The notes under the pieces were generated by a model. The model ran no database searches. It was given only the letters and a program-made list of their open reading frames with translations, and was not told the origin of the DNA. This document shows, piece after piece, positions 1 through 64,000 of a stretch of DNA of 64,000 nucleotides. Each line of letters opens with the position of its first letter. Position 1 is the stretch's first letter. The DNA comes from Burkholderiales bacterium (GTDB lineage Bacteria; Pseudomonadota; Gammaproteobacteria; Burkholderiales; Burkholderiaceae_C): positions 1 to 64,000 of the forward strand of contig JACPUE010000052.1 of NCBI GenBank assembly GCA_016192425.1. The letters are read 5' to 3'. The position numbers were made by a program, and so were the translations under genes.

Positions 1-1317
1 CGCCCCGTGCTGGCGTGTGCGCTGGCCGCTGAGTACCAGGCGTTGCAGGCGGTCCAGCAGCAGGCGCCGGTTGGGCAGGGAGGTCAGGGCGTCGTAGAAC
101 GCCAGGCGTTCGATCTCCTGGGCTGCGCGTTTGCGGTCGGTGATGTCGCGCGAAACGCCCAGCAACCCGGTGGCGCGCCCCTGCAGGTCGCGGATGGGGG
201 TGAGGATGGTTTCGAACCGGCCCTCGTAGCCGTCGTCCGCAAATACCAGCGTGTCTTCGATGACCAGCGGCTGCCAGGCTTGCATGGCCTGGCGGTCATG
301 GCGGCCGAAGTGCGCGGCAGCGGCGGGCAGCAGCAGGTCGGCGTCGGTGCGGCCCAGAATCTCGCGCTCGCTGCGCCCCATGAAGCGCTCGAACACCGGG
401 TTGCAGGCCTGGTATACGCCCTGGTCATTTTTCAGGAACACCATGTCCGGCATGGCCTTGAGCAGGCTGCTGAGCAGGGCCTTTTGCTGCGACAGTTCGC
501 CCTGCGCCTTTTTCAGCTCGGTCAGGTCGTAGGCAAAGAGCACCAGAGAGCCGATGGAGCCATCGGCCGTGCGCTCGGGCACCAGGGTGGTGTGGCGATA
601 GCGCACCTCGCCATCGGGCCGGTCGATGCGGTTTTCAAACGCCACCATTTCGCCGCGGATGGCGCGCGCGAAGTACGGTGCCATGCGCTCCATCAGATCC
701 GGGGCAATCACGTCGGGCACGCGCCTGCCGATGATCTGGTCGGCATCGGCGTCCACCCACTGGGCCTGGGTCTGGTTGACGTAGAGTATTTCCAGGTTCA
801 GCCCGAGCCGCGCCACGGCACCGGGCAGGTGGCGCAACACGCCAGCGAGCTGGGTTTCGTAAGCGCGGGCAGCAGCTTCGGCGCGCATCTGGCCGGTGAT
901 GTCGGTGAGCAGGCCGTCCCAGATCACACGGCCCTGGCCCAGGGGACGGGGCGTGGCCACCATGCGGATCCAGCGGATCTCGCCATCGGCGCGGTGGATG
1001 CGGAACTGCGTCTCCACCGTCTCCAGCATGTTGTACGAATGGTCCACCACTGCCTTGTAGGCCGGGAAATCTTCGGGATCGATCAGGCGGTAGAAAGTGC
1101 CAAAATCCACCAGCATTTGCGCTGCCGTGTGCCCCGTCAAGCGCTCTATGCCCTCGCCGATGTAGGCAAAGTGGCGCCGCGCACTGGGCTCGCGCACGCT
1201 CTGGAATAGCACACTGCCAGGCAGGTTGCGCCCCAGGGACTGAAGGCGCGCCTGCGCCTCGTGCAGGCGCGCCTTCAGTTCGGCAATGGTTTCGGGGTCG
1301 GTGTTGGGGCCGGACAT
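1..1317 (-). CDS. PAS-domain diguanylate cyclase (GGDEF), 3' end outside window
   Basis: Probable membrane-free sensor that makes or modulates cyclic di-GMP. About 439 residues are visible, reading from ATG at 1317 toward the left edge. Three PAS-like modules follow one another (roughly residues 20-140, 150-270 and 275-400); the first and third carry typical PAC-type stretches (RIHRADGEIRW; GVSRDITDRK). The last visible residues (FYDALTSLPNRRLLLDRL) are the unmistakable start of a GGDEF domain. The catalytic GGDEF motif, and any EAL domain after it, lie beyond the window, so activity cannot be judged. The gene is divergent from the small DUF2782 gene. Family assignment is certain; the exact role is inference. 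Confidence 0.9.
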   Translation of the reverse strand, partial: MSGPNTDPETIAELKARLHEAQARLQSLGRNLPGSVLFQSVREPSARRHFAYIGEGIERLTGHTAAQMLVDFGTFYRLIDPEDFPAYKAVVDHSYNMLETVETQFRIHRADGEIRWIRMVATPRPLGQGRVIWDGLLTDITGQMRAEAAARAYETQLAGVLRHLPGAVARLGLNLEILYVNQTQAQWVDADADQIIGRRVPDVIAPDLMERMAPYFARAIRGEMVAFENRIDRPDGEVRYRHTTLVPERTADGSIGSLVLFAYDLTELKKAQGELSQQKALLSSLLKAMPDMVFLKNDQGVYQACNPVFERFMGRSEREILGRTDADLLLPAAAAHFGRHDRQAMQAWQPLVIEDTLVFADDGYEGRFETILTPIRDLQGRATGLLGVSRDITDRKRAAQEIERLAFYDALTSLPNRRLLLDRLQRLVLSGQRTRQHGA

Positions 1318-1393
1318 GGCTGCAGGATACAAGGACTCCGTCGGACTTGGAAATCGTTGGCTGCAAATTTGGCCCGGCGCCTACAATCGCGCC

Positions 1394-1747
1394 ATGCGCG
1401 CCGTTCATACCCTGATGCTGCTGGCCCTGGCCAGCGCCCCCGCTCTCGCTCAAAATACCGGTCAAAATGCCGCCCAAGGCAGTAACGACGGGCGTGAGCA
1501 GCTATCAAAACAAGAGCAATCTGCCGACCGCCTGAACCAGCGCACCGAGCGCATCCGCGTAGAAGACGGCGGCAGCCGCATCGACGAACTGCGCGTGGGC
1601 GGGCAGACACAGAGCATTACCGTGCAGCCCAAGGTCGGCACCCTGCCCGAGTACGAGGTGCAGCCCTCTGATGGCGTGCGCAACCGCCCGCGCAACGGTG
1701 CCGAGTCCACCACCGGCGCCCGCGTGTGGAACGTGATGAAGTTCTGA
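1394..1747 (+). CDS. DUF2782-like small secreted protein
   Basis: A 117-residue protein with a clear N-terminal signal peptide (hydrophobic stretch [13 protein letters not shown], cleavage predicted after the Ala-Leu-Ala near residue 19). The mature part is charged and glutamine-rich (residues 25-60), followed by a short conserved-looking region ([15 protein letters not shown]) and a C terminus ending VWNVMKF. Proteins of this kind (DUF2782) commonly sit beside homoserine kinase in betaproteobacteria, as here (91 bp upstream of thrB). The function is unknown; a periplasmic location is likely. A copy of the dispersed short repeat (1497-1520) encodes residues around EQLSKQEQS. Confidence 0.8.
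1497..1520 (+). repeat. Dispersed short repeat, copy inside the DUF2782 gene
   Basis: This 24-bp segment begins agcagctatcaaaaca and ends gcaat. It matches the copy at 36854-36877 (lolA) at 22 of 24 positions. It lies within a coding sequence and is translated as part of a glutamine/serine-rich stretch. Confidence 0.7.
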
Positions 1748-1838
1748 CCCCGCCCCCGCACTGCTGGCCGGGCCTGCAAGGCATGCGCCCGGCCCTGGCA
1801 ACCTCTCTCCCCCGATTCCTGCATTTTCCTTCCCACCG

Positions 1839-2792
1839 ATGGCCGTATTCACCCCAGTCTCCGAAGCCGAGGCCGGCAAGCTCCTGAAAGCACTCCAACT
1901 GGGCACGCTGCATGCCCTGCGCGGCATTGAAGGCGGCATCGAGAACACCAACTACTTCGTCACCTGCGATGCGGGCGAGTTCGTGCTCACGCTGTTCGAG
2001 CGCCTCACCGCCGAGCAACTGCCCTTTTACCTCCACCTGATGAAGCACCTGGCGCACAAGGGCATCCCCGTGCCCGACCCGCGCGCCAACGCGGCAGGCG
2101 ACATCCTGCACACCGTGTGCGGCAAGCCCGCCGCCGTGGTCAACCGCCTGGCGGGCCGCAGCCAGTTGGCGCCCCAGGCCGTGCACTGCGCCGCCGTGGG
2201 CGGCATGCTGGCGCGCATGCACCTGGCCGGGCGCGACTACGACCGCCAGCAGCCCAACCTGCGCGGCCTGCCCTGGTGGAACGAGACCGTGCCCGTGGTG
2301 CTGCCGCACATCGGCGCCGAACAGGCAGCACTGTTGCGCGCCGAGCTGGCCTACCAGAATCACATTGCCGCATCGCCCGCCTACGCTGCGCTGCCGCGCG
2401 GCCCGGTGCATGCCGACCTGTTCCGCGACAACGTGATGTTCGAGGGCGAGCAGCTCACCGGCTTCTTCGACTTCTACTTTGCGGGCGTGGACACCTGGCT
2501 GTTCGACCTGGCCGTGTGCCTGAACGACTGGTGCATCGACCTGCCCACGGGCCGCCACGATGCAGCGCGCGCCAGCGCCCTGCTGGACGCCTACCAGGCC
2601 GTGCGCCCGCTCACCGCCGCCGAGCGCGAGCTGCTGCCCGCCATGGCGCGTGCCGGGGCGCTGCGCTTCTGGATCTCGCGCCTGTGGGACTTTTACCTGC
2701 CGCGCGAGGCCGCCATGCTCACGCCGCACGACCCCACGCACTTTGAACGCGTACTGCGCGAACGGGTAGAGCACCCCGTGAAAGTGGAATGA
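1839..2792 (+). CDS. thrB: Homoserine kinase, APH-fold type
   Basis: Phosphorylates L-homoserine with ATP to O-phosphohomoserine in threonine biosynthesis (cytoplasm). The 317-residue protein belongs to the aminoglycoside-phosphotransferase fold family of ThrB found in Pseudomonas and Burkholderiales, not the GHMP family. Seen: the N-terminal nucleotide-binding region GGIENTNYF (about residues 31-39), FVLTLFE, the catalytic loop [11 protein letters not shown] (about residues 190-200; D is the catalytic base, N the metal ligand), and the metal-binding FDFYFAG after it. Length and start MAVFTPVS are typical. It follows the DUF2782 gene and precedes the BPSS1780 membrane protein; co-transcription is possible. 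Confidence 0.95.
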
Positions 2793-2795
2793 CAC

Positions 2796-2857
2796 CCCCC
2801 TGTGTCGCTTCGCGCCTTCCCCCCGCTCTCGCAGCGCTGTGCGCTGCGGACAGGGAG
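2796..2857. repeat. GC-rich intergenic palindromic repeat, copy 1
   Basis: The segment begins ccccctg, then cgcttcgcgccttcccccc and a ctct-containing hairpin part. The reverse complement of 37003-37064 has the same order of blocks (ccccctgaggcgct, cgcgccttccccc, ctct, an internal hairpin), so the two are copies of one intergenic element. Here it lies between thrB and the downstream membrane protein, where it could act as a structured 3' end. Confidence 0.55.
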
Positions 2858-2993
2858 ACGCTCCCAGCGCCCGGATTACTCGGTACTGGCGACCCTTGCG
2901 CGGGAGCCCTGGCTTAGGCCACCCCGCTCCAAGCGTTGTGGGTACTGCGAGCACGGGTTCAATCAATCACCTGATGGCTTTACCATCCCCCGT

Positions 2994-3839
2994 ATGAAAT
3001 TGCGCATTGTTCCCGCCCGCACCGGCCTGGACTGGGTCAGGGGCGGCATCTTCGTCTTCAGGCGCCAGCCGCTGGCCATGGCAGCGCTGTTCTTCCTGTC
3101 GATGGCGGCCATGTCCATGCTGTCGCTGTTTCCGCTCATCGGTCCGGCGCTGGCGCTGGTGCTGCTGCCATCCATCACACTGGCCATGATGGTGGCCTCG
3201 GCCGAGGCCATGCAGGGGCGCTTTCCCACGCCCGACGTGCTGCTGGTGGCCTTTCGCACCGGCAGGCAGCGGCTGCGCCACATGCTGCAACTGGGCGCGC
3301 TGTACGCGGCCGGGTTCCTGCTCATCATCGGCCTGTCGGCCCTGATCGATGGGGGCGAATTCGCCCTGGTGTATCTGGGCCGCGCCGCGCTGACCGAAGA
3401 GACCGTGCAAAGCGGCAGCTTCCAGGCCGCCATGTGGCTGTCCATGGTGCTGTACCTGCCGCTGTCGCTGCTGTTCTGGCACGCGCCGGGGCTGGTGCAC
3501 TGGCATGGGGTGCCGCCGGTCAAGAGCCTGTTCTTCAGCATCGTGGCCTGCGTGCGCAACCTGGGCGCCTTCACCATGTACGGGCTGGGCTGGATGGGCG
3601 TGTTTGCCATGGGTGGCGTGGTGGTGAGCCTGCTTGCGGGTTTGCTGGGGGGCTCGCTGGGCGCCGTCAGTGGCATCATGGTGGGGCTGGCGATGGTCAT
3701 GGCCACCATGCTGTTTGGCTCCATCGTCTTCACGTTCCGAGACTGCTTCGAGCCCCCTGAGCGCAGCGCAGAAGGGCCTGGCGGCGAAGAACGTCCCGCC
3801 TCCCCTCCCACGCCCGACGAACCGGCTCCCCACGATTGA
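2994..3839 (+). CDS. BPSS1780-family integral membrane protein
   Basis: A 281-residue membrane protein starting MKLRIVPARTGLDWVRGG, a hallmark N terminus of BPSS1780-family proteins. About six hydrophobic segments can be seen (near residues 28-46, 48-68, 100-122, 145-162, 190-215 and 220-245), followed by a hydrophilic, proline-rich tail that is probably cytoplasmic. The function of the family is unknown. An in-frame non-ATG extension reaches 2802, but it runs through the intergenic repeat and lacks hydrophobic character, so ATG at 2994 was chosen. Confidence 0.85.
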   Translation: MKLRIVPARTGLDWVRGGIFVFRRQPLAMAALFFLSMAAMSMLSLFPLIGPALALVLLPSITLAMMVASAEAMQGRFPTPDVLLVAFRTGRQRLRHMLQLGALYAAGFLLIIGLSALIDGGEFALVYLGRAALTEETVQSGSFQAAMWLSMVLYLPLSLLFWHAPGLVHWHGVPPVKSLFFSIVACVRNLGAFTMYGLGWMGVFAMGGVVVSLLAGLLGGSLGAVSGIMVGLAMVMATMLFGSIVFTFRDCFEPPERSAEGPGGEERPASPPTPDEPAPHD

Positions 3840-4113
3840 CGCTGCAGCGCCATGGGTGCGCTCCGCTCCGGTTCACTCCACCCGCCCACCTGCGCCGACG
3901 CCTGCTGCAAGCCGCACTGGCATCGCCCTGGCGGCACAGCACCTGGGCCCAAGCCGGGCTGGAGATCGGCCAGTCCTGCGCCTGCGCACGCTGCAGAAAG
4001 TCGCTGGGGTGGCGGGGTCTGTCATGGCAAAAAATGTCAGACGATGGTTCGTTCAATTCATCATCTTCCAATTCAACATCGATGAATCGTCCATTTCTGC
4101 ATTAACAGGGCCA
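3840..4113. other. 274-bp intergenic stretch without a recognisable gene
   Basis: Lies between the BPSS1780 gene (+) and the end of uvrD (-), which are convergent. Both strands have open frames of about 80-110 codons, but none shows a recognisable domain or a convincing ribosome-binding site. Composition changes inside the stretch: the first 190 bp are GC-rich like coding DNA, the last 80 bp are AT-rich. It may hold a decayed gene fragment, but that cannot be shown from the sequence. Confidence 0.4.
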
Positions 4114-6570
4114 TCAATCCACCACCGTAAGCTTTGCCACCGACAGCGCCAGCCACTTGGTGCCGTGGCGTGCAAAGGCGACCTGGGCACGGGCGTCGTC
4201 GCCCTGGCCTTCGATGGCCAGCACCTTGCCTTCGCCAAACTTGGTGTGGAACACGGCCAGGCCCACGCGCAGGCCGTGCGCCGGGGGGGCTTTCTGAACC
4301 GGCACGGGGGGGCTGGCAAAGGTCTCTGTCTTGAAGCCAAATGGGCCTCTTGCGCCCGTGGAATAAGCGCCACCAGCTCCTGTTTTAGGAGCAAAAGAGC
4401 CAAAGCCCTGCTGCTTGGGGGTGATCCACTTGAGGCATTCCTCGGGCAGCTCGTCGAAGAAGCGGCTGCGCACGTTGTAGCGCGTCTGCCCATGCAGCAG
4501 CCGGGTTTGCGAGTGGCTGAGATACAGGCGTTTGCGGGCACGGGTGATGGCCACGTACATCAGGCGGCGCTCTTCTTCCAGGCCGTCGCGGTCAGACGCT
4601 GCGTTGTCGTGCGGGAACAGGCCCTCTTCCAGACCGCCGATGAACACGGCGTCAAACTCCAGGCCCTTGCTGGCGTGCACGGTCATGAGCTGCACGGCGT
4701 CCTGCCCGGCCTGGGCCTGGTTGTCGCCCGCCTCCAGCGCGGCGTGCGTGAGGAAGGCCACCAGGGGCGAGAGGGTTTCGCCAGTGTCGGCGTCGATGAT
4801 GCCGCCGGGGCCAGTGGGCTTGAGCGGCGCGTCCAGCACGGGCGCATTCGGGTCCAGCCCCTGGCTGGCCGGGCTTTGCGTGAGCGGCTGGCCGTGCTCG
4901 TCCAGCGGCAGGGCCACGGCGTCGCGGCCAAAGCCTTCTTGCGTGACGAAGCTTTCGGCAGCGTTGACGAGTTCTTCCAGGTTCTCGATACGGTCCTGGC
5001 CTTCGCGGTCGGCACGGAAATGCGCGATCAGGCCGCTGGATTCGAGCATCTGCTCGATGATGCTGCGCAGCGACAGGCCCTGGGTCTGTTCACGCAGTAC
5101 GTCGATCAGCGCCACAAAGGCCTTGAAGTTGGTACCCGCCTTGCCGGGCACGGCACTCACGGCGTCGTGCAGCGAGCAGCCTGCGCTGCGGGCCGCGTCC
5201 TGCAGCACCTCGATGCTGCGCGCACCGATGCCGCGCGGCGGAAAGTTGACCACGCGCAGAAAGCTGGTGTCGTCGTTGGGGTTCTCCAGCAGGCGCAGGT
5301 AGGCCAGTGCATGCTTGATTTCGGCGCGCTCAAAGAAGCGCAGGCCGCCGTACACACGGTAGGGCACGGCGGCGTTGAACAGGGCCGATTCGATGACCCG
5401 GCTTTGCGCGTTGCTGCGGTAGAGCACGGCAATTTCTTTGCGCTCCAGGCCGTCGCTCTTCACCAGTTGCCGGATCTCATCGACCATCCACTGCGCCTCG
5501 GCCAGGTCGGTGCTGGCCTCGTACACGCGCACGGGCTCGCCCGCGCCCTGCGTGGTGCGCAGGTTCTTGCCCAGGCGGCGGCTGTTGTGGCCGATGAGCT
5601 GGTTGGCCGAGTCGAGGATGTTGCTGTAGCTGCGGTAGTTCTGCTCCAGCTTGATCTGGTGCTGCACATCGAACTCGCGCACAAAGTCGGCCATGTTGCC
5701 CACGCGCGCACCGCGGAAGGCGTAGATGCTCTGGTCGTCGTCGCCCACGGCCATGACGCTGGCATGCGTGTGCAGGCGGCCATCCACCTCGTCGCCCGCC
5801 ATCTGCTTGAGCCACAGGTACTGCAGGCGGTTGGTGTCCTGGAACTCATCGACCAGGATGTGCGCAAAGCGCCGCTGGTAGTGTGCGCGCAGGGGGTCGT
5901 TGTCGCGCAGCAGCTCGTAGCTGCGCAGCATCAGCTCGCCAAAATCGACCACGCCTTCGCGCTGGCATTGGGCCTCGTACAGCTCGTACAGCTCGACCTT
6001 CTTGCGGCTGTCGCTGTCGTGCGCGGGCACATCGCGCGGGCGCAGGCCCTCTTCCTTGCAGTTGGCGATGAAATACTGCAGCTGCTTGGGCGGAAAGCGC
6101 TCCTCGTCCACGTTGAACTGCTTGCACAGGCGCTTGATGGCCGAGAGCTGGTCCTGCGTGTCCAGGATCTGGAAGGCCTGCGGCAGGCCCGCCGCCTGGT
6201 GGTGCGCGCGCAGCAGGCGGTTGCACAGGCCATGGAAAGTGCCGATCCACATGCCGCGCACGTTGACGGGCAGCATGGCCGTGAGGCGCGCCACCATTTC
6301 CTTGGCCGCCTTGTTGGTGAAGGTGACGGCCAGCAGGCCGCCGGGCGTGGCCTGGCCGGTCGAGAGCAGCCAGGCAATGCGCGTGGTGAGCACACGCGTC
6401 TTGCCCGAGCCCGCCCCGGCCAGGATGAGTGCGTGGCCCGCTGGCAGCGTGACGGCGGCAAGCTGTTCGGGGTTGAGGTGCGCCAGCAGCGGCTGGCTGG
6501 CGGCAGCGGCCCCTGGGGCGGCGCTGGGCACACCGGGCAGCGTGCGCGAAATCGGGTCTTGTGGGAACAT
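4114..6570 (-). CDS. uvrD: UvrD/PcrA-type ATP-dependent DNA helicase
   Basis: Superfamily 1A 3'-5' helicase of nucleotide excision and mismatch repair. The 818-residue product has all expected motifs: Q-motif region LNPEQLAAV (32-40), Walker A AGAGSGKT (51-58), Ia FTNKAAKEM, II VDEFQDT (about 245), III GDDDQSIYAFRGA, IV QNYRS, V LMTVHASKGLEFD and VI VAITRARKRLYL. The C terminus is Tudor-like (GLAVFHTKFGEGKVLAIEG), as in UvrD/PcrA. Start MFPQDPISR at 6570 gives family-typical length; a much longer upstream frame is antisense to guaC and was rejected. A repeat-like segment (4374-4395) encodes residues in the variable linker before the Tudor-like end. Confidence 0.95.
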   Translation of the reverse strand: MFPQDPISRTLPGVPSAAPGAAAASQPLLAHLNPEQLAAVTLPAGHALILAGAGSGKTRVLTTRIAWLLSTGQATPGGLLAVTFTNKAAKEMVARLTAMLPVNVRGMWIGTFHGLCNRLLRAHHQAAGLPQAFQILDTQDQLSAIKRLCKQFNVDEERFPPKQLQYFIANCKEEGLRPRDVPAHDSDSRKKVELYELYEAQCQREGVVDFGELMLRSYELLRDNDPLRAHYQRRFAHILVDEFQDTNRLQYLWLKQMAGDEVDGRLHTHASVMAVGDDDQSIYAFRGARVGNMADFVREFDVQHQIKLEQNYRSYSNILDSANQLIGHNSRRLGKNLRTTQGAGEPVRVYEASTDLAEAQWMVDEIRQLVKSDGLERKEIAVLYRSNAQSRVIESALFNAAVPYRVYGGLRFFERAEIKHALAYLRLLENPNDDTSFLRVVNFPPRGIGARSIEVLQDAARSAGCSLHDAVSAVPGKAGTNFKAFVALIDVLREQTQGLSLRSIIEQMLESSGLIAHFRADREGQDRIENLEELVNAAESFVTQEGFGRDAVALPLDEHGQPLTQSPASQGLDPNAPVLDAPLKPTGPGGIIDADTGETLSPLVAFLTHAALEAGDNQAQAGQDAVQLMTVHASKGLEFDAVFIGGLEEGLFPHDNAASDRDGLEEERRLMYVAITRARKRLYLSHSQTRLLHGQTRYNVRSRFFDELPEECLKWITPKQQGFGSFAPKTGAGGAYSTGARGPFGFKTETFASPPVPVQKAPPAHGLRVGLAVFHTKFGEGKVLAIEGQGDDARAQVAFARHGTKWLALSVAKLTVVD
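4374..4395. repeat. Repeat relative inside uvrD
   Basis: Plus strand reads agctcctgttttaggagc followed by aaaa. It matches 19749-19770 in phhB at 18 of 22 positions. It falls in the poorly conserved linker region of UvrD. Membership in the same family as the agcagctat repeats is inference. Confidence 0.45.
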
Positions 6571-6597
6571 GCAGCCATTGTAGAAAGGGGCCCTCGA

Positions 6598-7284
6598 ATG
6601 CCTGCATGGATCACCCGCGCCCTGCCCCTGTGGTGCGTGCTGCACACCCTGCCCCTGGGCGCACAAACGCTGTGCTCCAGCACCGGAGTGGCAGCCCCGC
6701 AGGCCTTGTTTGAGCGCTTTACCCGTGCCGACTGCCTGGCCTGCTGGCAGGACACGGCCACACCTGCGCCGGGAGCCAGCGCCTTGGTGCTGGACTGGAT
6801 CGTTCCCGGCGCCCTGGGCGACGACGCCCCCATGGCCGCTGCCGCCGTGCCTGAGGCGCTGGACCGGTTGCAGACCCTGCGGCGGCCCCCGCCCCGCGAG
6901 CGCGACATACACACCGCGCCCGTCGAGCCCCTGGCCGGGCTGCGGCTGCGCGTGGGCCGGGGCCCCGAAGTCAACGGCTATGTGGGCGCCACCCTGTCGC
7001 TGGACGCCAGCGCCCCAGGCCCCTGGAGCTACCACCTGCTGCTGGTGCAGGCCGTGGCCCAGGGCACCGAGGGCACGCCCGTGCCACGGTACGTGGTGCG
7101 CAACGCCATCCAGGGGCAGTGGACGGCGGACAACACCCTGCCCACCGCCAGAAAGCTCCGCTGGATCGAAGTGCGCCCCATGCGCCTGCCCGAGGGTGCC
7201 GACCCCGCGCTGTTCCACACCGTGGCCTGGGTGGAGAACGGCAGCGGCCGGGTCGTGGCCGCCGCACGCTCGGTATGCCATTGA
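6598..7284 (+). CDS. Secreted protein of unknown function with a CxxC pair
   Basis: A 228-residue protein with an N-terminal signal peptide (PLWCVLHTLPLGAQT). After it, FERFTRADCLACWQD (about residues 38-52) holds a CxxC pair directly after a beta-strand-like segment, followed by VLDWIVPGALGDDAP. This arrangement recalls the start of periplasmic DUF1223/thioredoxin-like proteins (strand, Cys-x-x-Cys, then a tryptophan/aspartate-containing strand), but it is not a clear match. The rest has no recognisable motif. The gene is divergent from uvrD (27 bp apart) and ends about 200 bp before guaC. Treat it as hypothetical; a redox or thioredoxin-like role is a guess. Confidence 0.65.
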   Translation: MPAWITRALPLWCVLHTLPLGAQTLCSSTGVAAPQALFERFTRADCLACWQDTATPAPGASALVLDWIVPGALGDDAPMAAAAVPEALDRLQTLRRPPPRERDIHTAPVEPLAGLRLRVGRGPEVNGYVGATLSLDASAPGPWSYHLLLVQAVAQGTEGTPVPRYVVRNAIQGQWTADNTLPTARKLRWIEVRPMRLPEGADPALFHTVAWVENGSGRVVAAARSVCH

Positions 7285-7491
7285 AAGGCTCGGGGGCTGC
7301 GCCCTGGGGCCGTGGCGGGTAGAATCAGACACTGGGCCCAAGTTTCTTGCCGCCCGGTTTTTTGTGCCCGCGCACAGCGGGGTTCGGTACAGGCTGCCAC
7401 GCCTGCACCCGCACAACCGGTCTGCAAGCCAAGCGCCCCACGCCGCCCAAAATCCTTTGGCGGCGACCTTATCAAAGGAGCTTGGAACCTC

Positions 7492-8469
7492 ATGGAAATC
7501 TTCGACTACGACAACATCCTGCTGCTGCCGCGCAAGTGCCGCGTGGAGAGCCGCTCGGAATGCGATGCCAGCGTGCAGTTCGGCCCGCGCCGCTTTCGCC
7601 TGCCCGCCGTACCCGCCAACATGAAGACGGTGGTGGACGAGCGCATTTGCGCCTGGATGGCGCAGAACGGCTACTTCTACGTGATGCACCGCTTCGACCT
7701 GGACAACGTGCAATTCGTGCGCGACATGCACGCCCAGGGCTGCTATGCGTCGATCTCGCTGGGCGTCAAGCCCCCCGACTACGCCACGGTGGACCGCCTC
7801 AAGGCCGAAGGCCTGGTGCCCGAATACATCACCATCGACATCGCCCACGGCCACGCCGACAGCGTCAAGGCCATGATCGGCTACCTCAAGCAGCACCTGC
7901 CCGCATCGTTTGTGATTGCAGGCAACGTGGCCACGCCCGAGGCCGTGATCGACCTGGAGAACTGGGGCGCCGACGCCACCAAGGTGGGCGTGGGCCCGGG
8001 CAAGGTGTGCATCACCAAGCTCAAGACCGGCTTTGGCACCGGCGGCTGGCAGCTCAGCGCGCTCAAATGGTGCGCGCGCGTGGCCACCAAGCCCATCGTG
8101 GCCGACGGCGGCATCCGCAGCCACGGCGACATTGCTAAGAGCGTGCGCTTTGGCGCCACCATGGTGATGATCGGCTCGCTGTTTGCAGGGCACGAAGAAT
8201 CGCCCGGCCGCACCGTGGAAGTCGATGGCGAGCTGTTCAAGGAGTACTACGGCTCGGCCAGCGACTTCAACAAGGGCGAGTACAAGCACGTGGAAGGCAA
8301 GCGCATCCTGGAACCCATCAAGGGCAAGCTGGCCAACACGCTGATCGAGATGGAGCAGGACGTGCAAAGCTCCATCAGCTACGCCGGCGGCACCAAGCTC
8401 ATGGACATCCGCAAGGTGAACTACGTGATCCTGGGCGGCGACAACGCAGGCGAGCACTTGCTGATGTAG
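7492..8469 (+). CDS. guaC: GMP reductase, type 2
   Basis: Converts GMP to IMP with NADPH and releases ammonia (purine interconversion, cytoplasm). The 325-residue protein is the short GuaC2 type without CBS domains. Seen: N terminus [32 protein letters not shown], the catalytic loop [18 protein letters not shown] with nucleophilic Cys about residue 173, [16 protein letters not shown], and the phosphate site [13 protein letters not shown] ribosome-binding site AAAGGAG lies 11 bp before ATG. It stands alone, about 200 bp after the preceding gene. Distinguished from IMP dehydrogenase by the missing CBS module and by length. Confidence 0.95.
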
Positions 8470-8564
8470 GCCTTGCTCGTCAGCGTTTCGACAGGCAAGT
8501 GACCGCTGGTGACAGCCTGGGACAGGCGCTCCGCTGTATTCTTGAATCCAGACAAGGAGATGCC

Positions 8565-9434
8565 ATGAAAGTCGCTGTGTTGGGGATTGGGCTCATGGGC
8601 TACCGCATGGCTCAACGCCTGCGGGAAGCGGGGCACGAAGTCCACGTCTGGAACCGCACGCACGAGCGCGCCGCGCCACTGGCGGATCTGGGCGCCACGG
8701 TACACACCAGCGCGCCGCAGGCAGCCGCAGCGGCCGAATGCGTGATCACCATGCTGGAAAACGGCCCCGTGGTCGGCGAAGTGCTGTTCGGCCTGGGCGC
8801 CGCCCAGGCCATGGCCGCAGGCACGCTGGTGATCGACATGTCCTCCATCCGCCCCTCCGAGGCCCGCGACCATGCAGCCCGCCTGGGCGAGCGCGGCGTG
8901 GCCCACCTGGACGCCCCCGTCTCCGGCGGCACCGTAGGTGCCGAAAAAGGCACGCTGGCCATCATGGCCGGGGGCCGCCCGCAGGACTACCAGCGCGCCC
9001 TGCCCCTGTTTGCATCCCTGGGCCACCCCACGCACGTGGGCCCGCACGGCGCAGGGCAGCTGGCCAAGCTGGCGAACCAGATGATCGTCGGCATCACCAT
9101 CGGCGCCGTGGCCGAGGCCTTGCTCTTTGCCGCCAAAGGCGGTGCCGACATGGCCAAGGTGCGCGAGGCCATCCAGGGCGGTTTTGCCGACAGCCGCATC
9201 CTGCAACTGCACGGCCTGCGCATGGTGGAGCGCGACTTCACCCCCCACGGGCGCCTGAGCGTGCAGCTCAAGGACATGCGCAATGCCATGGCCACCGCAC
9301 AGGAAATCGGCTTCGACGCCCCCATCACGCAGCTTTTCGAATCCCTCTACGCCGCTGGCGACGAGCACGGCCTGGGCGGGCTGGACCACAGCGGCCTGTT
9401 CGTGGAACTGGCGAGCCGCAATGCAATGCAATAA
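8565..9434 (+). CDS. NAD(P)-dependent beta-hydroxyacid dehydrogenase (3-hydroxyisobutyrate dehydrogenase family)
   Basis: A 289-residue cytoplasmic oxidoreductase. Seen: Rossmann motif VLGIGLMGYRMA (4-15), DMSSIRP, substrate-binding APVSGGTVGAEKGTLAI (about 121-137) and the catalytic-lysine helix GAGQLAKLANQ (about 168-178). These are the signatures of the family that includes 3-hydroxyisobutyrate dehydrogenase and tartronate semialdehyde (glyoxylate) reductase. The substrate cannot be told from sequence and no pathway neighbours help. AAGGAG precedes the ATG at good spacing. The tRNA-Lys gene follows 77 bp downstream. Confidence 0.9.
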   Translation: MKVAVLGIGLMGYRMAQRLREAGHEVHVWNRTHERAAPLADLGATVHTSAPQAAAAAECVITMLENGPVVGEVLFGLGAAQAMAAGTLVIDMSSIRPSEARDHAARLGERGVAHLDAPVSGGTVGAEKGTLAIMAGGRPQDYQRALPLFASLGHPTHVGPHGAGQLAKLANQMIVGITIGAVAEALLFAAKGGADMAKVREAIQGGFADSRILQLHGLRMVERDFTPHGRLSVQLKDMRNAMATAQEIGFDAPITQLFESLYAAGDEHGLGGLDHSGLFVELASRNAMQ

Positions 9435-9447
9435 AACAAGGCGTATC

Positions 9448-9479
9448 TTGCTCCTGGCCCCCAAAAAATAGTGCATAAT
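9448..9479 (+). promoter_or_regulatory. Possible promoter of tRNA-Lys
   Basis: A CATAAT hexamer (9474-9479) lies 32 bp before the tRNA and fits a -10 box. The best -35 candidate, TTGCTC (9448-9453), is 20 bp away, longer than ideal. Confidence 0.35.
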
Positions 9480-9511
9480 CACGGTCTTCGCCGATAACGG
9501 TGAAACGCAGT

Positions 9512-9587
9512 GGGTTCTTAGCTCAGTTGGTAGAGCAGCGGACTCTTAATCCGTAGGTCGAGTGTTCGAGTCACTCAGGACCCACCA
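9512..9587 (+). tRNA. tRNA-Lys (anticodon CTT)
   Basis: A 76-nt cloverleaf with encoded CCA. The acceptor stem GGGTTCT pairs with AGGACCC (one G-U). The D-arm is GCTC AGTTGGTAGA GAGC-type. The anticodon stem-loop GCGGA-CTCTTAA-TCCGT has CTT at positions 34-36, specific for Lys AAG codons. The T-arm contains TTCGAGT. The overall sequence closely follows the proteobacterial tRNA-Lys pattern. Confidence 0.95.
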
Positions 9588-9594
9588 CTCATTC

Positions 9595-9622
9595 AAGGGC
9601 TTGGCATATGCCAAGCCCTTTT
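9595..9622 (+). terminator. Rho-independent terminator after tRNA-Lys
   Basis: A perfect palindrome aagggcttggc-atat-gccaagccctt is followed by tt, eight bases after the encoded CCA. A strong stem and short T run fit a tRNA terminator. Confidence 0.8.
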
Positions 9623-9684
9623 GCATTGGGCCTTTGATCGACAATGCACAATCCCACGCCACCCACTGGCCAGCGAATCGCCCC

Positions 9685-10917
9685 ATGAACCCCCAAGCCG
9701 ATCAACTCTGGCGCGCTCCTCGCTGGGCGCTGGCGGTGCTGCTGGCCGTGCTGGGCATGCTGGGGCCGTTTTCCATCGACACCTACCTGCCCGCCTTCAC
9801 CGGCATGGCACAGGCGCTGCAGGCCAGCCCGGTGCAGATGCAGCAGACGCTCTCGGCCTACCTGTTCGGGTTTGCCTTCATGAACCTGTTCCACGGCGCG
9901 CTGTCCGACAGCTTTGGGCGCAGGCCCGTGATCCTGTGGGGCATTGCCATGTTCACCGTGGCCTCTGCGGGTTGTGCGCTGGCGCAGAGCATCGGGCAGC
10001 TGGTGTTCTTTCGGGCGCTGCAGGGCTTTTCCACAGGGGCGGGCATTGTGGTGTCGCGTGCGGTGATCCGCGACATGTTCCCGCCCTCGCAGGCCCAGAA
10101 GGTCATGAGCCAGGTGACCATCTACTTCGGCGTGGCGCCTGCCGTGGCACCCATTGTGGGGGGCTGGCTGTACGTGCACGCGGGCTGGCACAGCATCTTC
10201 TGGTTCCTGACCGGCGTGGGCGTACTGCTGTGGGCGGCCAATGCACGGCTGCTGCCCGAGACGCTGCATGCAGACCACCGCCAGCCCTTCCACATCCGGC
10301 ACCTGATGCAGGGCTACTGGCAGCTCGGCTCCAGCCCGCGCTTTGTGCTGCTGGCACTGGCCAGCGGGGTGCCGTTCAACGGCATGTTCCTGTACGTGCT
10401 GGCGGCGCCTGCGTTTCTGGGCACGCACCTGGCGCTGGCGCCCACGCAGTTTTTCTGGTTCTTTGTGCTCACCATCTCGGGCATCATGGCCGGGGCCTGG
10501 CTCAGCGGGCGCCTGGCCGGGCGCATTGCCCCCGAAAAGCAGATCCGCATGGGCTTTGCAGTGATGCTGGTGGTGTCTGTGCTGAACCTGTTGGCCAATC
10601 TGGTGCTGGCGCCCCATGTGTCATGGGCACTGATTCCGATTGCCGTGTTTGCCTTTGGCTGGGCGCTGATGGTGCCCGTGGTCACGCTGCTGGTGCTGGA
10701 CCTGCACCCTGAGCGGCGCGGCATGGCCTCGTCGCTGCAGGCCTGCATCGGCTCAGCCGCCAACGGGCTGGTGGCAGGGGTGGTGGTGCCGCTGGTCATG
10801 CATTCACCCCGGCTGCTGGCCGCCACATCCATGGCCATGATGTCGGTGGGCCTGGTGGCCTGGGCGCTGCTGCGCAGGCGCTGGCCCGACACGGGCCAGC
10901 ACGTCATCGCGCATTGA
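9685..10917 (+). CDS. Bcr/CflA-family multidrug efflux MFS transporter
   Basis: A 410-residue inner-membrane drug:proton antiporter with about 12 hydrophobic segments. Seen: FSIDTYLPAFTGMA at the end of TM1 (a Bcr/CflA hallmark), MFS motif A variant GALSDSFGRRPVILWG (about residues 68-83), and SRAVIRDMFP. Length is typical of the 12-TM family. The start MNPQADQLW was chosen because the upstream extension reads through the tRNA terminator. The gene is convergent with the diguanylate cyclase gene, with only 14 bp between the stops. Substrates cannot be predicted. Confidence 0.9.
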   Translation: MNPQADQLWRAPRWALAVLLAVLGMLGPFSIDTYLPAFTGMAQALQASPVQMQQTLSAYLFGFAFMNLFHGALSDSFGRRPVILWGIAMFTVASAGCALAQSIGQLVFFRALQGFSTGAGIVVSRAVIRDMFPPSQAQKVMSQVTIYFGVAPAVAPIVGGWLYVHAGWHSIFWFLTGVGVLLWAANARLLPETLHADHRQPFHIRHLMQGYWQLGSSPRFVLLALASGVPFNGMFLYVLAAPAFLGTHLALAPTQFFWFFVLTISGIMAGAWLSGRLAGRIAPEKQIRMGFAVMLVVSVLNLLANLVLAPHVSWALIPIAVFAFGWALMVPVVTLLVLDLHPERRGMASSLQACIGSAANGLVAGVVVPLVMHSPRLLAATSMAMMSVGLVAWALLRRRWPDTGQHVIAH

Positions 10918-10931
10918 CGCGGCGATAGCGC

Positions 10932-12413
10932 TCAGGCCGCCGGATCGGTGCTGCGCCGGTCAAATGGGTGCTCCTGGTAGAAGCACTTTTTCTCCTCGTA
11001 CATGCCCTGGTCTGCGCGTTGCAGCGCCTCGTCGAGCTGGTCGCCCGCATGGCAGGTGGCGCGGCCCATGGCCAGGCTGAGCGGCAGGCCAGGGTAGAAC
11101 TGGTTGTTCATTTCCACCAGTTGCTCGATGCGCTCCTGCACCGCCACGGTGCCGCGCTCGTCCACACCGGCCAGCAGGACGATGAACTCGTCGCCCCCCA
11201 CACGGGCCGCGCAGTGAACAGTATCCACCGCCTTGGCCAGCACTTCGCCCGCACGCCGCAGCATGGCATCGCCCGCAGCGTGGCCTTGTTCGTCGTTGAT
11301 GATCTTGAGGCCATTGAGGTCGATGGCGATGATGCTCAGCGGCCACGGCCCCTTGCGCCGGATGCGGTTGAGCTCCTCCACATAGAACGCCCGGTTGCGC
11401 AACTGGGTGAGCACGTCATGCTTGCCCAGGTATTCGAGGTAGGCCTCGGCCTGCTTGCGCGCGGTGATGTCCACCAGCGACAGCAGCACCAGCCCCCAGT
11501 CGTCCTGGTGCCCCGCCATCACCGCGAACTGCATGTGGATGTACACCGTGTCGCCCGACAGCGCGTAGTTGATCACTTCGCGCTGCTGCACCAGCTTGCC
11601 GTCCCACAGATCCTGCAACTGCTCGGCAAAGGAGTCGTGCATCTCGCCACGGAACACGCGGGAAATCTGGTTGAGCAACTCGGCCTTGCTCTGGGCGCCA
11701 AACATCTGCAGCGTCTGCTGGTTCACTTCGATGACGCGGATTTCCTTCATGCAGCGGGTGACGAACTCGGGGTGCACCTTGATGAAGGTCTTGAAGTCGC
11801 GGATGCCCTGCTGGCGCACCTCGTCCATCAGGCGCTTGATGGCGCTGAAATCCTCCACCCACAGCGACACGGGGGAGTGCTCGAACAGGCCGCGTGCATA
11901 GCGCTCGCTGTGCTGCAGCTGGGTGGCCGCCTGGACCTGGGGCGTAACGTCTTCCAGCGACACCAGCACGCGGCTCCAGGTGCCCTCGTGCCCCGGCAGG
12001 ATACGGCCACGGATGCGCACGTCAAGCCTGCGGCGATCCAGCGCATAGTTCACGGTCTGGTTGGAAAACTCCAGCGCCCCCGACCACAGCGATTCCAGTT
12101 CGTGCACCACCTGTTCATGCATGTCGTCACGGAACACCTGGTCCAGGTTGCTCAGCAGATCTTCCTGGCTGTGTGCGGCAAACAGCTCCAGCGTGCGCTG
12201 GTTGACGCGCAGCACCCGCAGGCTGGCGGTGCATTGGCGCAGCCGGCCAGGGTCTGCTGCCAGGTGTGCCCGCAGGTCGGTAACGCCCTCTGCGCGCCAG
12301 GCATCGAACAGTTGCCGCAGCGCACTGTAGTCCTCCAGCCAGAGCGATACCGGCGCCAGCGCAAACATGTGCTCAAAATCGGCACTCGACGAAACAGATG
12401 AAACCACGGCCAT
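10932..12413 (-). CDS. Diguanylate cyclase with duplicated PAS-like sensor module
   Basis: A 493-residue, apparently soluble enzyme making c-di-GMP. Two modules of about 130 residues are clearly homologous to each other: both have A/SPVSLWxEDxSA at the start, a middle xVNQxTLxxF, and an end LVSLxDVT/LLSLVDIT (about residues 18-160 and 165-310). They look like divergent PAS folds. The GGDEF domain (about 325-490) has an intact GGDEF active site (ARVGGDEF) and YLEYLGKHDVLTQLRNR at its start. The RxxD inhibitory site normally five residues before GGDEF is absent, so classic product feedback is unlikely. Start at 12413 was chosen because GGAGGAG lies just before it; longer starts (12452, 12566) lack one. 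No EAL domain. Confidence 0.9.
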   Translation of the reverse strand: MAVVSSVSSSADFEHMFALAPVSLWLEDYSALRQLFDAWRAEGVTDLRAHLAADPGRLRQCTASLRVLRVNQRTLELFAAHSQEDLLSNLDQVFRDDMHEQVVHELESLWSGALEFSNQTVNYALDRRRLDVRIRGRILPGHEGTWSRVLVSLEDVTPQVQAATQLQHSERYARGLFEHSPVSLWVEDFSAIKRLMDEVRQQGIRDFKTFIKVHPEFVTRCMKEIRVIEVNQQTLQMFGAQSKAELLNQISRVFRGEMHDSFAEQLQDLWDGKLVQQREVINYALSGDTVYIHMQFAVMAGHQDDWGLVLLSLVDITARKQAEAYLEYLGKHDVLTQLRNRAFYVEELNRIRRKGPWPLSIIAIDLNGLKIINDEQGHAAGDAMLRRAGEVLAKAVDTVHCAARVGGDEFIVLLAGVDERGTVAVQERIEQLVEMNNQFYPGLPLSLAMGRATCHAGDQLDEALQRADQGMYEEKKCFYQEHPFDRRSTDPAA

Positions 12414-12591
12414 GCCCTCCTCCAGAACCTGTTGGCAATCATTCAGGGGCATGTTGCACAGCACAAGACTTACAAATCCCCACAAGATCGCCAGTATCTT
12501 TACATTCGCGGGGTAATAGGCCAACCCGATGCCTTTGAAATACGTGACGCTGATAGGTTCCATCAATGTTCACGGCACAAAGGGATCGAAC

Positions 12592-13653
12592 ATGACGCCA
12601 ATCCTCCCCACCCACCCGACAGCCTTGCTGCGCTGTCTCGGTTTGACCATCCTGATCGTGGCTGCGAGCGGCTGCGGTGACAACCCGCAGACCGCAGACG
12701 ACAAAGCCGCTTTGCAGAGCAAGTCTGCAGGGGAACCAGGCACGGCACAGCCTCCTGGCTGTACCCCAGCCCCCCCAGACGCCATCCTGCCATCGCAACG
12801 CGAGAGCGGGCACACCACGCTGTGCTGGGGAGCTGTGGGATGGCGGGAACCTACGCTGAACGGAAAAGCGCTGCAACAGCAACTCGATGTCTATCCCGCC
12901 CGAATTGCCTCTTCTGCGGGTGCGCCATTGGTGGTGTGGGCACACCCCAATGGCACGAGCAAAACGATCACCCCTGGCGATCCGTACCACGAGGCCCTTG
13001 TGCGCCCCGCACTGGAAGCTGGATATGCATTTGCATCGGTGGAGTTTCGCCACCCTGTGGTCAACGCGCCCAGCGAGCCCGACCAACCGGTTCCACACAC
13101 TGATCTGGGCGAGGCGCTGAACTATCTCACTGCCCACGCACAGGCATTGAACATCGACCCGAAGAACATCTTTCTGGTCGGCCAGTCACGCGGCACCTTG
13201 GGCGTATGGACTGCCATGCAGACCAAGGCGCCCGCCCCCTGGCCCAAGGTGCGTGCCGTGTTTGGCTACAACGCCCAGACCAGTTACGACGGGAATGAAT
13301 TTGCCGAATGGTTCCTGGTGGAAAGTGACCGCGCCAAATTCCTGAAGGCATTCAACGAACAGAACCCCAACGCCGAGCGCTACGGCAGCGCAGTGCGCGA
13401 TGTGTCTGCCGATGCGCCCCCAGTGCAATTGCGGTACAGCGAACCGGTGGTTGAAGGCCTTATCAGCCTGAAAGACCTGCGGCAGCACGACCCGTTGCAC
13501 TACCCCAATTTTGGCCGCGTCCTGTGCGAGGCCTACGCCCGAGCCCAAGCCCCTGAAGGCAACTGCCAGTACGTGGCTGACTCCAGGATCAATTCGGTGG
13601 CCAGAGGTTTCTATGGGTACATCAGTTTTTTCAATCACCACAGATCCTATTGA
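12592..13653 (+). CDS. Lipoprotein with alpha/beta-hydrolase-like features
   Basis: A 353-residue predicted lipoprotein: signal LRCLGLTILIVAASGC with lipobox ASGC (Cys about residue 28). The body shows features of the serine alpha/beta-hydrolase fold: LVVWAHPNG (oxyanion strand), the nucleophile elbow VGQSRGTLG (GxSxG, about residue 200) and later acidic and histidine residues (LRQHDPLHYP). Such proteins are esterases or peptidases; the substrate is unknown. It stands 23 bp before a strong ribosome-binding site for the next lipoprotein gene, and the two probably form a unit acting on the same extracytoplasmic substrate (inference). The region reads as somewhat less GC-rich than its neighbours. 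Confidence 0.75.
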   Translation: MTPILPTHPTALLRCLGLTILIVAASGCGDNPQTADDKAALQSKSAGEPGTAQPPGCTPAPPDAILPSQRESGHTTLCWGAVGWREPTLNGKALQQQLDVYPARIASSAGAPLVVWAHPNGTSKTITPGDPYHEALVRPALEAGYAFASVEFRHPVVNAPSEPDQPVPHTDLGEALNYLTAHAQALNIDPKNIFLVGQSRGTLGVWTAMQTKAPAPWPKVRAVFGYNAQTSYDGNEFAEWFLVESDRAKFLKAFNEQNPNAERYGSAVRDVSADAPPVQLRYSEPVVEGLISLKDLRQHDPLHYPNFGRVLCEAYARAQAPEGNCQYVADSRINSVARGFYGYISFFNHHRSY

Positions 13654-13736
13654 CGCTTCACTTTTTTGGAGGAGACATGCCTGATCACAGCACAACACCC
13701 GTTCCCAATTCCCCCTGCACACCAATAAGGAGACCC

Positions 13737-15650
13737 ATGAAAACCATTCCACTTTTCTTGTCAGGCATTGCGCTTGCCTGCCTGCTGCAAGGCTGCGGAG
13801 GCAGCTCCACAAGCACCACGGATCTCAAGCAAAGCTCCACTGCGCCGAGTCTCTCCAAAGACGATACGGAAGGCATAGGGTCCGCCGCCATCGACGCCCC
13901 ACTGATCCGCACCCGCCACGCAGGCGGAGCGGCCATCAACCTTGCAGCACTGGCCTCTGAGAGCACCGACATGCCCACCATCGACATGGCCAAGCGCATG
14001 CAGAAGTGGAGCCCGACCAGCAAGAGCGGCGCCTGGGGCTCAGCGCCTTACGAACGGCTAGACCTCGATGCCAACGGCTGGGCCAAAAGCCTGCCCAGCG
14101 ACCCCGACCAAGCAGGCTACGCCAGCGTCAGCTCCGCCATCTCGGACAACAACGCAGCCAATGCCCGGCTCACAGGCACCTATCAGGTCTACTACGAGGG
14201 AGAAGGCACCTTCTTCATTGGCGGCGCCTCGGTCGAGAATTTCCGAGTCGTTGAACCAGGACATGCCACCTTTGACATGGCGGACAACGCCCGCCTGCGA
14301 GACAACCTGTTCATCAACATCTCCAAGGTCACCGTCGGCAACCATCTGCGCAACATCCGCATCCTGCCGCCTGGCGGCGTTTGCAGCGACAGCCCCTACC
14401 GCTGGGTACCTGCCAGCAGCGCATGCAGCGGCGGCAGTTTCACCTCCCTGGTCGATCTGTCCAAGACCCAGATCTGGTTTCCCAATTTCCTCGGCGACCT
14501 GAACGGCTACCGCGCCATCCGCTTCATGGACTGGTTCAAGACCAACAGCTCCAAGCTGGCCGAATGGGAAGACCGGCCCATGAAAAATGACTACACCTGG
14601 AACACGGAATCCGGGGTGCCCATCGGCGTCGCCGTGAACCTGGCCAACACCCTCAAGGCCGATGCCTGGCTCAACATCCCCTTCCACGCCAGCGACGACT
14701 ATGCCCTGCGCATGGCTCAGGTCGTCAAGCAAGGGCTCAACCCGGCCGCGAAGTTCATTGTGGAATACGGCAACGAGCCGTGGAACAGCGGCTATGGCTA
14801 CAGGCAAAACTATGAATGGCTCGCAAGCCAGGGCAGTGAAAAGTTCAACGGCGAGGGCGACAAGCACCAGCAAGTCATCAACTACTACGCCCTGCGCTCC
14901 AACCAGTTGTGCCAGATCGTCAAACAGGCTTTCGGCGCCGAATCATCCCGCGTGCAATGCGTGGTCAACCAGCAGATCGCCGTCGCCGACCCTGACCTGC
15001 CCTTGCTGCGCTGCCCACTGGCCGTCAAACACGGGCACATTGCGGGCGACTGCGCAGGCATCATTGACGCGGTAGCTGTGGCGCCCTATGTGGGGAACTA
15101 CCTGGGAGACAGCGAGCACATCGCTGCCGTGGAGAAATGGATCGGTGAACCCGATGGCGGCCTGGACACGCTCTTCAAGGAACTGCGCGCCAAAGACGCC
15201 AATGGCCGTCCAATTGACGACACGCCACTCAAGTCCCCCGACATCCCGCACGGCGCCATCGACCTGGTCGCCAGCTGGATCAACAGCCAAAAAGCCATCG
15301 TCTCCAACGCCAACTTCAAGAAACCCCTGTGGGCCTACGAAGCGGGGCAGCACCTGCAAGTGGTAGCCCTCAACAACGACAAGGTCACGGCGCTGTTCAC
15401 CCGCGCCAACCAGGATCCGCGCATGGGCGACGTCTATCGGGATCTGATGGCCGCCTGGGCCAATGCCAGCCAGACCGCACCAGGGCAGACGATTGCATTT
15501 TTCAACAATGTGGCATCACCCAGCAAATACGGTGCGTGGGGCCTGCGCGAAGCAGCGTTTGACAACACCGCCGACAACCCCAAATGGCTCGCTGTGAAGC
15601 CCTATCGTGAAAGCATTGGCTGCTGGTGGCCCCAGTGTGCCAGCAAGTGA
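13737..15650 (+). CDS. Glycoside-hydrolase-like lipoprotein (clan GH-A fold)
   Basis: A 637-residue predicted lipoprotein: FLSGIALACLLQGCGG with lipidated Cys about residue 19. An N-terminal beta-rich part (to about residue 240) contains TGTYQVYYEGEGTFF. A TIM-barrel-like half follows: YRAIRFMDWFK, AWLNIPFHASDDY, then IVEYGNEPWN (the Asn-Glu-Pro acid/base signature of clan GH-A), and later PLWAYEAGQHL, which fits the barrel nucleophile strand. A retaining polysaccharide hydrolase is therefore likely; family and substrate are not determined. ATG at 13737 has AAGGAG; an in-frame ATG at 13677 has an even better GGAGGAG but would give a 20-residue polar extension before the signal. Confidence 0.75.
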   Translation: MKTIPLFLSGIALACLLQGCGGSSTSTTDLKQSSTAPSLSKDDTEGIGSAAIDAPLIRTRHAGGAAINLAALASESTDMPTIDMAKRMQKWSPTSKSGAWGSAPYERLDLDANGWAKSLPSDPDQAGYASVSSAISDNNAANARLTGTYQVYYEGEGTFFIGGASVENFRVVEPGHATFDMADNARLRDNLFINISKVTVGNHLRNIRILPPGGVCSDSPYRWVPASSACSGGSFTSLVDLSKTQIWFPNFLGDLNGYRAIRFMDWFKTNSSKLAEWEDRPMKNDYTWNTESGVPIGVAVNLANTLKADAWLNIPFHASDDYALRMAQVVKQGLNPAAKFIVEYGNEPWNSGYGYRQNYEWLASQGSEKFNGEGDKHQQVINYYALRSNQLCQIVKQAFGAESSRVQCVVNQQIAVADPDLPLLRCPLAVKHGHIAGDCAGIIDAVAVAPYVGNYLGDSEHIAAVEKWIGEPDGGLDTLFKELRAKDANGRPIDDTPLKSPDIPHGAIDLVASWINSQKAIVSNANFKKPLWAYEAGQHLQVVALNNDKVTALFTRANQDPRMGDVYRDLMAAWANASQTAPGQTIAFFNNVASPSKYGAWGLREAAFDNTADNPKWLAVKPYRESIGCWWPQCASK

Positions 15651-15689
15651 CACCACCCCAGCAGCCTGCCTGCGCAGGCCTGGGTGGTG
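15651..15689. terminator. Hairpin between convergent genes
   Basis: caccacccca pairs with tgggtggtg across a loop that itself holds gcctgcc/ggcaggc-type pairing. It begins directly after the TGA of the glycoside-hydrolase-like gene and faces the end of the DEAD-box gene. It lacks a T run, so the terminator role is probable but not certain. Confidence 0.45.
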
Positions 15690-15747
15690 GCGTCTGCCTC
15701 AGGACCAACCCGGTGGAGCGGCACGGCGGCTGCTCCTCACGCGGTGT

Positions 15748-17490
15748 TCAGGAACGCGCAGAGCGCTTGCGCGGGTCGTACGGGGCAAACGGCTTGCCTG
15801 CACCACCGGCCTTGGCATGGGCGGGGCGCTGGGGTGCAAAACCGTCGTTGTGGCGCGCCGGGGCACCGCGTTGCTGCAGATCGCCAAAGCCGGGCTTGCG
15901 GCCGTAGCCTTCGTTGTCGCGCCGGGGTGCGGGGCCGCCGCGGCCATGGCGGGCGTCGCGCTCGTCGCGGCCGCCAAAGCCGCCCTGGGGCGCGCCACGG
16001 CGGTCGCCATGGCCATTGCCACGGCCAGGCGCATTGCCAAAGCGGCGCTCGCCACCTCGGCCGCCACGGCCGGCAAAATCGGCCTGCGGCGCACGCTGCA
16101 CGGGCTCCAGGCCCGGCACCACGGCGGTCTTGAGGCGCTGCTGGCTGTAGCCTTCGATGTCGAAGATCTTGCGGCGGTCGCGGAATTCGGCAAAGGTCAC
16201 GGCCAGGCCGTCGCGGCCGGCGCGGCCGGTGCGGCCGATGCGGTGGGTGTAGTCCTCCGCCTTCATGGGCAGGCCGAAGTTGAACACGTGGGTGATGGTG
16301 GGCACGTCAATGCCGCGTGCGGCCACATCGGTGGCCACCAGGATTTGCACCTGGCCGCTGCGCAGGGCCATCAGGCGGCGGTTGCGCAGGCCCTGGCTCA
16401 GGGCACCATGCAGCGCCACGGCCGAAAAGCCGTCCTGCTGCAGGTCCGAGGCCAGCTCGTCGCATTCGATCTGCGTGCTGGCAAACACGATGGCCTGGTT
16501 GATGGCCGTGTCGCGCAGCCAGTGGTCCAGCAGGCGGCGCTTGTGCTGTGGGTTGTCAGCCCAGTAGAGCACCTGCTGGATGTTGGCGTGCTTTTCCTGG
16601 GGCGTGTCGATCTGCACTTTCTGCACGTTGCTGCCGCCGTCGTGCATCACGCGCATGGCCAGTTGCTGGATGCGCGGCGCAAAGGTGGCGCTGAACATCA
16701 TGGTCTGCTTGCGTGCGCTGGTCAGGTGGTTGATCTCGGCCAGGTCGTCCGAGAAGCCCAGGTCCAGCATGCGGTCGGCTTCGTCCACGACGAGGAACTG
16801 CACCTTGTCGAGCTGGATTTGCTGCGAACGCTGCAGATCGAGCAGGCGCCCCGGCGTGGCCACCACGAGGTCGGCATTCTGCAGCTTGGCGATCTGCAAC
16901 TGGTAAGGCATGCCGCCCACCACGTTGGCAATGCGCAGGCCCTTGCAATGCTTGACCAGGTCGATGGCGTCGTGCGCCACCTGCTGGGCGAGTTCCCGCG
17001 TGGGGCACAGCACCAGTGCGCCGGGAACGGCGGGCTGGAAGTTGCGCGGGTGTGTGGGGTTCTTGCGGCGGGCGCGCTTTGGGGGCGCCTCGCCGCGCGC
17101 TGCGGCCTCGGCAGCCAGGCGGTCGAATTCGGCGCGGGCCTGGGCGTCAGCCTCGGCTTTTTGCGCCAGCAGGGTGTGCAGCACGGGCAGCAGGAACGCA
17201 GCGGTCTTGCCGCTGCCGGTCTGGCTGGAGACCATGAGGTCGATGTAGCGCCCGCCCTGGGCCTGTGCGCCCATGGCCAGCGGAACGGCCTTGCGCTGCA
17301 CGGCGGTGGGCTGGGTGTAGCCCAGGTCGGCCACGGCTTGCACCAGTTCGCGGGCCAGGCCCAGTTCAATGAAGCCGTTGGGCTCGGCGCTCACGCCCTG
17401 GGCCAGGTCGGCCGTGTCGGGGGTGGCAATGTCGGAAGCAAAGGAATCGGCAGGCGCAAAGTCGCCCAGCCCCTGGAGGGAGTCGGTCAT
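15748..17490 (-). CDS. DEAD-box ATP-dependent RNA helicase (RhlE-like)
   Basis: A 580-residue cytoplasmic RNA helicase for ribosome assembly and mRNA turnover. Seen: Q motif GYTQPTAVQ (58-66), I TGSGKT (91-96), Ia PTRELAQQ, Ib TPGRLLD, II DEAD in VVDEADRMLD, III SATFAP, IV VFASTQ, V ATDVAARGID, VI HRIGRTGRAG. A charged insertion of about 45 residues (ADAQARAEFDRL to RRKNPTHPRN) sits between motifs I and Ia, and the C-terminal 110 residues are Gly/Arg-rich RGG-type. Start MTDSLQGLG at 17490 was preferred over upstream starts that run through a hairpin. The gene follows orn on the same strand, 261 bp away. Confidence 0.93.
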   Translation of the reverse strand: MTDSLQGLGDFAPADSFASDIATPDTADLAQGVSAEPNGFIELGLARELVQAVADLGYTQPTAVQRKAVPLAMGAQAQGGRYIDLMVSSQTGSGKTAAFLLPVLHTLLAQKAEADAQARAEFDRLAAEAAARGEAPPKRARRKNPTHPRNFQPAVPGALVLCPTRELAQQVAHDAIDLVKHCKGLRIANVVGGMPYQLQIAKLQNADLVVATPGRLLDLQRSQQIQLDKVQFLVVDEADRMLDLGFSDDLAEINHLTSARKQTMMFSATFAPRIQQLAMRVMHDGGSNVQKVQIDTPQEKHANIQQVLYWADNPQHKRRLLDHWLRDTAINQAIVFASTQIECDELASDLQQDGFSAVALHGALSQGLRNRRLMALRSGQVQILVATDVAARGIDVPTITHVFNFGLPMKAEDYTHRIGRTGRAGRDGLAVTFAEFRDRRKIFDIEGYSQQRLKTAVVPGLEPVQRAPQADFAGRGGRGGERRFGNAPGRGNGHGDRRGAPQGGFGGRDERDARHGRGGPAPRRDNEGYGRKPGFGDLQQRGAPARHNDGFAPQRPAHAKAGGAGKPFAPYDPRKRSARS

Positions 17491-17538
17491 GGTTTTCTCA
17501 CACGACAACAGCCGCAGGCGCTTTTCCTGCGCTGGCAT

Positions 17539-17572
17539 CGTTTGATGGTTACAAAACATCAACCATCAAACG
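17539..17572 (-). promoter_or_regulatory. Perfect 12-bp inverted repeat in the leader of the DEAD-box gene
   Basis: cgtttgatggtt and aaccatcaaacg are exact reverse complements separated by 10 bases. The hairpin lies about 50 bp before the helicase start codon and 180 bp after the orn stop. No T run follows it on either strand, so a 5' UTR structure or protein-binding operator is as likely as a terminator. Confidence 0.5.
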
Positions 17573-17751
17573 GAACCTGGTGGCCGAAGCGGTCGGCCCA
17601 GGCGGGCATTGTTTGCAAGGCGCCAGGCGCAAGGGTTTGCGCTGGCGTGCAGGGCCCGGTGAGTGAAGGGAGATGCACAGTTTGCCGCACCCAATGTGTG
17701 GCAAGCCTGCGATTATGGCACGACCTGGGGTTTTCCCGCAAGCGCGCCTGT

Positions 17752-18342
17752 TTATTCTTGGCTGGGTACCGCCAGAAAGTGCTTGCGGTAGTGCACCAGC
17801 TCTTCGATGGATTCGTGCACATCGGCCAGCGCCGTGTGCTTTTGCGCCTTCTTGAAGCTGCTGTAGGCTTCGGGCTTCCAGCGCCTGGCCAGTTCCTTGA
17901 GGGTGCTGACATCGACGTTGCGGTAGTGGAAGAAGGCTTCCAATTTGGGCATGTAGCGCGCCAGAAAGCGGCGGTCCTGCCCGATGCTGTTGCCGCACAG
18001 GGGCACCTTGGCCTTGGGCACGTACTGCGTGAGGAAGGCGATGAGCTGCCTCTCGGCCTCTTCCTCGGTCAGCGTGGAGGCCTTGACCTTGTCGATGAGG
18101 CCGCTTTTGCCGTGCGTGCCCTTGTTCCAGGCGTCCATCTTGCCCAGCAGTTCGTCGGACTGGTGGATGACCAGCACCGGCCCTTCGGCGCGCACGTCCA
18201 GGTGGGGGCTGGTGACGACCACGGCGATTTCCAGGATGCGTTCGACTTCGGGGTTCAGGCCGGTCATTTCGCAGTCGAGCCAGACAAGGTTCTGGTCCGA
18301 TTTGGCCAGCACGGGAGCAGCAGGGGCAAGGGTTTCAGGCAT
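17752..18342 (-). CDS. orn: Oligoribonuclease
   Basis: A 3'-5' exonuclease of the DEDDh family that degrades short RNA oligonucleotides, including the pGpG formed from c-di-GMP. The 196-residue protein shows Exo[12 protein letters not shown] (D-E pair about 24-26), Exo[12 protein letters not shown] and ExoIII with [14 protein letters not shown] (His and Asp). Length is slightly above the family norm of about 180 because of an N-terminal extension ([10 protein letters not shown]). The start at 18342 gives a divergent spacing of 37 bp to the M48 protease gene. The presence of two GGDEF genes in this window makes its link to c-di-GMP turnover relevant. Confidence 0.95.
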
Positions 18343-18379
18343 GGGCGCGATTGTCGCCGATGGCCTACACTCGCGCCTC

Positions 18380-19696
18380 ATGCCTGCCGACGCTTCTGCC
18401 CTCCTCTCCCCTTCGCTGGCCCTGACGCTGGCTTTTGTCACGGCGCTGGTGGCCGGGCTGCTGCTCAAGCTGTGGCTGCAGTCACGCCAGATCCGCCACG
18501 TCATGCGCCACCGCCATGCGGTGCCCAAAGCCTTTGCCCAGCGCGTACCGCTGGCCGCACACCAGAAGGCGGCCGACTACACCGTGGCCAAGGCCCGCCT
18601 GGGCCTGGTGGAAATGGCGCTGGGCGCCGCCGTGCTGCTGGGCTGGACGCTGCTGGGCGGCCTGGACACCTTGCACCAGGCGCTGCTGGCATGGCTGGAC
18701 GGCGGCATGGTGCAGCAACTGGCGCTGCTGGCGGCGTTTGTGCTCATCAACGGCGTGATCGACCTGCCCCTGACGCTGTACAAGACCTTTGTGCTGGAGC
18801 AGCGCTACGGCTTCAACCAGATGACGCTGGGCCTGTGGCTGGCCGACCAGTCCAAGTCCCTGCTGCTGGGCGCGCTGATCGGGCTGCCGATTGCAGCGGC
18901 GGTGCTCTGGCTCATGGGCAGCGCGGGCGGCCTGTGGTGGCTGTGGGCCTGGGCGCTGTGGATGGGGGTGAACCTGCTGCTGATGGTGGTGTACCCGCTG
19001 TTCATCGCGCCGCTGTTCAACAAGTTCGAGCCGCTGGCCGACGCCCCGCTCAAGGAGCGCGTCACTGCGCTGATGCAGCGCTGCGGCTTCACGGCCAAGG
19101 GCCTGTTCGTGATGGACGGCAGCCGCCGCAGCGCGCACGCCAATGCCTACTTTACCGGCCTGGGCAGCGCCAAGCGCGTGGTGTTTTACGACACGCTGCT
19201 CAAGCAGCTCTCGCCCGCCGAGGTGGAAGCCGTGCTGGCGCACGAGCTGGGGCACTTCCACCACCGCCACATCGTGCAGCGCACGGGAATGATGTTTGCG
19301 CTGAGCCTGGCAGGCTTTGCGCTGCTGGGCTGGCTGTCGGCGCAGCCCTGGTTCTACGCAGGCCTGGGCGTGCGCCCCAGCTTGGCGCTGCTGGTGCCCG
19401 GCGCACCCGGCACACCGCACGATGCGCTGGCGCTGCTGCTGTTCATGCTGGTGGTGCCGGTGTTCACGGTGTTTCTCTCGCCCTTGTTTGCGCAGCTTTC
19501 GCGCCGCCACGAGTTCCAGGCCGACGCCTACGCCATGGCGCAGGCCAGCGGTGCCGACCTGGCCTCGGCCCTGCTCAAGCTGTACGAGGACAACGCTTCC
19601 ACGCTCACGCCCGACCCCTTGTTCGTGAAGTTCCACTACTCGCACCCGCCCGCGAGCGAGCGGCTGGCGCGCATGCCCTTTCCCACCACCGCATGA
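18380..19696 (+). CDS. Ste24-type M48 zinc metalloprotease (integral membrane)
   Basis: A 438-residue membrane peptidase of the CAAX-prenyl-protease-1 (Ste24) group. About seven hydrophobic segments. The active site [11 protein letters not shown] (HExxH, about residue 290) lies after [11 protein letters not shown], and the third zinc ligand fits Glu in [11 protein letters not shown] (about 375). The N-terminal region with [19 protein letters not shown] is characteristic. In bacteria this family is thought to take part in membrane-protein quality control; that role is inferred. The gene overlaps phhB by four bases (ATGA), implying translational coupling. Confidence 0.9.
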
Positions 19697-20031
19697 CATC
19701 CATGTTGAAGCAAAAAGACTGGTCCACGCAGGCGCGACGAGCGCTGACAGCTCCTGAATTGGTAGCAAAACTCGCCCAACTGGAAGGCTGGCAGCTCCAG
19801 GGCGACGGCGCCGATGTGGCCATTGCCAAGACCTTCCGCTTTGCCAACTACCACGAGACCCTGGCCTTCGTGAACGCGGTGGCCTTCATCGCACACACGC
19901 AGGACCACCACCCCGAACTCTCGGTGCACTACGACCGCTGCGTGGTGCGCTTCAACACCCACGACGTGGGCGGCATCTCCGGCACCGACATCGACTGCGC
20001 CCAGCGCGTGGATGCACTGCTGGCCCCCTGA
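19693..20031 (+). CDS. phhB: 4a-hydroxytetrahydrobiopterin dehydratase
   Basis: Regenerates the pterin cofactor after aromatic-amino-acid hydroxylation (pterin-4a-carbinolamine dehydratase). The 112-residue protein has the family signature TFRFANYHETLAFVNAVA, AHTQDHHPELSVHYDR (catalytic histidines) and FNTHDVGGISGTDIDCA. The ATG overlaps the protease stop by four bases; a second in-frame ATG (19702) is possible. No phenylalanine hydroxylase gene is nearby. A repeat relative (19749-19770) encodes TAPELVAKLAQ in the poorly conserved N-terminal helix. Confidence 0.93.
   Translation: MTSMLKQKDWSTQARRALTAPELVAKLAQLEGWQLQGDGADVAIAKTFRFANYHETLAFVNAVAFIAHTQDHHPELSVHYDRCVVRFNTHDVGGISGTDIDCAQRVDALLAP
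19749..19770. repeat. Repeat relative inside phhB
   Basis: Reads agctcctgaattggtagc then aaaa; it agrees with the uvrD segment 4374-4395 at 18 of 22 positions and shares the tagcaa end of the main repeat family. Confidence 0.45.
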
Positions 20032-20045
20032 ACGCCCCCCGCAGC

Positions 20046-20990
20046 ATGGCGTCCCGCAGCACGCAGCACGAAGGCCTGGTGGTCGCCACCCATGGCCGCC
20101 ACTGCGTGGTGGAAACGGGCGACGGCCAGCAGCGCATCTGCCACCCGCGCGGCAAGAAAAGCCAGGCCGTGGTGGGCGACCGCGTGCTGTGGCAAAGCGC
20201 CGCACCGGGCCAGGGCGACGAGGGCACCATCGAGCAGGTGCAGGCGCGGCGCAACCTGTTCTACCGGCAGGACGAGATCCGCACCAAGTCCTTTGCGGCC
20301 AACATCGACCAGGTGCTGATCCTGATTGCGGCCGAGCCGGTGTTTTCAGAAAGCCAGCTTGCACGCGCCCTGATTGCCGCCGAGGCTGCCCACATTGCAC
20401 CGCTGATTGCGCTGAACAAGCGCGACCTGGCCGAACCCTTTGCGCGTGCCTGGGAGCGCCTGGCCCCCTACCGCCGCATGGGCGGCGCGCACCCCTACGA
20501 GGTGCTGGCGCTGGGCCTGGCCCAGGCCGATGCGGACGACCGCGCTACGCTGCAGCGCTGCCTGCAGGGCAAGGCCACGCTGGTGCTGGGCCCTTCGGGG
20601 TCGGGCAAGAGCACGCTGATCAACCTGCTGGTGCCCGGCGCACAGGTGCAGACGGGCGAGATATCCCAGGCGCTCAACTCCGGCAAACACACCACCACGG
20701 CCACGCGCTGGTACTGGGTGGACCGCACCAGCGGCACGGCGCTGATCGACTCGCCGGGCTTCCAGGAATTTGGCCTGCACCACATTGCACCCACGCAACT
20801 GGCGGCCTGCATGCCCGACATTGCAGCCCATGCCAGCGCCTGCCGCTTCTACAACTGCACACACCTGCACGAGCCGGGCTGCGGGGTCATTGCCGCAACC
20901 CAGGAGGCTGGCAACGGCGACGGAATCAGCGCAAACCGCTACAAAATATATAGCGAACTATTTGCCGAACTGTCGCAGACGCGGTACTAA
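20046..20990 (+). CDS. rsgA: Ribosome small-subunit-dependent GTPase A
   Basis: A circularly permuted GTPase that assists late 30S subunit maturation. The 314-residue protein has an N-terminal OB fold (residues 10-90), then G4 NKRD, G1 GPSGSGKSTLIN (about 180-191), G3 DSPGFQEFG, and a zinc knuckle with CRFYNCTHLHEPGC (about 262-275). Start MASRSTQHEG at 20046, 14 bp after the phhB stop, suggests co-transcription with the protease and phhB. The extreme C terminus (NRYKIYSELFAEL) overlaps a repeat relative. Confidence 0.95.
   Translation: MASRSTQHEGLVVATHGRHCVVETGDGQQRICHPRGKKSQAVVGDRVLWQSAAPGQGDEGTIEQVQARRNLFYRQDEIRTKSFAANIDQVLILIAAEPVFSESQLARALIAAEAAHIAPLIALNKRDLAEPFARAWERLAPYRRMGGAHPYEVLALGLAQADADDRATLQRCLQGKATLVLGPSGSGKSTLINLLVPGAQVQTGEISQALNSGKHTTTATRWYWVDRTSGTALIDSPGFQEFGLHHIAPTQLAACMPDIAAHASACRFYNCTHLHEPGCGVIAATQEAGNGDGISANRYKIYSELFAELSQTRY
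20938..20954. repeat. Short repeat relative at the rsgA 3' end
   Basis: gctacaaaatatatagc has the gcta(c)-aaaa-ata-tagc spacing of the dispersed family. It is short, so membership is tentative. Confidence 0.3.
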
Positions 20991-20992
20991 CC

Positions 20993-22072
20993 TCAGGCTG
21001 CGCAGCGCTCCAGCCACAGCAGGTATTCGTCCCACGCAGGCTCGTAGGCGACCGACAGTTCCAGCGCCTCAGGGCTGGCCAGGCAGCGGCGCGCCACCTC
21101 CAGCGCCGCCTGCACGGCCTGCAGGCTGTCGGATACGTAGCAGCACACATGGCGCTGGCCTTCGCCCTGCACCACATGGCTGCAAATGCCTTGCTGCTGG
21201 TGCTCCACGGCCACCGTCCAGGCCTTTTCGAAGGCACGCGCCGCCGCCTGGGCCTGTGCCGTGCCTGCAGCCGCGCTGGCCTGCACACGCCAGCCCAGGT
21301 CGGCGCGGCCCACCAGCGCATTGGCGGCGCGGTTGACCTGGGCCTGCATTTCCTGCCCGCTGCCGTTGCGGCCCTTGAGGGTGGCCCAGTCGGCCTGCGC
21401 CGGGTAACGCCCGCTGCGCCCCAGCGTGTCCAGCCAGCAGGCATCGATGGCGGCCACGGCCTCATCCAGCGGCACGGGGGCCTGGTCCTGGAAGCCCAGG
21501 CCTTCGCTCAGGCCGTCTTCCTCAAATTCCACCAGGCCCACCTTCACGGCAAAGTCGTACTCGCCCAGCATGTGGTCCAGCAGGATGAAGGCCATGTGCC
21601 GCGCATGCTCGCGCATCTCGGCGGGCACAGCGCAGGCAAACGACAGGGCGAGCGCCACCCGGCCTTCGCACTGGCCCACGCGCACGCGCAGGTCTTGCGT
21701 GGACAGCTCGAACGCATCCATGCGCATGCCAAAGCCCGTGCCGGTGCGCTGGCGAAACGCCGTGACCTGCCAGTGCAGCCCCTGGGGCACCTGCGCCACC
21801 ACGGCCTGCACGGCGGCAAAGTGGTCTGTGCTGCCGTGCGAGGTGAACACCAGGCAGGCGGCGCCGTCATCCATCCCGGGGCCTGCACCCTCGGCCTCGG
21901 CGGCCACACCGGGCACATGGGCCTCCAGCAGGTCGTTGAGGCGGTTGACCAATTCCACCAGCGGCAGGCTGCGCAGGTGGGTCTGCTCTGCCTGCACGCT
22001 GTGCCAGAAGGCCTGGGCCAGCGTGGGCAGTTCGGCGGGGGCGGGGGGAGGAAGCTCGGGGGTGTCAGTCAT
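20993..22072 (-). CDS. Conserved-looking hypothetical protein, 359 residues
   Basis: A cytoplasmic protein without signal peptide or membrane segments. The N terminus is proline-rich (PELPPPAPAELP), followed by a predicted alpha/beta region: LRSLPLVELVNRLNDLLEAH (about 33-52), AFELSTQDLRVRVGQ, HMAFILLDHMLGEYDFAVKVG (about 165-185; recurring acidic residues) and a C-terminal part ending AWDEYLLWLERCAA. Codon use is typical of the genome, and both strands were compared; only this frame makes a sensible protein. I do not recognise the family. It is convergent with rsgA (2 bp between stops), so it is transcribed apart from it. Confidence 0.7.
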   Translation of the reverse strand: MTDTPELPPPAPAELPTLAQAFWHSVQAEQTHLRSLPLVELVNRLNDLLEAHVPGVAAEAEGAGPGMDDGAACLVFTSHGSTDHFAAVQAVVAQVPQGLHWQVTAFRQRTGTGFGMRMDAFELSTQDLRVRVGQCEGRVALALSFACAVPAEMREHARHMAFILLDHMLGEYDFAVKVGLVEFEEDGLSEGLGFQDQAPVPLDEAVAAIDACWLDTLGRSGRYPAQADWATLKGRNGSGQEMQAQVNRAANALVGRADLGWRVQASAAAGTAQAQAAARAFEKAWTVAVEHQQQGICSHVVQGEGQRHVCCYVSDSLQAVQAALEVARRCLASPEALELSVAYEPAWDEYLLWLERCAA

Positions 22073-22114
22073 GGGGATTTCTTTAGTAAAAATGGGCTAT
22101 ACCGCAATATCCAT

Positions 22115-22145
22115 AAGCGGTAGCAGCTATTATTTTTATAGCAAG
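22115..22145. repeat. Dispersed short repeat, intergenic copy
   Basis: Begins aagcggtagcagctat and ends atagcaag. It matches the copy at 29544-29574 at 25 of 31 positions. It lies between the hypothetical gene and the CobD/CbiB-like gene, ending one base before the latter's stop codon. Confidence 0.65.
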
Positions 22146-22146
22146 C

Positions 22147-23133
22147 TCAACCCAGCAGGTTGGCCAGGGTCAGCAGGGCGAGCAACAGCATCCATACCAC
22201 CACCGAGCGCCAGACCAGGCCCACCACGCTGCGCAGGTGGGCCACCTCGGGCTCGCGGCCGGGGGTGCTTTCGCTCTCGCCGATGGCCGCATCCACCTGG
22301 AAGCCCTGGGTGGACAGTGGCTGCATGCGCGCCTTGAGCGCCTCGCCGCCCAGGCGCACGTTGATGGCCCCCGAGGTGGCGGCAAGGATCACGCCGTCGT
22401 TGTCGTTGGGAAAGCGCTGCGCGTGAAAGCGCCAGCCCTCGATGGCTTCCTCGAAGCTGCCCACCACGGCAAAGCACAGCGCCGTCAGGCGTGCGGGCAC
22501 CCAGTCAATGGCCGTCCAGGCCTGTGCGGTGGCCTGGCGCAATGCCGGGCTGGCGCGCTGCAGGCTTTCGTCGCCCCGGTCGGCCCAGTAGCGCGAGACG
22601 AATTCGGCCATGCGGTACAGCACCGCGCCCGTGGGGCCCAGGCCCAGCGCGGCCAGCACGGAAGTCCAGGCCAGCACGCCGAACATGTGGCGGTGCGCGG
22701 CCAGCACGGAGTATTCGATCACGTGGCGCACCACCTCGCTGCGCGGCAGATCGCCCACGTCCACCTGCTGCCAATCGGCCAGGCGCTCGCGGGCGCGGGC
22801 CTCGTCGCCCATCTCCAGCGCATCGCGGATGCCCGTGAAATGGTGGCTGAACTGGCGGAACCCCAGGGTGATGTAAAGCACGGCGACGCTCCAGAACACC
22901 GCCACGGGCCAGCCCATCCACCACATCAGCGCCCAGTGCACAGCCAGCACAAAGAGGGGCGGCACCAGCACCGCCAGCCCCCAGGCCACCCAGCCGTGGT
23001 GCGGGCCGCCAGCGTCAAAGTTGCGGCTGACCGACAGCGCCCAGGCACGCAGCCCCCCGTGGATCGGGTTGCTGCGCGCCAGGGGGCGTGCCTGCTCGAT
23101 CAGCAGGGCAAACAGGATGGCGAAGAAACTCAT
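22147..23133 (-). CDS. CobD/CbiB-like integral membrane protein
   Basis: A 328-residue membrane protein. Seen: MSFFAILFALLIEQARPL at the N terminus, four to five hydrophobic segments (near 1-18, 45-68, 72-92, 148-172 and the C-terminal 305-325), and conserved-looking WTAIDWVPARLTALCFAVVGSFEEAIEGW and FPNDNDGVILAATSGAINVRLGG, which match the CobD/CbiB family core. No other cobalamin genes are near, and betaproteobacterial relatives outside cob clusters are often annotated only as CobD/CbiB-like. A role in adenosylcobinamide synthesis is possible but not supported by context. Confidence 0.8.
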   Translation of the reverse strand: MSFFAILFALLIEQARPLARSNPIHGGLRAWALSVSRNFDAGGPHHGWVAWGLAVLVPPLFVLAVHWALMWWMGWPVAVFWSVAVLYITLGFRQFSHHFTGIRDALEMGDEARARERLADWQQVDVGDLPRSEVVRHVIEYSVLAAHRHMFGVLAWTSVLAALGLGPTGAVLYRMAEFVSRYWADRGDESLQRASPALRQATAQAWTAIDWVPARLTALCFAVVGSFEEAIEGWRFHAQRFPNDNDGVILAATSGAINVRLGGEALKARMQPLSTQGFQVDAAIGESESTPGREPEVAHLRSVVGLVWRSVVVWMLLLALLTLANLLG

Positions 23134-23177
23134 GGCCCCGGATCATACCGGCCCCCTGCGACGGAGAGACCTGAGGA

Positions 23178-23891
23178 TCAGGCCGCGCTCATGAAACGGT
23201 AAAAATTGCGCAGCATGCCCGCGGTGGCACCCCAGATGAAGCGCTGGGTGCCGCCGTCGTCATAGGGCATGGAGAACCATTCACGCCGCACGCCTTCCCA
23301 GACCACGGCGTGGCGCTGGTGGTGGGCGGGATCCAGCAGAAAGGCCAGCGGCACCTCGAACACAGCCGCCACTTCGTAGGGATTGGGCTGCAGCGTAAAA
23401 CCCGGCTGCACCAGCGCCACCACCGGCGTGATGATGAAGGCCGAGCCGGTGCGGTAAATGGGCAATGCGCCCAGCACCTCGACAAACCGGCGCTCCAGGC
23501 CCACTTCTTCGTGTGCCTCGCGCAGTGCGGTGTCGGCGGGGGTGGCATCTTCGGGGTCGGCCTTGCCGCCCGGAAAGGCGATCTGGCCCGAGTGCGTGGA
23601 CAGGTGCGCCGTGCGCTCGGTCAGCAGCACCGTGGGCTGGTCGCGCTGCACGATGGGCACCAGCACGGCTGCATGGGCGGGTGCGCGGCTGGAAAAGCGG
23701 CGCTCGGCCGTCAGTTCGGGCTCCCAGGCCGGGGGCGCCAGAAAGCGCGCGCGCAGGGCCTGGGGCGTTTGCTGCTGCGCGGGCACGGCGGGCAGGTGGG
23801 CATCCACGCCCTCGACCGGAACGCTGCGCGGATCAAAGTCGGGCAGGCGTGCGGTATCGCGCAGGCTGTCGGGGGAAGGTGTCGTGCTCAT
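23178..23891 (-). CDS. Nudix hydrolase, CoA pyrophosphatase type
   Basis: A 237-residue Nudix enzyme. The Nudix box reads GGKADPEDATPADTALREAH then EEVGL (about residues 112-136); FPGGK just upstream and ALREAHEEVGL match the CoA-diphosphatase (NudL/PCD1) subgroup, as does the conserved region LLTERTAHLSTHSGQIAFPGG-type sequence before it. Hydrolysis of CoA or its derivatives to 3',5'-ADP and phosphopantetheine is inferred. Start MSTTPSPDSL at 23891 was chosen over a non-ATG start six codons upstream. It sits downstream of rplS but is separated by a terminator. Confidence 0.88.
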   Translation of the reverse strand: MSTTPSPDSLRDTARLPDFDPRSVPVEGVDAHLPAVPAQQQTPQALRARFLAPPAWEPELTAERRFSSRAPAHAAVLVPIVQRDQPTVLLTERTAHLSTHSGQIAFPGGKADPEDATPADTALREAHEEVGLERRFVEVLGALPIYRTGSAFIITPVVALVQPGFTLQPNPYEVAAVFEVPLAFLLDPAHHQRHAVVWEGVRREWFSMPYDDGGTQRFIWGATAGMLRNFYRFMSAA

Positions 23892-23907
23892 GCTGCGAGG
23901 GTGCCAC

Positions 23908-23945
23908 AAAACAAAAAGCCGCTGCGGGCAAATGCCAGCAGCGGC
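23908..23945 (-). terminator. Rho-independent terminator after rplS
   Basis: On the minus strand GCCGCTGC-loop-GCAGCGGC is followed by TTTTTGTTTT. It lies 24 bp after the rplS stop and closes the rpsP-rplS transcription unit. Confidence 0.85.
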
Positions 23946-23968
23946 CTGCGCAAAACAATGGTGGGGCC

Positions 23969-24355
23969 TTATGCGGCCGCGCCTTCCGTGGTCTTGACGC
24001 GCGAGGGCAGCTTTTCCTTGATGCGTGCCGACTTGCCGCTGCGGTCGCGCAGGTAGTACAGCTTGGCGCGGCGCACATCGCCACGGCGCTTGACTTCGAT
24101 CTTGGCGATCAGCGGGCTGTAGGTCTGGAAGGTACGCTCCACGCCTTCGCCGCTGGAGATCTTGCGCACGGTGAAGGCGCTGTTGATGCCGCGGTTGCGC
24201 TTGGCGATGACCACGCCTTCGTAGGCCTGCACGCGCTTGCGGTTGCCTTCAACGACGTTCACGCTGACGATGACGGTGTCGCCAGGGGCGAAATCAGGAA
24301 TGCTCTTGCCGAGGCGGGCGATTTCTTCCGCTTCGAGGATCTGGATCAGGTTCAT
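23969..24355 (-). CDS. rplS: 50S ribosomal protein L19
   Basis: A 128-residue ribosomal protein at the 30S-50S interface. Seen: [12 protein letters not shown] start, [50 protein letters not shown] and [28 protein letters not shown], all typical. The alanine-rich tail (TTEGAAA) makes it slightly longer than the E. coli protein (115). It is separated from trmD by 119 bp that contain a probable promoter of its own. Confidence 0.98.
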
Positions 24356-24463
24356 GCTTGCATCCTTGCGATCTTGCCCGCGCCAGAATTGGCTTGTGTC
24401 AGGACGGGCCTGTGTGCCTTGCACCCTTGCAAGGCGGCCGGGTAGAGGATCGAAAAGCCTTTG

Positions 24464-24492
24464 ATTATAACTGTTCAGGCGCGGGCGTCCAA
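24464..24492 (-). promoter_or_regulatory. Probable sigma-70 promoter for rplS
   Basis: On the minus strand TTGGAC (24492-24487) and TATAAT (24469-24464) are separated by exactly 17 bp. The -10 is perfect, the -35 matches at TTG only. It lies at the 3' end of trmD, about 110 bp before the rplS start. Confidence 0.6.
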
Positions 24493-25227
24493 GACCCGCT
24501 CGTCCTGGGCGCTCAAGCGCCCTGCCGCCCGTGCGGCTGCAATCAGGTCGGGGCGGTGCTGTGCCGTCAGCCGCAGGCGCTGCGCGCGGCGCCACAGCTC
24601 GATGTGGGCGTGGTGGCCCGAGAGCAGTTCGGCGGGGACGCTGCGGCCTTCCCAGACTTCGGGCCTTGTGTAGTGCGGGCAGTCGAGCAGGCCGTCGAGC
24701 TGCGGATTGAAGCTGTCGAGCTGGTGGCTGCCCTCGTCGCCCAGCACGCCGGGCTGCAGGCGCGCCACGGCATCCAGCAGTGCCAGCGCGGCGATCTCGC
24801 CGCCCGAAAGCACGAAGTCACCCAGGCTGATCTGCACATCGACCTCGGCGTCGATGAAGCGCTGGTCTATGCCCTCATAGCGCCCGCACAGCAAAATGGC
24901 GCCACTGCTGGCGGACCACTGCGCCACCGCGCCATGGTCCAGGCGCTGGCCGATGGGCGAGAACAGCACCAGCGGCGCCTGCGCCGCCTCGGCACGGTCC
25001 ATGCGGATGGCCGCCAGGCAGCGCGCCAGCGGCTCGGCCATCATCACCATGCCGGGGCCGCCGCCAAAGGGGCGGTCGTCCACGCGGCGGTAGTTGCCCT
25101 CGGCATGGTCGCGCGGGTTCCACAGGCGCACATCGACCTGGCCCGACGTGAACGCACGGCGCGTCACCCCGCTGGCCAGAAAGGGGCCAAACAGCTCGGG
25201 GAACAGGGTGATGATGTCAAAGCGCAT
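24475..25227 (-). CDS. trmD: tRNA (guanine-N1)-methyltransferase
   Basis: Methylates G37 of tRNAs with SAM, preventing frameshifting; SPOUT-fold homodimer. The 250-residue protein shows [25 protein letters not shown], the knot motif [12 protein letters not shown] (about 107-118), [12 protein letters not shown] and the C-terminal [11 protein letters not shown] with the linker. Length is normal. Eight base pairs separate it from rimM, the conserved order. Confidence 0.98.
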
Positions 25228-25234
25228 GGGACCT

Positions 25235-25804
25235 TCAGTAGTCCGGCTGCCAGTCCACGGTAATGCGTCGGCCCGCCAGATCGACCTGGTCCACAAAGGC
25301 CGCCACAAAGGGGATCATGCGCTCGACAGGCTTGCCGCCCTGCTCCTGCTGCAGCACCAGCACGGTCTGCGGGCCGGTGGCGAGCAGGTCGCGCACCGTG
25401 CCCAGCGAAACGCCTTCGCGGTTGATGACTTCCAGGCCGATCAGATCGACCCAGTAATACTCGCCGTCCTGCGCCGCAGGAAAATCTGCGCGCGAAAGGA
25501 AGATGCGTGCGCCGCGCAGCAACTCGGCCGTGTCGCGGTCGGCCACATCCTGGGCGTTGGCCACCACGCTGTCGGAATGCTCGCGCACCTGGCGGATGGC
25601 CAGCAGTGCCGTACCGCTGAAGGTGCGCGCGCCCTTCTCCGCAGGCTGCAGGTACCAGCGCCGCGCGGCAAACAAGGCCTGCGGCTGTGCGCTGTGCGGC
25701 AGCACCTTGAACCAGCCCTTGACGCCCCAGGCCTCCCCGATACGGCCCACCTCGATGGCATCGGACGGGAGTTCAGCAGCGGCAAGCGGGAAGACAGCGG
25801 TCAT
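25235..25804 (-). CDS. rimM: Ribosome maturation factor RimM
   Basis: Assists 16S rRNA processing and 30S head assembly by binding S19. The 189-residue protein has [16 protein letters not shown] at the N terminus (typical VGRIxxxxGxxG), then the PRC-barrel domain with [14 protein letters not shown] and [11 protein letters not shown], and the ending [24 protein letters not shown]. It follows rpsP by 75 bp that contain a terminator-like hairpin. Confidence 0.97.
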
Positions 25805-25817
25805 GGGAAAAGCAATG

Positions 25818-25860
25818 AAAAAAGGCGGGTTCCGTCAGTGGGGCACCGACGCAACCCGCC
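25818..25860 (-). terminator. Terminator-like hairpin between rpsP and rimM
   Basis: On the minus strand GGCGGGTT-21-base loop-AACCCGCC is followed by TTTTTT. It lies 19 bp after the rpsP stop and 14 bp before the rimM start. It could partly stop transcripts so that S16 is made in excess over RimM and TrmD. Confidence 0.7.
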
Positions 25861-25879
25861 CTGTGGGGAGTGTGTGGAC

Positions 25880-26131
25880 TCAGGCCAGCTTCTTGGCTGC
25901 CACCTTGACCAGACGCTCCACAGCGGGAGAAGCCTGGGCGCCCACGCCTTGCCAGTAGGCCAGGCGGTCCTGGGCTACGCGCAGGCCTTCTTCGGATTCC
26001 TTGGCCAGGGGGTTGTAGAAGCCCAGGCGCTCGATGAAGCGGCCGTCACGGCGCTCGCGCTTGTCGGCCACGACGATGTGATAGAACGGACGGGCCTTGG
26101 CGCCGCCGCGGGAGAGTCGAATGACGACCAT
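25880..26131 (-). CDS. rpsP: 30S ribosomal protein S16
   Basis: An 83-residue ribosomal protein. Seen: [25 protein letters not shown]-type start (residues 1-24), [13 protein letters not shown] and [21 protein letters not shown]. First gene of the rpsP-rimM-trmD-rplS cluster, with a probable promoter about 110 bp upstream. Confidence 0.98.
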
Positions 26132-26242
26132 GATTTATCCTTCGGGTGGTGGGCCTGGCGCACATTGCCGGGCCCTTTGTATTCACAGCGTTTGAGACAC
26201 GCGACATGGCCACCCGGCCAGCGACACGCTGCAAAGCCGCCG

Positions 26243-26272
26243 ATTATATCTTCTTTGCCCTTCATGCCACAA
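26243..26272 (-). promoter_or_regulatory. Probable promoter of the rpsP cluster
   Basis: On the minus strand TATAAT (26248-26243) is preceded 18 bp upstream by TTGTGG (26272-26267). It overlaps the start codon of the divergent GNAT gene, so the two transcription units may interfere. Confidence 0.5.
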
Positions 26273-26785
26273 ATCCGCCCCAGCCAGGACGGCGACATCG
26301 CCGCCATCACCGCCATCTACGCCCACCATGTGCTGCACGGCACCGGCACGTTCGAGATCGACCCGCCCAGCCAGGCCGACATGGCCCAGCGCCGCGCCGA
26401 TGTGCTGGCACGCGGCCTGCCCTGGCTGGTGGCCGAGCGCGAAGGCCAGGTGCTGGGCTTTGCCTACGCCAACTGGTTCAAGCCCCGCCCGGCCTACCGC
26501 TTCACCGCCGAAGACTCCATCTACGTGGCCGACGCCGCACGCGGCAGCGGCGTGGGCCGGGCACTGCTGCAGGCGCTGGTGGAGCAGGCCCAGGCCCAGG
26601 GGCTGCGCAAGCTCATTGCCGTGATCGGGGACTCGGCCAACACAGGCTCCATCGGGCTGCACCGCGCGCTGGGCTTTTCCGAAGTGGGCGTGCTGCGCGC
26701 CATGGGCTGGAAGCACGGCGCCTGGCGCGACATCGTGCTGATGGAAAAACCCCTGGGCGCCGCAGACAGCACGGCACCCGAATAA
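26264..26785 (+). CDS. GNAT N-acetyltransferase, phosphinothricin-acetyltransferase-like
   Basis: A 173-residue acetyl-CoA-dependent transferase. Seen: IRPSQDGDIAAITAIYAHHVLHGTGTFE at the N terminus (two halves of the signature of the PAT/bar subgroup), VLGFAYANWFKPRPAYRFTAEDSIYV, the acetyl-CoA loop RGSGVGRALLQAL (about 97-109) and IGLHRALGFSEVGVLRAMGWKHGAWRD. Physiological substrates of this subgroup include L-methionine sulfoximine-like compounds; the actual substrate here is unknown. It ends 7 bp before the TM2 gene. Confidence 0.88.
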   Translation: MPQIRPSQDGDIAAITAIYAHHVLHGTGTFEIDPPSQADMAQRRADVLARGLPWLVAEREGQVLGFAYANWFKPRPAYRFTAEDSIYVADAARGSGVGRALLQALVEQAQAQGLRKLIAVIGDSANTGSIGLHRALGFSEVGVLRAMGWKHGAWRDIVLMEKPLGAADSTAPE

Positions 26786-26792
26786 TGGCCGC

Positions 26793-27245
26793 ATGAAAAG
26801 CAAGACCGTGGCCGCCTGGCTGGCCTTCCTGGGGGGGCCGCTGGGCCTGCACCGCTTTTACCTGCACGGGCTGGGCGACCCGCTGGGCTGGCTGCTGCCC
26901 CTGCCCACGGCACTGGGCCTGTACGGCATGGAACGGGTGCAGCAGCACGGGCAGGACGACCACCTGAGCTGGCTGCTCATTCCCTTGCTGGGCTTTACGA
27001 TTGCAGCTTGCGCCCTGCGCGCCATTCTGTACGCGCTGACCCCGCCCGAACGCTGGAACGCCCGGCACAACCCTGGCGCAGCCCCCGACGCCCCCGCAGG
27101 CCGCACGCACTGGGGTACCGTGTGCGCCATCGTAGCCGCACTGATGGTGGGCACCGGGGTGCTGATGGCCAGCCTGGCGTTCAGCTTTCAGCGGTATTTC
27201 GAGTACCAGGGCGAGGAAGCGCGCAAGATCTCGCAGATGCGCTGA
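26793..27245 (+). CDS. TM2-domain-like small membrane protein
   Basis: A 150-residue membrane protein. The N-terminal AAWLAFLGGPLGLHRFYL followed by GLGDPLGWLLPLP is the TM2 pattern (helix, G-x-hydrophobic-G-x-HRFYLG, helix). Further hydrophobic stretches lie near residues 60-80 and 110-135. The function is unknown. It probably shares a transcript with the GNAT gene and is convergent with the phosphate-transporter operon. Confidence 0.75.
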   Translation: MKSKTVAAWLAFLGGPLGLHRFYLHGLGDPLGWLLPLPTALGLYGMERVQQHGQDDHLSWLLIPLLGFTIAACALRAILYALTPPERWNARHNPGAAPDAPAGRTHWGTVCAIVAALMVGTGVLMASLAFSFQRYFEYQGEEARKISQMR

Positions 27246-27257
27246 CCCCCATACGAA

Positions 27258-27298
27258 AATAGCACGCAGCGCCCGCCTATCAAGCGCTACGTGCTATT
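27258..27298. repeat. Dispersed repeat in hairpin form between convergent genes
   Basis: aatagcacgcagcgc (27258-27272) and gcgctacgtgctatt (27284-27298) form a 15-bp stem with one mismatch, followed by gttttt on the plus strand. It therefore also resembles a bidirectional terminator. Its 16-bp block aagcgctacgtgctat occurs exactly, inverted, inside rarA (34216-34231). Confidence 0.65.
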
Positions 27299-27313
27299 GT
27301 TTTTGCAGCACCC

Positions 27314-28324
27314 TCAATAGAGCTGCAAGCTCACCCAATACGCCACGGCAGCCACGAATGCGCTGGCCGGGATGGTCAGAATCCAGGCCCAGACGATATT
27401 GCCCGCCACCCCCCAGCGCACGGCGCTGGCGCGCTGCGTGGAGCCCACACCGACGATGGCGCCCGTGATGGTGTGCGTGGTGGACACGGGAATGCCCAGC
27501 ACGGTGGCTAGGAACAAGGTCATTGCTCCACCCGTTTCAGCACAAAAGCCGCCCACGGGCTTGAGCTTGGTGATCTTCTGGCCCATGGTCTTGACGATGC
27601 GCCAGCCACCGAACATGGTGCCCAGGCCAATGGCTGCGTAGCAGATCAGGATGGTCCAGGTGGGGGGCGAGGAATCTGCAGACGAACTGTAGCCCGTGGC
27701 AATGAGTAGCAGCCAGATGATGCCAATGGTTTTTTGCGCGTCGTTGCCGCCGTGGCCCAGGCTGTAGGCCCCGGCAGACAGCAACTGCAAGCGCCGGAAC
27801 CACTGGTCCACGCTGCTGGGGCGCGAGCGCCGGAAGAGCCAGGCCACAAGCACCATCATCAGCGAGCCGAGCAGAAAACCCAGCAGGGGCGAGACGAAGA
27901 TGAAGGCCACCGTCTTGAAAATGCCCTTGGCGACGAGTGCGCTGGCCCCGGCCTTGGCAATGACTGCGCCCACAATGCCGCCAATCAGCGCATGCGAGGA
28001 ACTGCTGGGAATGCCGTAGTACCAGGTGATGAAGTTCCAGGTGATGGCGCCCACGAGCGCCCCGAAGACCACATGGGTATCGACCACACCGGGCTCGACG
28101 ATGCCCTTGCCGATGGTGGCCGCCACGCTCAGCTGGAAAATGAAGATGGCGACGAAGTTGAAGAACGCCGCAAACACCACGGCCTGCGCCGGGCGCAGCA
28201 CGCCGGTAGAGACAACCGTGGCAATGGAGTTGGCTGCGTCGTGGAAGCCGTTCATGAAGTCGAACAGCACGGCCAGCGCCACCAGCAGCACAATGACCCA
28301 GAGGGCGGTTTGTACGGTTTCCAT
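27314..28324 (-). CDS. pit: Low-affinity inorganic phosphate transporter (Pit family)
   Basis: A 336-residue inner-membrane phosphate:cation symporter. Both halves of the inverted-repeat family signature are present: FDFMNGFHDAANSIATVVSTG (about 22-42) and later SAGAYSLGHGGNDAQKTIG (about 190-208). About ten hydrophobic segments. Length is in the short-Pit range (330-420). It lies 24 bp after the DUF47 gene, the classic pairing in which the DUF47 protein supports or controls Pit. Confidence 0.95.
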   Translation of the reverse strand: METVQTALWVIVLLVALAVLFDFMNGFHDAANSIATVVSTGVLRPAQAVVFAAFFNFVAIFIFQLSVAATIGKGIVEPGVVDTHVVFGALVGAITWNFITWYYGIPSSSSHALIGGIVGAVIAKAGASALVAKGIFKTVAFIFVSPLLGFLLGSLMMVLVAWLFRRSRPSSVDQWFRRLQLLSAGAYSLGHGGNDAQKTIGIIWLLLIATGYSSSADSSPPTWTILICYAAIGLGTMFGGWRIVKTMGQKITKLKPVGGFCAETGGAMTLFLATVLGIPVSTTHTITGAIVGVGSTQRASAVRWGVAGNIVWAWILTIPASAFVAAVAYWVSLQLY

Positions 28325-28348
28325 AAAGATGAAACGCTCGCGCCGGGG

Positions 28349-28996
28349 TCAGGAATTTTCGAGGACGATGCCCTCGATCAGGTTGGCCACATCCTCGCAC
28401 TTGTCGGTGATGGTTTCCAGCAGCTCATAAATGGCCTTGAGCTTGATCAGCTCCCGCACGTCCACCTCTTCGCGGAACAGCTTGCTCATGGCGCTGCGCA
28501 GCACGCGGTCGGCATCGCTTTCGAGCCTGTCGATTTCCTCGCAGGTCTTGAGCGCGGCCTCGGCCGTGGCCGGGTCGGCCAGCTTGTGCAGCAGCTTGAC
28601 GGCATCGCGCACCCGCTCGCAGCATTTGACGCTCAGATCCGCCAGGCGCGTGATCTCGTCCGTCATGACGCGCACGTCGTACAGGCTCATGGTCTCGGCC
28701 GAATCCTGGATCAGGTCGGCCACGTCGTCCATGGTGTTGATCAGCGAGTGGATCTGCTCGCGGTCGATGGGCGTGATGAAGGTCTTGTGGATGGCACGGC
28801 TGACCTCCTGCGTCACACGGTCGGCCGAGCGCTCGGCGTTGTCCACGTCCTGGGCGTATTTTTCACGCAAGTGCGGGTCGCCATAGTTCGACACGAGTTG
28901 CGAGAACGCACGGGCAGCTTCGACGATGCGGTCTGCGTGCTGGTTGAACAGGTCGAAGAAATTGCCTTCGCGCGGCAAGAGCTTGCCAAAAAGCAT
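28349..28996 (-). CDS. DUF47/PhoU-like Pit accessory protein
   Basis: A 215-residue, nearly all-helical cytoplasmic protein. Seen: LPREGNFFDLFNQHADRIVEAARAF at the N terminus, HKTFITPIDREQIHSLINTMDDVADLIQD (about 88-116), which is the DUF47 signature, and a C-terminal ELIKLKAIYELLETITDKCEDVANLIEGIVLEN. The family is PhoU-related and regulates Pit-type transporters. First gene of the two-gene unit; the 139 bp upstream are AT-richer and should hold the promoter, but no convincing Pho box was found. Confidence 0.93.
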   Translation of the reverse strand: MLFGKLLPREGNFFDLFNQHADRIVEAARAFSQLVSNYGDPHLREKYAQDVDNAERSADRVTQEVSRAIHKTFITPIDREQIHSLINTMDDVADLIQDSAETMSLYDVRVMTDEITRLADLSVKCCERVRDAVKLLHKLADPATAEAALKTCEEIDRLESDADRVLRSAMSKLFREEVDVRELIKLKAIYELLETITDKCEDVANLIEGIVLENS

Positions 28997-29135
28997 GGGA
29001 ACTCCCAGGGGGATAGGTTATTTTTGAAGAAAATGTAACGGCGACGTCACATTCTTGTGAATCACGGAAGTTTAACCGCAGGGGTGCGCAAGTCCTCTGC
29101 CGCGGCAGGGGCGTGGGCGCCGGGACTGACCTGCC

Positions 29136-29501
29136 TCAAGCGCCCCGGAAAATGAAGTACACCGCCCCCACCATGCACAACCCGGCCCAGAGGTAGTCCC
29201 ATTTGAGGGGCTGGTTGAGATAGAACACGGCAAAAGGAACGAACACCGACAGGGTGATGACTTCCTGCAGGATCTTGAGCTGCCCCACATTGAACTGCGT
29301 GAAGCCAATGCGGTTGGCCGGCACCTGCAGCAGGTACTCGAACAGCGCAATGCCCCAGCTCACCAGGGCAGCCACGTACCAGGGCACCGTGGCCAGGTTC
29401 TTGAGGTGCCCGTACCAGGCAAAGGTCATGAACACATTGCTGGCCACCAGCAGCAGCACCGTCTGCAGCGGTATGGGCGGGGACTGGAGCAGCGTCATCA
29501 T
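29136..29501 (-). CDS. DUF486 membrane protein (DMT-like)
   Basis: A 121-residue protein with four hydrophobic helices. Seen: VFMTFAWYGHLK, SWGIALFEYLLQVPANRIG and FTQFNVGQLKILQEVITLSVF, matching the short DUF486 family related to drug/metabolite transporters. The function is unknown; dimerisation like EmrE-type proteins is inference. It begins with two ATG codons in a row. Confidence 0.88.
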   Translation of the reverse strand: MMTLLQSPPIPLQTVLLLVASNVFMTFAWYGHLKNLATVPWYVAALVSWGIALFEYLLQVPANRIGFTQFNVGQLKILQEVITLSVFVPFAVFYLNQPLKWDYLWAGLCMVGAVYFIFRGA

Positions 29502-29542
29502 GGCAAAAATACCAATAAAAATGGCCTGAAAGGCAATACCAT

Positions 29543-29574
29543 CAAGCGCTAGCAGCTATGAATAGTATAGCAAT
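29543..29574. repeat. Dispersed short repeat, intergenic full-length copy
   Basis: Reads caagcgctagcagctat and ends tatagcaat (32 bp). It is 28 of 32 identical to the inverted copy at 46930-46961. It lies between the DUF486 start and the livF end. Confidence 0.75.
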
Positions 29575-29590
29575 CAGGCCCCATGCAGCG

Positions 29591-29610
29591 CCCCCGGTAC
29601 GCACCGGGGG
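29591..29610 (-). terminator. Hairpin after livF
   Basis: cccccggt-acgc-accggggg is a perfect 8-bp stem with a 4-base loop, 13 bp after the livF stop on the minus strand. No T run follows, so termination is plausible only. Confidence 0.45.
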
Positions 29611-29623
29611 GTGTGCTCGCAGT

Positions 29624-30349
29624 TCACTCACCCAGGTAGGCGGCGCGCACCTTGGGGTCGCTCAGCAGTTCCTGGCCGGGACCGGTCATGGTGATCAGGC
29701 CGGACTCCATCACGTAGCCACGGTCGGCGATGGCCAGCGCACGGCTGGCGTTCTGCTCCACCAGCACGATGGTCACGCCCAGGGCGTACACGTCGCGCAC
29801 CACTTCAAAGATCTTGTCCACCATGATGGGCGACAGGCCCATGGAGGGTTCGTCCAGCAGCAGCACCTTGGGCTGGCTCATCAGCGCGCGGCCCATGGCC
29901 AGCATCTGCTGTTCGCCGCCGGACATGGTGCCCGCAAGCTGGTCCTTGCGCTCGCGCAGGCGCGGGAAGATGGTGAACATCTTCTCGATGTCGACCAGGA
30001 TGCCGGCCTTGTCGCTGCGCGTGTAGGCGCCCATCTGCAGGTTTTCGGTGATGGTCATGCGCGCGAACACGCCACGGCCTTCGGGCACCATCACCAAGCC
30101 CTTCTTGACCAGATCCCAGGCGCCTTTGCCCTTGATGCTTTCGCCCAGGTACTCGATGTCGCCATCGTTCATGCCCAGGGTGCCGGTGATGGCCTTCATG
30201 GTGGTGGTCTTGCCCGCACCGTTGGAGCCGATCAGCGAGACCAGCTCGCCCTCGCGCACTTCAAAGTCCACGCCCTTGACGGCCTGGATGCCGCCGTAGG
30301 CCACCTTCAGGCCCTTGACCTTCAGCAATACGTTCGTCTTTTCGGCCAT
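29624..30349 (-). CDS. livF: Branched-chain amino-acid ABC transporter ATPase LivF
   Basis: A 241-residue ATP-binding subunit at the inner membrane. Seen: Walker A GSNGAGKTTT (about 40-49), Q-loop region, signature TMSGGEQQML (about 138-147), Walker B LLLDEPSMGLSP and the switch His in VEQNASRALAIADRGYVMESG. Last gene of the cluster; its ATG is 2 bp from the livG stop. The family also handles urea, amides and other organics, so the true substrate is open. Confidence 0.95.
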   Translation of the reverse strand: MAEKTNVLLKVKGLKVAYGGIQAVKGVDFEVREGELVSLIGSNGAGKTTTMKAITGTLGMNDGDIEYLGESIKGKGAWDLVKKGLVMVPEGRGVFARMTITENLQMGAYTRSDKAGILVDIEKMFTIFPRLRERKDQLAGTMSGGEQQMLAMGRALMSQPKVLLLDEPSMGLSPIMVDKIFEVVRDVYALGVTIVLVEQNASRALAIADRGYVMESGLITMTGPGQELLSDPKVRAAYLGE

Positions 30350-30351
30350 GC

Positions 30352-31134
30352 TCAGTGTCCTCCGGTGCCCAGATAGGCCTCAATCACTTTTTCGTTCTTC
30401 TGCACATCGGCGGGCGTGCCTTCGGCGATCTGCTTGCCGTAGTCGAGCACGGTCACGCGGTCGCACAGGCCCATCACCAGCTTCACGTCGTGCTCGATCA
30501 GCAGGATGGTGCGGTTGTCCTTGCGGATTTGGTCGATCAGCTCGCGCAACTGCACTTTTTCAGTGGCGTTCATACCGGCGGCGGGCTCGTCCAGCGCGAT
30601 GAGCTGGGGGTCGGTGGCCAGGGCGCGGGCGATTTCCAGGCGGCGCTGGTCGCCGTAGCTCAGCGTGCGCGCCTTGAAGTCGGCAAACTTGCCAATGCCC
30701 ACGTAGTCCAGCAGCTCTTGCGCGCGCTTGGCAATGGCGGCTTCTTCGTCCTTGAAGCCCTTGGTGCGCAGGATGGCGCCCAGCAGGCCCGAGCCCGTGC
30801 GGATGTGGCGCCCCACCATCACGTTCTCCAGCGCCGTCATTTCGGCAAAGAGGCGGATGTTCTGGAACGTGCGGGCGATACCCGCCTTGGCCACCTCGTG
30901 CACCGCCGTGGGCTCGTAGGGCTTGCCCGCCAGCTCGAAGCTGCCGCTGTCGGGCGTGTACAGGCCGGTGATCACGTTGAAGAACGTGGTCTTGCCTGCA
31001 CCGTTGGGACCGATCAGGCCATAGACCTGGCCACGCTGGATGGTGATGCCCACGTCGGACAGGGCCTGCAAGCCGCCGAAGCGCTTGGAAATGCCGGCGA
31101 CCTTCAGCACCACGTTGTTGTTTTGTTCTGCCAT
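30352..31134 (-). CDS. livG: Branched-chain amino-acid ABC transporter ATPase LivG
   Basis: A 260-residue ATP-binding subunit. Seen: Walker A GPNGAGKTTFFN, the LivG-specific AGIARTFQNIRLFAEMTALENVMVG-type region (residues about 85-109), signature LSYGDQRRLEIARAL, Walker B IALDEPAAGMN and HDVKLVMGLCDRV. ATG at 31134 was preferred over TTG two codons upstream. It lies 22 bp after livM. Confidence 0.95.
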   Translation of the reverse strand: MAEQNNNVVLKVAGISKRFGGLQALSDVGITIQRGQVYGLIGPNGAGKTTFFNVITGLYTPDSGSFELAGKPYEPTAVHEVAKAGIARTFQNIRLFAEMTALENVMVGRHIRTGSGLLGAILRTKGFKDEEAAIAKRAQELLDYVGIGKFADFKARTLSYGDQRRLEIARALATDPQLIALDEPAAGMNATEKVQLRELIDQIRKDNRTILLIEHDVKLVMGLCDRVTVLDYGKQIAEGTPADVQKNEKVIEAYLGTGGH

Positions 31135-31156
31135 GTTCAAACTCTCTGCGCTGGGT

Positions 31157-32236
31157 TCAGGTCTTCTGCGTCAGGCTCTTGCCATGCTCGGGCGAGGGCC
31201 ACAGGCCACGCGGACGCAGCAGCATCACGATAATCATGGCCAGCGCGATGAGCAGCTGGCGCAGGATGGCGGCGTCCAGGCGCCCGTCGGTCATGGCCTG
31301 CAGCGGGCCTGCGACATAGCGCAGCACCTCGGGCAGGGCCGACAGCAGCACCGCGCCCAGGATCACGCCCGGCAGGTGGCCGATACCGCCCAGCACCACC
31401 ATGGCGACGATCATCACCGACTCCATCAGGCTGAAGGATTCGGGCGAGACAAAGCCCTGGAAGGCACCGAACATGGCGCCCGACACGCCGCCGAACGAAG
31501 CCCCCATGGCAAAGGCCAGCAGCTTGAGGTTGCGGGTGTTGATGCCCATGGCCTTGGCGGCAATCTCGTCCTCACGGATGGCCATCCAGGCGCGGCCCAC
31601 GCGCGAATCCTGCAGGCGGTAACAGATCACGATGCTGATGAGCACCAGCGCCAGGAACAGGTAGTAGTACAGCGTGACGGAGTTGATGTCGAAACCGAAC
31701 AGCTCCAGGCGCTTGCCCAGGTCCAGGCCGAAGATCTGCACCGAATCGATCTGGCCAATGCCCTTGGGGCCGTTGGTCAGGTTGACGGGGTGGTCCAGGT
31801 TGTTCAGGAAGATGCGGATGATCTCGCCAAAACCCAGCGTCACGATGGCCAGGTAGTCGCCGCGCAGCTTGAGCGTGGGCGCACCCAGCAGCGCACCGAA
31901 GAACGCAGCAATCACTGCCGCCGCTGGAATCACCAGCCACAGCGAGGTGTGCAGGCCATTGGGGAAAGCCGCCGCGAACCAGGCGAAGTTGTCTGCCAGG
32001 TGGGGCGAAGCCATCAGGCCGAACATGTAGGCGCCCACGGCGTAGAAGGCCACATAGCCCAGGTCGAGCAGGCCCGCATAGCCCACCACGATGTTCAGGC
32101 CCAGGGACAGCAGCACATACAGCAGTGCGATGTCGGCAATACGCACCCAGGCGTTGCCGAAGGATTGCAGGATGAGCGGCAGCACCACCAGTGCAATGCC
32201 ACCCACGATCCATTGAAGGTTCTTGTTGTTGGTCAT
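31157..32236 (-). CDS. livM: Branched-chain amino-acid ABC transporter permease LivM
   Basis: A 359-residue permease with eight to ten hydrophobic helices. Seen: LNIVVGYAGLLDLGYVAFYAVGAY (LivM signature, near residue 50), GAPTLKLRGDYLAIVTLGFGEIIR (the cytoplasmic EAA-like loop) and GISGAMFGA-like sequence before GHLPGVILGAVLL. Follows livH by 11 bp. Confidence 0.95.
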   Translation of the reverse strand: MTNNKNLQWIVGGIALVVLPLILQSFGNAWVRIADIALLYVLLSLGLNIVVGYAGLLDLGYVAFYAVGAYMFGLMASPHLADNFAWFAAAFPNGLHTSLWLVIPAAAVIAAFFGALLGAPTLKLRGDYLAIVTLGFGEIIRIFLNNLDHPVNLTNGPKGIGQIDSVQIFGLDLGKRLELFGFDINSVTLYYYLFLALVLISIVICYRLQDSRVGRAWMAIREDEIAAKAMGINTRNLKLLAFAMGASFGGVSGAMFGAFQGFVSPESFSLMESVMIVAMVVLGGIGHLPGVILGAVLLSALPEVLRYVAGPLQAMTDGRLDAAILRQLLIALAMIIVMLLRPRGLWPSPEHGKSLTQKT

Positions 32237-32247
32237 GGTGACGGTCC

Positions 32248-33177
32248 TCAGGCGCGGTCGGCGACACGTTCACCCAGCAGGCCCGAGGGGCGCAGCGTGA
32301 GGATGATGATGAGCACGATGAAAGCGAAGATGTCGGTGTAGTGGCTGCCCAGCAGGCCGCCCGTCAGGGTGCCGATGTAGCCCGAGCCGATGGCTTCGAT
32401 CAGGCCCAGCAGGATGCCGCCCACCACGGCGCCGGCCAGGTTGCCGATGCCCCCGAACACGGCCGCCGTGAAGGCCTTGAGGCCGGGCAGGAAGCCCATG
32501 GTGTGCTGCGCCGTGCCGTAGTTGGATGCATACATGATGCCGGCGATGGCGGCCAGCACGGCACCGATGATGAAGGTGGCGGAAATCACCATGTCGGGCT
32601 TGACGCCCATGAGCGCCGCCACGCGCGGGTTTTCAGCCGTGGCGCGCATGGCGCGGCCCAGGCTGGTGTGGTTGACCAGGTACACCAGCGAGGCCAGGGC
32701 CACGGCGGTGACGCCCAGGATCAGCACCTGCGTGGGGGTAATGTAGGCACCGCCGATCTCAAAGGGTGTCGAGGACAGCAGCGTGGGATAGGGCTTGTAG
32801 TTGGGCTTCCAGATGATCATGGCCAGCGTCTGCAGCAGGATGGACATGCCGATGGCCGTGATCAGGGGCGCCAGGCGCGGGCTGTTGCGCAAGGGCTTGT
32901 AGGCGATTTTCTCGATGGTCAGGTTCAGCGTGGCCGATACGACGCAGGCGATCAGCGTGGCCAGCAGCAGGATGACCCAGCCCGGTGCGCCCGGCATCGC
33001 ATCCTGCATCAAGCCAATGCAGCTCCAACTGGTCAGTGCACCGACCATGAGCACCTCGCCGTGGGCGAAGTTGATCAGCTGAATAATGCCGTACACCATG
33101 GTGTAGCCCAAGGCTATCAAGGCGTACATGCTGCCGAGAACCAGACCGTTGATGATCTGTTGCAGCAAAATTTCCAT
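32248..33177 (-). CDS. livH: Branched-chain amino-acid ABC transporter permease LivH
   Basis: A 309-residue permease, first gene of livHMGF. Seen: LQQIINGLVLGSMYALIALGYTMVYGIIQLINFAHGE at the N terminus (the first 40 residues), TAENPRVAALMGVKPD (cytoplasmic loop) and KAFTAAVFGGIGNLAGAVVGG. No periplasmic binding-protein gene (livJ/K) is adjacent in either direction in this window. Confidence 0.95.
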   Translation of the reverse strand: MEILLQQIINGLVLGSMYALIALGYTMVYGIIQLINFAHGEVLMVGALTSWSCIGLMQDAMPGAPGWVILLLATLIACVVSATLNLTIEKIAYKPLRNSPRLAPLITAIGMSILLQTLAMIIWKPNYKPYPTLLSSTPFEIGGAYITPTQVLILGVTAVALASLVYLVNHTSLGRAMRATAENPRVAALMGVKPDMVISATFIIGAVLAAIAGIMYASNYGTAQHTMGFLPGLKAFTAAVFGGIGNLAGAVVGGILLGLIEAIGSGYIGTLTGGLLGSHYTDIFAFIVLIIILTLRPSGLLGERVADRA

Positions 33178-33434
33178 AACAGAAGTCCTTCGTTTGTGAC
33201 GGGATCCCGGATTGGTGGCACCAGGATTGGTACAGCCTTTTGGGCCCGCCTGCCATCTAGCAAAAAACCCGCCGGAGATACAGCCATGCGGGTTTGGTGG
33301 ACGCGATTGTAGCGACTTGCATCCTGAAGGCCCTCCCCCCTCCCGGAGGGGTTTTCCCTTGGGTTGGCGCCTTATCAGTGAGCTTCTTGTTACATAAGAA
33401 ATTGCGATACAACGCCGTTTTGCAGGTTACAACC
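33178..33434. other. 257-bp intergenic region upstream of livH
   Basis: Holds the livH leader and, by position, its promoter (not assigned), and the 3' region of rarA with its terminator. It also has a pyrimidine-rich segment with ccctcccccctcccggagggg and an AT-rich block around 33385-33415. No open frame was found that deserves a call. Confidence 0.5.
33262..33295 (-). terminator. Rho-independent terminator after rarA
   Basis: On the minus strand AAACCCGC-loop-GCGGGTTT runs into TTTTTT (33267-33262). It lies about 140 bp after the rarA stop, isolating livH from rarA transcription. Confidence 0.7.
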
Positions 33435-34763
33435 TTATTTCACGCCTGGTGCATCCTTGGGCAACGGCATTCCAGCCAGGGCATTGCGCTGACGCAAATC
33501 GTCGAGCTTGTCTGCAATGCGGATCTCCAGCCCGCGCCGCACCGGCTGGTAAAAGTCGGGGGCCTCCATGCCCTCGGGCAGGTAGTTCTCGCCAGCGGCA
33601 AAGCCGCCTTCCTCGTCGTGCGCGTAGCGGTAGCCCTTGCCGTAGTCCAACTCCTTCATGAGCTTGGTGGGCGCGTTGCGCAGGTGCATGGGCACGGGGC
33701 GCGTGCCATCCTGCTTCACGAAAGCACGCGCCGCGTTGTAGGCCTTGTAGACGGCGTTGGACTTGGGTGCCACGGCCAGGTAGACCACGCATTCGGCCAG
33801 CGCCAGCTCGCCCTCGGGGCTGCCCAGGCGCTCGTACACCTCGGCGGCATCCAGCGCCAGGCGCAGCGCGCGCGGGTCGGCCAGGCCCACATCCTCGGCA
33901 GCCATGCGCACCATGCGCCGGGCCATGTAGCGCGGGTCGGCGCCGCCGTCGAGCATGCGCACCAGCCAGTACAGCGCGGCGTCGGGGTCGGAGCCGCGCA
34001 CCGACTTGTGCAGCGCGCTGATGGTGTCGTAGAACTGCTCGCCGCCCTTGTCGTAGCGGCGCAGGCGCTCGCCCAGCACCTTCAGCAGCCAGGCATCGGT
34101 GATTTCAGCCAGCCCCTCCTGCGCCGCCGCCATCTCCAGCGTCTCCAGCGTGTTGAGCAGGCGCCGCGCATCGCCGTCGGCATAGGCCACGAGGCGCTCG
34201 ATTGCTTCGCTTTCTATAGCACGTAGCGCTTTCTGCGATTGCGCCAGAGCCACAATCTGCTTCAAATCATCGCTGGAGAGCGGCTGCAGCACGTACACCG
34301 CCGCGCGCGACAGCAGGGCCGAGTTGACCTCGAACGAGGGGTTCTCGGTGGTCGCGCCGATGAAGGTGAACAGGCCGCTTTCCACATGCGGCAAAAAGGC
34401 GTCCTGCTGGCTTTTGTTGAAGCGGTGCACCTCGTCCACGAAGACGATGGTGCGCTGCTGCATCAGGCCGTCGCGCGCGCTTTGCGCCCGCTCTACGGCG
34501 TCGCGGATGTCTTTCACCCCACCCAGCACGGCACTGATGCTGATGAACTGCGCATCGAACGCATCGGCCATGAGGCGCGCAATGGTGGTCTTGCCCACCC
34601 CCGGCGGCCCCCACAGGATGCAGCTGTGCGGCCGGCCCGACTCGAACGCCAGCCGCAGCGGCATGCCCGGCCCCAGCACATGCTGCTGGCCGATGACTTC
34701 GGAAAGCTGGCGCGGGCGCAGGCGCTCGGCCAGGGGCTGGTGGGGGGTGGCAGGCGGTTTCAC
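33435..34763 (-). CDS. rarA: Replication-associated recombination protein A (MgsA/RarA)
   Basis: An AAA+ clamp-loader-like ATPase acting at stalled forks. The 442-residue protein shows PLAERLRPRQLSEVIGQ near the N terminus, Walker A GPPGVGKTTIA (about 52-62), Walker B FVDEVHRFNKSQQD, sensor 1 ATTENPSFEVN, and the C-terminal RarA domain with HKSVRGSDPDAALYWLVRML and KGYRYAHDEEGG. A GTG start at 34763 gives the normal N terminus; upstream ATG codons would overlap the divergent DUF488 gene. Residues QKALRAIESEAIE are encoded by a repeat copy. Confidence 0.93.
   Translation of the reverse strand: MKPPATPHQPLAERLRPRQLSEVIGQQHVLGPGMPLRLAFESGRPHSCILWGPPGVGKTTIARLMADAFDAQFISISAVLGGVKDIRDAVERAQSARDGLMQQRTIVFVDEVHRFNKSQQDAFLPHVESGLFTFIGATTENPSFEVNSALLSRAAVYVLQPLSSDDLKQIVALAQSQKALRAIESEAIERLVAYADGDARRLLNTLETLEMAAAQEGLAEITDAWLLKVLGERLRRYDKGGEQFYDTISALHKSVRGSDPDAALYWLVRMLDGGADPRYMARRMVRMAAEDVGLADPRALRLALDAAEVYERLGSPEGELALAECVVYLAVAPKSNAVYKAYNAARAFVKQDGTRPVPMHLRNAPTKLMKELDYGKGYRYAHDEEGGFAAGENYLPEGMEAPDFYQPVRRGLEIRIADKLDDLRQRNALAGMPLPKDAPGVK
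34213..34232. repeat. Dispersed repeat block inside rarA
   Basis: Contains atagcacgtagcgctt (34216-34231), identical over 16 bp to the inverted arm of the hairpin at 27282-27297. It is translated as part of an alpha-helical lid segment of RarA. Confidence 0.6.
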
Positions 34764-34842
34764 GGTAGCCCAGATGGTAGCGGGCAAATCCCCCCATCCC
34801 GGCCCGCCATGGGCCAGAATGGCCACCACGGAGGTTCTCCCC

Positions 34843-35232
34843 ATGGCAGTACGCATCGTTCAACTCGGCAGCCCACGCGCACCCGGCGAGGGTACGCGCA
34901 TCGGCACCGTGCGCCGCCCGCCGCGCGGCGTGCCCAAGGAACAGTTCGCGGCGCAAAACTGGTACGACGTGTGGTACCCCAACCTCGCGCCCAGCCCCGA
35001 GACCGTCAAGCAGGCCCAGGCCGCCGCCACAGCGCAGGAATGGGCGGCCTTTGCGCGCAAGTACCGCGCCGAAATGGCCACGCCCGAGAACCGCCACACC
35101 CTGGCGCTGCTGGCCCGCATGTCGCAGGACGCGGACTTTTCCGTGGGCTGCTACTGCGAGGACGAATCGCACTGCCACCGCTCGGTGCTGCGCGAACTGC
35201 TGGCCGAGGCTGGCGCCCAGATCGTGCCGTGA
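34843..35232 (+). CDS. DUF488 family protein
   Basis: A 129-residue cytoplasmic protein. Seen: VQLGSPRAPGEGTRIGTVRRPPRGVPKEQF at the N terminus, WYDVWYPNLAPS, and the C-terminal LLARMSQDADFSVGCYCEDESHCHRSVLRELL, where CYC-x5-CHRS is the family signature with clustered Cys/His. A GGAGG lies 8 bp before ATG. The function is unknown; proximity of cysteines suggests metal or nucleic-acid binding (inference). Overlaps the next gene by four bases. Confidence 0.88.
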   Translation: MAVRIVQLGSPRAPGEGTRIGTVRRPPRGVPKEQFAAQNWYDVWYPNLAPSPETVKQAQAAATAQEWAAFARKYRAEMATPENRHTLALLARMSQDADFSVGCYCEDESHCHRSVLRELLAEAGAQIVP

Positions 35233-35816
35233 CTCCAGACGAGCCGCTCGGCACACTGCTCGCCCGCGTGCGCGCCTGCCAGCTTTGCACCGCGCACCTG
35301 CCCCACGGCCCGCGCCCGGTGCTGCAGGCCCATGCCGACGCGCGCATCCTGATCGCGGGCCAGGCGCCGGGCCGTAAGGTGCATGCCTCGGGCGTGCCGT
35401 TCGACGATGCCAGCGGCGAACGCCTGCGCGCATGGCTGGGCATCACGCGCGAAACCTTCTACGACCCGCGCCAGGTGGCCATCCTGCCCATGGGTTTTTG
35501 CTACCCCGGCACGGGCCGCTCGGGCGACCTGCCGCCGCGCCCCGAATGCGCCCCCGCCTGGCGCCAGCCTCTGCTGGACCATTTGCCGCACCTGCGCCTG
35601 ACGCTGGTGCTGGGCCAGTACGCGCTGGCCTGGCACCTGCCGGGCCACCAGGGCACGCTCACCGAAGCCGTGCGCCAGTGGCGCGGCCACGGCCCCGCCC
35701 TGCTGGCGCTGCCGCACCCCAGCCCGCGCAACAATGGCTGGCTGCGCCAGAACCCCTGGTTTGAAGCCGAACTGCTGCCCGAACTGCGCGCACGCGTAGC
35801 ACGCACATTGGCATGA
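35229..35816 (+). CDS. Uracil-DNA glycosylase superfamily protein
   Basis: A 195-residue protein of the UDG superfamily (family 4/5-like, COG1573). Seen: CQLC (about residue 16-19), the motif-I-like AGQAPGRKVHASGVPFDDASGERL (about 45-68), LPMGFCYPGTGRSGD, LVLGQYALAWHL and the C-terminal motif PHPSPRNNGWLRQNPWF with the catalytic-site His. Cysteines are fewer than needed for a complete classic 4Fe-4S site by simple inspection. The GTG start overlaps the DUF488 stop (GTGA), implying translational coupling. Uracil excision is likely but not proven for this subgroup. Confidence 0.85.
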   Translation: MTPDEPLGTLLARVRACQLCTAHLPHGPRPVLQAHADARILIAGQAPGRKVHASGVPFDDASGERLRAWLGITRETFYDPRQVAILPMGFCYPGTGRSGDLPPRPECAPAWRQPLLDHLPHLRLTLVLGQYALAWHLPGHQGTLTEAVRQWRGHGPALLALPHPSPRNNGWLRQNPWFEAELLPELRARVARTLA

Positions 35817-35903
35817 GCGCCGAATGCCCTACCGCCAGCAGACTTGGGCACACACGGCTATGCTGGGCGCCCTCTTTGCCGATTTGAATGCAGGAATCCC
35901 ACC

Positions 35904-36249
35904 ATGTCCCTTGCTGCCAACGCCGTCGTCGCGCTGATCGGGCTGCTCCACGTCTACATCCTGGTGCTGGAGATGTTCCTCTGGGACAAACCCGCCGGGC
36001 GCCGCGCCTTTGGCATGACGCAGGAAATGGCCACGGCCACCAAGACGATGGCAGCCAACCAGGGGCTCTATGGCGGCAGGCCTGTTCTGGGGGCTGTGGC
36101 TGGGCGGCGCGGGCCTATCCATCAAGGTGTTCTTTTTGCTCTGCGTGCTGGCTGCGGGCCTGTACGGCGCCGCCACGGCCAGCCGCAAGATTTTGTTCAT
36201 TCAGGCCGTGCCAGCCGCCATCGGACTGGCGCTGCTGGCACTGGCTTGA
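35904..36249 (+). pseudogene. DUF1304 membrane protein, frameshifted
   Basis: The first 57 codons give a normal DUF1304 start (MSLAANAVVALIGLLHVYI, FLWDKPAGRRAFGM, MAANQGLYGG). At about 36073 the reading frame is lost, while the next frame continues the family sequence (GLFWGLWLGGAG, SIKVFFLLCVLAAGLYGAAT, PAAIGLALLALA) to TGA at 36247. Restoring an 11-bp gap in the QGLYNGFLAAG-like stretch would give about 118 residues, the family norm. So an 11-bp deletion (or a sequencing error) has broken a four-helix membrane protein gene. Sense in both pieces is intact. Confidence 0.8.
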
Positions 36250-36256
36250 AGCCCGC

Positions 36257-36889
36257 CTATTGCTTGAGCACGTCCGCCCCTGCCGGGGGCTTGAACTGGA
36301 AGGTGGCCGCCGGCAGCTGCGGGTTGGCCTGCAGCTTGGCAAAGCGCAGGGTCGAGCGCTGGCCAAAGCTGTCGAGGATCTCCAGCACCGCCAGTTGCCC
36401 CTCGCGGAAACCCACGCGCACGTTCTGCAACTGCCCTTCCTTGGCCTTGGGAACCGCCTGCACCCACTCCAGGCCGTCCTGTGCGGGGGTAGATTCGAGC
36501 GTGAAGTCGGCGCGCAGCGCCTGCAGGTCGGGCGCCGAGGCCAGCAGCGCCGCGGGCGTGCTGCCCAGGGCCTGCGCCTGCGGGCGCTGGGTGACCTGGT
36601 TCAGGTCCACGTCGTAGAACCAGAGCGTCTGGCCGTCGGCGACGATGGTTTGCTCGAACGGCTTCTGGTACACAAAGCGGAAACGGCCCGGCCGCTGGAA
36701 TTCGAAGCTGCCGCTGGACGTCTTCTGGCGTGCGGCCTGCCCGTCCTTGGGTGGCGTGGTGACCACCTGCGTGAAATCGGCCCGCGCCGATTGCGTGGCC
36801 TTCATGAAGTTTTCAAGGTCTTTCAGGCCATCAGCGCTCGCCCACTGGGCGCAAGCAGCTATCAAAACAGTAGCAATTTTTTTCTTCAC
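36257..36889 (-). CDS. lolA: Outer-membrane lipoprotein carrier protein LolA
   Basis: Periplasmic chaperone that carries lipoproteins from LolCDE to LolB. The 210-residue precursor has a signal peptide (KKKIATVLIAACAQWASA) and typical body: LENFMKATQSARADFTQVV, SSGSFEFQRPGRFRFVYQKPFEQTIVADGQTLWFYD (residues about 60-95, the LolA core) and FRFVY. Start is GTG at 36889 with AGGA five bases upstream. The signal peptide coding region is largely formed by a dispersed repeat copy. It lies directly downstream of ftsK on the same strand (about 180 bp), a widely conserved order. Confidence 0.95.
   Translation of the reverse strand: MKKKIATVLIAACAQWASADGLKDLENFMKATQSARADFTQVVTTPPKDGQAARQKTSSGSFEFQRPGRFRFVYQKPFEQTIVADGQTLWFYDVDLNQVTQRPQAQALGSTPAALLASAPDLQALRADFTLESTPAQDGLEWVQAVPKAKEGQLQNVRVGFREGQLAVLEILDSFGQRSTLRFAKLQANPQLPAATFQFKPPAGADVLKQ
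36849..36877. repeat. Dispersed repeat inside the lolA signal-peptide region
   Basis: A 29-bp segment beginning gcgcaagcagctatcaaaac. It is 28 of 29 identical to the inverted copy at 58269-58297 in rsmB. In lolA it is read as ATVLIAAC-type signal-peptide sequence, in rsmB the other strand is read as AQAAIKTVA. Confidence 0.75.
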
Positions 36890-37002
36890 AAGAGTCCTTC
36901 ATCACGCTTGGGATAACACCTGGTGCTTGAAACGGACGCTGCCCTAGCCAGCAACCGCCGCGCAAGGGCCGCCATCACCTCGCAATCCGTGCGCTGGCGG
37001 TG

Positions 37003-37064
37003 TCCCCCTTCCACATCGCGCAGCGATGTCAGAGAAGGGGGAAGGCGCGCAGCGCCTCAGGGGG
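37003..37064. repeat. GC-rich intergenic palindromic repeat, copy 2
   Basis: Between ftsK and lolA. Contains tcccccttccacatcgcgc, agaagggggaaggcgcgc and ctcaggggga; the reverse complement has the same block order as 2796-2857. Several nested hairpins are possible (ccccctt/aaggggg; gcgcgc). Confidence 0.6.
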
Positions 37065-37068
37065 ATGC

Positions 37069-39402
37069 TCACTCCCGAGCGGGAACCAGCACTTCGCGCT
37101 GGCCGCTGGCGGTGAGGGCGCTGACCAGGCCGGCTTTTTCCATGTCTTCCAGCAGCCGCGCCGAGCGGTTGTAGCCGATGCGCAGCTTGCGCTGCACGTA
37201 GGAGATGCTGGCCTTGCGGTCTTTGAGCACCACCTCCACGGCCTGGTCGTACATGGGGTCTTTCTCGCCGCCTTCGCCCCCACCGTCCAGGGACAGATCA
37301 CCCTCGCCGTCGATGGTTCCGCCTTCAAGCACGCCTTCGATGTAGTCAGGCTCGCCCTGTTCCTTGAGGTAGTGCACCACGCGGTGCACTTCATCGTCGC
37401 TCACGAAAGCGCCGTGCACCCGGATCGGCAGGCCGGTACCGCTGGCCATGTAGAGCATGTCGCCCATGCCCAGCAGCGCCTCGGCGCCCATCTGGTCGAG
37501 GATGGTGCGGCTGTCGATCTTGGAGCCCACCGAGAACGCGATGCGCGTGGGGATGTTGGCCTTGATGAGGCCGGTGATCACGTCCACGCTGGGGCGCTGC
37601 GTGGCCAGGATGAGGTGGATGCCCGCCGCGCGCGCCTTCTGCGCCAGGCGGGCGATGAGTTCCTCGATCTTCTTGCCCACCACCATCATCAGGTCGGCCA
37701 ACTCGTCGATGACGACCACGATGTGCGGCAGGCGTGCCAGCGGCTCAGGCTGCTCGGGCGTGAGGCTGAAGGGGTTGGGAATGGATTCCTCGCGCGCCGC
37801 AGCGTCATCGATTTTGGTGTTGTAGCCCGCCAGGTTGCGCACGCCCAGTTTGCTCATGAGCTTGTAGCGCCGCTCCATCTCGCCCACGCACCAGTTCAGG
37901 CCGTGCGCGGCCTGCTTCATGTCGGTGACCACGGGCGCCAGCAAGTGCGGGATGCCCTCGTAGACCGACATTTCCAGCATCTTGGGGTCGATCATCAGGA
38001 GGCGCACGTCCTTGGCTTCGGCCTTGTAGAGCAGCGAGAGGATCATGGCGTTGATACCCACCGACTTGCCCGAGCCCGTGGTACCGGCCACCAGCACGTG
38101 CGGCATCTTGGCCAGGTCGGCCACCACGGGGTTGCCCACGATGTCCTTGCCCAGGCCCATGGTCAGCAGGCTCTTGGCCTCGTTGTACACCTGCGAGCCC
38201 AGGATTTCGCTGAGCTTGATGGTCTGGCGCTTGGCATTGGGCAGCTCCAGCGCCATGGTGGTCTTGCCCGGAATCGTCTCGACCACGCGGATGGACACCA
38301 GGCTCAAACTGCGCGCCAGGTCCTTGGCCAGGTTGACCACCTGCGAACCCTTGACGCCCGTGGCGGGCTCGATCTCGTAGCGTGTGATCACCGGGCCGGG
38401 CATGGCGGCCACCACGGTCACGTCCACGCCAAAGTCCTTGAGCTTTTTCTCGATGAGGCGGCTGGTCATGCCCAGGGTCTCGGCAGACACCACCTCCTTG
38501 TGCTGCGCCGCGCCGTCGAGCAGGTCCACCTGCGGCAGGCGGCTGTCGGGCATCTCGGAGAACAGGGGCTTCTGCCGTTCCTTGGCCACGCGGGTGCTCT
38601 GGGGCACCTCGACCAGCACCGGCTCGATGATCTGCACCGGCTGCGGGTGCTGCACCTCGATCTCCTGGCGCTCCTCGAACACCACTTCTTCGCGCTCGCG
38701 CGCAGCACGTTTGCCCTCGGCCAGGTCCTTGGCCACCTCGCGCCGCGCCCGGCCGGACTGCACCAGCGCCTCGATGCGCGCGCCCAGCGCCTCGGCCAAG
38801 TACCCCCACGAGAAGCCGAACACCAGCGCCACCGCAGCCACCACCAGCACAATGCCCACCAGCCCCGAGCCGGTGAAGCCCAGCCACTGCATCGTGGCGG
38901 GCCCCAGCAGATAGCCCAGCAAGCCGCCGGCATGGCCGGGCAGGGCCGACTCGAAACGGTACAGGCGCGACCATTCCAGCGCCGTGCTGGCACACAGCAG
39001 CAGCGCCAGCCCCCCCCAGAACAGCATGCGCCCCCACCAGGCGGGCCGCTCAGCAACCGGGCTGCGCGGGGCCTCGCTCGCCCGCATCCAGCGCGCCAGG
39101 GCCGCCAGCCAGGCGTACACGGCCGCCACCACGCCCCACCACACCGAAAAGCCCAGCGCAAAGTAGCTGCCATCGGCCAGCCAGGCACCCAGCCGCCCCG
39201 CCCAGTTGCGCACCACCCCGGTACCAGCCCCGGAGGTGGACCAGGCCGCATCCTGCGGCGAATAGCTCAGCAAGGCCAGCAGCCACAGCGTCAGCGCCAG
39301 CAAGCCCAGCGCCAGGCCCGCCTCCTGCCCCAGGCGGGGCACGGTGCGGGGAGGAGATTTGTCCGAGGAAGACGCTTTCAGGGTGTTGAGCGAATAGGTC
39401 AT
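37069..39402 (-). CDS. ftsK: DNA translocase FtsK
   Basis: Septum-anchored translocase that pumps the terminus region and activates XerCD at dif. The 777-residue protein has four N-terminal hydrophobic helices (within residues 25-180), a short charged linker (about 195-260), the RecA-like motor with Walker [13 protein letters not shown] (about 445-456) and Walker [11 protein letters not shown], and the winged-helix gamma domain ([24 protein letters not shown], about 725-748). The linker is much shorter than in E. coli FtsK (1329 residues), as usual in Burkholderiales. Start ATG at 39402. Confidence 0.97.
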
Positions 39403-39448
39403 AAGTACGGGCGCAAGCTTACCGCATGCCCCCCCGGTGGCACTGGCT

Positions 39449-40144
39449 TCAGCCCAGAGTCTTCAGGGGCGTGCGCAGCAGCGTGATGCCGCTGGGCAGG
39501 GTTTCGATGAAGCCACGGTTTTCCAGGTCTTTCATGACACGGCTGACCATTTCGCGCGAGGCGCCAATGGTCTTGGCCAGATCCTGGCGCGAGACCTTGT
39601 TCTCGATGATCTGCTGCCCCTGTGCATTGGTGTGCGCCTGCTCGATGAGCGCGTGCGCCACGCGGCCATACACGTCCAGCAGGGCCAGCGACTCAATCTT
39701 GCGGTCGGCCTGGCGCAGGCGCTTGACCAGGCCGCGCATCAGCACCAGGCCCATGGAGGCGTTTTCCAGCAGGCAGCGGGTGAACTCCGCACGCCCCAGC
39801 ACCAGCACGTCGGTCTGCACCTCGGCGCGCACGGTGGCGCAATGGGGCTCGTTGTCGATCAGGCTCATTTCCCCCAGGTAGTCGCCCTGCCCCAGCGTGG
39901 CCAGGATCACCTCGCGCCCCCGGCTGTCGGACGCCATGACACGTGCACGCCCCATGAGCAACAGAAACAAGGCATCGGACTTCTGCCCCTGCGCCACCAG
40001 CACCTCGCCGCGCTTGTAGCGCCGCTTGACCACCGCCGAACTCAAGGCCTCTGCCTGCGCCACGGTCAGGCGGGCAAACAAAGGCACTCTGCGCATCAGG
40101 TCCAGGTTGGTCAACATCGCCACGGCAGCATCTCCTGAGGTCAT
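39449..40144 (-). CDS. Crp/Fnr-family transcriptional regulator
   Basis: A 231-residue regulator: N-terminal cyclic-nucleotide-binding-like beta barrel ([38 protein letters not shown]), dimer helix, and a C-terminal winged helix with [32 protein letters not shown] (about 180-210), close to the CRP helix-turn-helix. No FNR cysteine cluster is present. The Arg-Ser of the CRP phosphate-binding cassette is replaced, so a response to cAMP is doubtful. Start is uncertain: 40144, 40156 or 40118. It is divergent from trxB and lies 46 bp upstream of ftsK, the place held by lrp in gammaproteobacteria. Confidence 0.9.
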
Positions 40145-40283
40145 AGGGCCGCCCATTGCAGCGGCTGATTGTTTTTGTCAATGAACGTGACAGCCAGAGT
40201 GCCGGAAGGGTCAAACCGTACTTGGTTGATACTAGCGGCCTTGATCTCCAATGGAGTGGCAGCGTGCCACCCCTGCGCCATAA

Positions 40284-41258
<975 letters not shown>

Positions 41259-41447
41259 CCACACGGCCCCAAAAGCCGCCCGCCACGGATGCGCTACAAT
41301 AGCAGGCTTTGCTGCGTCAAGGGCTCGTGAGAGCCGCAGCAGCATGGGGCTACCGCCACCCTTTTCATGGCGAGGTGAGGCCAGAGCGAGACCAGTCACC
41401 GCAAGGTGCAAGGTCGCCAGTGACGGCTGTTTTTCGGAGTGTCCACA

Positions 41448-41681
41448 ATGGCACGCGTATGTGACGTAACGGGCAAGAAGCCCATGGTCGGGAACAATGT
41501 TTCCCACGCCAACAACAAAACCAAGCGCCGGTTCCTGCCGAACCTGCAATACCGCCGTTTCTGGGTCGAGAGCGAAAACCGTTGGGTGCGTCTGCGCGTT
41601 TCCAGCGCTGCCCTGCGCCTGATCGACAAGAATGGCATCGACTCCGTGCTCGCAGACCTGCGCGCACGCGGCCAGGCTTAA
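41448..41681 (+). CDS. rpmB: 50S ribosomal protein L28
   Basis: A 77-residue protein: [29 protein letters not shown] at the start and [27 protein letters not shown] later are standard L28. A GTG nine bases upstream is open in frame but has no merit, as the family starts MARVC. A 189-bp leader follows trxB and contains TACAAT (41295-41300) as a possible -10 box. Confidence 0.97.
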
Positions 41682-41692
41682 GGAGAAGCACC

Positions 41693-41863
41693 ATGGCAAG
41701 CAAAGGCGGACGCGACAAGATCAAGCTGGTGTCCACGGCCGACACCGGCCACTTCTACACCACCACCAAGAACAAGAAGACCATGCCCGACAAGATGTCG
41801 ATCATGAAGTTCGACCCCAAGGCGCGCAAGCACGTCGAGTACAAGGAAGCCAAGCTGAAGTGA
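41693..41863 (+). CDS. rpmG: 50S ribosomal protein L33
   Basis: A 56-residue protein: [29 protein letters not shown] is L33; no zinc cysteines (the C-minus type). AAGGAG lies just before ATG, 11 bp after rpmB, the conserved rpmBG pair. Confidence 0.97.
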
Positions 41864-41885
41864 TTCGGCAGGGTTCCTGAACAAA

Positions 41886-41918
41886 AAAACCGCCCGGTGC
41901 AGACCGGGCGGTTTTTTT
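41886..41918. terminator. Bidirectional rho-independent terminator
   Basis: aaccgcccggt-gcag-related loop-accgggcggtt with seven T after it and seven A before it. It serves rpmBG from the left and the pilus cluster from the right. Confidence 0.9.
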
Positions 41919-41955
41919 ATGGGCCGAAGGCAGCGCGCCAGGGCGCTGCGAGGCA

Positions 41956-42639
41956 TCAGGTGAGGTCGCGGCAGACGGTGTAGGTCTGGGATTCGTTATA
42001 GGCAGCTGCAGCGCCAGCAGGAACCGCATTGTTGGCGCCCTGGGTAGCACGGAACGAACCGTTGTTAGGCTGCCCGTCATCCAGTTGCACATCCAGTGCC
42101 GCTGCCGCCTTGCCCGGCACGTTGCCCAGACACACCATTACACGGGCGGCAGGCCGCCCCTGCACGGCCACGTTGGTCACCCCCAAGCGCCCACCCCAAG
42201 CATTCACCGGGAGTGCATTCGCCCCCACGTCGCCCGGGTTTCCGGTAATGAAGCCAGATGCCCGCAAGTGCTGGAAGAATGCAACGCTTTCGGCACCAGC
42301 CCCACTGAAGGTCTGCGCCGCAGTGATGGTTAACACGCCATCATTGTTGCCAGCGGTGATACCCGCTGTCGTCCACTGCCCGCCACGCGCAGTCAGCGTA
42401 CCGATCGGCCCATCGTCCCCCGGCAGCTTGCGGTAACGATCCAGATAGCTGTTGTACGCCGCCACAATGCCGTTCATGTCGTTGGCCGCATTCTTGACGC
42501 GCCCGTTCTCGATCAGTTCCTGGCCCTTGAGCACGCCGCCCAGCAGCAGGCCGATGATGACCAGAACGATGGCGATTTCCACCAGCGTGAAGCCGGACTG
42601 GGCCTTGCGGCCCGCGCGGCGCATGGGAAGTGATTGCAT
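41956..42639 (-). CDS. Type IV pilin (prepilin) of the MSHA-like cluster
   Basis: A 227-residue prepilin. The leader ends KAQSG and the mature protein begins FTLVEIAIVLVIIGLLLGGVLK, with the required Gly at -1, Phe +1 and Glu +5 for PilD-type processing and methylation. The globular part has NAANDMNGIVAAYNSYLDRYRKLPGD and a C-terminal Cys (TVCRDLT) that can pair with VCLG. AGGAG precedes ATG at 42639; the longer frame starting at 42684 lacks one. Last gene of the cluster. Whether it is the major pilin is inferred from its small size and the position after a fresh ribosome-binding site. Confidence 0.85.
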   Translation of the reverse strand: MQSLPMRRAGRKAQSGFTLVEIAIVLVIIGLLLGGVLKGQELIENGRVKNAANDMNGIVAAYNSYLDRYRKLPGDDGPIGTLTARGGQWTTAGITAGNNDGVLTITAAQTFSGAGAESVAFFQHLRASGFITGNPGDVGANALPVNAWGGRLGVTNVAVQGRPAARVMVCLGNVPGKAAAALDVQLDDGQPNNGSFRATQGANNAVPAGAAAAYNESQTYTVCRDLT

Positions 42640-42693
42640 CGATGAATCTCCTGTTAACAAACGGCAGGCAACCCCAGCGGCCACCCATGTAAC

Positions 42694-43833
42694 TTATTGT
42701 GCAGAGGCATGGGGGCCAGCAACAGTCAAATTTCTTGACGCTTCGGTGTCTGTGCGCTTTGGCAAGGCCAGCGGAACGCGCAGCACAAACACGACGCCCT
42801 GGGCTTCTTCGCTGGCCTGCAGGTCGCCCCCCGCATCGCGCAGCGAGCGCCGCGCCTGGTACAGCCCCATGCCCGAGCCCGTGGGCGACTTGAGCGGCTC
42901 GAACGCCCTGCGCGGCCACGGTGTGGCCAGGCGCGGGGTGTGCAGGCGCGCTTGCAGGGCGCCCTCGTGCACCGTGCATTCGCAACGCAGCGGCACACCC
43001 CCATGGCGGGCACCACTGTCGCGTGCGAGGTTGGAAAAAATATTGTCCAGCGCACGCTCCAAGGCCAGGGCCTGGGCAGGCTCCAGCACCAGTGGCGGCA
43101 TCGCGCTGCCCTCGCCCGTGCCCATGTCGATGGCCAGGCCCGCCAGTTCGGCAGCGTTTTGCAGCAGGTCCAGGGCCTGGACGGGCGGTTCTTCCTGGGC
43201 GGGCGCCTGCGTTGGCGCCTCGGTCGCAGCCAGCAGCTTGTGCGCGCGCGCCTGCAGCAAGGGCGCCTGGCGCTGCAGGCGTTGCGCCAGGCGCGGGAGC
43301 TGATCGGGCGTGGCGGCGCCAAACTCCTCGGCCAGCAGGCCCACCCATTGGGCGAGGTTGCGCATGTCGTGCTGCCAATACAGCTGCACCTGCGCACGCT
43401 GCGCCAGCGCCACGGCCACGGCCTGGGTGCGTTCGCGCATGCGCGAAAGCCAGGTTTGCGCAAACACGTCCAGCACGGCCAGCGCCAGCACCCGCGCTTC
43501 GTCGGTGCGCGCCACGTCGGCCCAGCGCAGCTCGATCTGGCAATCCGGCCCGGCGCTGAGCGCCTGGCGCGGCCAGTGGTCCGACAGCGGCTGCCCCCAT
43601 TGGCCGCGCACCGCGTCGCCAAACCACACACCCTCCCAGGCAATGCCCGCAATGCCAGAGCGCTCCAGGATGGGCCAGGCGCGCTCGGGCCAGCGCAGCG
43701 GGTGCATGTCTGCAGGCAGGGCCAGCAGCTCGGCCAGGCAGCGGCGCACGCGCCGGCCGCGGTGCCACACCGCCCAGGCGGCCAGCAGCAGCACCAGCCC
43801 CAGGGCCACCAGCATCCAGGGCAGTGAATTCAT
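42694..43833 (-). CDS. Sensor histidine kinase of the pilus cluster
   Basis: A 379-residue kinase with one N-terminal membrane helix (SLPWMLVALGLVLLLAAWAVW) and no clear periplasmic domain. The phosphoacceptor region is YWQHDMRNLAQWVGLL (His about residue 183), an HDxxN-type H-box like that of NtrB/PrsK-type kinases. The ATPase part shows LDNIFSNLARDSGA (N-box) and SPTGSGMGLYQARRSL (G-box). It overlaps the regulator gene by four bases (ATGA), so the pair is co-translated and cognate. The signal is unknown; the small membrane protein encoded just upstream might be a partner (inference). Confidence 0.87.
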   Translation of the reverse strand: MNSLPWMLVALGLVLLLAAWAVWHRGRRVRRCLAELLALPADMHPLRWPERAWPILERSGIAGIAWEGVWFGDAVRGQWGQPLSDHWPRQALSAGPDCQIELRWADVARTDEARVLALAVLDVFAQTWLSRMRERTQAVAVALAQRAQVQLYWQHDMRNLAQWVGLLAEEFGAATPDQLPRLAQRLQRQAPLLQARAHKLLAATEAPTQAPAQEEPPVQALDLLQNAAELAGLAIDMGTGEGSAMPPLVLEPAQALALERALDNIFSNLARDSGARHGGVPLRCECTVHEGALQARLHTPRLATPWPRRAFEPLKSPTGSGMGLYQARRSLRDAGGDLQASEEAQGVVFVLRVPLALPKRTDTEASRNLTVAGPHASAQ

Positions 43834-44516
43834 GCGCTGGTTCCTGGGTCGGCATCTGGCGACGCCTGGCGCTGGATGCCGAACTTCTTCATGTGGTAGT
43901 AAAGCTGCTCCCGCTCCAGCCCCAGGGCGCGGGCAGCGGCGGCCACGTTGAAGCCGTTGCTGCCCAGCACATGGCGGATGAGCTGCTCGGCCACCTGGTC
44001 GCTGGCCTCGCGCACGCCCTCGGACAACTGGGCGGACACCGACAGATGCAGCCGCCCCTGGGCCCACAGCTCCTGCTGGCGCAGGGAGAACCACGCCGCG
44101 CGCTCCAGTGCCTGGCGCAGCACAGCCGCCGTCACGGGCTTGGTCAGAAAGTCGAAGGCGCCCGCGTGCACCGCCTGCTGGCCTACGGCCTTTTCGTGCT
44201 GGCCGGTGAGCACGATGGCATGCAGCACCGGCCACTGCGCCACCAGTTGCGACAGCAGCAGCAAGCCTTCATCGGGGCGGCTGGGGCGCGGCGGCAGCCC
44301 CATGTCCAGCAGCGCCACACAGGCCTGGCCCTTGGGGACTTCGCGCTCCAGCAACTGCAGCGCCTGGCTGCGGTCGTGCGCCACCAGCACCGGCCAGCCC
44401 TCATCCTGCAAAGACTGCGCCACCCAATCCGAGAGTACCGGATCGTCCTCGACCCAGAGCACGGGGCAGCGGCCCGGCGCCTGCGCGGGCGGCGGTGCGG
44501 GGGCGGCCTCAGTCAT
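43830..44516 (-). CDS. Response regulator, receiver plus Fis-type DNA-binding domain
   Basis: A 228-residue regulator. The receiver has VLWVEDDPVLSDWV (acidic pocket), phosphoacceptor Asp in ALLDMGLP, Thr in IVLTGQ and Lys in FLTKPV. The C terminus (LIRHVLGSNGFNVAAAARALGLEREQLYYHMKKFGI, residues about 180-214) is a Fis/NtrC-type helix-turn-helix. The sigma-54 AAA+ domain that normally lies between is missing, making it an ActR/RegA-like architecture. The N terminus before the receiver is Pro/Ala-rich. Probable role: control of the pilus operon in which it sits (inference). Confidence 0.88.
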   Translation of the reverse strand: MTEAAPAPPPAQAPGRCPVLWVEDDPVLSDWVAQSLQDEGWPVLVAHDRSQALQLLEREVPKGQACVALLDMGLPPRPSRPDEGLLLLSQLVAQWPVLHAIVLTGQHEKAVGQQAVHAGAFDFLTKPVTAAVLRQALERAAWFSLRQQELWAQGRLHLSVSAQLSEGVREASDQVAEQLIRHVLGSNGFNVAAAARALGLEREQLYYHMKKFGIQRQASPDADPGTSA

Positions 44517-44769
44517 GGTCGCCCAGCAAGGCAGCCACTGTGGGGCCAATGGCCACGGCAAAGCCGACAAACAACAGCACGAATCCCCCTACCACGCGCA
44601 GCAGCAGCCATTCGCTGGCGGTATCTGCCGACACCGCCAGGCTGGCGTACCCCGCCAGCAACAGCAACAGGCCCGCCACCTGCTGCCAGCGGCGGCGCTG
44701 CTTGCGCGTGCGCAAGGCCCGGTGCAGGCTGGCGCGGGTGTAGGCGGAGTCTTCAAAGTCCTGGGGCAT
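44509..44769 (-). CDS. Small membrane protein in the pilus cluster
   Basis: An 86-residue protein: basic N-terminal third (ASLHRALRTRKQRRRW) and two hydrophobic helices (VAGLLLLLAGYASLAV; LLLRVVGGFVLLFVGFAVAIG). It overlaps the response-regulator start by 8 bp. Not recognised. By position it may assist the kinase or the pilus platform, but nothing in the sequence proves it. Confidence 0.65.
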   Translation of the reverse strand: MPQDFEDSAYTRASLHRALRTRKQRRRWQQVAGLLLLLAGYASLAVSADTASEWLLLRVVGGFVLLFVGFAVAIGPTVAALLGDHD

Positions 44770-44780
44770 GGCCAGCCCCT

Positions 44781-46055
44781 TCAGTTGCAGTTTTCAGCCG
44801 CCGTGCAGAAACGGATGCTGGCAATGAAGAAGCGGGAGGTACCCAGGGGCTGCACCACCACTTCGTCGAAGGGTGTTGCAGTGCTGGGCATGAGGTTGGG
44901 CACCACCGTCAGCTCGTACGGGACGATGGCTGCGGGCGGGCTGGGCAGTGCCGGATAGACCACGGGCACGCCGACATTGAGCCCGGCCAGCTTGAACGTG
45001 AAGGAGATCTGCACCGTTGGATCGAGGCTCAGCACCCCGAGCGCGAATTTGTCGGCAGTCTTTCCGCCTGAGAGCTTGAAGCCCAGGGACTTGCTGCTGT
45101 CCAAAGCCGACTCGGCATCCGTCGCACAGGCACCGGAGCACACGCCAATACCTGTGCCGCCTGCATTGCGCGAGATGTTGCCTCCGGTAGAGTTTACGGT
45201 CATGGCACCCCAGGCCGTGGCACTGTCGAAGGTGATCGATGTGGTGTTGGCATTTCTGCCGGTGTAGGCCACCGGCGTGATCGAATCGAGGCGTGCCGTG
45301 GTCAGCCGGACCGTCACCTGTTCGTGGCCCGAGAGCTTTTTGAGATCCGCAACCGATTCGAACTGCAGCATGTCATCGAAATGTGCGATGGCGTTCACCG
45401 CGTACTCCACACCTGAGGCCGGGTTCACCAAGGCTTCTGCGCGCCGGTAGTACACCGCTGGCGGTGCCTGGGTGTTGCTCCATTCGTTGCCCCCTGCTCC
45501 CGGCAGGGCCATACGCGGTGCAGCGACGCGCCAAGCGCCCAGGCCGCTGGCGCCGTGGCTGACAAGCACCCAGGCGTAAATGCTCTGGAAGGTGCCGCCA
45601 TCGTTCACGCCCAGCCCTGCCGTGCCGGCACTGGTTATGCCGTTAGCGCGTGTCAGACCGGTCGCACCATCGAACACACGGTAGGAAATCTTGCGCCCCC
45701 ATCCGTCCAATGCATCCTCTGCCTGCAAGCCCAGGCTGACCCAAGGCACCGTGCCATCGCGGTTGGTGCACATCACCGCTGCGGCAACGGGCGCCGCAAG
45801 CCCCGTGTCCAGCACGCCACTGGCCGGGCAGGGCAGCCGCCCCTGGCTGGCGGCAAAGGCGTGCAAGGCGGCCTGGATGCGCTGCATGCGCGCCTGGGTC
45901 AGCGTCTGCTGCTCCGTGCGCCCTTCCACCTGGCGGGCCATGCGGATGGCCATGGTCGATGCCGCCACGACCAGCAGCCCCGCAATCACTGCCAGCGCAG
46001 CACCGCCGCGCTGGCGGGCCCGGCAAGTCCAGAAGGGAGCAATATGGCGCGGCAT
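44781..46055 (-). CDS. Large pseudopilin-like protein
   Basis: A 424-residue secreted protein with an N-terminal hydrophobic helix after RARQRGG (AALAVIAGLLVVAASTMAIRM). Gly-Gly at the junction suits a prepilin-like cut, but the canonical Glu +5 is absent. The region RLPCPASG ... GTVPWVSLGLQAEDALDGWG-KISYRVFDG (about 76-130) is homologous to the same region of the neighbouring prepilin. The C-terminal 200 residues are Ser/Thr/Gly-rich with paired cysteines (VCSGAC; FCTAAENC), perhaps an adhesin tip. Start ATG 46055; TTG at 46064 is an alternative. Follows the upstream gene by 18 bp. Confidence 0.75.
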   Translation of the reverse strand: MPRHIAPFWTCRARQRGGAALAVIAGLLVVAASTMAIRMARQVEGRTEQQTLTQARMQRIQAALHAFAASQGRLPCPASGVLDTGLAAPVAAAVMCTNRDGTVPWVSLGLQAEDALDGWGRKISYRVFDGATGLTRANGITSAGTAGLGVNDGGTFQSIYAWVLVSHGASGLGAWRVAAPRMALPGAGGNEWSNTQAPPAVYYRRAEALVNPASGVEYAVNAIAHFDDMLQFESVADLKKLSGHEQVTVRLTTARLDSITPVAYTGRNANTTSITFDSATAWGAMTVNSTGGNISRNAGGTGIGVCSGACATDAESALDSSKSLGFKLSGGKTADKFALGVLSLDPTVQISFTFKLAGLNVGVPVVYPALPSPPAAIVPYELTVVPNLMPSTATPFDEVVVQPLGTSRFFIASIRFCTAAENCN

Positions 46056-46073
46056 GGCAGTCAAGATGCGGGT

Positions 46074-46946
46074 TCAGGGCCTGCGCGGCCCCAGGCCGGC
46101 AGCCATGGCCACCGACAGGATGGTAGGCCGCAGCACCAGGTCGTCGTAGTAGGCGGCGGGGTTCTCGGCAAAATCTGCATCGACATAGAAGTCGTTGGGG
46201 CTAGCAGAGCGCAAAGGCACCGTGCTGCGGTTGATGTTCTCCAGCGGCCCTGGCGGCGCCCCGACGGATGTGCCCAGGTAGTTGCCGTCGGCGCTGAACC
46301 CGCCAAAGCGGTTGGGGCCGTGGCTGATCAGGAAGTAGGCGACCCCGTTGCCGTTGGCCTTGCTGGCCAACTCGGCCGCAGACCCCACGGCGCAGGCTGC
46401 GGCATTGCACGCACGGAACCCCCTTGTGGACAACCAGGTGTTGACGGCACCGGGATTGGTTGGATCCAAAGCCTGCATGTTCATGCCGTCCGCCAGGGTC
46501 AACGAGCCCGCCACAGCCGCCCCGCCCCACACCCGGTAGCTGACCATGGTGTTCCAGGCATCCATTGCATCGGTTTGTGATACGCCCAGGCTGCGCCAGG
46601 GCACCACGCCGTTGGTCAAGGCCAGTGCCGTGCAGGCTCCACCGGCTGCGAGCTCCAGCCCCTGGTTGGCGTTGCCTGGGGGCAAGTCGCCATCGGCCGG
46701 ACAAGGCAAGCGCCGGTTTGCCAGCACAAACCGCACCATCGCCTGCTCCAGCGCTTCGAGCTTGGCGCGGGTTTCCTTGCGGCGGCTGTTGTCCAGCATC
46801 ACGTTGGTGGCTGGCAGGAACACCGCTGCCAGCAGGCCCACGATGAGCAGCACCAGCGCCATCTCCACCAGCGAAAAGCCGCGCACCCTGGCATCGATCC
46901 GGGGCAAAGCAGAGGGAGCCGAAAGATTGATTGCTATCATTTTCAT
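46074..46946 (-). CDS. Large prepilin, paralogue of the next gene
   Basis: A 290-residue prepilin. Leader ends ARVRG, mature part begins FSLVEMALVLLIVGLLAAVFLP with Glu +5. RLPCPADGDLPPG ... NGVVPWRSLGVSQTDAMDAWNTMVSYRVWGG (about 78-140) shares its order of motifs with the gene downstream, so the two arose by duplication or share a domain family. Cysteines RACNAAACAVG suggest disulfides. The start codon (ATGAAAATG) lies inside a dispersed repeat and has no good ribosome-binding site, so the true start may differ. Confidence 0.8.
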   Translation of the reverse strand: MKMIAINLSAPSALPRIDARVRGFSLVEMALVLLIVGLLAAVFLPATNVMLDNSRRKETRAKLEALEQAMVRFVLANRRLPCPADGDLPPGNANQGLELAAGGACTALALTNGVVPWRSLGVSQTDAMDAWNTMVSYRVWGGAAVAGSLTLADGMNMQALDPTNPGAVNTWLSTRGFRACNAAACAVGSAAELASKANGNGVAYFLISHGPNRFGGFSADGNYLGTSVGAPPGPLENINRSTVPLRSASPNDFYVDADFAENPAAYYDDLVLRPTILSVAMAAGLGPRRP

Positions 46947-46961
46947 AGCTACTAGCGCTTG
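46930..46961. repeat. Dispersed short repeat over the start of a prepilin gene
   Basis: 32 bp, the reverse complement beginning caagcgctagtagctatg and ending gatagcaat. 28 of 32 positions match 29543-29574. It contains the start codon of the prepilin gene; another gcgctag/ctagcgc element follows at 46970. Confidence 0.75.
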
Positions 46962-46980
46962 TAAACAGGGCGCTAGAGCC

Positions 46981-47466
46981 CTATTTTTTATGAAAATATC
47001 CTGGCGCCACCACGTCGTTCAGAACGGTACCGGTGTCGCTGACCTGCTGCCCAGGGCGCAGCACGATGTCGTTCTCGCCGCTCAGGCGCAGGCGCACTTC
47101 GCCATGGTCGATGTGCACGGTGCGGCCTGCGTAGGGCTCGCCGTGCTGCAGCATCTGGCCGTTGATCCAGGCGGTGGCGTTCTTGCGGCCCAGGGCCAGG
47201 CCGTCCAGCTGAAAGACGGGGGGCGGTGCCTGCGGAGCCAGGGCGGCAGTGGCTGCGGCCTGGTCCGCACCGCCAGGAGGCAGTTTGCGCGCGGCCTCGA
47301 TGCTGGCGCGCTGCTGCGGGGTGTAGAACACGCGCGGCCACAGCGCGGCGGCATCGGGGGCGCTGGGCAGTGGCGCTGCGCTGGCAGCGCCCGCCGGGCC
47401 CGCCAGCAGGCAGCCCAGCGCAGCCAGTGCGGCGGCAAGGTGGATGGGCGCGGGAGCATGGGGCAT
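46981..47466 (-). CDS. MshK-like pilus assembly protein
   Basis: A 161-residue secreted protein: signal peptide (LAAALAALGCLLAGPAGA), then RVFYTPQQRASIEAARK, a linker, and FQLDGLALGRKNATAWINGQMLQHGE ... HGEVRLRLSGENDIVLRPGQQV. The VFYTPQQRA... / AWINGQ... pattern matches MshK, a PilP-like periplasmic partner of the MSHA platform. The position after mshJ supports this. Ends in VAPGYFHKK. Confidence 0.75.
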   Translation of the reverse strand: MPHAPAPIHLAAALAALGCLLAGPAGAASAAPLPSAPDAAALWPRVFYTPQQRASIEAARKLPPGGADQAAATAALAPQAPPPVFQLDGLALGRKNATAWINGQMLQHGEPYAGRTVHIDHGEVRLRLSGENDIVLRPGQQVSDTGTVLNDVVAPGYFHKK

Positions 47467-47487
47467 GGCGGCGTACCTCAGGGAGGC

Positions 47488-48093
47488 CTACTTGGGGGCA
47501 TTGTGGTTAGCGCCAGGGGCCGGGTCAATGTGCAGAAAGTTGACACGGCAGCGTGCCGAAAGGCCTTCGGGCGTGGCCTGCTCAAACACGCAGCCCGCCA
47601 CGCGCGAGACGAGAGCATGGCGCTGGCGCAGTTGTTCCAGCACGCGCAGCACCTCGATCTCGTGCACCCGCGCAAACTGCAGTTCCAGCACATGGCGCTG
47701 CACGCGCGCCTGGGCGGCTTCAGCCTGGGGCAGTTCCACGGCTTCGGGCGCAGCCAGGGTGAAGCTGGCCTGGCCTTGCAGGTCCAGTTGCTGGAGGATG
47801 CGCAGCAGGTCGTCCACCCACACGGCGCGCGGCTCGCCCCCCACCAGCCCGGCAGCCGCCATCTGCTGGTACTGGCGCAGGTGGTTCTGCACATCGGCCT
47901 GCTCGGCGCGGGCCTCTTCAAGCTGGGCCTGTGCGGCCTGCTGCGTGGCCTCGGCCTGTTGCCAGCCGGGATCCAGAAAATAGCGCACGCCCCACAGGGC
48001 CAGCATGGAGGCCAGAGCGGCCATCAGCACGCCAACCAGCGTCCAGACGGCGGGCCGCACCAGCGGAAAGACCACGGGCCACAGGCGTTTCAT
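47488..48093 (-). CDS. MshJ/PilO-like pilus assembly protein
   Basis: A 201-residue bitopic membrane protein: one N-terminal helix (VWTLVGVLMAALASMLALWGV), a coiled coil rich in Glu/Ala/Gln (QQAEATQQAAQAQLEEARAEQADVQNHL, about 46-75), then a small alpha/beta domain with RHVLELQFARVHEIEVLRVLEQL. This is the layout of PilO/GspM/MshJ. The four-base overlap with the gene before (ATGA) fits a tight operon. Confidence 0.8.
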   Translation of the reverse strand: MKRLWPVVFPLVRPAVWTLVGVLMAALASMLALWGVRYFLDPGWQQAEATQQAAQAQLEEARAEQADVQNHLRQYQQMAAAGLVGGEPRAVWVDDLLRILQQLDLQGQASFTLAAPEAVELPQAEAAQARVQRHVLELQFARVHEIEVLRVLEQLRQRHALVSRVAGCVFEQATPEGLSARCRVNFLHIDPAPGANHNAPK

Positions 48094-49544
48094 GAGGGAT
48101 CTCCCACGGCAGCGGCGGGGCGGGGCGCCAGGCACCAGCGCCAGGCGCTGGCGGTGGCGTCGGTGGTGGAGCTCAGGCCGCCGGCCAGTGCGGTAGAGCC
48201 TTCCAGGCGCACCGGATCGGTCTGCACCTGCCACTGCGGCCAGGCGGCCACCGACTGGCCCAGCGCTTCGAGCAAGGCCTGGCGCTGGCGCGGCAGCAAA
48301 CCGGCTTCCGGGCGGATTTCAAACTGCCATTCAGCCTGCAGGGCCGCATTGGCAGGCGCAGCAGGCGCGGCCTCGGCGCCTGCGGGCTGCGCACTTGGGC
48401 AGGCCTGGGCGCGCAGGGCTTGTTCGGTGCGCACCAGTTGGGCCTGGGGGTGGGCCTGCAGCAACTGCCCCAGCATCCACAGGGGCTGCGCAGGGTCCAG
48501 GCCCTGCTGAAGTTCCTGGCGCTGCACCTCCATGGCCAGGCGCAGCAGCGGCACGTTGATCTGGCGCCGTGCCAGGTCTTCGCGGAGGGCCTGGGCCTGG
48601 GCCTCCATGCCTGCAGCCTGCTGCACGCGGGCACGGCTTTGTTCTGCGCCCCCCAGCAAAGCCTGGCCCTGCAGCGCCAGCCCTGCCAGCCCGGCCAGCA
48701 GCACGGCCACCGTGGCCGCCCTGAGGCCCTGGCGCGCGCGCTGGGCCAGGTGGTGGCGGCGCAAGCCAACGGCGGCCAGTTGCCCTGGCGCACGGCGGCC
48801 CGCCAGCGCCAGCACCTCGGCCAGCAGGCTGGCGGCCTTGCGCGGCGCCACGGCTGGCAGCAGCGCAAGCCCCTGGTTCTGCAGGCTCTGGCGCAGTTCT
48901 GGCGGCGGATCCATGGGCAGGACCTGCGGCCTGGTGTCGCGCTCGATGGTGCGGTTGTCGGCCAGGTATTTGAGGGTGAGCGCCACCTCGCGGGCCTGCA
49001 GCTCGGGCTCGGTTTCCAGCAGCAGGCGCGAGAACACGGGCACATGGCCGTGCAGCAGCACCATGCGCATGCCATACGGCAGGCACAGGCACAGCAGCAG
49101 CCAGCCCTGGCGCGGCAGGTGGGCCTGGCGTGCGGCCCAGTGGGCCATGAGGTAGCTCAGCGTCCAGACGCCCTCGATAGGGTACTGCGCCTGCACCAGC
49201 GCGTCGAGCTGCCCCATCAGCGCCGGGGACGACACGCCCACGGCATGCAGCCCAAAGGGTTTGGGCAGTAGCGGCTGGGCCGAGGCGGCCTCCCAGCTCG
49301 CACGCAGCGGCACATCGGGCAGCAGGGTCTGGTATTGCACCTGGATGAAGCTCTGCCGGTCCCCGCCCATGAGGCCGGGCACCTCGATGCGCACATGGGT
49401 TTCTTCGACCAGGTCGGCCACCACGCGCACCCCGGCGGCTGCGCCGGGCGGCGCGGGCAGGGCCTGGCCCTGGGCGTCGAGCCACAGCGCCTGCGCCGGG
49501 TTGACCAGCAGCAGGTGGTTGCGGGAGGTGGAGCGCAGCGTCAT
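48090..49544 (-). CDS. MshI-like pilus assembly protein
   Basis: A 484-residue protein with a cytoplasmic N-terminal half (about 1-265) and one membrane helix (LRAATVAVLLAGLAGLALQG, about 270-290), then a periplasmic part with helical QAQALREDLARRQINVPLLRLAMEV and a C-terminal domain with paired cysteines. This layout joins PilM-like and PilN-like parts, as in MshI. ATP-binding motifs of true actin-fold PilM are not obvious. Overlaps both neighbours by four bases. Confidence 0.75.
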   Translation of the reverse strand: MTLRSTSRNHLLLVNPAQALWLDAQGQALPAPPGAAAGVRVVADLVEETHVRIEVPGLMGGDRQSFIQVQYQTLLPDVPLRASWEAASAQPLLPKPFGLHAVGVSSPALMGQLDALVQAQYPIEGVWTLSYLMAHWAARQAHLPRQGWLLLCLCLPYGMRMVLLHGHVPVFSRLLLETEPELQAREVALTLKYLADNRTIERDTRPQVLPMDPPPELRQSLQNQGLALLPAVAPRKAASLLAEVLALAGRRAPGQLAAVGLRRHHLAQRARQGLRAATVAVLLAGLAGLALQGQALLGGAEQSRARVQQAAGMEAQAQALREDLARRQINVPLLRLAMEVQRQELQQGLDPAQPLWMLGQLLQAHPQAQLVRTEQALRAQACPSAQPAGAEAAPAAPANAALQAEWQFEIRPEAGLLPRQRQALLEALGQSVAAWPQWQVQTDPVRLEGSTALAGGLSSTTDATASAWRWCLAPRPAAAVGDPS

Positions 49545-50740
49545 GCCCGGATCTTGGAAATGGTGTCGTAAATGGGGCCCAGCACGGCCAGCATGATCCA
49601 GCCCAGGATCATGCCCAGCACCACGGTGAGCACCGGCTCGATGAGCGCCTGCACGCGGCCTATGGATTCGTCGATGTCGCGGGTGAAGAAGTAGCTCACG
49701 TTGGCCAGCGCTTCATCAAGCGCACCTGTGGCTTCGCCCACGCGCAGCATGCGCACCACGAGCGAGGGAAAGAGGTTTTCCATGGCAAAGGCATCGCTGA
49801 TGGAGGTGCCGGTGGCAATGCGCTCGCGCGCGCGCGCCAGGGCGCGCTGCACGGGCAGGTTGCTGGTGATTTTTTCGCAGTAGCCCAGCGCCTCGATCAC
49901 CGGGATGCCGGTGCGGTACATGAGTGCAAAACTGTCCATCAGCCGCGCCAGGATGATTTTCTTGACCACCGGCCCTACCGCCGGAATGGCCAGCACCGCC
50001 TGGTGCAGCTTGAAGCGCAACTGATCGTTGGCACGTGCGGCCAGCGCCACGCCCACCACCAGTGCCACGGGGGTGGGCAGGATGAGCCACCAGTAGCCCA
50101 CAAAGGCTTCGGACAGCCAGATCAGCAGCCGCGTCTGCAGCGGAATCTCCTGCCCCATGTTGCGGATGAAGCTGACGAGCTGCGGCACCAGGTACACCAT
50201 GAGGAACACCACCACCCCAGAGATGGTGACGGTGACGAACGCGGGGTACATCAGCAGCTTCTTGGTCTGCGCCGCCAGCTCGGCCTGCCACTTGAGCGAG
50301 CGCACCAGTTCGCCCAGCACCTCGGCCAGCTGGCCGGTGATTTCGCCCGAGCGCACCAGGTGCACCATCACGTCGGTGAAGATGCCGGGATCCTGGGCCA
50401 TGGCGTCGGCCAGGGTGCTGCCGTTCTGGATGCGGTCCATCAGGCTGGCGGCCACCTGGCGCAGTTCCAGGCTGTCTGCGCCGTCGCGCAGGTCTTGCAG
50501 GGCGCCAATCAGCGGCACGCCTGCGCGCAGCAGCATCTGCATGTGGAACAGCAGGTTGATGAGCTCGCGCGTGGGCAGGCTGGCCAGGCGCAGCGCGCGG
50601 CTGCGCACCGCGGAAAAGCGGATCAGCGACAGGCCCGAAGCGCGCAGCTGCGCCTGCAGGTCGGCCTCGTGCAGGGCGGTGATTTCGCCCTTGACGATTT
50701 CGCCGCCCTCGTTGATGGCGCGGTAGCGGTAGCGTGGCAT
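49541..50740 (-). CDS. mshG: MshG/GspF/PilC-type inner-membrane platform protein
   Basis: A 399-residue polytopic protein. Seen: PRYRYRAINEGGEIVKGEI at the N terminus, AGVPLIGALQDL, GEITGQLAEVLGEL, and a repeat of the same module in the second half (GIPVIEALGYCEKITSN; GEATGALDEALANVSYFF). Three hydrophobic helices (near 170, 220 and 375). This is the standard type II/IV platform protein with two GspF domains. Confidence 0.9.
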   Translation of the reverse strand: MPRYRYRAINEGGEIVKGEITALHEADLQAQLRASGLSLIRFSAVRSRALRLASLPTRELINLLFHMQMLLRAGVPLIGALQDLRDGADSLELRQVAASLMDRIQNGSTLADAMAQDPGIFTDVMVHLVRSGEITGQLAEVLGELVRSLKWQAELAAQTKKLLMYPAFVTVTISGVVVFLMVYLVPQLVSFIRNMGQEIPLQTRLLIWLSEAFVGYWWLILPTPVALVVGVALAARANDQLRFKLHQAVLAIPAVGPVVKKIILARLMDSFALMYRTGIPVIEALGYCEKITSNLPVQRALARARERIATGTSISDAFAMENLFPSLVVRMLRVGEATGALDEALANVSYFFTRDIDESIGRVQALIEPVLTVVLGMILGWIMLAVLGPIYDTISKIRA

Positions 50741-50759
50741 GCGCGCTGTGCTCCGTTGG

Positions 50760-52505
50760 TTACAGGCGGGTGGTCAGATCGACCACCCGGCCCACCTCTT
50801 CCACGGTGGTGATGCCTTCGAGCACCCGGCGCAGGCCGTCTTCGGCCATGGGAGCAAAACCGTGGGCCATGGCGTGCGCGGTCAGTTCGCCCAGGGTGGC
50901 GTTGCGGGTGATGAGTTCGTCGAGCGAGGCGTCCATGCGCAGCAGCTCCATGATCGCCAGCCGCCCACGATAGCCCTGGAAGCCACAGGCCTCGCAGCCG
51001 CCAGGGTGTGCGCGGTACACCTTGTGCCCGATGGCCTGTGCGCCGATCAGGCGCGCCTCGATGCTGCCATCGGTGACCAGCACCTCCTCGCGGCAGTGCA
51101 CGCACACGCGCCGCACCAGGCGCTGGGCCACGATGCCGATGATGTTGCCCGCCATCACCTCGGGCGAAACGCCCAGGTCCTTGATGCGCTGGAAGCTGCG
51201 CAGCGCCGAGTTGGTGTGCAGCGTGGAGAACACCTGGTGGCCCGTCATGGCGGCGCGAAAGGCCATTTCGGCGGTGTCCTTGTCGCGCACCTCACCCACC
51301 AGGATGATGTCCGGGTCCTGGCGCATCAGCGAGCGCACGCCGTCGGAAAAGTCGATCTTGCTGCCGTCCGAGATGGAGGTCTGCCGGATGCGCGTGATGG
51401 GGTATTCGACCGGATCCTCCAGCGTCATGATGTTGACGCTTTCCTCGTTCATGTGGCTGAGCACGGAGTACAGCGTGGTCGTCTTGCCCGAACCCGTGGG
51501 GCCGGTCACCAGGATGATGCCCTCGGGCCGCGCCAGCATCAGGTCGAGCAGGTAGTACTGGTCCTCGGTCAGCCCGAGCTTGCTGTATTCGACGATGCCG
51601 CGCTTGGCATCAAGCACGCGCAGCACGAAGTTCTCGCCGTGGATGGTGGGCTGCACGGCGGCGCGGAAGTCCACGCTGCGCCCGCCGATGGACAGCGACA
51701 CCCGCCCGTCCTGCGGCGCCCGGCTCTCGGCAATGTTCATGCCCGCCACCAGCTTGAGACGCACCAGCATGGCGTTCCAGTAGCGGCCATGCAGCACGCG
51801 CACCTGGCGCAGCACGCCGTCGATGCGGTAGCGGATGCGCAGGAACTGGCCCTCGGGCTCGAAGTGGATGTCCGACGCCAGCTTGTGCACGCCGTCGGAC
51901 AGCAGCGCATCCACCAGGCGCACCACCGGATGGCTGTAGCCGCCCTGCCCCTGCGAGAGCGAGGCCATGTCGATCTGCCCGGTCTCGATCTCCTGGATGA
52001 TGCCGTCGATGGACAGCTCATAGCCGTAGAACTGGTCGATGGCGGCCAGCACATCGGCCGCACTGGCCAAGCGCCAAGAAATTGACACCCCCAGCCCCAC
52101 GTGCGCCCGGATCTGGTCGCCGGCGATGATGTCGTTGGGCTTGGGGCTGGCAAGCACGAGCTTTTGCGTCTCGGCCTGGAACGACACCGGAAACACCTGA
52201 AAGCGCAGCGCCATGGCCTTGGGCAGGCGCGCCAGCGCCTCCGGGTCGGCCAGCACCGTCTGCAGCTGGATGGTTTGCTGGCCCAGCGTCTGGCCCAGGG
52301 CCTCGCGCATGGCCTCTTCGGTGACAAAGCCCAGGGCGATCAGCGCATCGCCCAGCTGCTTGCCGGTCTTGCGCTGCTCCAGCAGCGCGATCTGGATCTG
52401 GTCGGCAGACACCAGCCCCATGTGCTGGAGCCGGTCGCCCAGGCGCATGGGCGCCTGGCCTGCAGCCGGTGCGTTCGGCGCGGCGGCGGTCAGTGCTTCG
52501 CTCAT
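50760..52505 (-). CDS. mshE: MshE/GspE/PilB-type assembly ATPase
   Basis: A 581-residue hexameric ATPase powering pilus extension. The N-terminal MshEN-like domain (about 20-170; QAPMRLGDRLQHMGLVSADQIQIALLEQ, a c-di-GMP-binding type domain) is followed by Walker A GPTGSGKTTTLYS (about 335-347), Asp box RDPDIILVGEVRDKDTAEMA, His box TGHQVFSTLHTN and the tetracysteine zinc site CVHC ... CEAC. ATG at 52505 was chosen over GTG three codons upstream. MshE family members are known c-di-GMP effectors, which links the pilus to the GGDEF proteins in the window. Confidence 0.92.
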   Translation of the reverse strand: MSEALTAAAPNAPAAGQAPMRLGDRLQHMGLVSADQIQIALLEQRKTGKQLGDALIALGFVTEEAMREALGQTLGQQTIQLQTVLADPEALARLPKAMALRFQVFPVSFQAETQKLVLASPKPNDIIAGDQIRAHVGLGVSISWRLASAADVLAAIDQFYGYELSIDGIIQEIETGQIDMASLSQGQGGYSHPVVRLVDALLSDGVHKLASDIHFEPEGQFLRIRYRIDGVLRQVRVLHGRYWNAMLVRLKLVAGMNIAESRAPQDGRVSLSIGGRSVDFRAAVQPTIHGENFVLRVLDAKRGIVEYSKLGLTEDQYYLLDLMLARPEGIILVTGPTGSGKTTTLYSVLSHMNEESVNIMTLEDPVEYPITRIRQTSISDGSKIDFSDGVRSLMRQDPDIILVGEVRDKDTAEMAFRAAMTGHQVFSTLHTNSALRSFQRIKDLGVSPEVMAGNIIGIVAQRLVRRVCVHCREEVLVTDGSIEARLIGAQAIGHKVYRAHPGGCEACGFQGYRGRLAIMELLRMDASLDELITRNATLGELTAHAMAHGFAPMAEDGLRRVLEGITTVEEVGRVVDLTTRL

Positions 52506-54034
52506 TGGGCCCACAGCTCCTGCAGCTCGGCGATGCGCCGTTCGACGGCGCGCACGGGCACGCCCGAAGCGCCCTGCGCGCCCAACTGCACGGCCTGGCG
52601 GTACATGCGCAATGCGTCTTCATAGCGCCGCGCCTGGTCCAGCGCCACGGCCAGGTTGTAGGCGTAGGCCGCATGGCCGGGAGCGAGCGATTGCGCCAGC
52701 GTCAGCGGCCCCAGGGCCTCGGGCCAGCGCCCCTGGCGGCCCAGCAGGTTGCCCAGCGCGGCCTGCGCAGCCGCATCGCGCGGACGGGCCTGCACCCATT
52801 CCTGCAGGCGGCTTTCTGCCGTGGCGGGGTCGGAGTCGGACAGGATGGCCAGCATGCCGGTGCGTGCGGTGTCGTTGTCCGGCCAGAGCTGCAGGCTGCG
52901 CTGGTAGGCCGCCCAGGCGGGTTCATGCTGGCGCTGGCGGTGCAGGGCCACGGCCAGGCCCAGGGTGGCGTCGGGGTCGTCGGGCCGCTCGGCCAGCACC
53001 TGCTGGTACAGCGCCTGGGCCTTGGCCGCATCGCCCTCGCGCAATGCCGCCCAGGCGGCCTGCAACCGCGCCTGGGCCTGCGAGCGCACCAGCTGCGCCG
53101 CTGCCGCGCTGGCGGTAGGGCTTGCAGGGGCCGCAGCCTCGGCGGACGCCTTCAAGGCGGCGCGGCGCTGGGGCGCAGGCATGGACGCCTCGCCGGACTG
53201 CGGGCGGGGCGCTTCCTGGGTTGGCGATGTGCTGGTTGCCGGTGGCTGGGGCGCAGCGTCCGGGCGATCGGCCCTTGGCGCAACGCCCTGCCTTGCGGGT
53301 GCAGCGGGCACGGGGGCGGGCTGCGTGGCAGGCGCCGCCATCGGCGTTGCTGCGGGAAGGGGTGCTGCAGCCTCGGCACTGCCCGGCGCCACGGGTGCTT
53401 CGGCCAGTGCCTGCGAGGCGGCATCCAGCGGCGCAGCCACTTCCCCCTGTGCATTGGCAGGAGCGGGGGGCGGCGCCACGCCCACGGGCGTGAGCCCTGG
53501 GCGCTGCTGCGCCAGCCAGTATTGCCAACCCAACCAGGACAGCACGGCCAGCGCCACGCCGGCGAGCAGCCCCCACAGCATGCGGCGCCCGCGCGCCCCA
53601 TTGCGCTGTGGCGACGCAGCGGCACCCAGCATGGCCTGCGCCGCATCGCGCGCTGCAGTGCTCGCCTGGGCGGGTGCCGCAGCTGGCGGCGTACCCGCGC
53701 CAACGGTTGCAGCCGCGCCGGACACCGGGCGCACAGGTGCCGCAGGCGCGGCCTGGGGGGCGGGCGCGGCAGGTGCAGGTGCAGGTGCGGTGGCAACAGG
53801 CGCTGGCGCCATCGCTTCGGCTGTTGCAGGGGCGGCGGGTGCTGCGGGCGCTGCAGCCTCGGCGGATTCTGGCTCCAGGGCCAGCGTCAATTCGATCCCT
53901 TCGGATGCAGGGGGCGCCGTCGGCTCCGCGGCGGGCGCCTGCACAGCCGCTGGCGGCGCGGCGTGCGGATCGGCGGGCTCCAGCGCCAGGGGCTTTTTCT
54001 GGCTGCGCTGCAGGGCTTCGAGCAGCAGGCTCAT
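52502..54034 (-). CDS. MshN-like tetratricopeptide-repeat protein
   Basis: A 510-residue protein: short cytoplasmic N terminus (MSLLLEALQRSQKK, a known MshN-type opening), one membrane helix near residue 150-170 (RMLWGLLAGVALAVLSWLGWQYW), then a long Ala/Pro-rich periplasmic linker, and C-terminal TPR repeats (about 330-505; LNPPGRAYQRSLQLWPDN-type repeats; LGNLLGRQGRWPEALGPLTLAQSLAPGHAAYAYNLAVALDQ). The low-complexity linker is unusually long. Overlaps mshE and mshL by four bases. Confidence 0.82.
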   Translation of the reverse strand: MSLLLEALQRSQKKPLALEPADPHAAPPAAVQAPAAEPTAPPASEGIELTLALEPESAEAAAPAAPAAPATAEAMAPAPVATAPAPAPAAPAPQAAPAAPVRPVSGAAATVGAGTPPAAAPAQASTAARDAAQAMLGAAASPQRNGARGRRMLWGLLAGVALAVLSWLGWQYWLAQQRPGLTPVGVAPPPAPANAQGEVAAPLDAASQALAEAPVAPGSAEAAAPLPAATPMAAPATQPAPVPAAPARQGVAPRADRPDAAPQPPATSTSPTQEAPRPQSGEASMPAPQRRAALKASAEAAAPASPTASAAAAQLVRSQAQARLQAAWAALREGDAAKAQALYQQVLAERPDDPDATLGLAVALHRQRQHEPAWAAYQRSLQLWPDNDTARTGMLAILSDSDPATAESRLQEWVQARPRDAAAQAALGNLLGRQGRWPEALGPLTLAQSLAPGHAAYAYNLAVALDQARRYEDALRMYRQAVQLGAQGASGVPVRAVERRIAELQELWAQ

Positions 54035-55842
54035 GGTCGGCCTCCGGCAGCGGGTTCCTGCGCATCGGGTGCAGGCTTCATGCGCTCGGGCATGGGGCGC
54101 AAGGCTTCGCTCAGGTGCGGCTCAAAGGACTGGTAGTCTGCCGTGAGGCTGGCGCTGGACACCACCGTGGGCCGCAAAAAGATGACCAGTTCGCTCTTGC
54201 TGCTGGACTTTTTCTTGTACTTGAACAACTCGCCCAGGCCCGGCACGCTGCCGATGCCTGGGGTCTGGTCGGTGCTGCCCGACACATCGTCGCGCATCAG
54301 GCCGCCCAGCACAGCCGTGTCGCCCGAACGCACCTTGATGACCGACTCCATCTCGCGCGTCTGGATCTGCGGAATGCGGCTGCTGATTTCGGAAATGTTG
54401 ATGCCGTCGTTGCGCGCCTGGGCCAGGTAGATGGGTACGGCCGGGTCATCCACATAGCTGATCACCCGCGAGAGCGTGGGCCGCAGGATCAGGGTGACCT
54501 CATCGCCCTCGCCCACCTGGGGCATGACGCTCATGACCAGCCCCACCGACACCGTGTTGGGCGTGGAGGTGAGCGTGAACGTAGGCGCCGACCCGGACGA
54601 CCCCGGTGTGAAGTTGGCCGACAGCGTGAAATAGACCAGGTCCTCGGTGACCTTGAGCAATGCCGCCTGGTTGTTGAGTGCGCTGATCTTGGGGCTGGAC
54701 AGCACCTTGGTGTTGCCAAAGGACTCCAGCAGGCGCAGCGCCGTGAACAACTGCATGGTGCTGTTGGCGCCAATGCGGGTGTACTTGGGCGTGAAGTTGG
54801 TCATGCTGGGAATGACGCCGCTGACCGGCACGCCCGAGGGCAGAACCGAGCCCGCAGGCCCCACCTGCAGCAAGGGCAGGCCATTGCGCACCACGGTCCA
54901 GTTGATGCCTTGCTGGTACTCGTCGGACAGGTTGACCTCGACGATGGTGGCCTCGATCATCACCTGGCGGCCCGCGCTCTTCATGACGCGGTCGATGAAC
55001 TCGCGCACGCGCATGTGCTGGCGGTAGGTGGCGCGCACAGAGATGACGCCCGTCTCCGGGTTGGCAATGACCGAAGCGGATTCCCTGAACCGCGCAGGTG
55101 CCTGCGCTGGCACCGCCGCCACCGGCATAGCAGCCCCGGCAGGCGCCGATGCCGTCGCCGCAGGCGCGGCAACGGGTGCCGCCACAGCGGCGGCAGCCCC
55201 CTCGGGAATGATCTTGTCGGTCTCGCGCAGCAGGTCGCGGATGTTCTGGGTCAGCGTCTCCCAGAAGCGGTTGTTGGAGTTGTTGGTGACGGCACTGTTG
55301 GAGCTGTTGCCCGCCCCCGATCCCCCGCCGCTGCGCGCAATGCTGGTGCTGGCACCGATTTCGCTGCGCGCCTCGCGCGCCACGTTGAGGTAGTCCACCC
55401 GGTAATGCCGCAGCACGGGCGCATCGGGCATGACGAACAGGTTGCGCCCTTCCATCTCGTAGCGCATGTTCACCTGCAGTGCGGCACGGTCCAGGATCTC
55501 GGGCAAGGTCTGGTCGATGGCGTTCATGCTCACCGTACCGGCCAGGTCGGGGTGCACGTCCAGGTTCAGGCGTGCATCGCGCGCAATGGCAAACAGCAGG
55601 CTGCGGATGTCCACGTTGTGCACGCTGACGGAAAACACATCGGCCTTGGCCCGCGCGGGGCTGGGCGGGGGCGGCAGCAAGGGCGCATCGACCAGCGCGG
55701 GGGGCTGCCCCTGCGCTGCGGCCTGGGGCCGCAGGTGGCCGGCCCCCGGCGCAGGCGCGTTGCTGGCACAGGCGGCCAGGCCCAGGGCCAGCAGCAGCAC
55801 CAGTGCGGGCTTCAGGGAGGGAGGCAGGGTTCCACACTTCAT
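54031..55842 (-). CDS. mshL: MshL/PilQ-type secretin
   Basis: A 603-residue outer-membrane secretin through which the pilus exits. A lipoprotein signal (VLLLALGLAACAS) opens it. N-domains follow (FSVSVHNVDIRSLLFAIARDA, about 65-85; LDVHPDLAGTVSMNAIDQTLPEIL), then the secretin barrel with LESFGNTKVLSSPKISALNNQAA and VRSGDTAVLGGLMRDDV ... PGLGELFKYKKKSSSKSELVIFLRP (residues about 505-580), the secretin signature. A Ser/Gly/Asn-rich stretch (GGGSGAGNSSNSAVTNNSNN) near residue 160 may be the valve or a linker. Overlaps mshM by four bases. Confidence 0.92.
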   Translation of the reverse strand: MKCGTLPPSLKPALVLLLALGLAACASNAPAPGAGHLRPQAAAQGQPPALVDAPLLPPPPSPARAKADVFSVSVHNVDIRSLLFAIARDARLNLDVHPDLAGTVSMNAIDQTLPEILDRAALQVNMRYEMEGRNLFVMPDAPVLRHYRVDYLNVAREARSEIGASTSIARSGGGSGAGNSSNSAVTNNSNNRFWETLTQNIRDLLRETDKIIPEGAAAAVAAPVAAPAATASAPAGAAMPVAAVPAQAPARFRESASVIANPETGVISVRATYRQHMRVREFIDRVMKSAGRQVMIEATIVEVNLSDEYQQGINWTVVRNGLPLLQVGPAGSVLPSGVPVSGVIPSMTNFTPKYTRIGANSTMQLFTALRLLESFGNTKVLSSPKISALNNQAALLKVTEDLVYFTLSANFTPGSSGSAPTFTLTSTPNTVSVGLVMSVMPQVGEGDEVTLILRPTLSRVISYVDDPAVPIYLAQARNDGINISEISSRIPQIQTREMESVIKVRSGDTAVLGGLMRDDVSGSTDQTPGIGSVPGLGELFKYKKKSSSKSELVIFLRPTVVSSASLTADYQSFEPHLSEALRPMPERMKPAPDAQEPAAGGRP

Positions 55843-57395
55843 GACGGCACCCGTTCGGGGTAAGTTTCTTCGCGCACGCGCACCAGGGAGCGCGGCAGGG
55901 GTTTGTGGGTCTTCAAGGCGTCGGGCCATTTTTGCAGGTTTTGCACGGCCTGCGCCCGGCTGGCGTAGCGCCCTGCATACACCGCCCACAGGCCCACCAT
56001 CCTGGTGTTGTCCTTGTGGCCGGGGTAGGCGCGGTCCTGCACCCACGCCTCGGCACCGGCCTGGCGTGCCTGCTCCAACAGGCGCAGTGCCCCGGCGGCG
56101 CTGTCGGACAGGCCCGTCTGCAGCACCCAGAAATCCTGCGCCGGGTCGTCGAACACCGCGCGGGTGTGCAGCACGGCCTCACGCAGCGCGGGCGGCAGCA
56201 AAGCGTAACGCTGCTCCAGCGGCTCCTGCGCAGGCACGGGGGGAGCCGCAGCGGCCGGACGCTCGGCCACGGCTGGCGCTGGTGGCTGCACGGTGGCAGC
56301 GGCCACCGATGCGGGCTCTGCCGATGGCGTAGGTGCCACTTCGGCCGAAGCAAGAGACGCGGCCACTGGCGTCACCACGGGTGCTGTGACCTGCGGCGCA
56401 GCCGCCGCAGGCGTTGGCCGCACCACTTGCGAAACCGAAGCCGCCCCCGCCGCAGGGGAACGCTGGCCCAGGCCATAGCCCACGGCCACCCCTGCCCCCA
56501 GGCCTGCAGCAGCCAGGGCCAGCCAGAGCAAGGCACGGCGCCAGGGAACGCCCACCACCGGCGCCTTACGGCTGGGAGCGCCGCCGCCCTGGACTTCGGC
56601 CACCGCCATGCGCACATGCTCGCGCCCGACCTGGTGCGCGCCCTGGGCAAAGGCCGCCAGCAGGGCCTTGTCGGCCAGCAGGTGGATGGCGCGGATGCGC
56701 CCGCCCGAGGCATCGGTCAGCGCGCGCAGCGCACGCGGCTCGAACAGGGCACCGCCCTGCCAGCCCGCACGGCGCAGGCGGTGTTCGATGTAGGCCGCGG
56801 CATCGGGGCCGTTCAGGGGCTGCAGCTCAAAGCGGTGCACCACGCGGTCGCGCACCTGGCGCAGCTTGGGCAGTGCCAGCAGCGCGTCCAATTCGGGCTG
56901 GCCGAACAGCACGATCTGCAGCAGCTTGTGCTGGGCCGTCTCCAGGTTGGACAGGAGCTTGATCTCCTCCAGCGACTCGGGCGGCATGGCCTGCGCCTCG
57001 TCGATGAGCACCACCGCGCGCCGCCCCTGGGCATGGCGCTGCAGCAGGGCTTCCTGGATGGTCAGCACCAGGGGCTGGCCCTCGGCCGGGGGCTGCAGGC
57101 CCCAGTCGGCAATCAGGGACTGCAGAATCTCGCGCGGGCCGAACGAGGGGTTGGCCAGATAGACCAGATCGACCTGATCGCCCGGCAGGCGCTCGGCCAG
57201 CATGCGGCACAGCATGGTTTTGCCGCTGCCAACCTCGCCCACCACCACCACGATGCCGTCTTCATCGAGCACCGCATGGTGCAGTGCGTCCAGGATGGCG
57301 CCACGCGCCTGACCCTCGAAAAAGAATTTTCCGTTCGGCGTGATGCCGAACGGAGCCTCACCCAACCGGAAGTGCTCTAGGTAGAGGGAAGACAA
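55839..57395 (-). CDS. mshM: MshM/ExeA-type AAA ATPase with C-terminal SPOR domain
   Basis: A 518-residue protein, first gene of the pilus cluster. It opens YLEHFRLGEAPFGITPNGKFFF, typical of the ExeA/MshM family. Walker A GEVGSGKT (53-60), Walker B VVLIDEAQAMP, then NLETAQHKLLQIVLFGQPEL (sensor region). One membrane helix (about 290-310) and a long Ala/Pro-rich linker follow, and the last 75 residues (FWVLQTGLSDSAAGALRLLEQARQ ... GLWAVYAGRYASRAQAVQNLQ) are a SPOR peptidoglycan-binding domain. It likely places the secretin through the cell wall. The start appears to be TTG at 57395; no ATG is possible before the family N terminus. Confidence 0.87.
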   Translation of the reverse strand: MSSLYLEHFRLGEAPFGITPNGKFFFEGQARGAILDALHHAVLDEDGIVVVVGEVGSGKTMLCRMLAERLPGDQVDLVYLANPSFGPREILQSLIADWGLQPPAEGQPLVLTIQEALLQRHAQGRRAVVLIDEAQAMPPESLEEIKLLSNLETAQHKLLQIVLFGQPELDALLALPKLRQVRDRVVHRFELQPLNGPDAAAYIEHRLRRAGWQGGALFEPRALRALTDASGGRIRAIHLLADKALLAAFAQGAHQVGREHVRMAVAEVQGGGAPSRKAPVVGVPWRRALLWLALAAAGLGAGVAVGYGLGQRSPAAGAASVSQVVRPTPAAAAPQVTAPVVTPVAASLASAEVAPTPSAEPASVAAATVQPPAPAVAERPAAAAPPVPAQEPLEQRYALLPPALREAVLHTRAVFDDPAQDFWVLQTGLSDSAAGALRLLEQARQAGAEAWVQDRAYPGHKDNTRMVGLWAVYAGRYASRAQAVQNLQKWPDALKTHKPLPRSLVRVREETYPERVPS

Positions 57396-57520
57396 GGCAA
57401 ATTCTTTTCAGATCAATAATTTATGCGCATTTCTTGAAAATGATAGTGCATTCGACCCAGGTACAGGTCGATATGTAACCTTTTGTTTACCTTTGGTGTG
57501 GTGCGGACGCAAAAACTGCG
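57396..57520 (-). promoter_or_regulatory. Control region of the pilus cluster
   Basis: 125 bp between the rsmB stop and the mshM start; clearly AT-richer than its surroundings. It contains the near-palindrome cgacccaggtacaggtcg (57453-57470), a candidate operator for the pilus response regulator or a Crp/Fnr-type protein. A TAAATT near 57412 (minus strand) could be a -10 box, but no convincing -35 goes with it. Confidence 0.4.
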
Positions 57521-58840
57521 TTACTTACGCTGCCAGACGGCGGCGAAGAAGCCGTCGGTCTGGTGGCGGTGCGGCCATAGGCGCAGGTAGCGGCTGCCGG
57601 AATCGCCGCCGCTGCACAGGCTGGCGGCCTCGGGCAGCTTGAGCTGGGCCAGCAGTTCGCCCGCATCCAGCGGCTCGAAATCGCGGTGGGCCTGGGTGAA
57701 GGCCTCGGCGATGGCCTCGTTCTCCTGCGGCAGCATGCTGCAGGTGGCATAGACCAGGCGTCCGCCCGATTTGGGCAGGCGGGCGGCGCTCTCCAGGATG
57801 GCGGCCTGCTTGGCCACCAGTTCCTCCAGCGCCTGGGGCGACTGGCGCCACTTGAGGTCGGGGTTGCGGCGCAGCGTGCCCAGGCCGGAACAGGGGGCAT
57901 CGACCAGCACGCGGTCGATCTTGCCCGCCAGGCGCTTGACGCGCTCGTCGCGCTCGTGGGCAATGGCCGCCGGGTGCACGTTGGACAGCCCGCTGCGCGC
58001 CAGCCGCGGCTTGAGCGCGTCGAGCCGGTGGGCCGACACGTCAAACGCGTACAGCCGCCCGGTGCTGCGCATGGTAGCGCCGATCGCCAGGGTCTTGCCC
58101 CCGGCGCCGGCGCAGAAGTCCACCACCATTTCGCCACGCTTGGCGTCCAGCAGCAGGGCCAGGAGCTGCGAGCCTTCGTCCTGCACCTCGATGGCGCCGC
58201 GCTCGAACGCGGGCAGCTTGGTCAGTGCGGGCTTGCCCTGCACCCGCAGGCCCCAGGGGGAGTACGGCGTTGCTACTGTTTTGATAGCTGCTTGCGCAAG
58301 CTCCTTCTGCACTTGGTCGCGTTTTTCCTTCAAGACATTGACGCGCAGGTCCAGCGGTGCGCTGGTGGACAAGGCCTGCACCAGGGGCCAGAACTCCGCA
58401 CCCAGCTGTGCCTTGAGCGGCTCTACCAGCCATTCGGGCAGGTTGTGGCGGTGGCGCTCCAGCAGGTCGTCCGGGGCGATGGTGTCGCACTGGTCCAGCC
58501 ACTGCTTTTCGCGGTCGCTCAGGGCCGACTTGAGGAAGTCGCGCGGGCCGTGCTGGGCCTGGGGGTTGGCGCGGCGCGCTTCTTCGTCCTGCCACTGGGC
58601 AAAGCCCAGGATGGCCAGGCGCCGCTCCTTGGGGCCGCTGCCCGAGGGGGCCAGGTGGTCGAACAGCAACTTTTTGCGGAGCACGGCATAGGCCGTTTCG
58701 GCCAGTGCGGCGCGCTCGCGCGGGCCGAGCTGGCGGTGGTCACGAAAAAAGCGGGACACCACGGCGTCGGCCGGGTGTTCCAGGGTCAGGGTCAGCCGCA
58801 CCAGTTCGGCGCAGGCTTGCAAAAGGGCGTTGGGATGCAT
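57521..58840 (-). CDS. rsmB: RsmB-type rRNA (cytosine-C5)-methyltransferase
   Basis: A 439-residue SAM-dependent m5C methyltransferase of the RsmB/NOP family. An N-terminal NusB-like helical region (DAVVSRFFRDHRQLGPRERAAL) and an RRM-like middle precede the SAM site VVDFCAGAGGKTLAIGA (about 262-278), motif IV VDAPCSGLGTLRRNPD (general-acid Cys) and motif VI ATCSMLPQENE (nucleophile Cys). Target C967 of 16S rRNA is likely but other NOP-family targets are possible. A 29-bp repeat copy encodes ELAQAAIKTVATP just before the catalytic domain. Confidence 0.9.
   Translation of the reverse strand: MHPNALLQACAELVRLTLTLEHPADAVVSRFFRDHRQLGPRERAALAETAYAVLRKKLLFDHLAPSGSGPKERRLAILGFAQWQDEEARRANPQAQHGPRDFLKSALSDREKQWLDQCDTIAPDDLLERHRHNLPEWLVEPLKAQLGAEFWPLVQALSTSAPLDLRVNVLKEKRDQVQKELAQAAIKTVATPYSPWGLRVQGKPALTKLPAFERGAIEVQDEGSQLLALLLDAKRGEMVVDFCAGAGGKTLAIGATMRSTGRLYAFDVSAHRLDALKPRLARSGLSNVHPAAIAHERDERVKRLAGKIDRVLVDAPCSGLGTLRRNPDLKWRQSPQALEELVAKQAAILESAARLPKSGGRLVYATCSMLPQENEAIAEAFTQAHRDFEPLDAGELLAQLKLPEAASLCSGGDSGSRYLRLWPHRHQTDGFFAAVWQRK
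58269..58297. repeat. Dispersed repeat inside rsmB
   Basis: gttgctactgttttgatagc followed by tgcttgcgc; its reverse complement is 28 of 29 identical to 36849-36877 in lolA. It lies in a helical linker of the methyltransferase. Confidence 0.75.
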
Positions 58841-58874
58841 GGGCGGGATTGTCCCACCCTTGGGGCGGAACAGG

Positions 58875-60728
58875 TCAGCGCACGAACACGGGCTCGGCAG
58901 CGTGGCGCTTGAGTTCCTCGGGCGAGCTGGCTTCGTCGGCGTCCATCACCAGCATGGGGCCGGGCATGGACAGGCTGTTTTCCAGCCGGTGGCACAGCGC
59001 CAGGCTTTCATCAGGCTCCAGGCCGGGCAGTTCCACAAACAGCAGGTAGGCCCGGCGCCGGGGGAATTCGCGCAGCTGCTTGCGTACCAGCCAGGCACGC
59101 GCCACGTTGCGGTAGCGGGCGAGTTGGGTGGTGAGCTCTGTCTGCTCGAAGGCGCTGAGGTCGTGCCGCACCGCGCGGGCAAAGAGCGATGCGCCCGAGA
59201 GTTCCTCCCAGGCGCGGTCTTCGGCCTCCTGGGCGCGCTCCAGGCGTTTGCGCCATTGCTTGTAGGCGGCGGCGTCGTGCTCCATGCCGGGGCGCGAGAT
59301 TTCCAGTTCGGCCAGCGCCGTGCGTGCCGCCCACCAGCGGCTGTCGCCATCGCCGTCCCAGAGCTGTTCCAGGCACTGGAGCTTGCCCTGGCGGTCTTCG
59401 TCGGGCAGGCTTTGCACCAGCCCGCGCAGGGCGCCCGCATGCCCTGGGCTGCGCTGCAGGGCCAGTTCGTACAGGGGCTGCACCGGCGCGCGCGGATCGA
59501 GGTGGCGCGAGAGGCGCGCCAGCTCCACCATTTCGTCGGCATTGTTCTGCGCCTGTTGGGCGGTGAGTTTTTGCACCCGCTCGCGCACCTGGGCCAGCCA
59601 GGCGTGGTGCTGCTTCCATTCGGTGGCGTGGTCGCGGCACCACTGCTTGTCGAAATGCGCAATCCAGCGCTTGGCGTCGTCGCCCAGCAGTTCCATGGCG
59701 CTGCCGCCCGACCATTCGGGCAGGATGGGCGGTGCTTCCAGTGCCTCGATGCGGTCGCGCAGGCCGGGGTGGGTGTCGTCCACATTGCTCAGGCGCTTGA
59801 GGGCCTGGCGCAGTGCGTCGTTGGCAAAGGCCGGGTCGGGCATGCGCGCCAGGCGCTTGCGCAGCGAGCGGTACGGCCCCACGGGCACCGGGTGGTCGGC
59901 GGCCTTGCTCCAGTGGCGCTCCCAGAAGTGGCGCTCCATCCAGGTGCCGCGCACTTCCACCTCGATGAGCGCGGCGGCGGCCACCTCGCGCCCCACCAGG
60001 CGCCCGGCGATGCGGTCGGCTTCGTACTCGTCCTGGCGCGCCAGCGCGAAGCTGCGCGCCGCAAAACGCGGCAGGTACCAATGCATGAAGGCGTTGGACG
60101 CGGCGGCCACGATGTTGCCGTCGTCGCGCAGGCCCTGGTGCATGCGCATCCAGGCCATGCGGGTGCGGTAGATCCAGGCGGCAAAGCGGCCGTGGTCGCC
60201 GCGCAGATGGCCGTATTCGTGGCCCAGCACGGCCAGGAAGCGCTGGCGGTCCAGCGCCATCAGCAGCGGCAGGCCGATGGTGAGGTGGTTGACCGCGCCG
60301 CCCAGCAGGCCGTAGCGCGGCTGCTGGCGGATGCAGGCGTTGAACTCGTCGTTGAGGTACACGTGGTGGATGTGCGGTCCCTTGATCTTGCGGCGGATGC
60401 GCTCCAGGGCGTCGAACAAGGCGGGCGCTTCCACGGCCGTGATCTCCACGCCGTCGGGCGCGTCGCTGCGCAGCCACAGCGCCTGCAGGCTGGTCCACAG
60501 CAGCGTCAGGCCGCTGATGAGCACCATCACGAACCCGAACCTGAAGCGCCCGGCCAGCAAGGGCGGCAAGGCCCAGGCCACCATGCCCAGCGCCAGCAGC
60601 AGGCAGCCCAGCACCCAGGCGTAGCCCAGGGCGGCAAACGCAGCCACGCTGCGCCGGTAGGCGCTGCTGTTTTCGGCGCTGGCGATTTCGCTCATGCGCA
60701 CCATGTGGACGAAATCGGCCTGGTCCAT
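58875..60728 (-). CDS. M48-family zinc metalloprotease with helical C-terminal half
   Basis: A 617-residue membrane protease. Two N-terminal hydrophobic helices (near 30-55 and 60-80), then VYLNDEFNACIRQQPRYG and the active site LAVLGHEYGHLRGDHG (HExxH, about residue 175), third ligand in RQDEYEADRIAGRLVG. The second half (about 330-617) is helical and soluble and resembles the TPR-like C termini of HtpX-related proteases (PLYELALQRSPGHAGALRGLV). Not closely similar to the Ste24-type gene at 18380. Substrates unknown. Start ATG 60728 has GGAGAGGG upstream. Confidence 0.88.
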   Translation of the reverse strand: MDQADFVHMVRMSEIASAENSSAYRRSVAAFAALGYAWVLGCLLLALGMVAWALPPLLAGRFRFGFVMVLISGLTLLWTSLQALWLRSDAPDGVEITAVEAPALFDALERIRRKIKGPHIHHVYLNDEFNACIRQQPRYGLLGGAVNHLTIGLPLLMALDRQRFLAVLGHEYGHLRGDHGRFAAWIYRTRMAWMRMHQGLRDDGNIVAAASNAFMHWYLPRFAARSFALARQDEYEADRIAGRLVGREVAAAALIEVEVRGTWMERHFWERHWSKAADHPVPVGPYRSLRKRLARMPDPAFANDALRQALKRLSNVDDTHPGLRDRIEALEAPPILPEWSGGSAMELLGDDAKRWIAHFDKQWCRDHATEWKQHHAWLAQVRERVQKLTAQQAQNNADEMVELARLSRHLDPRAPVQPLYELALQRSPGHAGALRGLVQSLPDEDRQGKLQCLEQLWDGDGDSRWWAARTALAELEISRPGMEHDAAAYKQWRKRLERAQEAEDRAWEELSGASLFARAVRHDLSAFEQTELTTQLARYRNVARAWLVRKQLREFPRRRAYLLFVELPGLEPDESLALCHRLENSLSMPGPMLVMDADEASSPEELKRHAAEPVFVR

Positions 60729-60804
60729 GTGGCAGCCCTCTCCTGTCGGTTTGAATCGTTCAGGCTGCCATGGTACCCGCGCCGTGCACGGGCGGCGGGT
60801 GACA

Positions 60805-61887
60805 TCAGCGGGGGCGGGGCAGCTCCAGCACGGCCTCCAGCCCGCCGCCGGTGGCGTTGCGCAGCACCAGCGTACCGCCATGGCGCAGGGCAATGTCGCG
60901 CGCAATCGACAGGCCCAGCCCCATGCCCCCGCTGGCGCGGTTGCGCGAGGGCTCCACCCGGTAGAACGGCTCCATGACGCTGGCCAGTTCCTGCGCCGGC
61001 AGGCCGGGCCCATGGTCGCGCACGGTGATGCGCACGGCAGTGCCCAGGTCCAGCACGCTGACCTGCGCGCCGCCGCCATAGCGCAGGGCGTTGCCCACCA
61101 GGTTGTCCAGGCAGCGGCGCAATGCACCGGGCCGCACCTGCAGGGGGGCGCAACGGCCGTCCACGGCGATCTCGTGGCCGGTGTCCAGATAGTCGTCGGC
61201 CATGCTGTCGATGAGGGCGCGCACATCGACCTTTGCCAGGGGCTCGGCGTGGGCCGCGCCGCGCAGATGCTCCAGCGTGGCGGTGATCATGGCGTCCATC
61301 TCGGCAATGTCGCGGCCCATGCGCTCGCGCTCGCTGGCCTGCGCCAGGGCTTCGGTGCGCAGGCGCAGGCGGGTCAGCGGGGTGCGCAGGTCGTGCGACA
61401 CGGCGGCCACAAACCGGTCGCGCTCGGCTAACTGTTGGCGGATGCGTGCCTGCATCTGGTTGAACACCCGGCTGGCCTGGCGGAATTCGCGCGGCCCTTC
61501 TTCGGGCACCGGGGGGGTGGCGCCCTCCTGCCCCAGTGCCTGCGCCGCCTCGGCCAGGCGCTGCACGGGCCGCGTCAGCCAGCGGGCCGCCCACCAGGCC
61601 GCCGCCGCCAGCGCGGCCAGGCGCACGGCAATGTCCAGCACCAGGCCCCAGCGCAGCGGCGCGGGCGCCTGGAGCATGCCCAGCAAGCCTCGCGGGCCAG
61701 GCCCCGGCCCTGCTTGCGCTGGCGGCGGCCCCGGCGGTGGCGCCGACATGCCTGGCGGCTGGGGCGGCTGCGGGCGCAGTTCGAACATCAGCGACAGGGC
61801 CAGCACATGGCTGGCCAGCACGGCCAGCACCAGCAGCAGCGTGAGGCGCCCGCGCAGCGTGTCGGGCAGCAGCCCTAGCGATGGCAT
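60805..61887 (-). CDS. Sensor histidine kinase (EnvZ-like)
   Basis: A 360-residue inner-membrane kinase. TM1 (about 13-34), a short periplasmic loop of about 40 residues dominated by prolines and glycines (PPQPPGMSAPPPGPPPAQ), TM2 (about 82-102), HAMP, then H-box AVSHDLRTPL (His 165), N-box LDNLVGNALRYG, G1 DHGPGLPAQE and G2 GGMGLGLSIARD. The periplasmic part is too small for a classic ligand domain, so the signal may be sensed in the membrane or through a partner. Overlaps the regulator gene by 13 bp. Confidence 0.92.
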   Translation of the reverse strand: MPSLGLLPDTLRGRLTLLLVLAVLASHVLALSLMFELRPQPPQPPGMSAPPPGPPPAQAGPGPGPRGLLGMLQAPAPLRWGLVLDIAVRLAALAAAAWWAARWLTRPVQRLAEAAQALGQEGATPPVPEEGPREFRQASRVFNQMQARIRQQLAERDRFVAAVSHDLRTPLTRLRLRTEALAQASERERMGRDIAEMDAMITATLEHLRGAAHAEPLAKVDVRALIDSMADDYLDTGHEIAVDGRCAPLQVRPGALRRCLDNLVGNALRYGGGAQVSVLDLGTAVRITVRDHGPGLPAQELASVMEPFYRVEPSRNRASGGMGLGLSIARDIALRHGGTLVLRNATGGGLEAVLELPRPR

Positions 61888-62594
61888 CCGATACGCCCCT
61901 GCAGCGACTGCACCTGCAGCAGATAGCCTGCGCCGCGCACGGTGCGGATCATCGAGGGCGCGCAGGCCCCGTCGGCCAGCTTGCCGCGCAGGCGCGAGAC
62001 CAGCAGGTCGATGCTGCGCTCGAACGCGTCCATGGTGCGGCCGCGCGCCTGCTCCATCAATTGGTCGCGGCTGAAGATGCGCCGGGGCATGCGCAAAAAG
62101 GTGCACAGCAGGCGGAATTCGGCGTTGGACAGCGGCACCAGCACCCCTTGCGGCGAGACCAGGTGGCGCTCGACGGTGTGCAGCTCCCAGCCGTCAAAGC
62201 GCACCACATCGTCGGTCAAGGCCTGCGGCTGGCCCGCCGAGCGGCGCAGCACGGTCTGGATGCGCGCCACCAGCTCGCGCGGCTCGAACGGCTTGGCCAT
62301 GTAGTCGTCGGCGCCCATCTCCAGGCCCAGCACGCGGTCGTAGGGGTCGCAGCGCGCGGTGAGCATGATGATGGGCAGGGCCGAGCGCTGGCGCACCTCG
62401 CGCGCCAGGGTGATGCCGTCTTCGCCCGGCAGCATGAGGTCCAGCACCAGCAGATCGACGCTGTGCTGCGCCATCTGCTCGCGCATGGTCGCGCCGTCGT
62501 GCGCCGCCAGGGCCTCGAAGCCAAAGCGGCGCAGGTAGTCGGTCAAAAGTGCCGTGATGTCGGCGTCGTCGTCCACGACCAGAACGGTGTGCAT
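61875..62594 (-). CDS. OmpR-family response regulator
   Basis: A 239-residue regulator: receiver with VLVVDDDADI (acidic residues 8-10), phosphoacceptor Asp 52 in VLDLMLPGEDG, Thr in IIMLTAR and Lys in YMAKPFEPRELVARI; winged-helix output domain with LSNAEFRLLCTFLRMP, GRTMDAFERSIDLLVSRLRGKL and IRTVRGAGYLLQ. First gene of the two-component operon; it is divergent from the EF-hand gene and the 221-bp space between them holds direct and inverted repeats, so control of that gene is likely (inference). Confidence 0.95.
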   Translation of the reverse strand: MHTVLVVDDDADITALLTDYLRRFGFEALAAHDGATMREQMAQHSVDLLVLDLMLPGEDGITLAREVRQRSALPIIMLTARCDPYDRVLGLEMGADDYMAKPFEPRELVARIQTVLRRSAGQPQALTDDVVRFDGWELHTVERHLVSPQGVLVPLSNAEFRLLCTFLRMPRRIFSRDQLMEQARGRTMDAFERSIDLLVSRLRGKLADGACAPSMIRTVRGAGYLLQVQSLQGRIGCHR

Positions 62595-62701
62595 CCCTCG
62601 TCTCGCAAAGCGCGCAATCGGGCCAGTGTAGGCAAGCCCCTGGCCGCCAGGGCGGCGAACTGGCGGGTGTTCGCCCGGCTTTTCCAGGCTTGGAACCGGG
62701 C

Positions 62702-62723
62702 TTTGTATCAGCGCCGGTACAAA
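62702..62723. promoter_or_regulatory. Candidate operator between the regulator and the EF-hand gene
   Basis: tttgta-N10-tacaaa is a 6-bp perfect inverted repeat. Next to it TACAAAC and ACAAACC form a direct repeat of the type bound by OmpR regulators (62718-62733). TTGACA (62738-62743) follows, but with no matching -10 at 17 bp. Confidence 0.4.
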
Positions 62724-62815
62724 CAGGACAAACCCCCTTGACATGCCCCGCCAAGAATGAAGCCAGGCTCCCAGGCCCCCTGGCGGCCAACAACCCTGGA
62801 AAGAAAGGAATGACT

Positions 62816-63829
62816 ATGACGAGCATCTCAAGCGTCAGCAGCAGTGCATGGTCGGGCATGGGCATGCAACGCAGCCAGCGTGCAGCCCCATCGCCCGAGC
62901 GCCTGATGTCCAAGATCGACACCGACCAAAGCGGCGGCGTCAACGACACCGAACTGCAAGGCCTGCTGGACAAGGTGGCCCAGAAAACCGGCACGCAGCT
63001 CAGCGCCTCCGACGTGCTGACCCAGTTCGACGCCGATGGCAACGGCCAGCTCAGCAGCGACGAGCTGGGCAAGACGATGCAAAGCATCCTGCCCCCGCCC
63101 TCGACTATGGACTTTGCGCAGCAGCGCGCCTCCGGCAGCAGCAGCGCCGACGGCACCGCCAACACTGGCGAGGCGGGCGACGACCTGTTTGCCAAGGTGG
63201 ACGCAGACGGCGACAACGCCATCAGCGCCACCGAACTGCAGGCCCTGCTGGAAGCCATGTCCGGCGGCACCGCCAGCCAGACCGGCGTGAGCAGCGACGA
63301 CGTCTTCGCCGCGCTGGACACCGACGGCGACGGCAGCCTCACCCAGGCCGAGTTCGATGCCGGCCGCCCCGCAAGCCAGGGCGGCCATGGCGGCGGCGTT
63401 GGCGGGCCGGGCGGCATGCCACCCCCGCCCCCGGCAGGCGCAGCGCAGGGCAGCGACAGCAGCACGGCGTCTGCGCAAGACGATGCGCTGGACACCAACG
63501 GCGACGGTGTGGTGTCGCTGAGCGAGCGGCTCGCGGGCCAAACGTCCAGCGTGCAGCAGGACGCCGTTGCGGCGCTGTTCCAATCCATCGACACCGATGG
63601 CGACCAGCAGATCAGCAGCAGCGAATCCAGCGCCTTCATCCAGGCCCTGAGCTCGGCCTATGGAAGCAGCGCCACCAGCAGCACCAGCGCCCAGGACGGC
63701 GCCAGCACCGCCAGCAGCCCGCGTGGCGAGCTGATGCACCTGGCAGAGCTGGCCCGCCAGCGCTACGCCGAAGCTGCCAACGCGTGGAGCAGCAGCACCT
63801 CCAGCAGCGCACTCAGCGCAGTGGCTTGA
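62816..63829 (+). CDS. Calcium-binding protein with six EF-hand loops
   Basis: A 337-residue, Ser/Gly/Asp-rich acidic protein. Six 12-residue EF-hand loops start with Asp and end with Glu: 35-46 (DTDQSGGVNDTE), 72-83, 129-140, 168-179, 226-237 (DTNGDGVVSLSE) and 259-270 (DTDGDQQISSSE). A Gly/Pro-rich hinge (GGMPPPPPAG) lies between loops 4 and 5. No standard signal peptide is seen; the N terminus (SISSVSSSAWSGMG) and the low-complexity C terminus resemble proteins exported by other routes. Start at 62816 has AAGGA at good spacing; ATG at 62810 is too close to it. Calcium buffering or sensing is likely; XopAW-like effectors share this look, but export is unproven. Confidence 0.8.
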   Translation: MTSISSVSSSAWSGMGMQRSQRAAPSPERLMSKIDTDQSGGVNDTELQGLLDKVAQKTGTQLSASDVLTQFDADGNGQLSSDELGKTMQSILPPPSTMDFAQQRASGSSSADGTANTGEAGDDLFAKVDADGDNAISATELQALLEAMSGGTASQTGVSSDDVFAALDTDGDGSLTQAEFDAGRPASQGGHGGGVGGPGGMPPPPPAGAAQGSDSSTASAQDDALDTNGDGVVSLSERLAGQTSSVQQDAVAALFQSIDTDGDQQISSSESSAFIQALSSAYGSSATSSTSAQDGASTASSPRGELMHLAELARQRYAEAANAWSSSTSSSALSAVA

Positions 63830-63840
63830 GGCAAGCCTGT

Positions 63841-63866
63841 CCCGCCGTGCGGATGTGCACGGCGGG
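63841..63866 (+). terminator. Hairpin after the EF-hand gene
   Basis: cccgccgtgc-ggatgt-gcacggcggg is a perfect 10-bp stem, 11 bp after the stop. No T run, but the site fits transcription termination. Confidence 0.55.
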
Positions 63867-63904
63867 AATTCAAGCAAAAATCAGCGATAGCGCCCGTATT
63901 TATT

Positions 63905-63933
63905 GCGCTAACAGCTACAATTTTGATAGCAAT
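63905..63933. repeat. Dispersed repeat over the purN 3' end
   Basis: gcgctaacagctacaatttt followed by gatagcaat. It follows the block order of the family (gcgcta-agcta-aa-tagcaat) and encodes the last residues of PurN (LLSKL and stop) on the other strand. Confidence 0.6.
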
Positions 63934-64000
63934 TGAGCCACCGCCCGGGGGTACAGCACATGCTCCTGCGTCAGCACCCGGGCGGCCAGGGTGTCGGCGG
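63915..64000 (-). CDS. purN: Phosphoribosylglycinamide formyltransferase, C-terminal end only
   Basis: The visible residues (ADTLAARVLTQEHVLYPRAVAQLLSKL, then TAG) match the C-terminal helix of PurN (DTLxARVLxxEHxLYPxAV). The enzyme formylates GAR in purine biosynthesis. Only 28 codons lie in the window. The last five codons are formed by a repeat copy. Confidence 0.7.
   Translation of the reverse strand, partial: ADTLAARVLTQEHVLYPRAVAQLLSKL

Follow-up and report, generated by a model that had tools for sequence, protein, structure and literature searches.

A Dispersed 71-bp Motif, Possibly a DNA Recognition Signal, at Fixed Sites in Comamonadaceae-Type Genomes

Introduction

REP/BIME and Rickettsia palindromic elements are imperfect palindromes present in many copies, the Rickettsia ones also within genes. 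HIP1 of cyanobacteria, whose function is unknown, is a dispersed octamer that likewise lies inside genes. The DNA uptake sequences (DUS) of the Neisseriaceae and the uptake signal sequences (USS) of the Pasteurellaceae are described in PMC3630211, PMC1939737 and PMC2397512 as numbering from hundreds to thousands per genome set, located within as well as between genes at permissive places; they arise without insertion of a mobile unit, form lineage dialects, and are expected to erode once specificity is lost. BRE, the beta-proteobacterial repeat element, according to PMC3110155 is ≈90 bp long, has a GC content of 69% in Bordetella, is often tandem, and is also found in Comamonadaceae, with some copies coding. 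Table 7 of PMC5217627 gives two spaced pairs, GCTTAT(N)5AAGCG in Acidovorax ebreus and ATAGCT(N)22CAAAAG in Polaromonas naphthalenivorans. That 2017 listing includes, under the label “potential novel motif”, a fragment of the motif described below, given as mainly intergenic and with no function assigned; among open PubMed Central papers, this was the only one recognised as carrying an earlier trace of the motif.

The motif analysed here shares with DUS and USS its many copies in genes and gaps, the lack of an inserted unit, and its lineage dialects. It differs in being 71 bp long, with 54 bits and a dyad, where DUS and USS have a short core, and in its lower density (≈1 per 6 kb) and different family, and its uptake and receptor are putative. 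HIP1 is similarly dispersed and in-gene, but is an octamer rather than 71 bp, and unlike REP/BIME and the Rickettsia palindromic elements, the motif was not inserted at the tested gene sites. By description it is also set apart from BRE: at 71 bp and ≈44% GC (our own count of the consensus), with mostly dispersed copies and background levels outside the family, it does not match a GC-rich 90-bp repeat shared with Bordetella in length, composition or distribution. The Acidovorax pair too prefers convergent over divergent gaps, and 24 of its 24 occurrences in three samples fell inside motif copies, although it comprises only an inner fragment of the 71 bp. The Polaromonas pair as listed there had no occurrence in the tested sequences.

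Results

Twelve Copies in the Window and Several Hundred in the Genome

The window, that is, the whole 64,000-nucleotide stretch analysed, had been proposed in an original prediction to hold at least twelve dispersed copies of a 22–32-bp repeat. A position weight matrix was derived from the window and 20 stretches of the same genome (458 kb together), and it scores copies that were also among its training set. The matrix has 71 columns and 54 bits, and gave 12 matches in the window at a score of at least 30, each on one of the predicted sites and none elsewhere, compared to a mean of 0.07 and a maximum of 1 in 60 codon-preserving shuffles. The pairwise identities reported earlier were reproduced exactly: 28/29 for 36849–36877 and 58269–58297, 28/32 for 29543–29574 and 46930–46961, 22/24 for 1497–1520 and 36854–36877, and 16/16 for 27282–27297 and 34216–34231, the last pair being inverted, which had been left unsaid. 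The sites span ≈71 bp, not 22–32 bp, in the shape of an imperfect dyad, of which the blocks seen earlier are the best-conserved part. A matrix allowed to drift to palindromic symmetry picked up AT-rich false matches, and an oriented matrix was used instead.

The best match in the window (score 78.7) lies at 46928..46998 (+), between two genes, overlapping one of them by 18 bases. The copy at 22077..22147 (−, 67.2) fills a 74-bp gap between two co-oriented genes, and that at 63865..63935 (−, 69.4) lies downstream of a gene ending at 63829. An intergenic copy at 29506..29576 (−, 68.9) sits in a gap of 122 bp, compared to 134 bp in a motif-less Diaphorobacter (L031) and 117 bp in G003, where the site has no motif. 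In-gene copies are found at 1452..1522 (−, 51.5) in a small CDS (1394–1747, +), at 4327..4397 (−, 55.5) in a uvrD-type helicase gene (4114–6570, −), at 34199..34269 (+, 50.4) in rarA (33435–34763, −), and at 58267..58337 (+, 54.8) in rsmB (57521–58840, −), where sequence was replaced and not inserted. The copy at 36809..36879 (−, 62.6) encodes the N-terminal (signal-peptide) end of LolA (36256–36889, −), for which the gene caller had placed the start too late. Three copies are weak (30–41, compared to 50–79 for the remaining nine), but still far above background. One of these, 19701..19771 (−, 34.7), at the 5′ end of the 4a-hydroxytetrahydrobiopterin dehydratase gene, falls by the gene caller in a 62-bp gap that is identical in four congeners, and is thus probably coding. 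Another, 20889..20959 (−, 30.5) in rsgA (20046–20990, +), is degraded in G003 with its length unchanged, and the third, 27244..27314 (−, 41.1), fills a 68-bp gap between convergent genes that measures 76 bp in the motif-less Diaphorobacter.

Across the whole genome, a 21-base pattern with at most one mismatch matched 259 times, compared to 4 times for the reversed control. Densities from the stretches of this genome are biased upward, because they were picked near known matches. Overall, 60% of copies are intergenic, though intergenic DNA makes up 14%; 43 of 191 copies lie within genes. The spacing showed no significant evenness, the lower CV values having come from largely syntenic, non-independent stretches, and there was no significant deficit of copies in low-GC windows, taken as a proxy for recent acquisition (P 0.06 in G053). 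The stretches from G003 and G053 were evenly spread, while those from G058, G263 and G069 were picked at matches. Of 20 stretches taken from around the chromosome of G003, 19 contained the motif, with no obvious concentration at ori or ter among them. Searches of phage and plasmid collections with the consensus gave 1 match among 50,697 phage records (E up to 0.1) and 4 among 72,556 plasmid records (E up to 0.01), at a low sensitivity, given how far any one copy departs from the consensus.

Constraint on the DNA Itself

Among alignable ortholog pairs from six genomes, 189 of 203 kept the motif; both directions were counted, so that the pairs are not independent, and 232 of 435 pairs were left out (190 for which the fetched stretch held no ortholog, 41 that had a single flank and 1 that was odd). 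Of the motif-bearing pairs, 158 were ungapped and 136 of these were divergent. In the divergent pairs 17.5 of the 71 positions differed, yet the score was held at 50.2, compared to 10.9 expected under random change, and exceeded the random expectation in all 136; since presence required a score of at least 15, 14 of the 203 pairs fall outside this test as low scorers. Orthologous copies were 87% identical at high-information positions and 66% at low-information positions. Within genes, synonymous codons fitted the motif in 21 of 21 copies, and in none did any of 200 synonymous resamplings reach the real score, so that protein constraint alone is insufficient, as the original prediction had argued. 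It is thus constraint acting on the DNA that maintains the motif at its fixed places on the chromosome, in line with the bound motif, with DNA uptake as one option, that had been among the original suggestions. Paralogous copies within a genome are on average 51% alike (maximum 75%), far less than the same site across species (≈72–87%), so that there has been no recent homogenisation.

The copies have no strand preference: in tandem gaps 46 read sense and 41 read antisense, and in genes the numbers are 23 and 20. Pairing across the dyad, examined in 191 copies, showed no Watson–Crick excess, and the strongest linkage was between neighbouring positions, for example AAAA/TTTT swaps. The absence of strand bias and of pairing covariation indicates that the motif is probably read as double-stranded DNA. 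An RNA hairpin function was considered and set aside: one of four folded sequences was unusually stable (z −4.0) while the other three ranged from −0.7 to −1.4, neither compensatory pairing changes nor a strand preference was found, and no Rfam family reached threshold at the window copies.

Replacement within Genes, Mixed Evidence between Them

At the in-gene sites of RsmB, RarA, ThiL and LeuRS, the length difference for motif-less proteins stays within −12 to +3 residues and is never +24 (presence or absence in RsmB was judged by eye). By contrast, a real 28-residue insertion, not the motif, was plainly visible in the LeuRS of G006 and G011. The rarA site is filled in several other genera, and most motif-less ones have neither motif nor gap. 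At these four gene sites, then, the motif overwrote sequence and was not inserted. The sites are not filled in every motif-rich genome: thiL is empty in G176 and G217, leuS in G159 and G123, rarA in G106, G277, G391, G375, G377 and G217, and rsmB in G005.

Between genes, two sites are 75–95 bp shorter in the motif-less G002, and a third, weak one is 23 bp shorter, which could reflect insertion of the motif elsewhere or deletion in G002. In 123 comparisons from 14 gene pairs, the median gap difference was +87, compared to +9 for motif-less gaps, but these comparisons are dominated by one pair, the lolA gap with its miscalled start, and only about five independent intergenic sites are informative. 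Occupied sites longer than empty ones, as expected for REP or MITE elements, were thus not seen in genes, and the picture between genes was mixed.

Distribution and Dialects

The motif is confined to the Comamonadaceae-type family of the window, where it is patchy, the count of pattern matches in a genome ranging from 0 up to 638; in other families of the order (194 genomes) none exceeded 4, the level of the reversed control. Many genomes lack it, and in numerous cases their own genus also has motif-rich members. In g1, G002, G004 and G007 are motif-poor and the rest are not, and g84, g101 and g137 are likewise divided. The pattern counts detect the GCGC dialect only, and G187, with 3 matches, bears another dialect. 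In G058 both inner arms depart together from the main dialect, and genus g47 has another dialect at its rarA, thiL and leuS sites, with the amino acids recoded. The dialect thus varies genome-wide between lineages, and some lineages are without the motif genome-wide, with decayed remains at some sites. A LeuRS tree implied at least 6–8 changes of motif presence, although it represents one gene, splits genus g1, and has label clustering that barely beats shuffles (67 of 500 were as low).

Discussion

The pattern has more in common with a recognition signal than with a jumping repeat. The copies would be instances of one 71-bp double-stranded signal, recognised by a putative diffusible, sequence-specific DNA-binding factor of the cell. 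The signal combines an outer block, GCTAT-N7-ATAGC, with an inner inverted repeat, which in the main dialect reads GCGCTT...AAGCGC, and with A/T tracts that can have either polarity. The driving force may be preferential transmission or selection through recognition of self DNA, most plausibly through biased uptake of DNA that then replaces the resident allele, in the manner of the uptake sequences of the Neisseriaceae and Pasteurellaceae. We give an even chance to the motif being a signal kept by such a factor and most similar to DNA uptake sequences. Its copy number is far above chance and it belongs to one family only. The dialects, permissive places and drive are shared with DUS as these are presented in PMC3630211, PMC1939737 and PMC2397512, and the motif has the genome-wide over-representation in one lineage, the origin by change or allelic replacement (at four gene sites) and the genome-wide dialect differences of an uptake sequence. 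Against uptake, it is much longer than known uptake sequences, and its information far exceeds the need for ≈600 sites. ComEC was present in 49 of 50 genomes, motif-bearing or not, the exception being the incomplete, motif-poor G007, and counts of GspH-type proteins, candidates for a pilin-type receptor, were 1–5 in both kinds among 40 genomes and did not discriminate between them.

A dyad-like site of ≈70 bp whose A/T tracts can face either way also suggests wrapping or shape reading, and the motif might instead be bound by a chromosome-organising or recombination protein (a nucleoid protein, a condensin-type loader or gyrase-like wrapping) under ordinary selection on binding, with no uptake. 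We hold this possible but somewhat doubtful: the lack of strand bias and the presence in nearly all G003 stretches agree with it, while absence from many genomes, even within genera that have motif-rich members, would be odd for a core function, ori and ter showed no obvious concentration, and we know of no chromosome protein with a 71-bp, 54-bit site. A transcribed hairpin, acting as a terminator or in RNA processing or mRNA stability, would account for the richness of convergent gaps (23 of 66, compared to 14 of 99 divergent ones) and for the one stable fold. The similar use of both strands in tandem gaps and genes, the lack of pairing excess, the copies within genes and the empty Rfam search make it very improbable, and the RNA-processing part of the original prediction is not supported.

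The original prediction had also invoked mobile or gene-conversion-spread DNA. A miniature palindromic repeat of the REP, MITE or Rickettsia type, inserted in genes and gaps and then retained, would fit the intergenic excess, the imperfect dyad and the two sites shorter by about one motif length in G002. It is unlikely, however, given the four in-gene sites without insertion, in contrast to the unrelated 28-residue one plainly seen in LeuRS, the lack of young identical copies in the sample, and the different dialect at some sites. Overwriting by way of a single-stranded DNA or RNA intermediate (gene conversion, or retron- or DGR-like copying), with dialects spread in the same manner, would explain replacement without a length change the size of the motif, and why g47 has another dialect at these gene sites, but paralogs so much less alike than orthologs leave it hardly credible. 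The original interpretation as a bound motif under DNA-level constraint is supported, and that as mobile or gene-converted DNA is not supported for the in-gene copies; between genes, insertion is conceivable.

There is about as much for as against a broader form of the recognition reading, namely a family-wide system of self-DNA recognition with a new architecture: a 71-bp double-stranded signal at several hundred fixed places per genome, powerful enough that the conserved enzymes RarA, LeuRS, ThiL and RsmB were recoded to suit it. Its dialects would set genera apart, and some relatives would lack it altogether. If so, the family would be the third group of bacteria with uptake-like signals spread over the genome, or the motif would represent a new class of chromosome signal; DNA-level recognition would have moulded proteins throughout a large family of bacteria, in which barriers to gene exchange may track the dialects. 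One genus, with ≈300 pattern matches in some members and 2–4 in others, provides a natural experiment. DUF1010 was considered as a candidate for the factor and rejected, being in part motif read-through and occurring also in the motif-poor G004. The motif accounts for part of this Pfam family, and for peptide strings such as AQAAIKTIA in unrelated proteins.

Definition and Distribution of the Motif

The window occupies G000:C51:1-64000 of a 3.67-Mb draft genome, whose named relatives by RarA are Comamonadaceae, among them Diaphorobacter, Variovorax, Limnohabitans, Rhodoferax and Comamonas. A matrix trained on 458 kb (the window plus 20 stretches of the same genome) converged on 71 ungapped columns with the consensus AGTTTGCTATTATTTTGATAGCTGCTTGCGCTTGATCTACGGGCGCTGGAGGCCAATTTGACTCAAAATCT, 54 bits and 76 matches in the 458 kb; simulated background gave ~2 expected matches per Mb at the matrix threshold. 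The original prediction had described 22–32 bp repeat blocks at twelve window sites. The matrix placed 12 matches in the window, one at each of these sites, and the base-by-base matches of the repeat pairs were exact on re-checking. Codon-preserving shuffling of the window left 0.07 matches at score ≥30, against the 12 real ones.

The inner inverted repeat GCGCTT...AAGCGC was common to this genome and to the two others sampled with it, G003 and G053. Counted as pattern matches to this GCGC dialect, genomes of the family held 0 to 638 copies, with at least one match in 241 of 398, and none of 194 genomes from other families in the order had more than 4. The split between motif-rich and motif-poor genomes often fell inside one genus: in the window's own genus, G002, G004 and G007 had 2–4 matches, versus 33–440 in the 23 that remained. 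When 31 genomes were placed on a LeuRS tree, presence changed at least six times on well-supported branches and eight times in all, counted without direction; this single-gene tree splits the own genus, and the presence label hardly clustered on it relative to shuffles.

Other genera carried other dialects. The inner arms were GGCCGGC...GCCGGC in G058 (genus g36) and TAGGCA...CTGGCTA-like in G263 and G069 (genus g47), with the outer blocks of all three in the same 71-column register. The g47 dialect was found at that genus's rarA, leuS and thiL sites, where it scored 67 to 85 with a g47 matrix and the amino acids were recoded; the rarA of G187, also of g47, had one such site at 50 by that matrix.

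According to one report (PMC5217627), GCTTAT(N)5AAGCG, with 114 copies in Acidovorax ebreus (107 intergenic), is a “potential novel motif”, as is another pair in Polaromonas. All 24 occurrences of GCTTAT(N)5AAGCG in our samples of the own genome, G003 and G053 fell within motif copies. Searches of open-access papers gave no description of the whole motif.

Placement of the Copies

We placed 191 copies from the same three genomes relative to gene calls made here rather than curated annotation: 133 were intergenic, 43 within genes and 15 at edges. In the own genome, non-coding DNA (14% by these calls) held 46 of 76 copies. When gaps ≥50 bp were counted, copies were most frequent in convergent ones (23/66), followed by tandem (87/343) and divergent gaps (14/99). 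The strands were balanced, with 46 sense and 41 antisense copies in tandem gaps and 23 and 20 within genes, and 32 of the 43 in-gene copies used two of the six frames, in line with the stop codons that the other frames contain. Copies were present in 19 of 20 stretches sampled around the G003 chromosome.

In the own sample, genes hosting one of the 21 internal copies included recC, topA, dnaX, uvrD, rarA, leuS, metG, rsmB, rsgA, thiL and 2-oxoacid dehydrogenase subunits. By raw count, DNA maintenance genes accounted for 5 of the 21; uptake sequences are known for a bias towards such genes. The copy at 36809-36879 codes for the N-terminal end of LolA (KKIATVLIAACAQ...), likely its signal peptide, and by eye a high-scoring copy close to a frame start at ~15304 of stretch L020 resembles it.

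Constraint at the DNA Level

Within the genus, the motif was retained at the orthologous site in 189 of 203 alignable pairs. The 136 divergent, ungapped ortholog pairs differed at a mean of 17.5 of 71 positions, and the score nevertheless held at 50.2, versus 10.9 predicted for an equal number of random substitutions, exceeding expectation in every pair. Orthologs were 87% identical at high-information and 66% at low-information positions. The whole element was somewhat less alike between orthologs than its flanks (74% vs 82%), so the constraint is on the motif positions and not on every base. Paralogs (51% identical, maximum 75%) were less alike than orthologs (about 72–87%); the copies are therefore old and individual. 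Synonymous resampling, repeated 200 times for each of the 21 in-gene copies, never reached the real score (mean 57.2 real vs 4.3 resampled).

Replacement or Insertion

Alignments at the RsmB, RarA, ThiL and LeuRS sites indicate that the copies at these in-gene sites replaced sequence rather than being inserted. By eye, 18 of 22 congeners had the RsmB copy; the site was empty without a gap in motif-poor G002, G004 and G007 and motif-bearing G005, and empty in seven order-level outgroups with a length difference of at most one residue. The rarA loci with the motif scored about 18 to 59, seven others were intermediate (7 to 22), and the remainder scored −4 to −50, mostly at unchanged length. The RarA of Polaromonas CF318 had a three-residue insertion as in motif-bearing relatives, with DNA that had drifted from the motif. 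The family has two deep RarA versions, the second only 64–67% identical to the window's; this version (L223-L230) occurred in 8 of 30 genomes (G002, G004, G204, G244, G287, G399, G377 and G217), six motif-poor and two motif-rich.

ThiL and LeuRS were compared in 30 genomes, and for neither did the protein of a motif-poor genome differ from the own one by +24 residues. ThiL of motif-poor genomes differed by −6 to +3 residues from the own protein, excluding the G310 match (L288), which is broken across several frames, possibly by a frameshift or assembly error. LeuRS of motif-poor genomes showed no difference in 8 of 12 and −2, −4, −11 and −12 residues in the others. That this approach detects insertions is clear from the same LeuRS alignment, in which a different repeat, truly inserted in G006 and G011, appeared as a 28-residue gap. 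Intergenic evidence was mixed: the motif gaps at 27245 and 29501 were no longer than in the motif-less relative L031, nor was L015:8033 longer than in L068, also motif-less, but two motif-bearing gaps exceeded their G002 counterparts by 75 to 95 bp, and one more, with a weak copy, did so by 23 bp.

Motif-rich genomes also had empty sites: thiL in G176 and G217, leuS in G159 and G123, and rarA in G106, G277, G391, G375, G377 and G217. In motif-poor genomes the motif was absent at all gene sites compared, with residual scores only in G239 (0 to 23). This joint absence points to a factor that would act in trans.

Possible Function

Across the 191 copies, the strongest linkage joined neighbouring positions, as swaps of AAAA/TTTT, TT/CC and AA/GG, and the Watson–Crick excess was 0.00–0.03 for the best dyad. 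Together with the strand balance, this favours a motif that would be read as double-stranded DNA, with A/T tracts recognised by shape, over a hairpin.

Three papers (PMC3630211, PMC1939737, PMC2397512) give dialects, permissive placement, non-insertional origin and expected erosion as traits of DNA uptake sequences. On this basis our leading reading is an uptake-like self-recognition signal, with about an even chance of being correct. Against it, the motif is longer than known uptake sequences and carries excess information, and no competence gene was found to co-vary with it when ComEC and GspH were considered; we liken the motif to uptake sequences by analogy and do not class it as one. A chromosome-organising site ranks second and seems rather doubtful.

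Other Repeats and the DUF1010 Cassette

A second, GC-rich inverted pair lies at 2793-2903 and 36958-37067 (78–79% complementarity, arm lengths 63 and 52 nt). It possibly belongs to the BRE family published in PMC3110155, compared by description rather than by letters. The repeat in the 28-residue in-frame LeuRS insertion of G006 and G011 looks somewhat like this pair.

In a class 1 integron, the DUF1010 frame that dfrA12 and aadA2 flank (L159:1352-1642) contains a motif copy at 1485-1555 with a score of 59; the initial segment of Pfam DUF1010 is here the motif translated as protein. This cassette is known as gcuF or orfF, and the motif within its frame suggests an origin in Comamonadaceae. DUF1010 frames were clustered in G005, G004 and G176.
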